Assembly: GCA_964035545.1 (NCBI GenBank)
Contig: OZ037767.1
Location: forward strand, 11,513,081-11,577,080
Source: Bugula neritina
Taxonomy: Eukaryota > Bryozoa > Gymnolaemata > Cheilostomatida > Bugulidae
DNA length: 64,000 bases
Direction: 5' to 3'
Under the pieces are notes generated by a model. That model saw only the letters and a program-made list of their open reading frames with translations, searched no databases and was not told the DNA's origin. Each line of letters opens with the position of its first letter. The first letter of the stretch is position 1. The translations under genes and the position numbers were made by a program. Positions 1 through 64,000 of this stretch are shown here, piece by piece.

Positions 1-208
1 ATATTCAATTAGTAGGCCTCCTGTCATTTGAATCCTCTCCTATTAATTTGTATGGACTGGCACAGAAATCTAACCTGTTGATACTGTTGACTACCCTATG
101 CAGCGTTTGATGACCATATATCGTTATTGTATATGATTGGTTTATTTGTTTGCCCGTGAACTTTTGACATGAATCAATGGAATTCATTCTATTTCGGGGG
201 TAATTCAG

Positions 209-3200
209 GTGATGCAAAGGAAAAAATTGAGATTTCTGATGTCACTGAGCACACAACTCCTGGTAGCAGCTCCAGCGTGGCTACTTCTACCATGTCAGCT
301 CCCACTACCTCTAGTGTGGCTAATTGTCACCAACAAAATCCTTCAGTATCTGTGCCACCTTCTGGTCAACGACCCTCAGCACCTGGTCAACGACCATCAG
401 CACCTGGCCAACGACCTTCAGCACCTGGTCAACGACCTTCAGCACCTGGTCAACGACCTTCAGCACCTGGTCAACGACCTTCAGCACCTGGTCAACGACA
501 TTTAGCACCTGGTCAAAGACCTTTAGCACCTGGTCAACGATATTTAGCACCTGGTCAAAGGCCTTTAGCACCTAGGCCAAGATTTTTAGCACCTGGTCAA
601 CGATATTTAGCACCTGGTCAACAACACATGGCTTTAGATCAAAGACATATGGCTCCAGGTCAAAGACATATGGCTCCAGGTCAAAGACCACTAAGGCCTG
701 GTCACCGATTTCCCGAACCTAGAGACAGATTTCCTGAACCTGGACATAGATTTTCTAGACCTGGACAGAGACCCTTTGCTTCTGATCCCAGAGAATTAGA
801 CGTACATTTACCCGATGTTGATCAAGTGCCGGCCGCTGTAGCTGAGGTTGCTAAGGTAAGAGACCCTTGGTCGTTTCACTTTCTGTGCCCCCTTTTTTGC
901 TCTCATTGTGAATTTACTATCTGCTCTGTTGCCATTGTTATCTCTGCGATCTTTGTAGGCCCTGTCTGGCCGCCAACACGACTTGATTAAACAGGCTACA
1001 ATGAATCTTCAGAGAACGGGAAATCTACCTCCTAGCTCGGTAAACTAGTTACTCGTGTATCTGTGTGTACTACTTTTTGACTGAATTAGTGGACTCACTG
1101 TGTAGATCTCAGTTTCACATTGTGGTTACATGATGTTGTTTTTGGGCCTCTTTAGGTGCCTGATGAAGCAGAAGGTTACGATGAGTGGGGTGATCAGGAC
1201 GAGCAATATTATGAGTGAGTATTAGTTTAATCTTTACATTCTTTTTTCAACTCCTGCTTGCATAGTTATTTCAACATATGAATTTTAAACTCAATTTTGT
1301 GAAGCTGCCTTTGTTTTAGTTATATTTGAATTTTGGTTCACAAGGCCTCTCATTATATTCCCCAGGGATGAAGATTACCAACCTGATCCTAGAAGGAGAA
1401 ACCTCCTCACTATGGAGGACGGTTATGAGCCTCGGGAGCGACATCCTCGACTACCACCAAGACATCACTTCCTGTACGACCATCTTTTTAAGTTAGACAA
1501 AAATGGTTGCTATTTTCTCTGCTACCCAAGTCTACACCAAGCTTGTTCTGTGTTGTAGGGATGACCCATATGATGCATTCGAAGATCACTATGATGACCC
1601 GTATGACAGGTGGGGGTTATCTTCTCGTGATACTTGATTCTGGTTTTCCTTGTCGCTATTTACTCTCCAGCTTTTCATTTATCTTATTCTTTTAAAAGCA
1701 TACTTTAACTCCAGGTACGAGGCCTACAGGCCTGAGGCTAGATATAGGAGACCACGACCCCCACTCTACGAGGATCCTTACTACGAGGAGGATTACTATC
1801 CACGACGCAGGGGGCGTGGCCTTCTCATGCCTGAGCCGTTTCCACCCAGATTGCCCGAAGATCCGTATGAGTAGGTTGTTGTATTATAAGAGAAAATAGT
1901 TTTTTAAAGTGTTGGTTGTATTCTATTCCAAAGTGCTTGTTACCTGGCAGCTCTTGGAGTAGCTAATGTTTGATTGAATGTGTTTCTAGTGATCCTTTCA
2001 GAAGACGTCCTGCGCCTATAGATCCGTACGAGCGACACGAGTTGGCACGGGAGGCATACAACCGCGAGAGATATGCCCAGGAGTCGCTGGACAGAGAACC
2101 TTTGATGCGGGGCCCTCTGAGAGACCCGTACGAAGACGAAACTGCACCCAGGAGATTTCTTGGAGACGGTCTAATCAGCCGAGCCGATCCGGAGATCATA
2201 GATTACTCACACAATCCTTCCAGGGTCTCTTCTGTGTTAGGAGAGTAAGTATAGCCTTTATTCCTTATGTTGGGAGAGTAAGTATAGCCTCTGTTCCTTA
2301 TGTTGGGAGAGTAAGTATAGCCTCTGTTCCTTATGTTGGGAGAGTAAGTATAGCCTCTGTTCTTTATGTTGGGAGAGTAAGTATAGCCTCTGCTCCTTAT
2401 GTTGCGAGAGTAAGTATAGCCTCTGTTCCTTATGTTAGGAGAGTAAGTATAGCCTCCTCTCTTTAGTGTTCTTTATGCAGTGAGGAATTACAACTTCACT
2501 TGTTTAATCCAGAGCATTTCATTACAACCAAGACACTATTATCTCAACAAATTTAATTTCACAGCTACTGTGAATTGTTTCATTTCATGTTTTACGTTTT
2601 TATGAAAGACTGCATCTCACTGTTGTCAAAATGCTCTGCTGACATGTCTGCCAGACTAACAGATCTCTAGAACCTGCATCAATGTCTTCAACACAACTTA
2701 AGGATGGCCACCCGTTCCTGTCTCTGTTTGTGCTGCATTGGTGTCTAGACGAGTCATCTAAACACAAGTCGCGACCCATGAGTTCCTGTCAGAGTATTAA
2801 CTGCTATCTCTTCGGTTTCTTAGGGTTAACAAGGGTAGACAACTGCCACCCAGTTTCAGACGCGCTTCTCCACCTCCAGGTTTCCGAGAAAGGTCACCGA
2901 TCAGACTAAATAACTCTTCGTCTCAGTTACCTCAAGCTAGACCTCCAGGTAAAGTTTATCAACTCTTTACGAGTTTTCTATGTTGGCCATTACAGTTTCA
3001 CAGTTTTATTTTGAAGGTAGTGCTGTGACCCATCATATTTTACATTAATGCTAACGTATACTGGTAAGTGTTACCTAGCAACCCCTCCCTCCACTCATAC
3101 TAGTAGTTAAAGACTGATGTGCCTGAATATAAGTTGTAACAGGTTTAAGATTTAAACATATAAAAGTTGCCTCATGTATAAATTCTAACAGTTAGAATAT

Positions 3201-6200
3201 ATATAGATTGATGATAGAAATTAAGAAACTGCTTTGTCTATTGCTTAATAATTAAAGCCTAGTGCTTTTCAAATTTGTTGAAAGGCAGGAAAAATAACAT
3301 CAAGTGTTGGCTTACAAAATCGTCAAATGTTATGCCTGAAGGCCAGTATGTAATCTTATAGGAAATTGTGTGGTGATGTCTTTGTCTTTGGCTGCGTTTA
3401 TGCTACAACTTACAAATGATATTCAGGCCCTGAAAAGGTCCTTGAACCAGGGTCACACATACTACTATCTTCCTAACCTTTATATGGCGTTGAAATATTT
3501 TTGACAAATGTTATTTTATTAATACTGGGAAAGCAACACCAACCAGCTGGAAGCTTGCGGTTCACTTCATCACTTGAGCGATGGAGTGCTGGTGGTAACT
3601 CGTATTTGCCTTTAACGAGCTGCGTTCTTGGCTCTTCAGCCTCCCCTAACATTTACAGTTTATTCCTCTCCTGCAGTATGGCTCATTACACTGATCGTCA
3701 CCTTACTGGTAAAGTGAAGGCCGGACGAGTTGTTAACTCCGCCCAATATCAATTTTTCTGAATATCTCGTCTCCCCTCCCCCCGAATGTTCCACACAACC
3801 AACTGCATCCAACGTCTTAGAAAAGTTACGATTGTTTCATTTCAGTTGCTGATTTATTTGATGCTTACTCCTCTGTGACTGTCCCAGAAGTCACTGACAT
3901 CAAGGACCTGATCTGTAAGCCAAAGAGGAATTCTCGTCCTGCACACATTTGTCTGATAGTTCGAGGGCCGCCTGGCGCAGGCAAAACTTACTGCAGTAAA
4001 CTCATTCGGGTAATTTATCACAACTCTGCAGTCATATCTACGTTATAGATTTCTACATTAGTTATGTCTAGGCTATAGATTTCTACACTAGTTATGTCTA
4101 AGTTATAGATTTCTACACTAGTTATGTCTAAGTTATAGATTCCTTTAGAACTGTGTCTTTAATATAGATTTCCACAGTAGCTCTATCTACGTTATATAAT
4201 TATGCAGTAACATGAATCTTTTGTGAACAAACTTTTACACTTTTGTAAATCAACATCAGTTTCAAGTTTTTTATATGTTTGATGGTCTCAGATATTAGCA
4301 ATTCCCTGAGCAGCCTGCAATGACCAGTTTATACTCTGAATGCTCGCGCTTCATTGGCTTAGTGTTGTATGTTCGCATGTTTAGGACAAAGAAGCAGCTA
4401 ATGGAGGCAGTGCCCCACGAATCCTCAATCTAGATGATTACTTCATGGTAGAGGTGGAGAGATTGGTCACAGATCCTGACACTGGTCGAAAAATGAAGCG
4501 AAAAGTAATGATAAATAATTTAAATCAGCTTCAGATTTTCGTACACACAAGTTGCTTCTGCTTAGTATACACTCTGTTTGTACTGGGAGCCTTTTGCTCG
4601 AATAAGATTTGAGTTTATGGATTGTGTCTGTAAATTTTTTAATCAGTTAAATTATAAGAATTTCCATTTCTTTAACTCTTTTTTATTATTTCTGAAAATC
4701 GGTCACTGTTTATGTTTTACATTTGATTATATTTCTAATATTTTTGGTTGCGAATAGTCACTTCACCCGAGTAGAAAGGGAGTAAGTAATCACTCTTGTG
4801 TGACGTGGAGTTGTGTGCTCTCTTTTTAGATGTTGGAATATGAATACGAGGCTGAGATGGAGAACTCATATAGAGCTGACTTTTTCAAGTCATTTAAGAA
4901 AACAGTTGAAAAAGGTTACTTCAGCTTCATCATAGTTGATGCTGTCAATGAGAAGGTATTTTGATCTTTCTGTGTGGTGAATAAATACACGCATGTATTC
5001 ACACATAATGATAATAATATAGTATAGTAATAATATAGTATAGTAATATAATAGTATAGTAATAATATAGTATAGTAATATAATAGTTTATTAATAAGTA
5101 ATAATATAGTAACATAATAATGTTATGATTGTAATACTGATTCAATTTTATGAAATGAATCAAACCTTCCTTGACTACTCATGGCAACTGAATTGATTAT
5201 CACGACACCCAATGTATAGTTTAATGTGCTTATTGTATAGTGTACCGTGTATATTGTATTAGTGTATATTGTATAGTGTACAGAATATATTGTATAGTGT
5301 ACAGAATATATTGTATTAGTGTACAGGGTATAGTGTATATTGTATTAGCGTATATTGTATAGTGTACAGAATATATTGTATAGTGTACAGGGTATATTGT
5401 ATAGTGTACAATATATGTTGTATAGTGTAAATTGTGTAGTGCGTACATTGTATAGAGTACAGTGTATTATATTATATAGTGTAAAGTATATATTGTGTTT
5501 TGTACAGTATATATTGTATATTGTACATTATATAGTGTACAGTATATATTATCCAGTGTAATGTGTTCTATTCTATACAGTGTACACTGTACTGTATGTA
5601 CTGTTTAGTGGTTATCAACCTGGTGCTATCGTCTATGTATAACAGGTGTCTCACTTTGAGGAGTTTGCCAAGTTCGCCCGAAGCGCCTCTTTCCAGGTAT
5701 ACGTAGTTGACGTTATTTCTGACGCACAGACCTGCTTTGCCAGGAACACCCACAACAGGACCCTCAAGGATATTCAGAATGTGAGTTCTACTGTGTGGCC
5801 TGACCTGCCTGGCCTGACCTGCCTGGCCTACATACCTTGCCTCACATACCTGGCCTCACATACCTGGCCCAGTTACCTCTTCTAGTGAACTGTTGGTAAT
5901 ATTACTGCTAGGGTCAGGTAGATGGCTGCAGGTGAACAAAAGATCTGCAGTCTTTTGAGCTTCACTTTGAATGTGTGACATGTACGTACACACTGCTGTA
6001 CGTCACATGTATGTACACACTGCTGTACGTCACATGTATGCACACACTGCTGTACGTCACATGTATGTAAACTGCTTTTGTAAGCGAGGAGTCACAAAAT
6101 CTACTACAAGGTTTAACATGCCACACACAATGCGTTGTCTGCGGAAGCGGAAATTTACTAGCCCATCATATTTGTGTTTATCTTAACTGCTGGCCTATAG

Positions 6201-6799
6201 CAATTTTGTTTCTATAGTTACATCTGAAAGCATTTCTGTTTTACTGCTGCAAAAAGGGAAAAAACTAAGCTAAAAGTAAAATGGAAACTTGGTTCTCAAA
6301 GAGTAGGCTCTTTAAATAGTAATCAACCTATTACATCACATCGGCAGACACTTTCCGCACTGGCCTGGCCATTCAGCATTTTCACCGCATGACATCAGCA
6401 CAGAATGGCCAATTTTTCTGCTTGCGCGGATTTTCGTCATTGCAAAATCCGTCTAATGTGGCCATCTGCTGTAAGTCCCGTGTATGTATATGCACTACTA
6501 TAACTCACTTGTATGTATATGCACTACTATAACTCACTCGTATGTATATGCACTACTATAACTCACTTGTATGTACTCTGCTGTAAGTCACACATACTAC
6601 TGTCTGCTACTAAATTGTGTATCATGTTAATGATTCCAGAAAATAGCTGTACCCTCTTACCAAAGCTCTGTCTCTCTGTAGATAATAGATAGCTGGGAGG
6701 AGACGCCATCCTATTTCCATAAAGTTGACATGAGAGGATTACTCCAGGATAATGCCATTGATGACGTGTGTATTACTTTTCAGTTATCAATACATACTG

Positions 6800-6875
<76 letters not shown>

Positions 6876-9800
6876 TACTACTAGTACTACTAGAACTACT
6901 AGTGCTACTAGTACCTCTAATACTATTGTCACATTTACTACACACAATACCCACTAATACATAGAGTCATAAACTATACATCAGTATGTCCACCTCAGTA
7001 ACCATGTAAGTGTGTATTAAGTTGTGTCACTCTCCAATTACCAGATAGAAATGGAGGACTCACAAGGCAAAGATGAGTCATCAGAGACCGACAGTGATGA
7101 CGAGGTGTTGGCTCAGGTACGCCACTCAGTTGCTCTGCTCTATACGCTGTTTTACTTCCTGTTTGTATTTTGTACTGGGAGTTACATCCACTTACTCTGT
7201 GTATCTAGCTCACTGTTGATGTGGCCCACCCAACTCTAATGTCAACTGTTTGTAGTCTAGTTGACTGAACCAACTTTTCTCTCTTTATGTATCGCCGTTT
7301 TACTAGAACTAAGTACGCGCGGGCGCTTTACGATTTTATTTCATCGAAAATATGCCTGATGGTCGCTCAGTAAAGTAAGCTGAATGTAGGCACAACTTTC
7401 ACAGTCTAACTATGCACAGGTTTTATTCTATCAATTAAGGGTTGCAGCTTTCCGATAATTTAAGTGAGCACATATTGTGTTACTCCTTGCGCTAGTGAGG
7501 GAGCTGCTACCAGTGCTGGCTCTTAGACTAGTGAATTGTGGTCAGGGGTTTTAATATCATATGCACTATTGTGTCTGTGCGTATATACACATAATTTCCC
7601 ATATATACTGTGTACCTTTTGCTGTGAAGAAGGTAAGTGGGGCGTGTGACAAGGCCATCTAGTCACCTTAATAGAACTACAGGCTATGATACCATACCAA
7701 CTAATGTTGCCAGCAGTTTTCTTTTACCTAGATTATTTAAGTAGCTCATTGCAATTTTTGTTTAGGCACAGTACTGTAGCGCAACATGGTGTAGTTTAAA
7801 TTAGTGTGGTCATTACTGTGTAGTATAATAGCTCAGCAACTCGCTGCTTTGTGTTAACTGGTGTAGTATAATGTAGTTACACAGTATGTAATGTGTACAA
7901 CACACTACATGTTGTCTGTTCTAATAATGTTATTCAGCTCATATTGCTCGCCACATCTCTATCCCAGGTATGTTTATTAGTGTTTATTATGAGCGCTTCT
8001 GATCCCAAGTTTCCTCAACTCTTTTTGAAGCAAAAGGCATTCTTCTATTTTATATTCAGGCAGCGAAGAAGAGCAAATGGGAGGCGGATGCTGACGACAT
8101 GAAGCTGGGTATGTGTGATGTAGTCCCGGAGTTGTGGTCACGGCTCAGTGACATCAACAGCATGTCTTATAACCGCGTTCTCTCTTGCAGTATTCTTGTT
8201 ACTTATCGAAGTTATTGTTGTGATGCTGCTCAACAGCAGTTTATCTTGATGGATTACATGAGTTTATCTGTCAAGTATGATTGATCTGCTATAAATTGTT
8301 GAATGAATGACTTGTATGCTCACAGTAGACCCTTTTCCTATGATCATATAACTTAATTTATAATTGAGAGTTGTGTCCCCTTAGCAGGTACATACTTTAA
8401 CCTTATTATATAAAGCAGTTATTTCTTGTTTAATAGAAGCTTGATTAACATATGTACTTACTAAGGAGGCACAATGCTCAGTTATAAATTGACCATCAGA
8501 GTCATTGGAAAAGAGTCGTGATTGGCAAATGAGTACATACCATGCCCACCCATATTCTCTGAGTATGTGTCACTTGACTATCATGTGTGGATGTGTTTAA
8601 CATCTTTCAGACAAGTTAGATGGTCTGCTTCATAAAAAAGCAGACGGCGCAAAAAATATGGAAGATTTTCTTAGTTTACCTGACGACTACGAGTCCAAGG
8701 CTCGTGGCGAGGATGGAAAGAAACATGTAAGTTGGTGCCTTTAGATGATTCATATAACAGTTACTATTACTAAGTAGACTATAAACTAGTGTTCTATTAA
8801 CTTACACCTCATCACTTTATAATAAAACCAAATTATATTCACATTAAACATACGAATTATTCTGAATACAAGATAATAGTCGGCCCTTCATACTAATTCA
8901 TACTAAAAGGGCCCACAATTTCAACTATGCCTTTGAAAATTATGTTAATTATATATTTTACTCTTCTTTTATTGATATATGATATTTCAGTTTGTAGTTT
9001 TTTAATCAATTTCTAATTACAGCTCAGTTTTTGTGTTTATAAGCCATTCGCTATTATGCAAATAGGTACAACTGGTAGATTCATAATAAGCAAATAGATG
9101 TCATCTTTTCTTTACAGGAAACAATCTCTTCTTTTATGTCTATTATTTCTATCGCATTGATATTTGAAACTATGTTATAATCTATTAAATTAAAAATATT
9201 TGAAGTCATTGTAAATTTTCCAATCTTGACTCAACCTTTTATTTAAAGTATTTATTCATATATCTAACTCAGTATTGGTACAAATTCACTAAGTATGGAT
9301 TATTACCATCACAGATGGTGATTTTTACTCCCATATTTTACTAATAGTAGAGGTTTATTACGATGTCCTTTACTATATTATTTGCTATGTAATCTTCTAG
9401 GTTATCTACTATATTATTTGCTATTTTATCTACTATATTATCTACTATGTTATCTGCTATGTTATCTACTATGTTATCTGCTATGTAATCTACTATGTTA
9501 TCTACTATGTTATCTGCTATGTAATTTACTATGTTATATGTTATGTAATCTACTATGTTATCTACTATGTTATCTGCTATGTAATTTACTATGTTATATG
9601 TTATGTAATCTACTATGTTATCTACTATATTATCTACTATGTTATCTGCTATGTTATCTGCTATGTTATCTGCTATGTAATCTACTATGTTATCTACTAT
9701 GTTATCTGCTATGTAATCTACTATGTTATATGTTATGTAATCTACTATGTTATCTACTACTTTATCTGCTATGTAATCTACTATGTTATCTGCTATGTAA

Positions 9801-10064
9801 TCTACTATGTTATCTACTATTTTATCTGCTATGTAATCTACTATGTTATCTGCTATGTAATCTACTATGTTATCTGCTATGTAATCTACTATGTTATCTA
9901 CTATGTTATGTGCTATGCTTTAGGTTCGGTGGGCTGATTTAGAGGAAAAGCGGTTGCAAGATCGTGACAGACAACTGGGCTTTGTGGTTGGCCACACCAA
10001 CTGGAACCGCATAGTGGATGATGACTATGCCAACAAACAAATGAATAAAACCAAATTTTTCTAG
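209..10064 (+). CDS. YLPM1: YLPM1/ZAP3 homologue, 5'-partial, 17 exons in window
   Basis: Nuclear protein related to vertebrate YLPM1 (ZAP3), a P-loop protein that associates with protein phosphatase 1. Exons, joined in phase: 209-855, 959-1039, 1156-1214, 1366-1473, 1559-1609, 1715-1870, 1990-2244, 2824-2948, 3846-4009, 4385-4504, 4830-4955, 5646-5780, 6682-6765, 7045-7116, 8060-8108, 8611-8726, 9924-10064 (TAG). That is about 829 residues. Order: S/T/P-rich start, heptad PGQRPSA repeats, an acidic YEDPYYEED and RD/RE/DPYE-rich middle, then the conserved C-terminal kinase-like fold with Walker A GPPGAGKT, LNLDDYF, EYEYEAEME, FIIVDAVNEK, and a final VRWADLEEKR...GFVVGHTNW block. Family members are much longer N-terminally. 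An AG at 207-208 gives a phase-1 acceptor, so the first exon is probably internal; an alternative start is the ATG at 169. The exon 4 donor (GTACGA at 1474) is weak but is the only one that keeps phase. Confidence 0.9.
357..700 (+). repeat. Coding 21-bp minisatellite encoding PGQRPSA heptads
   Basis: A 21-bp unit, cctggtcaacgaccttcagc plus a, is repeated about 14 times inside the first visible YLPM1 exon. The first six or seven copies are almost identical. Later copies drift (PGQRYLA, PRPRFLA, PGQRHMA, PGHRFPE) but keep length and frame. The product is a basic, proline-rich, disordered tract. Near-identity of the 5' copies against divergence of the 3' copies suggests recent expansion at one end. 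Confidence 0.9.
2236..2460 (+). repeat. 33-bp tandem array spanning the YLPM1 exon 7 donor
   Basis: Seven copies of a 33-bp unit (core gggagagtaagtatagcctc) run from the last bases of exon 1990-2244 into the intron. GTAAGT occurs at 2245, 2278, 2311, 2344, 2377, 2410 and 2443, an exact period of 33. The first is the phase-consistent donor. The reading frame meets TAA inside the first donor (2246-2248), and since 33 is a multiple of three every later copy carries it in frame too. Confidence 0.95.
4045..4145. repeat. 30-bp intronic tandem repeat in YLPM1
   Basis: Three to four copies of a 30-bp unit (gttatagatttctacactag and ten more bases) begin about 35 bases after the donor at 4010. They do not include the splice site. 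Confidence 0.8.
4995..5110. repeat. TA-rich low-complexity repeat (ataatatagtatagtaat)
   Basis: Imperfect repeats of ataatatagtatagta lie in the intron after exon 4830-4955. They have no coding content. Confidence 0.75.
5215..5590. repeat. Imperfect tatattgtatagtgtacag tandem repeat
   Basis: About 375 bp of imperfect 15-20-bp units built from tatattgtatagtgtac fill most of the intron before exon 5646-5780. The array stops about 55 bp before the acceptor. Reading frames across it (Tyr/Ile/Val/Leu-rich) are by-products of the repeat. Confidence 0.85.
5795..5880. repeat. Short ctgcctggcctgac / cacatacctggcct repeats
   Basis: Five or six degenerate copies of a 14-16-bp unit start about 15 bases after the donor of exon 5646-5780. 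The splice site is not included. Confidence 0.6.
5975..6070. repeat. 27-bp tandem repeat (gtacacactgctgtacgtca)
   Basis: Three and a half copies of a 27-bp unit sit in a YLPM1 intron. The unit contains partial palindromes around gtac. Confidence 0.8.
6481..6590. repeat. 29-bp tandem repeat (gtatgtatatgcactactat)
   Basis: Three full copies and one partial copy of a 29-bp unit lie about 100-200 bp before the acceptor of exon 6682-6765. Confidence 0.8.
6797..6905. repeat. (ACT)n microsatellite
   Basis: About 25 near-perfect ACT triplets, then interrupted triplets, start about 30 bp after the donor at 6766. On the + strand they read as poly-Thr or poly-Leu, which is not coding. Confidence 0.95.
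9370..9918. repeat. Array of tatgttatctac / tatgtaatctac units before YLPM1 last exon
   Basis: About 550 bp of 10- and 20-bp units (ctatgttatctactatgtta, ctatgtaatctactatgtta) run up to within a few bases of the acceptor at 9921-9923. The last repeats merge into the polypyrimidine stretch tgctatgctttag. The 186-residue Leu/Tyr/Cys-rich open frame across it has no match to YLPM1 and its frame breaks off at the real acceptor, so it is treated as non-coding. Confidence 0.9.
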
Positions 10065-10420
10065 CTTAGTCATGGTATGAAAAAGTTTTTAATTACTTTA
10101 TATAACTGTAATGAATATTTCTAATTTTAAAGGATATTCTGTTCTGTAATGCTGGTTAGGCTTATCTGTTTTTGCATAAAATGTTTTCAGCAAGATTGGT
10201 TTTACTTGAAGTTTATGTTTCCATTTTCCATGGAAATCAGGCAAAAAATTTTAGGTCTATTGATTAAAATGCTTATAATCAATGACAATTCGAACTAAAG
10301 TAGGAGCATAATTTGTGAATCATTTGTTACAAGGCATATTGCGTAATCATTTACCTTTTATTAATTTTTCCAGTCTGAAATTGTAGATGGAACAAACTCG
10401 GCTTCCCACTTATCTTGACA

Positions 10421-10426
10421 AATAAA
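10421..10426 (+). promoter_or_regulatory. Candidate poly(A) signal of YLPM1 (AATAAA)
   Basis: AATAAA about 357 bp after the YLPM1 stop codon, in an AT-rich stretch without coding potential. A second AATAAA lies near 10648. Which one is used cannot be told from sequence. Confidence 0.4.
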
Positions 10427-12130
10427 GAAGAGCTCCGGGAATAGCTGTAACCTGTGACTATTGTCAAGATTATAACATGTACTACTGTATATAAGTTTTC
10501 AATACCTTTATGTGTACAGCACGATTTTAACATAACTAACTATCGTCTTGTATTTTTTACATATTATATTTAAGCTGGTATCTTGCACTATTTTTAGGAG
10601 AAGAGATTGGTATTGTCTGTAATTATCCTTATGTTAATGTTTGAAATGAAATAAATTGCCACTGTCACTCCTGTCAATTTGTTCTTGGATATACGCAAGC
10701 TCTCTCTCAATATATTAATGCGGATAATGTAAATACTCAGTATTATGGAGTAAGTGATGAAAGTAAACAGTATTTTTATATAGAAACATGCCACATGCTT
10801 TAATGTGTAGCCACTTGTAACATGGGAATACTTGAAGCTTTGGTAAAAGTAAAGAGTATTTTTAGCAACAAATTTTGATGTGCAGCTACTTGAAAACAAA
10901 AGCCAATTTTTATCTTGAGCTTTTTTATTATTTACCAATTGTTAACGAATCAGGTAAGTTTTATTTATTTACCTGTAGACAACTCCTTAGTTACTATTTT
11001 ATGTCTTCTCCATTGTATATGAATTATATTCTCAGGTACAAAGTTTTGTTGCTAAAACTAGCCTGGCTAATACCACGGCAGGCTAGGATCTTCAAATGTT
11101 GGCTGCGATAAACTGAAGTCTGTTACTATCACAACTACTAAGTTAAAAGCTTTACCTAGTATGCCTTTAGTTTATAAAAGTTGTTAAAACACAACATGGC
11201 TGATAAGTTTTATACAGCTTGAAGTTTGGGTTAAACTATCAGTAACTCCAGAAGTAGTGTTTGTAAAACGTTTTAGGAACCTTTTACAAGTAATTTTTCT
11301 ACCGAGTGCCCCTTTTAACACTATTATTAACTAAAAATTGTTTTTTTCTCAATTTTCCAGTTATTTTGTAGCCTCTGTAATTGCCCTCCTTTATTCAGCC
11401 TTATTAGATTTTGTGGTGTGTCTCATTTGCAATTTTCCAGTAAAAGTGAATGCATTTATCATTTTAACCCGTTTCACTTTATTTTGCCAAAATACGCAAT
11501 ACAAACAGGGGTTATCATTGGAAGAAAAACTCAGGATAACCTTTCAAAACTGAATTTTCGACTGTTTAGGTTGCTATCTGCTTTTAAGCATGGTTTGGAA
11601 ATTCTATGCAGCAAAAACTTTAATAGCAATGGAGGAATTAACTATAAATTTGTAATAAGTTTAAAATGGTAATTGGAATTTTGTATATTTATGACTCACT
11701 CTCTGACAAGTATTCTGGCAAAACTACCTTCATATTGGTTGATATGTTTTAAATGCATTACTTCCAACAGATGTTAGCCTTTTGTTAACTCCATGATGCT
11801 TTTAACTTTTTTTAGATAGAATCATATAATCTTTTTTTCTAAACTAGCAAAACAGTCAATACCATAGAATGAGAGTCTATCTTTTTTCTAAAATATTTTC
11901 AAAGACAAAAGGGATGGGTAATCTCATTTTGTAGTGACCAATTACAGCAACTCTTTCAGATTACAAAAATGTCTAAATATATAGAACCATGTTTGCCAGC
12001 TGGTTTTGCTTGACAAACGCATCTGATATGTTAGTAGCTTGATTTGTACAACTAATTAGTGTGGCAAGATTTTTCAAATATAAATGCTGTTGTAGGTAGC
12101 TTTCTTTGTTATTTTTAATGTGTCACAGTA

Positions 12131-13421
12131 AGGGTAACTGGGGGCACAACCTTCATAGGGGTAAAAAAAGCCGGTCAAATTGTGGGAGAACTTATTGATT
12201 TAGAGCTGTGATTTTTTTTTCTTTAATCAAAAGGCAATGACATAATTATTCAGCCATTGTAATTTCAACACTTGCGGAGCATACATGTTGAAGAGGCAAG
12301 TCAAAATCTGTTTTCACCTACCTTTTGTGATCTTTTTAAGATTTCGTTAGTGCTGTAGAACTTTCAACACTCAAAGCTGGCAAGCCTAGTTTTTACTGAT
12401 GTTGTTGCCATTGCTTGTCTCTGCATTGCTAAACTGGTATAATAGCAGATTCTAAAATAAATTTTCCATGAGCCACATTTATTTTCAACTTGGCCACATG
12501 GAGCACAATGGGCCACCTGACCATTGCACCCTGATCACTGTTACTAGTTTGTTTGCCCAAAAATTAGTTGAAATGTTGGTAAAATTTATAGATATAGCCA
12601 TAACTGACTTGTATGTTTTGTAAAATATCAAAGACTTCATGGTAAGACTACCAAACTACAAGGTTAGACTGCCCTCATGTACATCTGGTGAGGTTATAGC
12701 TTTGCTGTTTTATACATCATACAAAACACTCTGCTGTTGCTAATAATGGGTAGTCATGATATTCATTATACATTATATCATTGAGTATATACACATGTAG
12801 TTGACTAAAATAAATTGTGATTTGTTCATTCCTCGCCCCCTTCTAAACTCCAGCCACAAACCTCAGCCACCTTAGCTGCAGTTCATAGAAAATAGTCCAC
12901 AAGTTGGAATTTTGTAGCACATGTTATTAAAATTTGTTTTGATGAAAGTTTCTGTGAAGTGGAGTTTTTGCTCATAAATAGAAAAAACAGTTTTAGTTCC
13001 AAACAGTAATGATAGTGGCACCGTAGAAATGAGTGCGTTTGATTTTGCCTCCCCTGCTATCTGTGATAGCACAAACCTTACAGCTCAAACATGATTTTTG
13101 CTGTAGATCTGAAAGATTATTTTTATTTATTTGTGTATAATTATTAAATTAAAATCAGATGCAACCAAATCAGCAAAGTTGTAATATATTTGTTGTGTCC
13201 CACCCAGTGGCCTATTGTACCCCAGCTGGTTTGAAAATCATGAAAATTTCATTATTTTGAAGGTTGTGAAACAGGTAGAAACAACAAACTGATACCTATA
13301 ATAGACAACTGGTGTAGCATTTAGATTAGAGATCATTGAAATAGTAACTTGAAAAAACAGACGAATGAGAGTGAAAAATTCAAAATTTGGCCCATTGTGC
13401 CCTCTCCCTTCCCAGTTACCC
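12131..13421 (+). mobile_element. Non-autonomous DNA-transposon-like element, copy 1
   Basis: About 1.29 kb. The ends are inverted: the left end reads GGGTAACTGGGGGCACAA, and the right end, read on the other strand, gives GGGTAACTGGG followed after a short gap by GGGCACAATGGGCC. A diverged copy lies at 52311-53478 in the opposite orientation and matches along nearly the whole length, apart from about 100 bp at the left end here. No transposase-like reading frame is visible. A TA target duplication is possible (TA at 12129-12130 and near 13424) but not exact. A repeat-derived segment of another kind is not excluded. Confidence 0.65.
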
Positions 13422-14578
13422 GATACACATTTATAAGCTATAAAACTGAGTTACTAATTTGCAGTCATTTTTCAAACTTTTTTGTGCTATATTTTCATTT
13501 ATCTGATAATACTGGACTTCATGTGTTGAGCCATATTGACTGAGATTTGTTCGGCTGGTTGGATGTTTCTTATTATTTTAAGTAAAATTGTTTATCTATA
13601 CTAAACTTTTGTCTTCACTAAAGAGGTAGCCTATGTAGGGGTGCTGTTGTGAAATATGCATGATTCCATGCCTAATTTCGCAAAACAGTAATTTGGATAC
13701 ATGTTTCAATTGTCTCCTGCTGGATATTTGTTTATTATTGAGTAAAGTTTATTCCATAGAGCAATAAAACAGTTGTTCTTTAATCATAAGTTACAAATTC
13801 ATAGATTTATTTCACTATTGGATGGTGAACTCAATTATGTTATAGTTCGATGACCCTCCCCCCCCCCCACCCCTTCAACTTTATATGTGTAGAATCATAT
13901 ATAAAACCGACATTTTACTTACTCAATTGATACTAAACTAAACATTTTATGCCCATAGTGGTGTTATGCATTCCCATCAATGTAGCTAATGTAATGTAGC
14001 AATGCTAAAGCAATGTAGCTAAATACATAGCCATGCCAAGTTATAATGTGGATAGGACACTCCTCTTCCACTCTATTTCTGCTTTTGAATAAAGTTTATG
14101 TAAATTATTTTCATACTTGTTCTTCTGCATTAAATAACCGTTAAATAATTGGCTTTGAATTTATTGTCTAGGGTAAAACAAAGAAACAAAAACATTTGTT
14201 TTTAAGATGGCCTGAGTTTTTACAATCAGCCTCCAAATATGGGAAGGTCTTTGTATTGATTCTAGATAATAAGCACTAAATATGTTTATGGTTATATCAA
14301 TTGTAAAGAATTTTTTTTCTAATCTCATACTTGTCACTGTTAGTGTAGAGGCAACTGTGGATAAAGGGCATTATGTTGCTCCTACCCACCCTGCAGTTGC
14401 CGAATAAGTTTTTTTTAATTTGTCTATTTGTTCTCCCTAAGCTGTCGTATATTATAATACTAAAGTTAAACCTCAAACAGAGAAGATGCTTCTCACAGAA
14501 TATAGTTATAAGTAATGTTATATTGAAAGATATTCTGAAGTTCTAGCCGTCGTGTTTATTACTCAATTACTTTCACAG

Positions 14579-14644
14579 TGCCGGTTGGTGGAAAGATCTG
14601 GAAAGCCGACTATGTCTTGGAGGCTGCAGAGAGGCTAGCATTTG
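14579..14644 (+). other. Orphan exon-like segment, unassigned
   Basis: A 66-base segment has an acceptor-like tttcacag before it and gtaaag after it. In phase 1-1 it reads open as a 22-codon peptide containing GGKIWKADYVLEAAERLAFG. Phase 0 is blocked by a stop. GC content and codon use look more like the exons of this window than the surrounding AT-rich DNA. I do not recognise the peptide, and it does not fit the phase of the last YLPM1 intron. It may be a lone exon of an unknown gene, an alternative exon, or chance. Confidence 0.25.
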
Positions 14645-14649
14645 GTAAA

Positions 14650-17600
14650 GGCTTGTTTGGTTATAGCAGCTACTCACATCTGCTTATGATTCTAATTTCT
14701 GTGAACTTATTGGTGAAGAGTTTTAGGCACGCTGTGGACTGTCCCTCAAAGTGAGTTGGCCTCAAGGAAAGACTAGGCTACGTAAGCAGTTATTACTACA
14801 TAGGAATCACTAGATGCAGCACAAAGTTTAGGGCCATTACGTGCAGTGTGTATGAACATTGTTCAAACTCACCTCTCACCGCACTCAGTGACCACCAACT
14901 TTGTGCTGCTTTAAGCTATTTTCTGACTACATGTGTTGTAACATAACCAGTGGTCCTGCTAGATTTTGGCTCATTAACCCTAGTTCATCCGCTAATCACC
15001 ATCACAAATATAGATTAATCATCTCTCCTGTGCAATAACAAGTGTACATAACTTCTGTATGCGGTTACAAGATTTGCTAAAACATGTCTTTCATGCAGCC
15101 TTCTACTTGTCCCACTTAATAAAATTGCTTCCATTTGCTGCTCTGTTGTAACAAGGAAAAAATTTTGACTGTTCAATAGTTTACTTGTTCTCCTCCACCC
15201 CACAGTAATACTACATACCTCTGTAATCTTCCACAACGAACTTATTGTGTTATATATTGATGTTGGACGTTTATCTTGAATGGTTGTTGTAGTTGCTTAG
15301 AGTTATCCTCCCAATACGTTTATCACGACAGATTATTGAAGTTGTTGTAAAAGAGATGCCTTGCTACAGAACCTCTGACGTACCTAATACCTTCCCATTT
15401 AGGTTGGTCTGTATAAAATATCTTTAAACTTTTCATTTAACATTTATTTATATAACATTTATTTATATAATGAATTTACATTCCTCGGCTCTTCATGCGA
15501 TGTGAAAATGTTAGAAAGTAAAACTAGATTCACACTGAACTCATGAGCATAAGCATTTAATTCTTTAATTTATTCATTTGCTCGATTCCCCATTGGCTCT
15601 CTTGTTTTTGAAGATTCAAATTATTGGTTGCTTTTGTTTTATTTCTAACTTGTTAAATTTTAATTTATTATTGACTCACTTTTAGCTCATTCAACTTATT
15701 TTCTGCTACAGTTACCGAAGGAATAAAGAATAGAAATAGAGTCACTACTGTTCACCACAGATGACAAGGTTACAGGAGATTAGATGACCAGACCAGGTAG
15801 TTCTTGAATTTCCCTTGAACAGACACCTGTGTCTACCTGCGTATGCATGACTTTAGAGCATGTGTCAACACTGTCTTTTCTCAAGTTTCTTATAACATGT
15901 TTCTCAAAGTTTATTGTCTTTAGGAGCAGTTTACATGCTGTAACCGATAAAATAATATTTTCCAATCTAATAATGTAAATGTATATGGCATTCTACATGA
16001 AATTAGTCTTGTACAACAGTAATTGTACTTAACTGATTTAAAAAAATTTAATGATGAGTTTCATTGGATACTTTAATTTTGTAAAACTGAGTTTTATTTA
16101 AAAAATATAATATGGTTGTAAAGCAGATTTTAGTTGTTTTGCTGCCATTTAGTTTTGTTCATGTGTGAATGAAGATTGGCACTCATTTAAATTTTCTAAA
16201 ATTTTTAGATTGAATTGTTTGAAATGAGCTTATTAATATTTGTGCAAATTGATTTTTTGATGTGATGTACCGAATTTGTATGAAATACATGTCATTAATG
16301 TTTGAACTTCACAGCTTAAATTTTTTGCTTTTCTTTTTCAGATAATCAAATGTTTTTGGCTTGTTAGAAAGTTGGGAAATAATGCCATGCCACTATTTGA
16401 CACTAAAATTGTCCTGGAAGTTTATTCAAGCAGAAACATCTTTCTACTCCACTTCTTTGTGTATAAATGTAAAGACACCACTTTTCTTAAATAAAACCTG
16501 GCTCTAGAGCTTAGGAAATTATATATAGCTAATTTGATGCATATAAGTTACTTGCTTCTCGAGCATTGGGCTAGTTACCACCAGGAAGCATGTGAATAAC
16601 CGATATGTTGTGTATACATTAGCACTTTTGCTCCTTTACTTCTTATTTTCTACATCTTTTTGATTATGTAAATTTTTTGTCTTTTTTCCTGGTGTGGTTC
16701 TTATGCATACTTTCCTCTAATTTATCTTTGGTTTACCTTACCAGTTTTATATGAATTATTTGGTGCTTATACATATTATATTTAATCTATTTGTATTTAC
16801 AAACTTTTTAAATTGTGCTTAAAAACAAACTTCGAGAATCTCAAGACTTCATTGTAACTAAATATCTATCATCTGTAGGCCTAAACACAACTCTACACAC
16901 CCAATAGCTGTCACACTCCCATGACCATTCACATTATTTTCTTTGTTGTGACTGCAAGCAAAGAGATAAAAGCTATAGTTTGAATTCTATTATACACAAT
17001 TATTAATATGTAGAAATTGCTGATTTTAGAGTAAATTTTGCTTTCCTATTAGCTTGTTTTTGATAATCAAACAAAGAATTAACTTGTGTTCTCTTTGGTT
17101 TGCTTCCATGTTCAGTATTGATATCCATTAATTGTCCTCAGAACTTTCTGTAATAAACTAAATTCAGATGCGAAATGCATTACTTTGCAAATTACCATTT
17201 TTGACAAACACTTATCAATTGATCAATGATTTAATTTATATTTTAATCATTTTATTATCACATGAGAAGAATATTCATATTTGCTGTTTAATTTATTATA
17301 AAAGATATTATAATTATTTCACTAATAAATAAAGCAGAATAGCATTAATATTCTATCTTATTACAGCCCTTCTATAAAATATTGCTATGGACGGTCAAAA
17401 GGAAGACATAAAAATTGAAACACTATCAAAGTGATAATCACAAATGGTACTAATCACTCTCCACTCAGTTCTAATTATGCATAAATGTAATACTTAAATT
17501 ATAATAAATATTTTGAATAAAAAGTTGACAACTTGAGGGCGTGACTGGTCAGCACAGCAGGACATGCCTTACTTTCATGCAGAGAATAACACAGTTGAAC

Positions 17601-17735
17601 AAAATAGTGTAATAAAAGGATATGCAAAACCACAATAGCTTTATCAGAACCTTAGATATTCAGTATAACTGGCGCGACTGACATGAGATTTTGCCTGCCA
17701 GAACCTCACTTCTGTACTCCGAGGAGAAGAAAAGC
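14650..17735. other. Intergenic AT-rich DNA, nothing recognised
   Basis: No conserved reading frame, RNA gene or clear repeat was found. The stretch contains the 3' flank of centriolin (transcribed from the right), including TTTATT near 17292 that could serve as a minus-strand poly(A) signal. Confidence 0.4.
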
Positions 17736-20700
17736 TTAATTAAAATGATCTCTCACAGGTCTGTGTATAGGTGAAGGAGTATTATTGTGTAGAGAGGTTG
17801 TGGATTCAGACAGCACACCCTGTAGACTAGAGACCCTGTCCTGTAGATCAGTCAGTATATTCATACTGTGACTCTTAATTCCTTCCATTGAGTTCAGATG
17901 TCTTTGCATCTGTTCCTGCATCTTCTTCCTGAAGAATACAACAGCTCATACAATACTACAGCTCATATAATACAACAGTTCATATAATACAACAGTACAT
18001 ACAATACTACAGTTCATATAATACAACAGTTCATATAATACTACAGTCCATACAATACTACAGTCCATACAATACAACAGTTCATATAATACAACAGTTC
18101 ATATAATACTACAGTTCATACAATACTACAGTTCATACAATACTACAGTCCATACAATACTACAGTCCATACAATACTACAGTTCATACAGCACAACAGG
18201 AACCCGGACGAAGGAAAGTTACTTAATGACTCCACTATAAGAAATGAGACATCTACCATGTTTCCTTTCCTGCTGTGACGGTTCAAAGCCCAATATTAGC
18301 ATGTTATTCTTCTCCACAATGATATAATATGTAGCTAAATAATATACATATCAATTTGGTTTCACACTAAACCTATGATGACGAGATTAAAGTAGAGGAT
18401 AGCAAGACGCCACACCCACCTTATAATTTCCTGCTCGGCATCCAATTTACGCCGGACTGAACCCGTAGAAGGAGGTTTTCTGGGAGATGGGGTTTTGGTC
18501 TGAGAACTACCAGTCCAGCGACCATCCACTTGTTTTGAATGTACCTGAAAATGTAAGTACATCACACAATAAGTACGTCACAACGGAAGTACATCACTCA
18601 GTAAGTATATCACAATGTAAGTACATCACAATGTAAGCACCTGAAAATGTAAGTAGGTATATCACAATGTAAGTATATCACAATGTAAGTATATCACAAC
18701 GTAAGTATATCACAATGTAAGTATATCACAACGTAAGTGTATCACAACATAAGTATATCACAATGTAAGTATATCACAACGTAAGTGTATCACAATGTAA
18801 GTAAAACAAATCACAAACTTTCTAATTATAGGTGGCAAAATACTCCGTGAATATTCATATTTCTAATCCCAAGACACATAGCCACATTGATCATGACACA
18901 CATTAGCAACTCTGCGGGCGTATGCATACCCTGCCCAAGTTCTCCTTCAATGACATCACTTCATTGGCTATGAATGCCTTTTGAGCTCGAAGTTCATCCA
19001 ATTCGCTTGCAGCTTCAGCTCGAGATTTCTCTAACTCTGCCATGCCCAGCGTAACCTCCTATCAACAGACGTGTGTACTTGAAGTTAAGACCTTCTAAGT
19101 TTAAATGATGTGGCGCAGAATACATCCTATAGTGTTAACTATAGTGTAAAATGATTGCTAATAATTCCTATACATGCTTAAAAAGCTGAATCAAATTGAG
19201 TGCACTGAGTACAACCAACAGTGCAAAACATGGTAAATGAAATGTTCAGAAGTGTAAAATACATGAATTATACAATTTTTTAAAGTCAACTGGCAGAAAT
19301 ACAATCACATTTAAAATACTAATAGCTTCCAAATATTGACAATTTTAATTGTCAACTCACTTAAAGGACATTCATATAAATTGAAGCAGAGAAAACTTTG
19401 CATAAGAAAATGTGTAGAAATTGTGACAGGTTTACCGAAAAATACAGATATATATAAAAAAAACTAAAAATATGTCTTCTTAAAGGAAATTCTTGTAACA
19501 GAGTAGCCAAGTTGAGTACCAGTTGAGTAGCAATAGGCAAGGCAAAGCTTGCTACATACTGAATAAACATTTGACACTAGCATGTACCTAGAGTTTATAA
19601 CTTAAATCTCTAGCACCAAACAGCAATGACAGTCAGAAACATGAAACTTAAAAACTACGGAATACTGCATGATAAAACAACTCACCTGCTGAATATCATG
19701 CTTCAGATTAGAGATGGTTTCAGTGAGTTTAGAGTCCTTGTTGGTCTGAAGCTCTAAGGTCACCACCGTTCTTTTCAGCACCTCCACCTGGTCTCTGGCC
19801 GCTGCCAACTCGCTGTTGAGTCTATCAGCTCTCTGGGAGTGCTGCTGGGCAATCCACTCCAAGTCTTCCACCTCTACTTCGCGCTTACCCCTCAGTGCCT
19901 TACACTCCTGCAGTGAACAGAGCAGTTAATTGAAAGTAGAACTATCAGATAATGTAGAAACAGGGCACCTTTACAACATGCCACCAACTGTATCTGTACT
20001 GGCAAACACTATAAACATTATGTAGATTTCAATTACTATCCTGGAATTTGTAAATGCATTTGATTTGTGTGTATGACATTCAGTGGCTATTTTATGTGTC
20101 ACACATAACATCTGACAGCTACTCTATGAGTGACACATGACATCTAACAGCTACCTTGTGTGACATACGTGACATCTGACAGCTACCTTGTGTGACACAC
20201 GTGACATCTGACAGGTACCCTATATGTCACACATGGCATCTGACAGCTAGCCTATGTGTCACACATGGCATCTGACGGCTACCCTATGTATCACACATGA
20301 AAAGATAGTATCTGGGGCACCTGCTTGACTTGTGACAGCTCTTCATTCAGAGAGCTGATGTGATCATCTGATTGTTTCTTGACTTTGGTGAGTGAATCAT
20401 TTCTTGTCTGCAACCTCTGGGCAAACTCAGTCAGTCTCCTCATTAAATCTGCATTAGTTGTTCTTTCACTCTCCAACTCTGCATCTGCATTACAATGCAA
20501 TCCAATTATACCAGCAACCTTTGAGTCTCTCTTAAGCATACAAACCAAGCAGTAGAAATTAAAACTAGCAGCTACATATACAAATCAAACAAATTTTAGA
20601 ATTTTCAGATCCAAATCAAACTTAAACATATTGACCTTAAATAATATTTATGATTGCATACTAGAGATAAAATCACAAGATGGCATCACATTGATAGATC

Positions 20701-23700
20701 TCCAGTTAATATATAATCTATTATACTACACGGTGTAATTGAAGCTATGAAACTATTGGAGATTTCAGCTTTCCCAACTCTTCGCATATGTCTAGATCTA
20801 CTGTAATATATTAATTCTATCAAAACCCATGGTAAAAATTATAAAATATTCTATGCCAAATTTGAATAATTTCAAATAATAGTAACAATGATTTCCAGTT
20901 GTAATTTAAATCTCAAGATTAAGAGGTAACGGAGGGGGGAGTGCTTACCCGTCTGCTCCAGTTTAGCCCGTAGCTGCGTCAGGTCACCGTGCTCTTTCCT
21001 GTTTTTGTTAATTTCAGACATGAGCCGCGAGAGCTCCCTGGTCAGCTCACCGACTCTGGTTTGACAAACTTGCTGCTGCCCTCTAAGGTGGGACAGTTCT
21101 CTCTCCGCCCGCTCTGTCAACTGTTGGAACAGAACACCAACTAATCACCTTCATAACACAGCTCTAACTGGTGTTTGTAAACTCTGCTTGAAAATGACTT
21201 TCACAGCAGCATTCAGTCAAAGTGATAGTAACACAGCTATGGTATGGACCACATAACATGGAGTATTCACCACTCAAAGAAAGTACCGTGTGATAACATG
21301 GAGTCATCTGTAGTACACAATGCGAGGTACACACTCACATCTGATAACTGTAGTACACAATGCGAGGTACACACTCACATCTGATAACTGTAGTATATAA
21401 TGCGAGGTACACACTCACATCTGATAACTGTAGTGTACAGTGCGAGGTACACACTCACATCTGATAACTGTAGTACACAATGCGAGGTACACACTCACAT
21501 CTGATAACTGTAGTATACAATGCGAAGTACACACTCACATCTGATAACTGCAAGCTCTCTCTGTCATACTGGGTCGCCAGATCTTTCAAACTCTGCTGTC
21601 GGTCACTTCTCTCCTCATTCAACCTGCTGACATCTTGCCGGAGTTCAGCTGCCGCTACCTGCTGTTCACTGACCTCTCCTTTCACCTCTCCCAGCCTGTG
21701 ACAGACATGAGATTAATATCTTCAAAGGACATTCAAAGACTAATGGGGAAACAACACCCACTGCACTACTGAATCCAGTTCTCCCTCCTCCCTCATCACA
21801 AGCATGTAATAAAGAAGGTTCAACTATTTTAGAGACACTCACAAAGTGTTAATCTGCTGATAATCATATCTCAGCTGGTCCAGCTGCTGCTCCAAGTCTA
21901 ACTTCTGTTTTTCTGTGGCTTCACATTGCTAAGGGGAAATAAGTGTAAACTGCAGTTCATAGAAGCTCTGGCTAAGTAAAGGTACAAAGTGTTAGATTGG
22001 ACTTTGGAATTTGCATTTATTTCAAAACCAACTGCTATGAACACAGAAAGCTCAATGCCTAATTTAAAACTAACGGTGAAAAATTTACCAAATTATTTTT
22101 TAAAATGATTGAAGCATTTTTTCAGCAGATTACAAAATATCATATTTAAAAAGAAAAAACCAAAGTCCGGCTTCCTTATAGTGAAACATAACCTTCACAC
22201 TTTAACAAATATATGTAGATTTTCAAATACTGAAGTATAACTAAATCTTACAGAATATAAAGCAGCTTTCTTAGCTTCCATGTCTTTGAGTATTTTCTTC
22301 AGTTTAGATGCGGCTGTCCGTTGGTCTACAACAGATACAATAATAAATATATGGCACACAGGCTAGAGTTCAATAATCATTCTTTTGTTAAAGAGAAATG
22401 ATTTAAAGACTGAAAGTATAAAATAGCTCTTGTACTTTGGTTATCAACTAGAGCTAACTCTCTAACAACTATAAACGGAGCACTTTAACGGACTGACAGT
22501 AAATTATACTAATTACTATCAAGTAACTGAGAGTGAGTTACACTGTTTACTATCAAGTAACTGACAGTGAGTTACCCTGATTACCTTTGAGGGACTGACA
22601 GTGAGTTACACTGATTACCTTTGAGGGACTGACAGTGAGTTACACTGATTACCTTTGGGGGACTGACAGTGAGTTCCACTGATTACCTTTGAGGGACTGA
22701 GAGACTGACTGGAGTTCTGACTCACAACTCGTTTTCTCAAACTTCGCGTCGCCAACTTGAGACTGAAGCTGTTTGAGTTTATTCTGCAGCTGCTCACACT
22801 CTGATGTCTTCTCTCGAATCTGTGACTCGATACTCGATTGTGTGTTAGACATCTCTGTCACAGCCGCCTGCATGTAGAAAGATGGTTTATAAAAATATCT
22901 TTCTGCAAGCAGTGTGAATTATCAACGAGTCATTCAAACAAAGTGTTGAATCACCAACCCTTATTGTCATATCATGACTCGTACAGCACTGAATGGAAAG
23001 CTAACTTAATGTTACAATATGTTCAGCTATTTGTGCAAAACTATCAAAACCAGATACAACTTTTGCTGTAGTCTGTAAAATTATGAAAACCTGTAACTGC
23101 AAGATGCATTTTATCTGTAGGTTGCTGCATTCTACACAATATTGGAATAATGTGTTGTGTTGTAGTATATATTATAAAGTTTCATTTTAAGCGTAGCACA
23201 CAAAATGAACATAATGTCTATAATTATTATAAAATTATTATAAAATTAATTTATAAGCATCAGCTAAATTTTCTGTTATCAAAAAAATGAAAAGTAGAGA
23301 CTAACTACTGGGGGATGAGAAAAGCAACATTCAAAGAGAAACAGGAGAAGAATAAAACAAGGGAAGGAGAGCAGATATGATATGTTAGTGACCTTGTTCA
23401 TCTCCACCTTCCTGTTAATCTGATCAAGTTCTGCGGACTTCTGACCAACGGCTCTACTCACGGAGTCCTTCTCCAGTCGGAGTTTCTCAAGAATTGAGCT
23501 GGCGGAGTTCGTTTCAAACTAATCACAGGAAATGGAGAGCAAGTAGCAAAGAGGTAAGCATAAAGGGAAGCTGAATTAGAACCAGAAAAGCACACAAGCC
23601 GCACACCAACAAATAAACACATTCACAAGTCTAGAAAATGCACAAGGCTGTGACAATGTATGTTGAGTTATAGTAGACAAGCATAGTATATCAGATGAGC

Positions 23701-26700
23701 AAATGCTATTTGAAATGAATTAAACTCAAAAACACTTAGGGCATTTCAAATACTACATTCTGGTAATTCTATACTCTACACAAAGCTATGTCCATATAAA
23801 CATGTTTCATCCACCTGAGCTGTGAGCTAGACATACAGTCCAGCTCTCTATATTATGTACAAAGTATTGATGGACAAGTCAGTTCCAAACAGTCAGCCTA
23901 CCTCTAGTTTATCTAGAAGTTGTCTTCCTTCAGAGTGTTTGGCTCTCAACTCATTGAGCTCTCCTTCAACCAGATTCGACTCAGCGGTGAGCGACTCCAG
24001 CAGACACCGTCGCTCCGAGATTTCCCGCAGAAGTTCAGCGGACTCCGCCCGGGCCGCAGTCAAAGACTTCTTCAGCACTGACAACTGATCTCTACAACAC
24101 AAGACATGAACAACAATTTCCAAAGCATAGAGAGCAGAACATGTGCAAATCTTCAAGCCATGTTTGGTATTTCACAGGTACGCACTCTTTCTGTTCTGTA
24201 GCAATAGTCAACGTTTGTAGAGCCTCTTTCTCATCCTCAATCTTGTCCTTGACCTTCTCTAATAACTCCTTGCGATTCTCCAGCCTCTCTTTCACCTCCC
24301 GCTCTAGAGAACTCATGGAGCTAATTTCTGTGCGCTTTTCCTACAAAATGGTCATCATTTGGTGAACCCAGTCCAGGGGTGCTGCCAGTAGACTAGCCAA
24401 TCAGGTTACAGCGTTACAGAGCTCAAAGATTAACTGCATGTAACTGATTAATGTAACAGTTTTGAAAATATTTCTCAGCATTTCCCAGAGCATCAAACCC
24501 AGGATACTACATGATGCACCGTCAAACACTTTACAACTCAATAGCCCCTGTAGATGTTTCAGTAAGCAGCATACATGCTACCATCTGTTATGCAGTACAC
24601 AGCACACACACATTAGTTATGTTGCCAAGCAACAAGTAAATACTATATTATTGTGTTGCTAGACAACACTAACCGTAGTTAACAAGCTGCTAGTACTGTG
24701 CACATTGTTAGGAGGTGTGTTTTTACTTGGAGCCACTGTAAGTCATATTATCAGTTGATACACAGCATCACAAACCCACTATCGTTGTTGCTAGGTAACA
24801 GCGCGTACACACACCACCTTAGGTTGCTAAGCATCAACACTTTACCTTCAACTGTTCAGAAACAACCTTGACCTCGGACTGCAGGCTACTTAGAGTTGTC
24901 TTCTGCTCTCCTGACTGAGTTTCAAGGAGAGAAAACTCTTGCCTAGCAGTTCCAAGGTCAGTGTTGAGTGCCGTGAGTTGTCCCTCTCGCTCAGATAACT
25001 GAAGAGATCATTGCGAGTGAAAGGAGACAGATAATACTAACTATCTATAATACTAACTATATATAATACTAACTATCTATAATACAAACTATCTACAGTA
25101 CTAACTATAATACTAACTATTTACAATACTAACTATCTATAATACAAACTATCTACAGTACTAACTATAATACTAACTATCTATAATACTAACTATCTAT
25201 AATACAAACTATCTACAATACAAACTATCTACAATACTAACTATCTACAATACTAACTATCTATAATACTAACTATCTATAATACAAACTATCTACAATA
25301 CAAACTATCTACAATACTAACTATCTACAATACTAACTATCTATAATACTAACTATCTATAATACAAACTATCTATAATACAAACTATCTATAATACTAA
25401 CTATCTATAATACTAACTATCTATAATACAAACTATCTATAATACTATCTATAATACTAACTATCTACAGAACTAGCTATCTATAATACAAACTATCTAT
25501 AATACTAACTATCTATAATACTAACTATCTATAACACTAACTATCTATAATACTAACTATCTATAATACTAACTATCTACAGTACTAACTATAATCCTAA
25601 CTATCTATAATACTAACTATCTACAATACTAACTATCTACAGAACTAGCTATCTAATAGTTTGGTGTCCTTACAGACATAGAAACAGAAGTCATACAAAA
25701 TTATCGTCGAATTACATGACTACCTCAACTTTAGTTACAGGCTAACAGTATAACTGGTTTCGAATGGACATGGCTGTGTAAGACTATGAAATCGCTAGCT
25801 TGAGCTACAGCAAGTAATGATCAGTGTGCTTTGAGTCTGTTGGGTTGGGTAGTGCATCAACAAGTAAAGAAAATGCATAGAAAGTTTTAAGTATACCTCT
25901 TGATTTCTATTGAATAAAATTGCTGTTTTAAAACTTGAATTACTTACTACTGATTTGATATCTTTAATGTCCCCATAGTGTTCAGACAACTCCAACTCAC
26001 TGTGACGAACTGATGCTAAGTGACGCTCCGCTTCTAATTTAATCTCATGTAAGTTCTGTTCAGCATCGGCTGTTTGTTTCCTTATGGCCTGTTGTAATTC
26101 TGTTAGCACCTGATGACACACAATGACAAGTCCTGACACAGTAGCAAGTGATGACACACAGTAATCAGTAGATCATGTTTGCCCAACTATTGCTATCATT
26201 CTGAAAAAAAGTTATGCTAGCAGCGTTTTATCATATTAAAAGCCAATCATTTATCTGTCATGAAAGGCTGTAAGTTGCCAAGTATATTCAAAGACACAAA
26301 GTGACATTAACAGCTGCTTACACTCTCCGACTGTTGAATTTGCTGAGTGAGGGTATTGAAGTATGCATCCCTCTCTTGAGTAACTTCTTCTATTCTGTCT
26401 ATCTGCTCCTGTAACGTGTCTCGCTCTTCTGTCAACTTCTTACCATCAACCATCAGCTGGGCCACTTGTCCTTCTCTTTCTGTCTTATTACCATCTAATA
26501 ATAATACCCAAACCTGTCCTTACAGTTACTGGTTTTGTAAATTTATAAACAGGGAGTATTTTATTAGACACATATGAAAGATTTGGTTCAATTGGTGGAT
26601 TAGGTTTGTTCCAGTTAAATTAAAAATTTAATGCTTCATTTTAAGCTACTAACTTTTTCATTGTCATGTCAAATTTATATGAGTATATATTACTATTATA

Positions 26701-29700
26701 ATCTACTGTTGTTCACTGATTAGTTCTAGTGCTTAAGAATACGATCTTATTGAAGGTTGACAGTTTAAAATAACTACCAAGCCCGTGTCTAGCCACTCAC
26801 CCAGCACCTCCAGCTCTGTCTGTACGGAGTCCAGCTGCTCCTTAACTAAATCATACTGACCAATCATCTGCTCAGCTTCGTCTTTCACCAGGTCAAGACT
26901 GTTTCTACATTCAACCAATCGACTGTCTGCTTCTCTTAGCTCCGCCCTACGCTTAGCAAGAGTTTCTTCTAGACAATGCAGTTCCGTCTGCAGCAGGAAT
27001 AAGATAGGATCTGACAATTAGTAAATGTGCCTTTAACATACGCATTACAACTAGCGCAAAGATAAATGCAAAATCAAGAAAATTCAAATACCCACTGATG
27101 AAGCCACAGATAACAGTCTGCTATAACTGACCAATCAGTGGCCAACTTACATTCATGTAGTGGTCAATCTCGGCTCTTCTCTCCTCGTTTTCCGTGTCCG
27201 AGTCACCAGCGCGTCTCCGCTGACCTTTCTTCAACCTCCAGTTACTCTTCAGAGTGTCCAGCTGCTCCCTCTGCAGGTTGATGGCCAGATCCAGACTCTC
27301 CAGCTCACTCCTCCGTTCCTGTGGTCACGCATTCAGCCAATCACAACCAGCATCACATTCAACCAATCACAACCAGCATCACAACTTACCACATACATAA
27401 ACCTCACAGTAGTGTTTCAATCATAGGCGAGAAATAAATGTTTTAGATTGCATTGGGTTTTGCCAGAACATTTCAATTGGCATATAAAGAGTAAAAGCAC
27501 ACAAGTTGGTTGAGATTAAACCTCTATAGTCATTCGAAAGTGCCAGATGTATAGCCGATCACCTTAATTCAGCATAGAGGATGACAATTTTACAACCTTA
27601 TACAAGAATGTTGACAGACGTCAATGTTATCTGTTATCTTCATGTAATTTACGTGAGAAAATAAACCTTTTATCTCGAAGAAAGTATTCAATGGTGACAC
27701 AAATAAGCTAAAGCTATACTGCTACACGCCCTTGACCCTTTACCTTCAAGGCGTGCTTGAGTTCGGCAGCAGCTCTACTCTGATTGGACAGTTTCCTTTC
27801 TTCTTTTCGGTCAGATTTGCTTTCTTTGAAAGAAGTTTTCATGTCTTTATATTTTTCCCTCAGTTTTGAATACAAATCTTCCTACAAGGAGAAACAAGCA
27901 TAAGCAACACGACCTGAAGCAAGGCAAACCTCTGCACACTACACAGTTGACTACATACAAACAAGGAAATGTCCACCAGGATGGCAGATGGCATATAAAC
28001 TATAATTGAACACTTTGACCCAAATGTTAGCAATAGAGGGAGTTCTTACCAGGTGATGATGTTCGGGGACGGTGCACACCAAACCGCTAGATTCATTAAC
28101 CTTGAGAATGCCTCTCACAGGAGTTGTAGACGTGGAGCCGTTGAGCACCACAGTTTTAGTGGGGGTGGAGTTGCTGGCCATTGTAACAACGGGAACTGTG
28201 TCAGCTGGCACTAAGGCTATGGTGGGAGGGGCTTGTACACCTGCAGTGATTGGAGTAAGTTAGAAGAGGTTACAGGCTAAATGAAAGAGGCTGCCATGTT
28301 AAACTATCTACGACTATATATTATACACAACTATAAGCAGCTTACTAACCTGTCTGGTGATAGGACGTCTGGGGACCAATAAAGTGACTAGCATTTTGTG
28401 TAGCAACACGTGATTGGACAGGATAGGCAGAAGGCTGGCTTACAGAAATACCAGCTGAGCTCGCTGGGTTGACCTGGTAAACTGGAGCAACCTGGTTAGG
28501 TGGGTTAGGCTGGTAAGTTGGTAGTGAGTAGTTAGACTGCATTGCTGGGTTGATCTGGGCAGGTATTTGAGGCGCCGTATGAGTAGCGGCCAGGTGTCCA
28601 AAGCCAACTACAAACCATGTGTTATGATACAAACAAACCACACACTGCTATCTAATGTTAGCACAAACCACACTTACAGCAAAGCTTACTCAGCTGTGAC
28701 AAGATAGCAACAAACTTAGCAAATCTAAGACTCATTGTCTAAAGGTGCAGACTGAGTCAGATTTTAAATAAACTAAAAAAATTGAGACAGAAAAATCAGT
28801 TCTCAAGACCCAAGGCTAGATCATATGTTGAGTTGTGTTCTTGCAGTTGAGCAAACGACCACTGCCCAAGTGATTTAGAGCAATGCGAGTGTAGTATTAG
28901 TTGGCACTTGCATAGAGCTGTCAGTCAACATAGAGACAGCATTCAGCTCAAACACTTTTAAAAGTTAGTTTCCAAATCTCTCATAAACCTGCTAAGCCTG
29001 CAGAGAGAGGAGTGTATTACACTAAGCAACGGCCAACTTTAAAGATGAAAACAAATTCTTATAAGAAACGTAACCCAGACAACTCACCGTGCTGAGCTGC
29101 TGCCTTGTGAGGAGTAGATGTCAGCATGTGACCTTGACTTGTAGGAGTGTCTCCTAATTGGCCGGGTCTGAATGACGGACCCTGTACAAAGCTATTTGAC
29201 ATCTGATCGTAGCCTGTATTCTGCAGAGACTGGTGCGGGTGGCTGGCGGATATAGTAGACAGCGGTCCAGCCTGCTGCATCCCACCAAGCAAACTGTTGA
29301 TTCTTGCTCTCTCTTCTTCACTGTAAAAATACAGAAACATATTGAAACAAACCAAATATTTACCCGTTATTGACAGAGGTAATAGTTAAGTCTAGAAAAG
29401 TTAGAAGACATAGACTAAATTAAATCTGGCCAGATAAAACTTAAAGAACATGGAGATTAGCAAGCAACCTCGTCAACCTAATGTTCCATCAGCCTGTACA
29501 CATGGGGAGCCCCGGACCAAAACATAGGTGCCTGAGAACTTACCCGAATTGACTTTGACTGGCCAAGAGCGCGGCTAATCTTTCCACTTCCTGTTTGTAT
29601 TTGTCTAGTTCATTTTTAAGCCAATCAGTTTCATCCTTCTGCCTGTTAATAACTTCCTCTGCGTCATCTGTCCGCCGCAGCGTATCATTGAGGTTTCTAT

Positions 29701-32700
29701 CTCGATCAGCAAGCATCTGCAAAAATGGAATTAGTGGAAGTGTTGTACAGTAGACTTCATTGAGCAGCTTTTAAAAGAAACAAAGAGCTCACATTGTTAG
29801 TCAACAATTCTGAGAATAAGAGAGAAATACAAATGGCAAGTCACAGATGATGAGCCACAGATGATGAGTCACAAGTAAAAACTCACCTGCTGAAGCCTGT
29901 CAATCTCGCTGTCAGCCTTAGCCAGCTCTTTGTAGAGTCTGCGTGTTTCAGGGTTTGGTTGAGGAGCAGCTAGTCTAGGGTTCTCCAGATCTGATTCGTA
30001 GGTTTCAGGGACTGTGCCCAGATCCCCCCTCCTTCTGTCAGATGGCTTAGAACCTCTGCCACCTAAATATACATATTATATACTATTAACAATCTAGAGT
30101 TATACATCAACATATTTAACACATTAGTAAGCACTGAAGAAAGCAGCCTGTGGGATAATCTATAGCCTTAAAACTAAATAAACTGATTGACAACATTCAA
30201 GGCGAGTAGTAAGCCGTGCTTCCTTACCAAATGCAGCCTCATTTCCAGGATGTCTGGGCTGAGTATAAGGTTGAGGTGCATCAGATTGAATGGACATGAC
30301 ATCATCAGGGTGGGGCGGAACACGTGTCATACTTTGTCTAGAAGGTTCCAAAGGTCTAGGATTTTCATCAGTTCTACAGAGAAACGAGTTTCAGGGTACC
30401 TCCCTGCTCTCAAGTTCACAGCAAAGTAGATAAACTTAGGAATATGTATACTTACACTCTACCACTGTTCTGGTACAGATATACTTACACTCTTCCACTG
30501 TTCTGGTACAGATATACTTACATTATATCACTGTTCTGGTACAGAGATACTTACACTCTACCACTGTTCTGGTACAGATATACTTACACTCTACCACTGT
30601 TCTGGCTGCTAGACCCTTGACCAGGAGTTCCACCGTCTCTCTCATCAAACCTGTTGACACCACGTTTAGACTGAGAGTGAGGATGGTGGGAAGGATGGAG
30701 AGGGTGAGCCCGCTTTACAGTATCATGTGTAGCCTCACTCTCCTCATATGACTCATCTAGGCCAGCGTCCAAATCAAACTGAGGTGGAGCGGAATACCTG
30801 CACAGGGGTAGAAAACTCCCCAACTTAGAAAAATATGCATTTAGTGGCATTTAAAAACATTTTAAAATAAAAACTACTTCAAAACAAACCAAAACAGATA
30901 AATCATAAGTTTGTAATTACTTGAAATTTATTTTATACAACTGACAACCTGTTTTAGCTTGAGAAAATAATGAATTTTAACAGGTCTAAACTAAACAGGC
31001 CATCACTCAGGGAGCTTATTGGTCACTATAATAGCATGGATGACTACGCTCACAACAAACACGTTGGAAACACAATTTTACCGACTGCTGATGGAAAGAC
31101 AACTTCACTGACTTGTTATACTTGCTGAGACTCCTCGGCTGGTCAGTAGCGCGCGACATCTGCCTTGACCTCTCCAACTCCGCCTGCACTTTGCGCAGAC
31201 GGTCGTGAGCGTCCATTAACTGCCTCTTCAAATTTTCCTCTCCCGCCATGTTGGCTCTGATGTCATTCAGCTCCTGTCTGAGAACTTCTACCAGGGCAGA
31301 TGACTCCGAGTCTGTGGACTCACTCCCCTATACAAGCAGTCAACATATGCCTCTAATGACTCATGTCAGGTCAAGAAAGCAGCTTTTTATTCAACTTTAT
31401 TAAAGTTTATGGTAAAATTCAGCTCTCTATCTCCACAAGTATGGGTCCAGCAAAAAGGTTGTAAAGTGCAAACAATTCCCAATTATTACATTAGATGTGA
31501 ATGATTATTACTTCTTTAACCAGGTGTGCACAGCAGTTCATTGGAAGGCAATCAGAGTTAACAGAAAGGACACAGCTATGCCACATATTACTAGAATATA
31601 AACAAACTCTGATGTGTTTGACAAACTACAGGAGCCTCGGAGAACACAACTCCTTACCCGTGCACGAGCCTCCCCTAGCGTAGCGCTAAGGTTAGCAATT
31701 TTGTGCTGAAGTCTGGCATTCTCATCTCGCAGGTGCTTAGCATCTTTCCCTGCCTGTTTAGTCTCTTTTTCCGCTGCCTTCTGCAGTGCTGCCAACTTCC
31801 TCTCAACTGGGTCGGCCATGTTGGCGGACAACGACTGACCAGACTGCGCTTTCTGGATGGCTGAGTCAATCTTTGATAGAACTTCGGCATCAGCCAGCGA
31901 CTTTCCCACCTGATTCTCTTTCTTCAGTCTATCATTCTCTTTCTGCACAGAGTAAATAACTTATCTACATAATAATCTTCCAACTACTCACATTTGTGCA
32001 ACGTCTCCACCCCTGTGAGAACCCCTGAGTACAAGGACTAAGTACTGCGCCTCTCAGCATGCTAGAAACATAGTGTGAGGACCTCCACAGTAACACAGAA
32101 GAGGTTATGACCTGATGCCCTTCCTCACATCAGTAATCCTGTTAGAGGACTTGTATCCTACTAGGCTGGTGCTCTAACCACTATAACATGGCTACCTCTT
32201 AGTTATAATCACTGAAGATGTTAGGTTACTTGAATGGGAACTACATTGAGCTCACATCTTAAAGGTACTGGGTAAAGACAAGCATGGCACATAGTGGAGA
32301 CAAACCTTCAACTTGCTGAGCTCTTTTTTTATACTCGGATCAGCTGAAACACTTCTCTGCTCGTCAAGTTCCTGTTGCAGCCGGTCCTTCGCTGCCAATA
32401 ACTGCCTCACATCCTCTTCTAGCTCCGCCTACACCAACAACTACATATGTACCTACATATTGTATACAGTTATATCTACATTCTACATGTTCTACAGCTA
32501 TATCTACACACATTATACAGCTATATCTATACATGTTATACAGCTATACCTACACACATTATACAGTTCTATCTACACTTAATATCAACTAGTAAAACCA
32601 GGATACTCAACTAAAAGAGTCATAAAGTGGACTCACTTTACTAGGACTTGTCGGTGACGGTGACTGCCCTATGCGCTCTCTAATAGCAGCATTAGCCGAT

Positions 32701-35700
32701 TTTTCTTCCTGTACAACGAAAATTATCAACAATCATTCAAGAGAACACGCCATAGAGAGCAACTAGTAAAGAGATAATCTGTTACTTCTATACAAACACT
32801 TTGATAATATACAAGTTTACAATGTCAAGACCAGATTACACCTATTTCTGACACTGGCGCAATATTCTACTTGCAGAATGTTGCTAATACATTGTGGATA
32901 AACATCACATGCCTTATACTATGATCACTAGAAAATTCACTGTTAGTCTGATACAATGAGTTCTTACTATACCTACAATGAGCTCTCACTATACCTGCAA
33001 TGAGCTCTCACTATACCTGCAATGACTTCTCCAAGAGGTCCAGTGCTCTCTCCTTCTCATCTGCTATTCTTTCCAGCTCAGCCAGGCGCCGTCTCAGCGC
33101 CAAGCCCTCATTCTCAGTGGCCTGTCCCTGTTTGAGGGACGTGAGAATGCTCTTCACCTCCTGCGCCACGTTCCCTATATCTGGGTGGTCTTCACTTCCT
33201 AAGGCTACCAAAACACAACGTCATAAAGCCATTACCAGCTTAATTTTGGCTTGTTAAATGTGGGCCAATTTTTCAACAAACACCTTTGTGGAGAGTAGTA
33301 GCCAAAAGCCCCAAAAATTACTAAATCACAGGCTTTGCTTGGCAATACTCTAAATATCTGTACAGGCAGCTTCACATTTATTATAATATATTATAATTGT
33401 TCAGTGGATCTTGTGCAGACATCATTGTATTCAGCTGCAAGTGTCACAAAGATTAAACAAAGAGTGAAGTATTAATAGGAGTGCAAGTTCACTATTGTAG
33501 TTTTGAATTATGTGCCCAAAATGAGGTACAGAAGCTGTAATATCAACTAAACTGATAATCAGCAAGGAGCTTGCACACTCACGGTTAGTTTGAGAGAGTT
33601 GGTTGTCCAAGCTTTGCATTTCACTCTTCTTCTGCTCCAGCATTTGCTCTAAATCAGCAAGGGCTTGCTCGAGGTCCTCTCTCATATCCTTAGCCTTTGT
33701 AAGGAACGCTTCCTTATCGTCCCTCTCTAACAGAAGTGCCTCCTACAAACCAGATTAACTAGCAGGTCATGAAACTAGTCAAAGCCTTTTACTTGTTATC
33801 AACTAAACCTGGTGTTTCGAAAAACCACCAATGGTAACATCCAGATTAATGTCTATTTACAGAGTTCACTAGTATTTCCATATGAGCAGATCACTAAGCA
33901 TATGAAACTTAAGGCAGTACGACATAATCATACTTATGTAGTGTTGAAAACTGCAAAAGCATCTTGTTTCAACTAAAATACTGCTATCGTATTAAATATT
34001 CAATTCAAATAATTGCATCGTATATCTTTTGCATGTATGTCTTCAATGAATTCAAAGGTTTGGGTAACATGTGTTTCGGAGGAGACAATGTCCAGTCTGA
34101 GTTTCAGATTTTACTCCATCCTAGTGATTAGTTTGCGCATTGAAGCAGGTAAGAATAAAATGTAATAACTTAGCAAATTCAGCATCATTTTTTAATGCTT
34201 CCAACACTGAGCCGAGTGAAACCACAATGCCAGCAGCAGGTGAGTCGAAATCATGAATTATTTGAAGATGTGTTTTAAAAGATTGTCATAAATTTCTTGG
34301 ACATAAACCCTAAGTTGCATTTGGTTGATAGCTAAGAAAGTTCTAGATATTTAAATATGGCATAACTGTAACTAAGCAACAGTAAATGATGCAAAGAAGA
34401 TACAAAATCTATAAAAAAAAAGACAAAACTTATATAGTTGCAAGCACTAAAAACACAAGAAAAAATACAGCAGCATGTTAAAGTGTTATTAAGGAATAAG
34501 TAAATTGACCTCTAGAACAAAAAAAGATGCATTTCTTACTTACAAGTTTGTAACGGAGTTCAGCAGTCAGGTCCTAGAGTATGTTACATAATTCAAGTGA
34601 CACAACATGACATAATAACATAGACATAGAATCCACTTAGGAATAGAAGCCCATGCTGATAAGGAATCATAGCAAACAGCAACTAGTTAGCTTACAACAC
34701 ACAAACCACCCACAAAGAGGACACAACTCAAAATAACATAAGAGGTGAAGCTAACCTTTTCCGAATCTTCAAGGTCGGAAGCCTCTAAGCTCCGGTCAAG
34801 GTCATCCAGGTTCTGCTCAGCTTCCGAGATGTCAGCAGCATTTCTATCAAGATTATCGAGCAGCTGCTCCCTGTTGCTCTCCAGCTCGTCAATCTGCAAG
34901 TATCAGAGTTTGCTCTGCAATATTCCCCGAGCAGTAAAGTGACAGGAATGACAACTCCCAAAGCATAAATGAAAAACATTGAGCTGGTTCACCTAGCCAA
35001 TCAGTCGAGCATGAAACACAGTTAACCACACCCACCGTCTGTTGAAGTGCGTCCAGATCTCTCTCCAAGTTCTCTCTGTCCGGATCAGGTAGAGATGTTC
35101 TAGAATGTTCCACCAGATCTGTCAGCTTCACCAAATGTTCGGCGGCATTTGCCACTCTCATCTCGGTGTGGTGCAGCTGATTGGTCAGTTCAGCTAGTCT
35201 TCTGTTGGCTTCTTCTACTTTCTGGTGTTTATCCTCCAACTGTGGAACAGAATAGCTTTTTGCTTACTAGAACTCAATAGAAACTACATTTTTATATTTT
35301 CAAGTGTGGCACTCAACTGAGAATGATTGTGTAATGTGATTTCTATTTGCCCGATATAGTAGAACCAAGTATTTTTTAGCATATTTTCAATGAAAAAGCT
35401 AAAAACTTCTGAAGATGGTACCTCACTCTCGAGGATAGAATCTGGAGAAACGTCATCAACTCTACTCTTAGGCCGCCGCTTCTTCTCTGGTGGTCTGAGG
35501 TTTACAGGCCATTCAGGTCTGTCTTTAGCGTGCTGAGATTTACCTATGTAAGGGCTTTCCATCAGACTATCCCCATCTTCCTGCAGGGGTACATGTAATG
35601 CCGCATTACAACTCTGGCAACATATTACTATTCTGTTGGTACATTAACAAGAGTGGCAATTTTTTATTCGGTTAAGAAAAGTACACAGGTATAAAGATTC

Positions 35701-38700
35701 AATTGGGAAAGAAGTATTTAGAATTTGAAGCACACTTGATGCAAGAGCGAAAGAGATAAATACAAGAAATTGCCTAGCTAGTTGTTTGATATGTGACAAA
35801 AGAGATATCAATTATTGGTACTACTCTTATGACTGAACTTTTCCTGAGCATTTATCAAGTAACAAAAAAAGCTGCTCTGTTCCAGTATGAAGTCACACAT
35901 GTGCTGCTGAATAGACTTAACCCTGTAGGCAGCTGACACATTATAATTATCCATACTTCAAAATAGGGTACCTTTGAGACACGCATTTTACCCTCAATGC
36001 ACATCTAGACTGTAGTCTACAGAAGCAGTTAACATTGTGTGTTGCTTAGTTTTACTAATATATAGTAACTAGCAGCTTTATGAGAAAGTACAAGTAAAGT
36101 TATATTAGCCAACATAGTAAATATTGACAAAGGGTCAAATCTGAATAACTTGAAACAACTACAGACTCACACTTACAGCTACAGTAACAACTGCACGTTC
36201 ACACTTACAGCCACAGTAACAACTGCACGTTCACACTTACAGTTACAGTAACAACTACAAGCTCACGCTTACAGCTACAGTAACAACTACACACTCACAC
36301 TTACAGCTACAGAAACAACTACAGACTCACACTTACAGCTACAGTAACAACTACATGCTCACACTTACAGCTACAGAAACAACTACAAGCTCACACTTAC
36401 AGCTACAGAAACAACTACAGACTCACACTTACAGCTACAGTAACAACTGCACGTTCACAGTTACAGCTACAGAAACAACTACACGCTCACACTTACAGCT
36501 ACAGAAACAACTAAAAGCTCACACTTACAGCTACAGTAACACCTACAGACTCACATTTACAGCTACAGTAACAACTGCACGTTCACACTTACAGCTACAG
36601 TAACAACCACAAGCTCACACTTACAGCTACAGATGGAGTGTCAGGTTTCTTGTGTAAACTAGTGAACTTAGTATCAATCTTATAGAAAGCCAGTTCCTGC
36701 TCCAACTCATAGTGCTTCTGATTGGCTCTGCTTAGCTCCGCCTGCTTCCTGCCAATCATCTCCTCCTTCGCCATCAATTCCGCTCGCAGATCCTTTATTT
36801 TACGGTCATTTTCCCCTTTTACAAGCAAATAATAAGATTTTCAATAACTGCGTGTGGACAACACGTAGAAACTTGGACACGTAATTATTAAAAAACCGTA
36901 TATAAAAAAGGTACTGAATCTTATCATAATTTGGAAAATATGATCACAAATCACAGCAATTCTGACAGTTTAAGCTACTCACTCTAGTAGAGTGAGTAGC
37001 TTAAAAAGTCAGATTTGCTGTGACTCTAGATTACTCACCATTCACTCTAGAGTACTGACTATTCATTCTACAGTATTCACTACTCTACAGTACTCACGAT
37101 TCACTCTGCAGTATTCACTATTAACTCTACAGTACTCACTGCTGACCCTGACGCGCTGACTATCGTTTTGCTGACTACTTTCCAGGTCCCGCAATGACTT
37201 GTCGTGCTCCTCTTGCAGAGATTCATACTTGCTGCGTATTTCATAGACTTCTGCATGCAAGGCTTGCACCTCATCTGTACAGAGAGTAGAGGAAAGGTGA
37301 ATTGAAACTGAAAACACATCTGATAAAGAAGTTCCATTCGTGTGATAGGCTTTGGTACAGACCAATTGATCAGTAATATAAACCAATACAACTCTGGCTA
37401 AGTTATATAACGACAGCTAGTTTATAGCCTTGCAGAGTAAAATCTGTGTTCTCTACCAGAGTTGTCAACTTTATCTCCAGCAATACAGTGACTCACCCTG
37501 ATCAAACCGTCTGTTGGCCTCCATGCGTTCTTCTGAGGTAATTCTACGCCCATCCAGGACGTCGAGGCTTTGCAGATGAAAGATGATATAAAGCCGGTAG
37601 TGAGGTAAGTCGCACAGAGGGTTGTGGGCTATGCTGAGGAATGTGAGGTTGGCTAACCCCCTCAACTTTCTTACTTCTTGTAACTAGAAGAAATCGGTCA
37701 TATAATCTACACACTGAGGGTATATAATCTATACACTGAGGGTATATAATCTATACACTGAGGATATATAATCTATACACTGAAGATATATAATCTAGAT
37801 ACTGAGGATATATAATCTACATACTGAGGGTAGAACAGAAGACTGTAAAATGCTAACAAGAGCTCACTTACTGATTCAATACTGTTAGACGCAAGACGTA
37901 GATTTCGTAGGGACTTGAGTTTCTTTGCTATCCAGAGGGGTATTGTCTGGATCTGATTGCCCTCCAAATTCAACGTAATCAGGTTAGATAGTTTCTCTAG
38001 ACCTATAAACCAAACAAACTAGATTATAATCTTAATTCTAACATTAGGATTGGCTTCATCAGAAGTTATATCACAAAACATTTCATGCAAAATAATGTTA
38101 AAACTTAAAAATTGTTTGTGAAAGCTCATTTTTCATTGAACACCCTTTTGCATAAAGAATATTTGTGAAGTTTACTCGGTTTACTCAACATAAAAGTATG
38201 AGCATATAAATATTAAACCTGTAACAAGAAACAGGGCAATTAATGCAGACATTTCAAAGGTATAAGTAAGCTGGTTGATGCATCTCTCAAATTTTCAAAT
38301 GACATAATTCGTTTTTTATCTACTTTGACGTTAGATATAATGTCTAAAGACCTCTATAGAACAACAGCACACATCATTAACACTCCCACAATGCTTCACA
38401 CAAGCAACAACAGATCAGTTACAACTTCACCTTCTATTTTAGTGATATGATTATGTGACACATCCAGGTCCTTTAACTTCTGCAATGATTCCAGACGCTC
38501 TAGTCGCTCAATAGAATTATGAGCTAAATTCAGTGTATGCAGTCTTTTTAACTTATCAAGATTTTCTATCACCTGAAAATATACAAAACCTGATTAAACT
38601 TAGAACAACTTATTCCTGGCTACATAATTAGCAGCCCTTCATAAATGTCAAATCAGGTAACAAAGAAGTTTTGTATTGGTAAGTAAATATCTAGGAAAAA

Positions 38701-39227
38701 GTTCAAGTTTTACAATTGGTATATAAAATGAGCTCACTCTGATTTTTTTGCCGGAAAGCTCCGAATAGTTGAGTTTAAGAATAGTGATAGAGTCGAGTGG
38801 AGTGTCCCTGACTGTGTTTTTGATGAGATCTTCAGACAAGTGACGGACTCCTTTACAGAAACCAGACATATATGAAACTAGTGCAATGCAGCCTAGACTA
38901 ATAACATCTCATCAAACATCACTGAGATGACAAGGGTTACTTTACTTCATTTAATACCCACTGAATATCTTGACTTTTGCTTATTTTATAAAATTCTGGT
39001 TGTCTAAAACTAATGAAATGCTAGAAAATAAAACACAACAAATGAATATTTTTAAATTCCTGAATTTTTAGTTAAATTCTTAGTAATAAAAAATGATTTT
39101 CGTGATCAAAATTTGTACTAAACACAGTAAAATAACCCACAACTAAATTCATAAGAAATGACTCACCACTCATGGCCCTTTGAGGATTTATCTGCCCTCC
39201 TGGGCGAGCAAGAAAAGAGTCTGGCAT
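17736..39227 (-). CDS. CNTRL: Centriolin homologue, 43 coding exons, nearly complete
   Basis: Coiled-coil scaffold of the mother centriole's appendages and the midbody in vertebrates. Exons in transcription order: 39227-39167, 38850-38738, 38572-38431, 38002-37872, 37683-37497, 37274-37140, 36815-36625, 35580-35422, 35239-35036, 34893-34756, 34573-34544, 33742-33583, 33204-33017, 32708-32637, 32428-32306, 31942-31658, 31327-31122, 30797-30588, 30373-30228, 30062-29887, 29716-29544, 29320-29088, 28607-28350, 28240-28050, 27881-27744, 27318-27151, 26987-26801, 26494-26322, 26109-25948, 24998-24846, 24340-24186, 24091-23902, 23518-23393, 22867-22687, 22325-22252, 21928-21843, 21695-21539, 21120-20949, 20484-20321, 19907-19686, 19058-18930, 18544-18420, 17928-17736 (TAA). 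All junctions keep phase, giving about 2288 residues (human about 2325). Domains: LRRs about 21-205; coiled coil to about 1077; P/Q/S/T-rich hinge about 1077-1304 ending VPEHHHL; coiled coil to about 2225. Family signatures seen: GVRHLSEDLIK, YELEQELAFYKID, SPYIGKS, CLEETLAKRRAELREAD. The ATG at 39227 is the first available in frame, but an acceptor-like AG lies 10 bases upstream, so more N-terminal exons may exist. Confidence 0.93.
17940..18195. repeat. 17-18-bp repeat (acaatactacagttcat) before CNTRL last exon
   Basis: About 15 imperfect copies of catacaatactacagtt / catataatacaacagtt lie directly upstream (minus sense) of the last centriolin exon. The repeat enters the polypyrimidine tract, but the AG at 17929-17930 belongs to a unique tail. 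Confidence 0.85.
18541..18800. repeat. 16-bp array (gtaagtatatcacaat) with duplicated CNTRL acceptor
   Basis: About 15 copies of a 16-bp unit lie upstream (minus sense) of exon 18544-18420. The acceptor segment itself, acttacattttcag in minus sense, occurs twice, with AG at 18546-18545 (used) and at 18642-18641, 96 bp apart. On the + strand the units show repeated GTAAGTA, which is antisense to the gene. Confidence 0.85.
20090..20290. repeat. Imperfect repeat (gtgacacacgtgacatctga) in CNTRL intron
   Basis: Six or seven degenerate units of 31-34 bp, each with catctgacagctacc and a tgtgtcacac core, start about 30 bases after the donor of exon 20484-20321 (minus sense). Confidence 0.75.
21309..21551 (-). 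repeat. 40-bp tandem array spanning the CNTRL exon 37 donor
   Basis: Six copies of a 40-bp unit. In transcription sense each has cagttatcagat, identical to the last 12 exon bases, followed by gtgagtgtgtacctcgc. Donor G positions are 21538 (used), 21498, 21458, 21418, 21378 and 21338. Confidence 0.95.
22500..22699 (-). repeat. 34-bp tandem array spanning the CNTRL exon 34 donor
   Basis: Four good copies of a 34-bp unit, each containing the end of the exon (cagtccctcaaag) and gtaatcagtgtaactcac. Donor G positions are 22686 (used), 22652, 22618 and 22584. A degenerate tail continues to about 22500. Confidence 0.93.
25025..25660. repeat. Long array of ataatactaactatct units in CNTRL intron
   Basis: About 630 bp of 13-16-bp units (actatctataatactaact, with aca and caa variants). 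It stops about 35 bp upstream (minus sense) of the acceptor of exon 24998-24846. No splice site is included. Confidence 0.9.
28050..29320 (-). other. CNTRL: Low-complexity P/Q/S/T-rich hinge of centriolin
   Basis: Exons 29320-29088, 28607-28350 and 28240-28050 encode a non-coiled-coil linker of about 227 residues rich in Pro, Gln, Ser, Thr and Asn. It separates the two coiled-coil halves and ends with VCTVPEHHHL, which matches the VPEHH motif at the same place in vertebrate centriolin. Outside that motif the linker looks unconserved. Confidence 0.8.
30445..30606 (-). repeat. 33-bp tandem array spanning the CNTRL exon 18 donor
   Basis: Five copies of a 33-bp unit. In transcription sense each has ccagaacagtggtagagt, the last 18 exon bases, then gtaagtatatctgta. 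Donor G positions are 30587 (used), 30554, 30521, 30488 and 30455, and all five keep GTAAGT. The frame reaches TAA inside the donor, and the 33-bp period repeats this stop. Confidence 0.95.
31990..32197 (-). mobile_element. tRNA-derived SINE remnant
   Basis: Read on the minus strand from about 32197, the segment starts GGTAGCCATGTTATAGTGG, continues TTAGAGCACCAGCC (D-arm/anticodon-arm-like, box A region), then GGATACAAGTCC (degenerate box B) and a body with GAGGAAGGGCATC, a string I recall from many tRNA-derived invertebrate SINEs. It lies inside a centriolin intron. Mutated boxes and no clear 3' tail suggest an old, inactive copy. The exact 3' end is uncertain. Confidence 0.55.
32450..32590. 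repeat. Imperfect repeat (ttatacagctatatctacac) in CNTRL intron
   Basis: Five imperfect 25-28-bp units (acatgttatacagctatatc, with variants) sit just upstream (minus sense) of exon 32428-32306. The unit does not include the acceptor. Confidence 0.75.
32953..33025 (-). repeat. 22-bp tandem array spanning the CNTRL exon 13 donor
   Basis: Three copies of a 22-bp unit. In transcription sense each has cattgcag, the last eight exon bases, then gtatagtgagagct. Donor G positions are 33016 (used), 32994 and 32972. Confidence 0.9.
36168..36635 (-). repeat. 32-bp tandem array spanning the CNTRL exon 7 donor
   Basis: Fifteen copies of a 32-bp unit. In transcription sense each has tgtagct, the last seven exon bases, then gtaagtgtgagc and a ttgttac segment. 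Donor G positions run from 36624 (used) down to 36176 in steps of 32. Most keep GTAAG; a few are GTAAAT or GTAACT. Confidence 0.95.
37020..37146 (-). repeat. Degenerate 20-23-bp array spanning the CNTRL exon 6 donor
   Basis: About six units with core agtgagtactgtagag (transcription sense) start at the exon 6 boundary. GTGAGT occurs at 37139 (used), 37097 and 37038; other units have GTGAAT. Phase shows that 37139 is the donor: the nearer GTCAGC at 37146 would break the frame into exon 7. Confidence 0.85.
37497..38850 (-). other. CNTRL: Leucine-rich repeat block of centriolin
   Basis: Four exons (38850-38738, 38572-38431, 38002-37872, 37683-37497) encode SDS22-like leucine-rich repeats and the cap. 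Visible: LNYSELSGKKIR, LHTLNLAHNSIERLE, LKDLDVSHNHITKIEG, LITLNLEGNQIQTIP, LRNLRLASNSIES and FLSIAHNPLCDLPHYR, followed by the LRR cap HLQSLDVLDGRRIT. The order and the KKLKSLR segment match vertebrate centriolin closely. LRR blocks of this type usually bind proteins; the partner cannot be read from the sequence. Confidence 0.88.
37690..37830. repeat. 22-24-bp repeat (tatataatctacacactgag) in CNTRL intron
   Basis: Five or six units (ggtatataatctatacactg and variants) lie directly upstream (minus sense) of exon 37683-37497, ending about 20 bp before its AG. Confidence 0.85.
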
Positions 39228-39239
39228 GCCGGCACCCTA

Positions 39240-42180
39240 TTCCGCAAATAGATAATTTTTAAATCACGTCACTGGCATTAAGAAATTGTATGCCAAATCT
39301 ACAATACATAAAATTGATACTGCAGGCATAATTTATCTTTTCGATGGCTTCTAAATTATTGCTATTACATCAACCAACAACTAAATTGTATGAGTTATGA
39401 ATATTTCTAACTGGACTTGAGCTTTTGGTATGATCATCTGATGCAGTGCTTACTACTATGTATAATGAAAGTATGGAAATGGGACCTTACGTTAACTGTA
39501 AAACTCAGCTAATTTATATTATTTTAAATTACATAAAAGAAGTACAATGAAAGCTATTTATTATTGATTTTTACTATTTATTATTTCATAAGAAAACATG
39601 TTGTCAATTTTTTCACTATGATTACAATAGTATATATACATGATGCATAAAATATGTTTATACTATTAGCAATAAATATCTATTTCTATTTTGTAAAACA
39701 ACCATTTCTAAATAAAGATTAGACTAATGAAAAGTCATTTGATATATATGGATATATTGAAAAGTTTGACCTCAATTTTCAGATAAAAACTTTAAACGCA
39801 GCGTGAGAGTGTTTATAAGAATATAACTTGCTAGCAAAAGAATTATACTAATTTTAGCCTCTTTAACGTTTTTAGAGCAAAATACTAGTTATATTTTTTG
39901 AGTGTACATGAGCTAAAAATTTCACATTGCTTCGTCACATATTTCAAAAGTACAAGTAAAAAGTAAAACTATTTTATTGTTATATACTTTGAGGCTGTGA
40001 TGAAGTAAGAAGTAGAATAATAACTTAATTACCCAATAAAATTTAAGTCTCAGAACTATTTAATTTTACTTGTATTTTCAAGCTAATTTTAAATCATGAT
40101 CTATGCAAATTATAACTTGAAGATTATCACTAACAGTAATAAAAATGTTTTAATGCTCCAAAAATGAAAAGGCTTATGTGCCTAGATAAAGTCTTTTGCT
40201 TCTGTCTCTTACAAATTGCAAGAAAACTCATTTTTTATTGAGGTAAATATAGAATACTGAAAAAATAGGTGAAGTATCAGTAAAACTATAACTAACTTGT
40301 ATCAGTATGAGTACGATGAATGTATAAATGTCCTCATTTTACTTGTTTTCTGTTTTTACATTTACTTTTACTGTAGTTCTAAAAATGTAATGAAAATGAT
40401 GTTCAGCATTGTAAAAGTAAAACTACAGTAATCCCAATATTTTATAATTATTGTTATAACCATAATAATAATGATAAAAATGCTTGAAGATATAATTATA
40501 TGATGCAATGATGTATAAATTTACATACACATGACCATAACTTTTAGTCTAGTTTTGTAGCATAGTAGTTCCGACATTTGATATTAACAACTCATTATAC
40601 CAGTTAGTTGTGTCATCTGTCATCATGTAAACTGTTGAATAATCAATTAGTACCACATGCCATTGTATTCACCCAGTAATGGAGAAATTGAGAAAAGCCT
40701 GTGTTCTAAATTAGAAATGTAGCAAAAAAAGTTATGTTCTCGCAAGAATTTCAACCCGCACCCCAACCAATGTTTATAAAGAAATTTAAGAAACTTAGGC
40801 CACCTCAATTTCTCCACTACTGCTCCCAACTGACTGACTCTAGATGAATCTTTACTAAGTCTAAACTATATTACAATTATTAACAACACAAAATGAAAAT
40901 ATAACAATATGAATATAGTTATATTCTATACTTCCAAGTTACAACCATAAAGAAAATCATTATGATCATGATAAAGTTATCATGATCATCATTATCATAA
41001 TCATTAATTTGAAACCATTATCATTATGCTTATTGGCCAGTGGCAGTAATCATAGTAATTCTAGTAGTCATAATACAAGCCTATAGAGTATAGACTATAA
41101 CTATAAGTATAAGTATAAGTATAACTATAAGATTAGGCATAAGCATACAATTACGTCTAAGTATTAGTATAACTATATTATAATAATGTATATTATTATT
41201 ATATTTAATTTTATAACATTAACTTATGAGTTATGAGTAAATGTAAGATTACAATTACTGAATTACTATCACTATTAGTATTACTATTAGTATTACAAAT
41301 TGAAATTGGAATTGAAATACATTTTCAAATGGTAAAATATGTGTAAAACTTAAACTAACGGTAACACTAACTGAAAGTTGGACTCAAGTCAAACTTTAAC
41401 TTGAAGCAAAACTGAAAAAGTTTAAAAGAGCATTGGAAATAAATTTCAATTTGATTTAGATTCAGATTGGCCTTAGCGCTCAAGCCTGAGCTAGGCATTT
41501 TGATTTTGATAAATTTTAAAATAAAATTTAATATAAAAATATAACATTCCAAGTTCCATCCCGTGAATCATAATAAAAAAGTTCCTAATTACATTTAATT
41601 TACTTGTCAACAATATGGTATGATTATTGAAAATTGATAATTGAAAGCACAATATCATAATGATTAACGTTACCATTACGATTATGATAAGGAGTATTAC
41701 TAAAGTAAAAGTAACGCTAACTTCAATTATAGGCTATACATAGCATTATGCAGGTCAAATCCGCATATTAATCTTAGATTCAAATTATCGGCCTACATTG
41801 TAGCGTGTCAAAATATTGTTTTCATATTTTGCGTCTCAAGCAGTAGCGGCAGCTGCAACCGCTTTTTATACTTTCGGATACAACCAAGTGATTTGCAGAC
41901 GAACTAGTGGCGCGTAGTTCTAGCTCGCAAATAATTTGGCAAAGCTCTATTCATCACCTGCATTTTAGTGACCGAGCACATTCCACCACTTTGTACTGCG
42001 AGTAGATTTTGTATTGTTTTTCCTTCAAAAAACATTTCTGAGATGTGTCTATTTCTACACAAACTATTTTCTAACTTTATCATTGATAAAAGTGAAGTTC
42101 CAACTTATGAGCATAAAACCTTCACCTATTAGTTAAATTCCGTATCATCTATGAACACACATTTATAGGAACAACATAAC
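39240..42180. other. Intergenic AT-rich DNA, nothing recognised
   Basis: This stretch lies between the centriolin 5' end and the CLASRP 3' end. It has no conserved frame. It is rich in short imperfect motifs (ataagtataagtata near 41100, tcattatgatcatgataa near 40960). It presumably holds the centriolin promoter and any 5' non-coding exon, but no core element can be assigned. Confidence 0.4.
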
Positions 42181-42712
42181 TTTGTTTATTATACATCAAG
42201 ATTCAACATATGCCACTGAGATATATAGAGAGAGACAGCTTTTGTCAACAAGTAAGTAAAGTGTGACACAATTTAAACAAATTCATGAATGCCAAAATGT
42301 TATACATTAAATTCTTTTTAAAAAATGTACAATATAAACATTGACTTGTGCATGTGAGTAAAGTGTGTGAAACCAACCAGTCTAACAATATCAACATTAG
42401 ATTGTATTGGTTAACTGTAACAGCATTGGCAAATACATTTCACTGGTACAAATAATAACTATCAACATCTATTAGATGTTTCAGATGCCTTTCTATAGAA
42501 TATTTTTTTAGTATTTGTAAAAAAGAAAATATAAAAATTTCATAAAAAAAATTGTGTGGCTGTCAGAAATGTTATAGTAATATTGACTGCTGTCTATAAC
42601 AGTAGCGCTGCCAATAGAAATGTCACAGTAGGTCTTGCAGGACAGTGCAGCTCTAGCAAAGCCCTGAGGGCATTCGAGTAGGAAGTAATAAAATCAAAGG
42701 GCTGTAGAAAGT

Positions 42713-45700
42713 TCATCGATAATTCCTCCTTCTATTTGGAGACCGTTCACGACTCCTAGATCTACGCCTACAAAACCAAAACATACACTTGGTGTAGCCA
42801 GACTAAGCAGATAAGCAGTAAAATATGCAGCCCAAAATACTCGATTCTAACTAATTTTTTTAAGTTTCAAAAGTTTTAACAAAAAGTCAGTCAACTGCAA
42901 GAGATATGTTGATGGCAACAGTATAAGATTCAAAAGACAGGGACTTATCACACAGATGGAGCGTTTCATATTTCAAGCCATTTCAGGCAATATAGAGTCT
43001 GAGTGTTATGTTCTAGAGTAGCACACTGTCTGAAAGCATACGTACCCGAGTGAGTCATTACGTGAAGAGTCCCTATACCGGTCTCGCGACTCCCGAGATG
43101 ATCTGTCTCTGACGTTACTATCACTGTGTCTGTAACCACTTCGGCTAGTTCGGTAGTCGTCTTCCCTATTACCTGCAGATAAAGAGCATTCAATAGACTC
43201 CACACACGCATCACAAGAATGAAGTGACATATGAAACTCATGGAATACTTTATTCAACCTCAAATGCACAACTTAAGATACTCGGAGTAAAACCTATATA
43301 GAATATAAGATGTGAATCCTCAACTTGTTTTTATGAATTAGGCAATACTGCTTAGAACCCAGTCTACAATAGCTTCAAGGGTTCCAAAGCTAGCAAAACA
43401 GTCACATGTTTTTGCCACAAAGCTAACGAATTCTGCAAATATGGAAGTGTTTGTAGTTACCAGAATGATGTTTTCGGCTACTGCGTTGAGGTGATCGTTC
43501 TCGTGACCTTGACCTGCTGGGGGATGAGCTCCGCCTTCGCCTCACATATTCTCTGCGTCTCAATTCCTCTGCCTGACTTCTAATTTCTTCGGCTCTTTCC
43601 TGGAGAAGGTAGTAATATGAAAGAGAGGAACATCATAGGCTAAGCCACGCACCATTTCCAACAATGATGCAGAATGTGCAGGTGTGTAAGGTCGTGTGTG
43701 CAGGTTTGCTAGGTTGTGTGTGCAGGTATGCTAGGTTGTCTGTGCAGGTATGCTAGGTTGTGTGTGCAGGTATACTAGGTTGTGTGTGCAAGCTGACATA
43801 TGAAATACTTGACCACCATGTATAGCCCACACAATTCACAGTCAATATGGCCAAAACAGACAAGAGTTATTGTCATCTATATTGAAAATACTTATGAAAA
43901 AATTTAGTATAACACGACTATATATCTTTATAAATTTATATTAACATTAGGATGGTGCATCAAAATAAAAATACAACACAACAAAAAATACTATGTTACA
44001 GAGCGATAATATACATATTCTAATGGAGTTCTTACCTGTTGCTCTTTTCTAGCCTGGTCTTTCTTTTCTTCTTCCGTCTTTTTATCTGCTCTATCTGTAA
44101 ACACAAACTCATCTGCATACTTTTTATATATAGTCATAGAGTTGTTATTTAGTTCTACGGTTTACAGCCACAGTTATATAGTAATTCTATATAGTTATAC
44201 AGACACAGGTCGTAAGGCGGTGATCAGTAAAACTCGAGGATTACTCACGAGCAAGCAGTTAATGAATTAATTAAATGTTGAGAGGTTTAAGTGGAGCACA
44301 AAGGATATTCCAGTGAGATCCATTTAAAGTTGTCATGAAAATCTACATTTACAAGTATAATATGGCCATTAAGTACTGAGAATATAAACTATTGACAGGA
44401 GGAGTAAGGCTCCTTGTCCCTCCAGTCTGGAGAGGTTACCCTCCCCTCCCTCCCTCCCCCCCCCCCCCACCTCAAGTATACACATAAGTTGCATATCACT
44501 CAGCAAACTGCATCAAAACATACAGGTCTTGTTGATGGCAGATTTCATTCGTCTTTTCATTTTCTCCTGGACAGACAGTTTGTTGCTCTTATTGAACGAG
44601 GAGGACAACTACAAACAGAAGTTGATTACCGTTACTAAACAGCAACTAATACCAGAGCCAGTAACACGCTGAAAGGGAAAACATCCTGCCATACGAGTAT
44701 GAAAATATCTAAAGTTTGGACAAAATATTAGTATAATGTTTAATAGCATAAGTTACTGTCAACTCTTAAAGCAGACGAATAAAAATAAATCAACTGCTCA
44801 AGTGTTTTAAAACGAAATGCTCCCATAGAGTATCATTTTTAGCAATTAAGAAACTAAAAGATTTGAGCATCATGGACTTCAAGTCGGTATTTTTTTTAAA
44901 AATTGAATGTACTGTTTACTCGAGATTTTCTCTCAGGAGTAAATAGTAACTACTGGTTATTTACTAGCTACCAGTTATTTACTAACTACTAGTTATTTAC
45001 TAGCTACTAGCTATTTACTAGCTACTAGTTATTTACTAGCTACTAGTTATTTAGTAGCTACTAGTTATTTACTAGCTACTAGTTATTTAGTAGCTACACA
45101 GCTCCCTCTCAAGCATATCAGCGCCATCACGCAACGTACTGAATGCAACACATAGTAATGTATACTAACAGCAAATTGGATAGAAGTAATATGAATATCT
45201 TACTGACTTTGGTTGCAGAACTTAGATTACTTGAGCCTTTATAGCTCCTGCTTGAAAATCTACAACAGCAAAGTGTGTCAAGTTATGATTACAGCCAACA
45301 CAACAGAACAATCATCATACAGTCATGGAACAAACCTACAGCAATGATATCTAGATGCATAAACTATTAGGATATTGGCTCAAATCACACACTATGAGGG
45401 CAGGCCATCAAGACTGATGTAAAGTGGGCACTGGATCACTACCTAGCTTATAGGGACTGGCCTAAACTCTTAAGCATTGACAGATGAGCTAAACTGAAAA
45501 TTTGAAAATCAAAAGGAATAAATAGCTTCCAAATAATGAGTTCTCACTTGACAAATCATTTCCAGGGACATAACTTGGTTTGAGATTTTAAGCTGTTGGT
45601 AAATCATAACTATTCTAATGCTACAAATCAAGTTTGGTACTTCATAACACACTCTGTCAAAAGACAACAACTTTAACAAAGTGAATAACAATTTGCTGCA

Positions 45701-48700
45701 CATTTCAAGTCAATGCTCTTGGAATGGTTATTGCGTTTTCATTACTAGCTACTACTAACGACTCTTAATGTTTGGTTTACTGACGATTAGACAATGTCTA
45801 TCAAAATGGAGGTTATTTGAAAGTGGAATAGTCTGCTGATCATCTTTCCTGAAACTGCTGCAATATGTAGAAGTAAACACACAACTGGCGAACAGAGCTC
45901 TACAAAAGCTCTCCACACTCTGCATGTATCTCCGCACACCTCACCTAACTTTTAGCTCCTTGGCACAGTGATGAACATACTATGATAGTTACATGTCATT
46001 TAGTATCATACATTTGCCTGGAACGTTGTGCTAAATGCATAGCCCCATCATTAAAAAATATCGTACTTTCCCACAATTTGAAGAAAATGAATAAAAGCTA
46101 TAAAATGTTGAAATATGTTTGTAAAGCTATAGAGTTCTGAGGTATCCAGTAAACATTCTTCCACACAGACACAAAACGTTCACCACAATACTTACTTGAG
46201 TGAATGTTGTTCCTCATCAGAAGAGTCGCCACTACCATCTGATTTCTCCAGACTTTTCCGTCTGTATCTTTTAATAGGAGGAGGAGATAACTGCTTCCTG
46301 TAGACCAAGTTATATATGCATAAAACATAGCCTTTACCATTGAAATATGGAGAGTATGAGTAATGCTTTTATCAACTAGTGTATAGTTTTAATACGATTG
46401 ATCGCCAAAATTGAAAGTTATGATAAGTATCAAACTTGCGCAGCAATATTACTCAGTGTACCAAAGTGATGTCAGTCATTATACATTCACAGATTTAAGA
46501 AAATGTACAGACACAGTATCGCCTGAGTATAGACACAGTATCGCCTGAGTATAGACACAGTATTGTCTGAGTATAGACACAGTATTGTCTGAGTATAGAC
46601 ACATTATTGTCCGAGTATAGACACAGTATTGTCTGAGTATAGACACAGTATTGTCTGAGTATAGACACAGTATTGTCTGAGTATAGACACAGTATTGTCT
46701 GAGTATAGACACAGTATTGTCTGAGTATAGACACAGTATTGTCTGAGTATAGACACAGTATTGTCTGAGTACAGACACAGTGTTGTCTGAGTATAGACAC
46801 AGTATTGTCTGAGTATAGACACAGTATTATCTGAGTATAGACACAGTGTTGTCTGAGTATAGATACAGTGTTGTCTGAGTATAGACACAGTATTGTCTGA
46901 GTATAGACACAGTGTTGTCTGAGTATAGATACAGTGTTGTCTGAGTATAGACACAGTATTGTCTGAGTATAGACACAGTATTGTCTGAGTATAGACACAG
47001 TATTGTCTGAGTATAGATACAGTGTTGTCTGAGTATAGACACAGTATTGTCTGAGTATAGACACAGTATTGTCTGAGTATAGACACAGTATTGTCTGAGT
47101 ATAGACACAGTGTTGTCTGAGTATAGACACAGTATTGTCTGAGTATAGACACAGTATTGTCTGAGTATAGACACAGTATTGTCTGAGTATAGACACAGTA
47201 TTGTCTGAGTATAGATACAGTATTGTCTGAGTATAGACACAGTATTGTCTGAGTATAGACACAGTATTGTCTGAGTATAGACACAGTATTGTCTGAGTAT
47301 AGACACAGTATTGTCTGAGTATAGATAGAGTGTTGTCTGAGTATAGACACAGTATTGTCTGAAAAGAGGTATGTCCAGACACACACTCACCGAGATATTG
47401 ATGAATCGTCTCCCTTACTTTCAGGGAACATCTCCGGAGACCCGGTTCGCATCTGCCGTTGCTTCCTGGAAAAACCAAAATTTGTCACAATTCAGCAGAC
47501 GGCAGGCAAATGTTGAAAACAACAAATAAAGACAAGTTTTGACGAAGTTTTCATCATTTAAAAGAATCACATAAAATGAGCCTTAAATTGTGTTTTATTT
47601 AATTAGAAAATTAGTTTCTTGACTGCATGTGAAGTTCAAAGAGGCAATTTTAGAAAATCACATGCTAATTATAGTTCACGTCAAGCTATGGACAGAACTA
47701 AGACCAGCCCCAAATGGGATTAAGTTGCTAGTAACAGAGGCTATGTTCAGATGACAATGGCTATACTAGTTCACATACCAGGAAGCTGCTGATGAGATTT
47801 TCCCCAGTCTCAAATGAGGTGGCAGAGTGTCATTAGACTGAGGATTGCAGGACTGTTCCTCAGTGTCACCATCACCGAGGTTTGTAATGAACTCTAAAGT
47901 GTCCGCAACAGGACTGGCTGATCGGGAAGAGTCACTGTCTGCATAGGAAGTACCTCTGTGGTAGGAAGGGCTGTCTCTGGAGGTCTGGTCAGGGGGGCAG
48001 TACCTGTAATATATATATAGAGTATATTATATATTATATACATCATATAATGAATTGTATTAATCATACAATATATTATTACATACAGCATAATATATAC
48101 TCAGCATGTAGCACATACTTTGGAGGACTAGCTCCCCGTAGCCTTAGCATAGTCTCCTTATAAAGTCTCCGTTCCTTACGCGACTTCCGACCCTAAAATA
48201 CGAAACATCACGATGTGCCCAACTGTATTCATTAAAGAAGAAATTACTTGATTTACCAATCTTTTACTTATAAACTGAACTGTTTAGCAATCATAACTAT
48301 ACTATGCATACCTACACTTATATAGTCTGCCATACACATTTTATTACAGTTGAATAAATATTAATCTCTCTACAATTCAAGTTGATCTTTTCACATCATT
48401 GTCAGAATGCCATCAATACACAACCAACTCTAACTACACGACAAAAAGTTCCCAATAGCCAACTGGTCTACTCAATGACTCGGAACTCTGAAATTACCAT
48501 ATAAGGGAATATTCAAATAGCCAACTCACAGACATGGCTGCTTTTTCCTGCTCGGCGATCTTGGCTTCACGAAGTTCCTTTTCATCTTCCTTGTCTTTTG
48601 TAAGCTGCTCAGCAAACTCGCCGATGGCCATGCCGTAGGTGATGGCTACGACATCCAGCTGCTGCTTCAGCTCAGCACTCAGCTCATCGATGTCAAACGC

Positions 48701-51046
48701 AATGTCTGCACAAGAACACACGACATTACACAGTTACACAGTATGGGGCTAGCTTTACTAGTGTGATGTCAGAGAGAGAATAACCCAGCATGCAACCTTC
48801 ACATTTGATTAGTGAGTATTTTTGTTACTTGTCTAAAGTAGCTAAAATGATCAGTTAAACTTGGAAAAGTTACAACTGAATATAAGCGCGTTGGGCGTAA
48901 GCGACAGATTTGACTTTAGGACATAGTTTGAATGAATGGAAATTTTATTTATTCATTACCACAGCATAATTTATAGTTGAGATGAGCCAGTAGAAAGGTT
49001 TATAAGAAATAACTTAATAAAAAAGATAGACTTCCTAGTCTACTATAACAAAATTAGAGTGAAAACATTTTGATATTAAACAGGCATTGCCTAATTAAAT
49101 TTCTGACATTTCTAGGGCCAAACTTAGTTTTCTATGTACTAAATAATTATTTTTCAACAGAATAGTCAGATTTCATTATCAAAATTACAGCTTGAAGCAT
49201 TAAAGATTTTACTAGTCACGTCAACATACTCTAATAGGATTCGGAAAGCTATTTTTGAAAACAGTTATGCCAGTTTTATTATTATAACGCGTATAAAACT
49301 AAAATTCCTACTTCACCAGAACATAATATTCAATACAATTCAAACTAAAGAAGCTCATACCAAGATCTACGTCCTCAAAGTCCTCCTCTGCATCTTCGTC
49401 GCTGGAGTCGTCTTTCTTCTTATCTGATACTACTTCTGTATAGTCGTGAGTGTTGTCATAACTGAATGCAATCGCCGCTTTCTTTGATGAAAGAGATCTA
49501 GAACACAATAATGTGGTATAACATGACAGAGCATTCCTAATAATATATCATAATATAGTATTATGTTGTAATAAATTATATTATACCGTTATATATAATC
49601 TTATATCATATAATGTAATGTCATTATTATATTGCATTATATTATATCATATTATAAAGAGTGGAGTTAACCCCTTGATGCCTTTCAAACTACAATAGGT
49701 TCTTACTATTACTTTCTACAGCTGAAAGCAAGCGCAATTATTAATAATTTAGCAGCAATTTATTAAAACTTATGCAAAAAATACGAAAGAATTGAAGCTT
49801 ACTTCTTTTTCTCTTCACTTTCAATGTTTTTTGTGACATCACCAAACTTTTCATCGACTTCAATTTGTCGAAGGGCAGCTTCCTCAGTGATCCTAGCACA
49901 GTCATTCTGGACTATAATTCTGTATCTATCATAGTTACATCTCATGTCATCCTCCACCTCCAACGCATCTGGCCTGTGAAATAATTCAAGTTTGAGACCA
50001 AATACTCCATGAACCATACACATACAAATATTTGCAAACCTGATTGTAGATTATACGCCAATATTGGGCAAGACAGACTCTAAATTAGACGTTAATACAG
50101 GCTTTCTCATTGGCTAAAAGCATTTATTCAGTTTAACATTTCAATTAAGGACTGCTAAAACAAGTTTACATAACATCACACAAATAATTTAATAGTTAAC
50201 CCAATTATTATACTAAGCATTATTATTACAGCTGCTGACAATGCTGATGCTTCTATTACCAATACAACCTGGACCCTTATTTTAATAAATATAGGACATT
50301 AACTAACAATAACTACCATTCAATAACTATTCACTACAATCATCCCTACAGTCACAATAAAATGAAGTTTAAATGGAACTGTTTCTATTCTGATAAAACG
50401 AAGGAGCTTCAAGCACTGATATAGGTTGGAGATGAAAACCTACAGACTAGCCCCTGACTTATAATCTGGTATGTAGTCCATGTGTGCTCTTACATCGAAC
50501 CTATCAATCATGTTGCTCTCATCGTTATTCCATGCCATCCTACAACATGAAAATTATTAGAGCTCATTTAATAGGCTACTATACTACACACGTACACACA
50601 AAAACTAGTATAATAGATGTCATACATATTTCCGCTGTTTACATATGTCAGAAAACAAACTCGTAAATATGCATGTCGTAAACATGTGTCATCTTAGCCA
50701 GAGGAACTTATAAACTCACATGCTACGCGGACCTTCTGCAGCAGCGGCCACACTCGCATCAATGTGAATTTTCATAGAGCTGCCTTGAAGTCGTAGAAAG
50801 CTGCAAGGATCTTTTTTCTGCAAAATCAACAGTAAGAAAGTAGGAAATTGACTTTTTGTAGTGACTAAAGTATGACTATATACCTTACCTATTGTGAACT
50901 AATGCATTACATGTAGCCTATTAGTATAGAAATTGCTCCAGACTTACACATAATTCATAATAGTTACGACGTCGCTCAGCTCTCTTCTTATAATCTACCA
51001 TCAAACATCTGAGTTTTTTCTCTTGCTTGCGTGCTTGATGCCACAT
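42713..51046 (-). CDS. CLASRP: CLASRP (SFRS16/SWAP2-type SR splicing regulator), complete
   Basis: CLK4-associating SR-rich protein family; nuclear regulators of alternative splicing. Exons in transcription order: 51046-50948, 50817-50720, 50539-50459, 49973-49803, 49497-49361, 48705-48530, 48192-48119, 48003-47779, 47465-47391, 46297-46196, 45259-45208, 44608-44524, 44094-44036, 43599-43461, 43172-43046, 42767-42713 (TGA). All phases agree: 584 residues (human about 674). The start MWHQARKQEKKLR matches the family start MWHEARKQERKLR. The N-terminal DRY_EERY-type region follows: KKDPCSFLRLQG, NMIDRFDVRAHMDYIPDY, CNYDRYRIIVQND. Then acidic DSSDEDAEEDFEDVD, TYGMAIGEFAEQL, EFITNLGDGD, the conserved QEKMKRRMKSAIN, a charged helix, and a short SR/RD tail. 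Two donors are unusual (GTCAGG at 50458, GTCAGT at 45207) but fixed by phase. TTTATT at 42185-42190 could be a minus-strand poly(A) signal. Confidence 0.93.
43675..43795. repeat. 22-bp repeat (gtgtgcaggtatgctaggtt) in CLASRP intron
   Basis: Five units of gtgtgtgcaggtatgctaggtt lie about 75 bp upstream (minus sense) of exon 43599-43461. No splice site is included. Confidence 0.85.
44436..44471. repeat. Polypyrimidine/poly-C run
   Basis: The ctcccctccctccctcccc run ends in 13 or so consecutive C, in the CLASRP intron after exon 44608-44524. It is purine-rich in the transcribed sense. Confidence 0.8.
44940..45105. repeat. 17-bp repeat (tactagctactagttattt) in CLASRP intron
   Basis: About nine copies of an actagttatttactagct-type unit, partly palindromic around ctag, in the intron between exons 45259-45208 and 44608-44524. 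Confidence 0.85.
46508..47359. repeat. 22-bp satellite-like array in CLASRP intron, about 38 copies
   Basis: About 38 nearly identical copies of a 22-bp unit (gtatagacacagtattgtct plus ga) begin about 30 bp after the donor of exon 47465-47391. Because 22 is not a multiple of three, any frame without a stop in the first three units stays open, which explains long Tyr/Cys/Leu/Ser-rich frames on the minus strand (up to 327 codons). These are not in the CLASRP frame and are not called as genes. Confidence 0.95.
49525..49665. repeat. TA-rich repeat (ataatatattatat) in CLASRP intron
   Basis: About 140 bp of imperfect taatatatcata / attatattgcat units with no coding potential, in the intron between exons 49973-49803 and 49497-49361. 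Confidence 0.7.
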
Positions 51047-51099
51047 TTTATACAGCTAAAACTAAAAGTTAACGGCAGTTACAAAAATGTATTAATGAA

Positions 51100-51155
51100 T
51101 ACTAATAGTAATACTAATACTAATAGTAATACTAATACTAATACTAATAGTTAGT
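51100..51155. repeat. Short actaatagtaat microsatellite upstream of CLASRP
   Basis: Imperfect hexamer and triplet units (aatactaatagtaatacta) about 55-110 bp upstream of the CLASRP ATG, in the likely 5' UTR or promoter region. Confidence 0.7.
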
Positions 51156-52310
51156 ACATCACAACAATTGTCAATTCATTTTCTTCAATAATGATTAAAA
51201 TCAAATAGTGTATTTAAAAGCAACATCACTATGAGTTGACCTCACACAGATTTATGTTGAAAAAACTTAGGATAAAGTTAATATTTATTTTTACTTGGTA
51301 AATACTAAATTAGTAAATAGATAAAATAAAAATAATAATTCATTAATTGTAATTCATTAATTAATATTGACATTGGTACTCAGCCTAAAAACTACAATAT
51401 TATAGTAAATGAATGATTACTAATAATTTAATTAAATGTTGCAATTTTAGACACAAATAATCTTTCAATTATAATTATTCTTTGAAAGAATAACTATAAT
51501 ATTAATTGTAAAAATATTAATGACAACTACATGATACTACTCCAGATTTGGCGGATACATTATTATAACGCATGCCCAGTGCGACACATTTCTTGTTTTG
51601 ATAGAGGAAGCAACTCTACTAGACCATCGCTGACAACGCTCATAGCTTAGTATAAATAACAAAGATAATAATCTTATTTCAATAGTTTGTAAGCAGCAGT
51701 GATAAAATATGATAATACTTTTATTTTTAGAATTTCCTAACACTTTTGATTCTGTACTTTTCAATCATAAAGATTGGCAACAATTAGGCCACTTTTGCTT
51801 AGTTCTGAATTTGTGCTTGTTTTGCATTAGAATTGGATGTTTGTCCAGAGCACTTTCTGAAACTCTTGGAATTAAACGTAGCTGCAAAAATTCTCGACAA
51901 CTACCATGCAAATTGCTGTAAGAGGTGGACAAACTTCTTATAAGCTTTTTGTCCTTTAAATTTTTGTTGGGAATTGGATTTATATCATATTTAGTAGCTA
52001 TAGTTAGTTAGCACTTGGTATCCTTATTATTTTACTTAAGCTAGAGAGCATTCTTGGCTTGGGGGCTTGGGAACATCATGCTCTTAAATTTTAAAAATGT
52101 ATGCATAATTCCCTTTTCATCATTTAAACTTCTCTGCTTCTCTTGCAATCTTTCAAATTACATGTTTTCAAATTACAAGTTTGATATCATAAGCATTCAA
52201 TTGAGTTATTATTTGTTGCTAATAGAGCAAGTATATTCACTTACTGCATGAGTTTGAAAAGTAAGTTTCCTAGTTTCATTGAACACATTGATTTTTAGAA
52301 ATCCAGTAGA

Positions 52311-53478
52311 GGTAACGGGGGGGGGGGTACAATGGGCCGAATTTTGAACGTTTTGTTCTCATCCTTCTGCTTTTCATGTCCCTTGTTTAATAATCTTTAG
52401 TCTAAATGCTACACCAGTTGCCTATTATAGATATCAGTTTGTTGTTTCTATCTCTTTCACAACCTTCAGAATAACGAAATTTTTATGATGAAAAAACTGG
52501 CCCATTGTGCCCCCGATGCTGGACACAACAAATATATTAAAACTTTGCTGATTTGGTTGCATGTGATCTTTATTTATTTAATATACACAAGTAAATAAAA
52601 ATATTCTTTCAGATCTACAACAAAAATCATGTTTTAGCTGTACAGTTGGTACCACCACAGATAGCAGCGAAAAGCAAAATCAAACGCACATCACTCATTT
52701 TTATGGTGCCATTATCATTACCGTTTATAGAACTAAAAATGTTTTTTTTATTTCCACTTTGTAGGAACTTTCATCAGAAAAAACTTTAGTAACATGGGCT
52801 ACGAAATTCTGGGTGGACTTTTTTCTATGAACTGTAGCTAAGGTGGCTGAAGTTTGTGGCTGAAGTGCGGAGGGGGGGAGGGAATGAGCAAATCACAATT
52901 TATTTTAACCAAATACATGTATATGCTGCCAATGATATAATGTACATATAATGAATATCATGACTATCCATTAGTAGCAACAGCAGTGTTTTGTATTATG
53001 TATAAAATGGCAAAGCTATAACCTCACCAGATGTATATATTAGGGCAGCTTAACCTTGTAGTTTGGTAGTCTTACAATGATGTCTTTGATATTTTATAAA
53101 AAGGTCAGAAATGGGTATCTATATAGACATTATTAAAATTTTAACTAATGTTTTGGGCAAATCAAACTAATAACAATGATCAGGGTGCAATGGTCAGGTG
53201 GCCCATTAAGTGCCCGTGTGGTCAAGTTGAAAATAAATGTGGCTCAAGATTATTGTATCTTAGAATGTGCTATTATAACAATTAAGCAATGCAGAGACAA
53301 ACAATGGCAATAATATCAGTAAAAACTAGGCTTGTTACCTTTGCGTGTAAAAAGTTATAAATTAGCTTTAATGACATCTTGAAAAATTTACAAAAGATAG
53401 GTAAAAACATTTTTTGACTCGCCTCTTCAACATGCATGCTTCGCAAGTCTTGAAATTACAATGACTGAATAATTTCCA
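52311..53478 (-). mobile_element. Non-autonomous DNA-transposon-like element, copy 2 (inverted)
   Basis: Reverse-complement match to 13420 down to about 12235, visible all along its length: ggtaac...ggtacaatgggcc at 52311-52335, tgctacaccagttgcctattatagatatcag near 52408, and cctcttcaacatgcatgcttcgcaagtct near 53421. I estimate identity at roughly 80-85% by eye. The end equivalent to the left 100 bp of copy 1, with its inverted terminus, is missing, so this copy is truncated. No transposase frame is visible. Confidence 0.65.
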
Positions 53479-55267
53479 ACTACATTGGAGATAAATTTTG
53501 CTGAAGCTTTTCAAATACTTTTCGTGGTTCCAGTGCCAGATTTTGATACTGTTCTGTTGTCTCTGATCTTTTCATTTACCCAGTCGTTACTGAAATTAGC
53601 TAAATCAGTGACCACAATGTTTCTAAATTTCTATCTTTTCAATTATTACCACACTCCATATCAGACCTTCATATTTCATTATTAGTAATTATATTATTAT
53701 GCTTTCAAAACGTTGACCATAATTACTCACAAGCTAATATATTTATGCATTTATATTTGATGCAAATAAAAACTGAACCAACATTTTGTTAAACATGTAA
53801 GATTATAGAAGTATTTTAAATTTCATACACAGAATTTATATAGCATGCAGGCATGCATAGTAGTATAAAATATTATAATATGTATAAATGTATATATAAA
53901 CTTGTTTTCTATATTATATGAAATTCAAGTATTGCATAAACGAACATACCCTGTAAATTCTTTAACAATTTTTAACACAAATTACGAAACAATAATTTCT
54001 TTGACAGCAGGCTAGTTTTTGCAAAAGTCAGAAGTAAAGAATCTTATTTAGCACGATTTGCTCAATTTTATTCAAAAGAAAACAACTCCTAACTATTTTC
54101 ATATTCTGGACAACACGTATTTTTGGTCACAATTATTCCATGTTAAAAATCGCTCTTCATTATTGCAGTGATTATAGGCTACTCAATATACTATTATTAA
54201 TGTTCTTCGTTTGATTTGATTTAGAAAATACATATCAACTAATAGCATTAAGGCCCGTTTTCAATAAGTTCACGATTCAATCATATAATGTTTTTTTCCT
54301 TTGTTTCTGTAGTAGAGTGGACAACCCCTCAATTCCGCTTTAACTAGTACTGTTTGGATTTGAACCTAATTATCAGCATGCTTTTCCCTTTATTTGCAAC
54401 AAATACATTTCATAGTCTATACAGGGCTACTTGTGCCACAAGATGTATATTGGCTATCTATACTATTGTGTACAACAACTATGGGTATTCTTATTTACAC
54501 CACATATAGGTAACTATATAATATAGTATATACATTATTGTATCTGTTTTTAAATGCTCCATATTGCATTACTTCTAGATACATATTATTGCTACCAGAG
54601 TACATTCATATTTTATTTAGCATATGGCACTAACTGGTGAAATATTACCAGAAAACTCAATGGATGCAGAAAGTACATTGTAAACTAAGATAAAAACTAT
54701 AGTTTGGCACTCGATGAAATGAAAAATTGTCTTAACTTGCAAATTGTTGTATTTTCGTCTGCGTGTCTGTATTTTCGTAACTTTTAAAATATGATCATAG
54801 TGTGTTTAAATGGTGTCCACTTAAGCATGCAACTGTTAGATGTTCTAATTTTACAAAACTCAGTTCAAATAACATGTTGAGAAAATTGGTAAGTTTGTAT
54901 CCATTAAAATATTGACATAATATTATTATGATTATTAATGAAGTTCCACGGGTACGTTGGGTGGCGTTGAACAAGTGAAAGGGCAACTCCAAACTTATAA
55001 GACTCCAGGCGTATACTAATAAAATTATAATACGTTATTACTGGATCGGTTATTTCCGTGTTGTGTCCCAGAATGCAGTGCCCAGCCATCTTGACACTGT
55101 AAAGTGTAGGCTTCTCACTAAGATCTCAATAGTTATAACAGCCACATACCACTGTGTTATCATTTCTGGTTTAAAATCAGGATTATACTCATATTGCTGT
55201 TTTAAATTGCATTGGTACTAATTTAGTTACTAAATGTCAGCTTTATTACTATATATGTAGAGAAACA

Positions 55268-55382
55268 TAGTACTACTACTACTAGTAGTAGTACTAGTAC
55301 TAGTAGTAGACGTAGTAGTTAGTACTACTACTAGTACTAGTACTAGTACTACTAGTAGTACTGTACTAGTACTACTACTGTA
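55268..55382. repeat. Self-complementary TAC/GTA triplet cluster
   Basis: Runs of tactactactac alternate with gtagtagtac and tagtactagtac, so the two strands read alike and long imperfect hairpins can form. Confidence 0.85.
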
Positions 55383-55851
55383 AGTCAAAGTGAAAGTGTA
55401 AGTGTAACTGTAAAAGTAAGTGTAAAAATAACTCTAAGACTAAGTAGTCAGTAATCTAGTTCTGCTTCTGCTTCTAGTAGTAGAAACTACTCGGTACTCA
55501 CACCGATACTGATAGTGATGGCGATGCTTGTAATGATAGTCATGGTGATACTGATAGTCCTAGTCTAAGCCATACTATTACTATTGGTACTACTAATAGT
55601 AATACTCACTTACTCTTACAGTGACTCCTAGTCTTACTCTTGGAGTCTTACTGTTGCTAGAATTTGAAATAATTAAATTATCATTTATATATATTATAAA
55701 TATATTTATAATTGAATATTCAAATTGTTATGCTTGAAGTTAATTTAAATCTAATTGGCAAAGCCAATGCAATGCCAATTAATTGCAGTGTGAGTGTCAA
55801 TTGGTATGCCCATTCGGAGCTGACATTCACATTGGACTTGATGAACTGCAT

Positions 55852-55945
55852 TTAGTAGTAGTACTACTACTACTAGTAGTATTAGCACTACTATTACTTG
55901 ACTACTACTAGTACTACTAGTACTACTGCTACGGTCCTACTACTA
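55852..55945. repeat. Second self-complementary TAC/GTA triplet cluster
   Basis: tagtagtagtactactactactagtagtatt and following triplets repeat the palindromic arrangement seen about 0.5 kb upstream. Confidence 0.8.
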
Positions 55946-58900
55946 GGCCTAGTCATTAATCATTAAACTTAACGTTAAAGTAGCCAATTTATATTATAAA
56001 TTATATCTTCGAGTTCATCTTGAAGATCATTGATTATCATAAGGTAATAAAATGGTAATTATAAAATTGGTGTTATTTATTTCTGATTTTAACTTTCACC
56101 GTGGCTCAGGCTGTAGGCTACTGGTTGCAAACTAAAGTTATTTGGTGTTAATTTCTAAAACTAAATGTATTTTATGCTTTTTAGTTTTCCTTTTCTACTA
56201 ATTTTCTTTTATTTTCAAATTGCTCTACTCATTTCACTTTTTCTTTACTTTAACTTTTAATTTTTTGCTCAAGCTCAATATTTAAGCTATCAATGTTATA
56301 CTGATAATCATATTGGTTGACTTTGAGTATTATTATTTTTATAATTGTTATACTTGATCTACCAGCAACTCTTAGATTTAGTATTAGTAGTGGTATTACA
56401 TTTGGTTTTACTATGGCTATTACTAGTATTACTATTAAGTTCAACTAAAGTCTTAACTGCTTTTATCAGTATCATTATCACCGTGATACTGGTAGAAATC
56501 ATATTACTGAATTACTTAATTAAACAGTTGAGCAGGTATAATATGATTTTTCAGTTTTAGGTTGAATTTACTAGTTATAATTATATGTATTGCTAATATT
56601 ATTTATATTATTGGCTTACAGTTATATTTATACTGATACTATAAGCCTGCATGCTGGTATTCTCGTTCTGAATGTTATTTGGTAATAATTTGTTCAATTA
56701 ACTAATTTTTTTCAGTGATTTGATTAATCATTTGAACATTGCATATTCCACATTGATTTGCTTTCATCATCTTTCATTGGGCATGATAAAGTAAATAATG
56801 TCATTGCTTTTTTTGGTCTAGAGTTATAATTGTTGTTTGTGTTTATAGTATCAGCATTTCACATCACTTGGTTTTCTGATTTTTACTCACAATCCCATTC
56901 CCATTAAAAATTATTGAGGTAACTGGTATCAGAGGGATTTCTTTTAGGCATCTAATTCAATTTTGCTGATAGCAATAATGATAATGAATGAACATTGATT
57001 CATTCAGTAATCAAAGATTAATGGGAATACTATTTAGTTTTATCAAGTTTAGGACAGAATTGGTCTTGAAAATTACAATGCTCAATCCTTAGAAGTTTTA
57101 TATCATTCTCATATTGTGTGAGTAATGCTAATCCTAATAGTAATAGTAATTAATGGCCAATGATGGTCTTTAGTAATGATTATTTTCTGTATACATATTA
57201 TAATTAATTATCGTTTATATAAAGTTTTTTCTATGACCAATAGGAGACTAGGGATTGAAAATTGTTCAGTGTTGCTCCTGCAAGTGTGCTTTCATTTTAA
57301 ACATTCACATTCATTCAATTCAAGTTATCTGTTTATGTTGAAGGGCTATGTAGGTTTAGGTGTCGTATAAGTGTAGTATTTACCGCTGCTAGGCATGGTT
57401 AAAGCATGATCATACTTACCTTACATTAGTCCAAAGCTATGTTGAAGGTAGCAGTAAAAGTAGTTCTATCTCTATCATCATTATCCTTCTCTTATCTAGG
57501 CTTTGAAAAGTTTAAAGTTACATAAAAATTAATCTGGAGGATTCAAGTTGCATCAGACATGACAGTTTCATTCTATTTTTATTTGTTCACGATTTTTGTA
57601 AGGTTAAAGATCTCTGTGTGATTCTGATTCCATGTTCACGCTAAGTTCTCGCAGAATTGAGTTTTAATTTGCTGATTACCTTACATTTAGTCATTAGTTA
57701 TCCATAAAACTAATGCAGTGTAGATCTTTGGGTAGAAAAAAGAGCATTGCTTTTTCTATGCCTACTTGGATTCGCCGAGTACATGTAGATTAGGATTAAT
57801 TTGCATCTATTTCTAATTAATTTTTGTCCGATTTCAAGTTAATCCTATTAACTTCAAATCTGTTTTTCACAGTCAAATTGAAACTCTAGCTCTATATTTG
57901 AATTTCAAATCCAGCTCCTGTGTCTGCTATGAATTGAAACCTATTAACGTTATCTGTTCTTTACATCATAACTGTTCAAATGGTGCCCATAGCATGTCTT
58001 AAATTTCACTGAATAATAAAACAAAATGGGTTGCTTGGTTTGGCCACTGGGCAGCTGAGCTAAATAATTTACTAGTAGTTGCTAAGAATGCTGTATGTAT
58101 GCTGAAGAGCATAGAGTAATAGTCAGCTTGCCAGTTTATAATTAGCTCTATCCTATATAGTAAATAAGGCTAACTATCAAAATGTCATTACAGCCAACAG
58201 TCCCTCATTATACAGTCTGCTCTTTGCTAAAATCTAAAGCAATAGCAAATTACTGCAGTAAATAATTTCATGCAACCATATTCTATGCCATTCATTATCT
58301 GCTAACTGAGTATCCAAGTTTGGACTCTTCATGTTAGTTTGCTTTACCAGCAGTCTGTGTAAACACTACCAGTGTGAAACTATTGAGTTTGAACGAGGGT
58401 AGAGGAGGATCACATTGCTCCCAAACATTTTTTTAGGCTTTTGCTTTTCTGCCAAACATGCTCAGCTTGTGCTCTAATTTTCTATTTGCTTTCATTTTTA
58501 AAAGACTTCCTATTTTGTCATCAAGCTGTGTTTAGTTTGGTATTTGCCCTTCAGAAGATGGATATTGCTATGCAAGAGTTATTTGACAGTTGAAACATGG
58601 TAATAATGCAATTGATAACCATTCAATAATCTGTTGAAAAATCACCTTTTGACACTGTCCAGGCCTCCAAGTGGTCGTGTGTCACTGCTTCTATAAATAC
58701 GAGTTTCTAAAGTCTTGCCTGATTGTGAAGTAAACAATTGTTAATGTCACAACCTTTAGGTTGAAGAATCTAGTTTTATTTATCAGTCAAGTCAGTTGTA
58801 TCTGTCGTCTTACATCTCTTGTTTGATTGTGTCTTTAAACAAGTCCAACTACTAACTTTGAACCATCAGTGTTATAGTCTACTCTCTAACAACTTTCTAG

Positions 58901-60076
58901 AAATAAAACAGATCAACACTGTATCGGGGGATAAAAATATTGATCATTTTTTAAGCTGTCCAAGCAAAAATTTTCATTATAAAGTTGCTAAATGTGTAAA
59001 AACAAATTGGGGCAAAAACAGTCAAAAGTATTTATCTATATCATAACACCCTACATAGGCAATGTTAGGATATTTTCAGGGTCAAACTGATAAAAATGAT
59101 TAAGTTGAAATTTATTGGGTTTTGATCTAGTTTTAGTCATAGTTTTATCTCAAGAGGGTTGCTCTGCTATTATACTATTAATTTGACTGAAATCTGCCAA
59201 AGAATATAACAAATTACCCATACAATGTTACTGTTGTCATAGAAATGGTGCAAATGGATGGTATTAGTGGCCAGTTATAGTAGCCAAGACAGAAAAGCAT
59301 AGCATTACGCTGTGGCGGCAGACGTCATGCAATCTGTACTCTAACCTTCATCAAACTACTTGGGCCACTAATGTAACTTGAGACAAATATCTTTTTTTGT
59401 TTTTTAAGTAAAAAGTTGTATAGTTGAAATACTCAGTATAGAGCTCAAATGGTGATTTTAGCCTACTTCATTTTTTCATTCAAGCCTTTTTCTGCTACCA
59501 GCAGTTGGTAGGCCTCAGTGTTCAGGTAGTATGCTTTTACCAACTATCACATGTTGACAACAATAAAATGTTGCCTCTACAGTTCTATGCTCAACTACAT
59601 TACTAGTTACTACACAACTATATCAGACGGAAGGCCCAGTGTAATATAAATGTTGCTCAAGATAATAGTTGAGAGCACTCCTATTGCCTCTTCTGTTTCA
59701 GATATCGCTGTTATTCAAATGCTATTGCCGTCAGCAACTAATGTCCTTTATAAATTATAGACTTTTCAGCAATGCTTAACTTCGAAAATCTTTTTTATAT
59801 TTAAACCCAGGTTTTTACATTCAATAGCATTGTGTGCTGTTCATCTAGCTGCTCTACAACATAAGTTATATGGCCATGTGATGGTGTAATAAAATCCTCT
59901 CTCAGTTCAGGTTACAAATTGTTGTAGCACCAGTTCGTTTATTTTGGTTTTTACTCGTAGGCTGTGAGATTTCTGGCTGCCGACTATGGTCATACTAAGG
60001 GTAATGGTGAACCGATAAGATCTCACATGACCTGTGTTTACTAAGTATTCACAGACGCACAGACAGACAGACCAAG

Positions 60077-63014
60077 ATGCCTCCACCAGACGTGTCCCAG
60101 CGAATTAAGGAGCTGGAGGAACTGTATATCGGTGGAGTACTAAACTCTGATCACCAATCACTGAGTATAGAGACTCTGCTAGACATACTTCTAGTGCTCT
60201 TTGACGAATGTCAAGGGTCCACACTGCGTAGAGAACGAAATGTCAACGGTTTCCTTACCTACGGTACTTATCAGAGCAGCTGTTTTGCTCTAGTATGACT
60301 AATGAAACAGGTAGCTGGGTGTTCATGCCCAGTTAACACTCTTCACTTGCTGCTTGACAACTATGTATGTTAGAATGTAAAGATTTTTGTAAATTTATTC
60401 ATGCAAACTCCTGGGGTTATGTAAATGATAATCTATTTGTATTAATAATTTCCTGAGCCCTTTATGTGCCACCGCCTCTACATTTGATAGCAGTGTTTGT
60501 TTTGAGATGAGAAGAGGTAACGCAATCTTATTAATCCAGCTTCAAGTTTTATTGGCATGAACTGCAAGCTCATTGTGAATGACCTATTCTATATTTTAGC
60601 TAAAAAGGTGGTGGAGAAGGTGAAACACTATCGGTTATCGAGAGACGATTTCGATACAGTGAAAATCATTGGGAAAGGTGCTTTTGGCGAGGTAGCTGTG
60701 GTTAGGGCCAAGGCCACCGGTAGAATTTATGCCATGAAAATCCTTAATAAATGGGAGATGCTGAAGCGGGCTGAGGTGCGTATATATGTGTTTGGGGAAG
60801 CCTTGGCTATCAACTAAACTCACTCAAACACTCTTGCGCTGATGTAACATTGACGAGCACAAGTCAAGGACCTGACATATAATTGGCAGGTAGTTTCTGG
60901 TTTCTCTCGCTCTTGCGTCAGATATGCCATTTTCTAGTTGAATTATTTAAATGTTGCAGACGGCTTGTTTCATGGAGGAAAGAGATGTGCTTGTGTTTGG
61001 TGACAGAAGGTGGATCACTAACCTGCACTATGCCTATCAAGATGAAAACTATTTGGTAAGGGAATTACTGGCTGAGTGAGTGAGTCCAGTAGTGAGTGAC
61101 TAAGTGAGTGACATATTCAGTAGTGACTGGGGGTGTAGGTAGTCAGTGACTGGAGAAGTCAGTAGTAAGTGACTGAGTAAGTGACTAATAGAGTGAGTGA
61201 CAGAGTTAGTTGTACTGAGTGAGTGAGACTATAGATATACTAATGCTGCTAACTGACTGAATAGTTCTGCTTATTGTATAACACATCAGTTAATGAACTC
61301 CTCTACTGAATACCTTTCTATATGATGGCTGTACAGCTAGCCACTTGACACACCGACTTCACCTACACAATGCTGTTATAATAGCTTAGGCCAGTGTCAG
61401 CTGTAATGCCACTGTATTAGCACAACACCAACTCTCGTGCTTCAGTAGCTACAACAGCTTATCATTTTGACTCACTAATTATTCCAATCCACTAATTGAT
61501 GATGAAAAGTCATCACCGGTTAGAAACTGCTGTTGGACAGGAAACAGACAAATGCTGTTTACCTTTCACTGAGAGGGTGACTGTGCAGTCAGCACCTCTC
61601 ACAGTTGATCATAAGTCTCACATTAGTGTAGCTATCATTTATCAGTTGGCAATATCATCACCGTGTAGATTTGTAGATTGTGGGGCTTGGTTCACCTAAT
61701 AATAGTGGCATTGTGTACAACATAGGGGAGCATGCTGTTCTATCAGGCAGCTGTCAGGGTGCAGTCTGAATCACGTGTCAATATGACTAGTAGAGTTTAC
61801 TTTCACTTCCCTCTTACTACGGCACTCCCTACTCTCCCACTCTCTACTCTCTCACTCTCTATGCTCTCTCACTCTCCCCACTCTCACTCTCCCCACTCTC
61901 ACTCCCCACTCTCTACTCTGCCACTTTCTACTCACACTCTCTACTCACACTCTCTCACTCTCTACTCACACTCTTTCACTCTCTACTCACTCTAACACTC
62001 TACTCTCTCACTCTCTACTCTGCCACTCGCTACTCACACACTCAGTCACTCTCTACCCACACACTTTTACTCTTTGTTACTCACACACTGTTCTGAATTC
62101 TTATTACAAAAGTCATATAATTTACTTTTCTCCTTCAACCCAAATTGTGGCTGACTGACTGCTTGACTTTGAGTCATCACCTGGTTATGACTTACTCAAC
62201 AGGTGTAGCTTGAAACTGTTATATTAAAGCTGAGTGAATGGCTGGGTGCAGTAGTCACTCTGAAAATGGGTGTTCAATGTTATACAACACTACCCACGTT
62301 ATGATGTGTACATTCTTGTAATACAACCAGTACCACTATTATATTCCAAGTTAATACTATATTTAACTAGCATTCATCATACCTACTAGTAAATGTTTCT
62401 CATTTTATACTACAGTCATAGTCTTTCTGTAAAATAGACTTATTGTGACCTTATTTGTTTTTGAATAAAAACTGCCTACCCCACACATATTACAGTACTT
62501 ACTGTGTATGTTACAGTACTTACTCATGTACTTACTATGTATGTTACAGTACTTACTATGTATGTTACATTATTTGCTCATGTACTTACTGTGTATATTA
62601 CAGTACTTACTATGTATGTTACAGTACTTACTCATGTACTTACTGTGTATGTTACAGTACTTACTCATGTACTTACTGTGTATGTTACAGTACTTACTCA
62701 TGTACTTACTGTCTATGTTACAGTACTTGCTCATGTACTTACTATGTATGTTACAGTACTTACTCATGTACTTACTATGTATGTTACAGTCCTTGCTCAT
62801 GTACTTACTGTGTATGCTGCAGTACTTACTCATGTACTTACTATGTATGTTGCAGTACTTACTCATGGACTACTATGTTGGCGGAGATTTACTTACACTG
62901 CTGAGTAAGTTTGATGACAGACTGCCAGAAGACATGTGTGTCTTTTACATTGCTGAGATGGTCTGTGCTATCGACTCTCTGCATAGACTAAGATATGTTC
63001 ACAGAGATATAAAG
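60077..63014 (+). CDS. CDC42BP: MRCK-type kinase (CDC42-binding protein kinase), N-terminal part
   Basis: Serine/threonine kinase of the DMPK/ROCK/MRCK family; MRCKs act downstream of Cdc42 on actomyosin. Exons: 60077-60263, 60600-60775, 60960-61055, 62856-63014; phases agree and give 206 residues. The pre-kinase segment ([36 protein letters not shown]) is characteristic of MRCK. Then come the glycine loop GKGAFGEV (residues 87-94), catalytic Lys109 in [16 protein letters not shown], hinge [16 protein letters not shown] (from 154), and catalytic HRDIK ending at residue 206. The Mg-binding loop, kinase C-lobe, coiled coil, C1, PH, CNH and PBD domains must lie beyond the window; nothing resembling the next exon (expected PDNILLD) is present up to 64000. 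The ATG at 60077 is chosen because it begins the MRCK-like N-terminus directly. Which paralogue (A, B or G) cannot be decided. Confidence 0.92.
61060..61235. repeat. gagtgagtgac repeat after MRCK exon 3
   Basis: Imperfect tgagtgagtgactaagtgag units start about 14 bases after the donor GTAAGG at 61056. The region holds many GTGAGT and GTAAGT strings, but the exon end itself is not repeated. Confidence 0.75.
61800..62060. repeat. Polypyrimidine-rich ctcactctctact repeat
   Basis: About 260 bp of C/T-rich units (ctctcactctctactcacac) in MRCK intron 3. It is strongly strand-asymmetric, purine-rich on the minus strand. Confidence 0.85.
62485..62867 (+). repeat. 33-bp tandem array spanning the MRCK exon 4 acceptor
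   Basis: About eleven copies of a 33-bp unit, each with tactgtgtatgttacag then tacttactcatg. The true acceptor AG (62854-62855) and the first 12 exon bases are part of the unit; earlier AGs sit 33 bp apart at 62822, 62789, 62756 and so on. The kinase frame is open through the array back to 62508, so upstream acceptors would insert multiples of 11 residues. Confidence 0.95.
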
Positions 63015-64000
63015 GTAGGCATACCCCCTTCTCGTAACCACTATTTTGTTCTCCAAAATTTACAGGCTATGGCTATATATGTTATTTAAAGTGTAGTCTG
63101 TTGGAGGAACACAAACCACCTACACTAATAACACAAACCAGGGTTTTGTTACATGGCTTTTGGATGGAACTGGAGACCCGCTGTGACTAAACAGGGTATC
63201 TCACTGCATTACCACTTGAACTGACCCTCAGTGAATTCCTCCCAACCACCATATCCACGCATATTCTATCCACGCTTCACTGATCATTCATATCGATTAT
63301 TGGAATGTTTCACTGTTACTCACTTCCCTTTTCCCTCCCTCGGCTCAAGCTGACTGGCTATAATGGCCATTAAATTCTCATGCTGTACAAGTTGCACCGG
63401 AAAGACTGTTATGTCAGATGCTGTGTGCTGTTTATAAACACTGAATAGGTCAGCTGTGCCTGGAGAATCATTCAATGCTAAAGTCCAGTAATCTGTACGG
63501 CTGCATCGTGTAGAGTATTCAGTATCCTTCTAATAATGATTTACTTCAGATTAAGCTGCCAAATATACAAGACCAGAAGTCGCCATTCAATTCATGTTGA
63601 GAAAAAGTGACACATAAGTGACTGGGGAACACCATTTACTTTTATTCACTGTCATTACATGCTGCAATAGAAACCTGGTTACCATTTCAAAAATAATTTG
63701 ACAATTGTTCGTACCAATTAGTTGGAACTTAAGTTTGAAAGCGAATTTAGCTAAATCTTTATTTTGGTTAGAGCTTCAGGTGTGTAGACTTGGGGCATCA
63801 TCATACAATATACCTGCATGTAACTGTAAACTGTGAGTTTAGCCCCCACAGTGTCCACAGTGTGTGGTGAGCTGCATTAGCTGCTGTGGAATGAACATTC
63901 AGTGAACTGAAGCAGTCTTGAGCAGCCAGTTTATCATAACAACTAAAATAATAGACACTAAATTCCTGCTGTTTAATTGGCTTATTGCCCAACAATAAGT

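Follow-up and report, generated by a model that had tools for sequence, protein, structure and literature searches.

Minisatellites that span exon-intron boundaries in Bugula neritina form a dense set, about as frequent as random placement of units in short introns would give

Introduction

How does a splice site come to lie inside a tandem repeat, and does its presence there mean that splice sites give rise to repeats? The question is raised by a 64,000-nucleotide stretch of the bryozoan Bugula neritina (GenBank assembly GCA_964035545.1, contig OZ037767.1, positions 11,513,081 to 11,577,080), here called the window. A preliminary description of this DNA listed nine unrelated minisatellites, at seven donors and two acceptors, that straddle an exon-intron boundary and copy the splice site.

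The preliminary description knew of no named phenomenon of this kind, but one exists. In amphioxus, the available portions of two papers describe mirages, in which a 5' or 3' intron/exon boundary is duplicated in tandem after the manner of a minisatellite and the splice signals are copied, with units of 10-72 bp in Adh3 (PMC3087553, PMC3902484). According to the first, mirages differ between haplotypes, seem not to interfere with splicing and occur in Adh3 and in the globins BflGb6 and BflGb9 (PMC3087553); the second adds PGBD5 and cites troponin C (PMC3902484). No estimate of the chance rate of mirages was found in these portions of either paper. Like the mirages so described, the window arrays are tandem copies of boundaries with their splice signals at several loci; unlike them, they number seven in 64 kb plus two in 80 kb of flanking DNA, lie mostly at donors and belong to a 216-Mb genome. 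Boundary-spanning minisatellites are therefore already described and named in lancelets, and it is the density here that is notable, the kind being known.

A repeat across a donor has also been reported in human CBS, where the accessible part of the source gives a 31-bp VNTR, c.1444_1467+7(16_21), of polymorphic copy number (PMC2630376). By this name its unit holds 24 exonic and 7 intronic bases, so that the donor is copied as in the donor arrays of the window; unlike these arrays, the VNTR is a single locus with alleles of 16-21 copies. For IFI6, the title of a reference entry speaks of a minisatellite supplying multiple donors (Turri 1995, in PMC4526556). Whereas those repeats, by the title, give donor sites in the transcript, the window copies would mostly break the frame if used. 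Earthworm metallothionein minisatellites (PMC12783039) and human repeats in segmental duplications (PMC2812944), as the sections available present them, are less close than mirages. Unlike intron gain by tandem duplication, which yields new introns, the window arrays multiply the edge of an existing one. In such intron gain, tandem duplication of AGGT-bearing sequence reportedly copies the splice signals. An intron created by tandem duplication within the gene has been proposed for potato RdRp (PMC4974935).

Methods

The analysed assembly comprises 215.8 Mb in 295 contigs, with about 33-36% GC in the sampled parts. Genes were predicted with a purpose-built gene finder that uses codon usage, splice-site weights and a phase-consistent path; it started from window exons picked by eye and generic splice weights and was retrained on the window and two 100-kb blocks. 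The set used for statistics held exons with a score of at least 6, with window edges 36625, 37140 and 21120 shifted by phase, calls beyond 61 kb excluded and the kinase exon 62856-63014 added by hand. Arrays were located with Tandem Repeats Finder (TRF), and an array was counted as a strict straddler when it held at least 5 exonic bases.

Straddles were compared with two nulls. In the uniform null, each array was placed evenly within its own intron plus 20 bp; in the founder null, the intron was shrunk to one unit and the unit put at random. Comparison regions were 80 kb of flanking DNA and two distant 100-kb blocks (C1, C2), the latter picked solely by round coordinates. Tandem triplets of a word were searched in the whole genome on both strands as three occurrences with gaps of 8-38 bases.

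Results

Gene models and exon edges

The gene models of the window hold 77 exons and 73 introns (Table 1). In the first pass of the gene finder, the claimed base was an exon edge at eight of the nine sites, 37139 being missed; the retrained version displaced 37139 by 7 bases and 36624 by 14. For these two sites, the positions in the preliminary description are the ones with a continuous phase chain.

Table 1. Arrays, gene models and flanking straddlers, in window coordinates
Feature	Position	Strand	Description
Array at donor 2245	2235..2456	+	33 bp, 6.7 copies; first unit 10 exon bases + GTAAGT; GTAAGT in 7/7 copies
Array at donor 37139	37023..37140	-	degenerate, 21/59 bp; starts at donor
Array at donor 36624	36154..36632	-	32 bp, 15 copies; 8 exon bases + GTAAGT; GTAAGT in 12/15
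Array at donor 33016	32954..33025	-	22 bp, 3.3 copies; 9 exon bases + GTATAG
Array at donor 30587	30447..30605	-	33 bp, 4.8 copies; 18 exon bases + GTAAGT; GTAAGT in 5/5 in-register copies
Array at donor 22686	22483..22700	-	34 bp, 6.4 copies; 14 exon bases + GTAATC; GTAATC in 4/6
Array at donor 21538	21308..21550	-	40 bp, 6.1 copies; 12 exon bases + GTGAGT; GTGAGT in 6/6
Array near acceptor 18545	18550..18803	-	16/32/48 bp (TRF)
Array at acceptor 62855	62495..62878	+	33 bp, 11.4 copies; ends across acceptor
Centriolin (CNTRL) gene model	17819..39236	-	42 exons, 2,255 codons; stop-free, phase continuous; leucine-rich repeats, then coiled coil
MRCK (CDC42BP) kinase exons	60600-60775, 60960-61055, 62856-63014 (span 60600..63014)	+	match to MRCK beta
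Coding exon ending in 2245 array	1990..2244	+	gene model
Flank donor straddler	69393-69545, donor 69404 (L021:5393-5545, donor L021:5404)		kinase gene; 22-bp unit, 11 exon bases
Flank acceptor straddler	-23813 (L026:6187)		29-bp unit, 14 exon bases

Judged by its sequence, the large minus-strand gene is centriolin. Its first 376 residues match 65 proteins with an E value of 1e-10 or lower; among the best matches, those with names are vertebrate centriolins and an Octopus centriolin-like protein (46% identity over 85% of the query), many weaker matches are other leucine-rich-repeat proteins, and the model has a Pfam match to LRR_9. Junction 37140/36815 is gap-free in the centriolin alignment with six homologues, and the residues ESPYI, invariant in all seven rows of the alignment, stand shortly past junction 36625/35580. 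The kinase exons, joined over the array-bearing intron, match MRCK beta without gaps across the junctions (E 5.4e-69). Edges 33016, 30587, 22686, 21538 and 18545 were set purely by phase and coding score. The gene at 2245 is, going by a motif, presumably YLPM1-like; a Pfam search with two of its other exons returned no match. The window's first gene also contains an exonic 21-bp repeat (362-771) that encodes SAPGQRP-like heptads, an in-frame coding minisatellite.

Anatomy of the arrays

All nine sites in the window carry a tandem array by TRF. Seven of them are strict straddlers, six donors (2245, 21538, 22686, 30587, 33016 and 36624) and one acceptor (62855), and at each at least 8 exonic bases lie inside the array, so that the unit spans the exon-intron boundary as it does in mirages. 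Two further traits of mirages are present as well: GT or AG splice signals recur in many of the copies, and both 5' and 3' boundaries are represented, the flanks adding one donor and one acceptor. The two remaining sites fall short of the original claim. At donor 37139 a single exonic base lies inside the array, and the donor motif is nonetheless copied. The array near acceptor 18545 holds no exonic bases, ends 5 bp from the exon and resembles the acceptor in one upstream copy only; its units contain ACTTAC on the coding strand, which we take to be a branch-point-like word.

Inspection of the sequence shows the donor repeated in register at six donors and the acceptor likewise at 62855. For the latter, TRF counts 23 exon bases in the array, and 12 stay in register over eight successive copies, two of which have substitutions. 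The copies read TTACAG or TGCAG and then TACTTACTCATG. In the last copy, TACTTACTCATG, preceded by cag, is the kinase exon itself, translated as Y-L-L-M-D against Y-L-V-M-D in MRCK beta. Because YLLM belongs to a kinase segment that is conserved and is also part of the unit, the exon came first; to judge from these residues, the array was copied from the edge of the exon rather than the exon from the array.

The arrays are separate from one another and include the splice site, as the preliminary description held. A single spreading repeat family was rejected: among 36 pairs of the nine units, 11 reach p <=0.05 in a comparison whose unit doubling counts shared motifs twice, and the best pairs share, by eye, a donor-like motif. 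A coding minisatellite is likewise ruled out, as homology and phase place the exon ends at the arrays.

Most copied donors are intact, as had been stated, for example at 2245 and 36624 (Table 1). Mismatches to the array consensus affect 5 of 212 positions in copied donor hexamers and 70 of 980 in other columns (P = 0.007); a second tally gives 5/216 for donors, 22/392 for exonic parts and 53/584 for the rest of the intronic parts. The high identity of copies mostly reflects the youth of the arrays. Youth alone does not predict the dip at copied donors, which is suggestive only. At six of the seven donor arrays, splicing from a later copy of the donor would run into a stop or shift the frame; only in the 37139 array, taken at 21 bp, would later donors add whole in-frame multiples, as far as the fourth copy. 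At acceptor 62855 the reading frame is open upstream to 62469. Of the earlier suggestion that redundant donors are tolerated or selected, toleration of spare donors fits these results, and the stops and frameshifts count against selected redundancy.

Frequency of straddles

Boundary-spanning arrays are a true and dense set, and random placement of units in introns this short would yield them about as often. Permuting array positions within introns, part of the check proposed in the preliminary description, favours an excess in the window under the uniform null (7 straddles among 30 intronic arrays against 3.42 expected, P = 0.038) but not under the founder null (4.48 expected, P = 0.13). The assertion that slippage does not predict arrays at splice sites is thus not borne out: random units of 20-40 bp in introns of median 325 bp give 4.5 expected straddles, and the flanks give the random rate.

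Taken by side, the founder null for the window leaves donors in excess (6 against 2.24 expected, P = 0.018) and acceptors at 1 against 2.24. At other thresholds (score 50, score 100 and stricter exons) the donor P values are 0.027, 0.009 and 0.007, and with the two distant blocks added to the window the value is 0.051. The centriolin gene alone has 5 donor straddles among 13 arrays, against 1.42 expected (P = 0.008). Since the window was chosen for the pattern, its P values are optimistic, and the donor excess itself is weak. Composition was tested as its cause and is not supported: in 90 array-free introns, the 30-mers that straddle the donor resemble arrays scarcely more than those from the interior do.

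Beyond the window, the flanks (80 kb, 65 introns) hold 2 straddles among 20 intronic arrays, with 1.62 expected per side (both sides, P = 0.92), a count made without a GT-rich low-complexity array and an array in a predicted terminal exon. With these two kept, 144 kb contain 8 donor and 4 acceptor overlaps among 53 arrays (donors P = 0.051, both P = 0.11). The distant blocks have no straddle among 9 intronic arrays in 114 introns. Pooled over 144 kb, 7 donors and 2 acceptors are straddled by 51 arrays, against 3.88 expected on each side (donors P = 0.079); the 9 straddles against 7.8 expected (P = 0.36) fit a random founder.

The earlier estimate of about one intron in nine is close to the 7 of 73 found in the window; elsewhere such introns are rarer (2/65 in the flanks and 0/114 in the distant blocks; window against 2/179 elsewhere, P = 0.003). 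Counted per intronic array, the window has 7/30 against 2/29 elsewhere (P = 0.15), so the window is a rich spot in part because more arrays lie there. Array density (score of at least 60) is 4.0-5.6 per 10 kb in the window and its 80-kb flanks, against 14 and 11 per 100 kb in the distant blocks. Arrays also crowd toward exons: 20 of 30 intronic arrays in the window straddle an exon edge or come within 40 bp of one, where 11.6 would be expected (P = 2e-4), and the tendency is not clear in the flanks (9 of 20 against 7.2, P = 0.21). In one distant block, a predicted intron is taken up nearly edge to edge by 41 copies of a 21-bp unit (L002:7710-8567; C1:5017710-5018567).

These arrays are probably mirage-type minisatellites, with founder units placed at random with respect to splicing in short introns. 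Set against a random founder are the weak donor excess in the window and in centriolin, the crowding of array edges near exons and the low divergence of copied donors.

Orientation of donor words and possible selection

One alternative is selection: sense decoys within introns would be purged, and arrays whose first copy is the true donor would be harmless or mildly useful. This seems rather unlikely, and it is compatible with a random origin, so that both can hold. It draws on orientation. In 144 kb, the arrays with at least three GTRAGT words comprise 6 in sense, all at true donors, none in sense elsewhere and 7 in antisense. None of the antisense arrays is a donor by that motif, the one at 22483 straddling a donor through another motif. 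Sense GTRAGT words away from donors lie in arrays in 0 of 36 cases, against 6 of 36 antisense words with that array dropped (P = 0.025), in a test that is post hoc, has small numbers and may reflect a preference of the gene finder for exons ending in sense donor arrays. The lower divergence of copied donor hexamers agrees with selection, but with later donors mostly giving a stop or frameshift, a benefit of redundancy is not visible.

The first 12 plus-strand GTAAGT arrays listed on C1, where calls are weaker, were examined as well. In one, the best path of the gene finder has the array begin at a sense donor (L031); in another, the first donor is best by single-exon score and the best path uses a later copy (L035); in a third, the sense exon scores 9.9 and is off the best path (L040). 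Six are antisense to the predicted gene, three within 25 bp of an acceptor (L029, L034, L037) and three further away (L032, L036, L038), and three are uncalled. In antisense the word reads ACTTAC, which is similar to a branch point, and arrays near acceptors may copy such a branch-point-like element.

A broader form of this idea holds that the splice machinery marks minisatellite evolution, in that sense donor-word arrays would survive only where the first copy is the true donor and copied donors would be kept near consensus. We regard it as unlikely.

Array composition and possible seeding by donors

A further alternative is seeding by splice donors: local duplication would be raised by the donor sequence itself or by a process tied to RNA or R-loops where the exon ends. 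It finds some backing in the donor excess of the window and in the C1 sample, with its one sense-donor start on the best path and two by single-exon score. Trinucleotide content predicts 3.45 array units with GTAAGT among 95, where 9 contain it (rank 6 of 914), and tandem GTAAGT triplets number 24,099 in the genome against 682 for the reversed pattern, a 35-fold difference. The reversed pattern is a poor control, as reversal destroys GTA and AGT. GTATAG, a non-splice word of equal composition, is a better control, if only one word; its tandem triplets number 40,831 against 3,820 reversed (11-fold) and are 1.7 times commoner than those of GTAAGT genome-wide, in counts made per copy, so that long arrays weigh more. 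GTAAGT nonetheless exceeds its reversed control by more than GTATAG does, and as a single word in 344 kb on both strands GTATAG is slightly commoner (320 against 266 for GTAAGT); both points count against reading the GTAAGT triplets as part of a general bias.

Array composition is biased more generally. The trinucleotides GTA/TAC, CTA/TAG, GTG/CAC and AGT/ACT are enriched 2.8, 2.1, 2.05 and 1.9 times, and by clusters per occurrence in 344 kb GTAAGT ranks 25th of 2,838 words (complements ranked apart), behind AGTACT, GTACAG and GTATAG among others. Minisatellites of the GTA/TAC type are abundant in the genome, for example at window positions 46505-47362 and 9371-9917. The sampled region C2:15000001-15006600 (L011) presumably holds a Gypsy-like retroelement, with stretches that resemble reverse transcriptase and integrase.

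GTRAGT words, moreover, are not amplified preferentially at donors. Of single words, 47 are donors, and outside arrays there are 36 other sense and 30 antisense; 6 of the 47 donors lie in arrays, against 7 of 37 antisense words (P = 0.55, or 0.76 without the array at 22483). Nor does the excess overlap that would accompany splice-site-seeded birth appear outside the window, where the flanks have 1 donor straddle against 1.62 expected and the distant blocks none. Seeding by the splice consensus, as the preliminary description had proposed it, is not supported by these comparisons, and donor seeding as a whole is quite improbable.

A gene-model or assembly artefact, with false exon edges or misassembled arrays, is very improbable: the models are ab initio, three window edges and one exon were set by hand and four of the seven straddled edges have phase and coding score as their basis, with no homologue across, but the 42-exon phase chain is open, homologues run gap-free over two array-bearing junctions and scattered substitutions distinguish the copies.

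Discussion

The reading of these arrays as mirage-type minisatellites with random founders suggests a simple course of events. Minisatellites in which GTA/TAC, CTA/TAG and AGT/ACT words abound arise often in this genome. To found an array, a segment of 20-40 bp would be duplicated in tandem wherever it happens to lie relative to splice sites; unequal exchange or slippage would then lengthen the array. With introns this short, a share of founder segments would land across a boundary. Where the founder lies over a donor, the first copy would preserve the reading frame and presumably be the one used; over an acceptor, it would be the last copy. Exon definition may leave the spare copies silent within the intron, and arrays extending deeper into the exon would alter the protein and be lost.

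The weak donor excess in the window and the orientation pattern may form a residue beyond random placement, and the orientation, a post hoc observation, is the more interesting of the two. The window provides a dense set of minisatellites across exon-intron boundaries, in genes whose homologues are clear, together with a simple null that was absent from the first reading. If the pattern of sense arrays only at donors fails, the arrays represent ordinary minisatellite turnover in short introns. If it is true genome-wide, they would allow decoy donors, exon definition and the movement of intron edges to be studied as a natural experiment. Should the splice machinery indeed mark minisatellite evolution, boundary arrays would keep providing spare splice sites throughout the genome and could let introns shift or arise anew.
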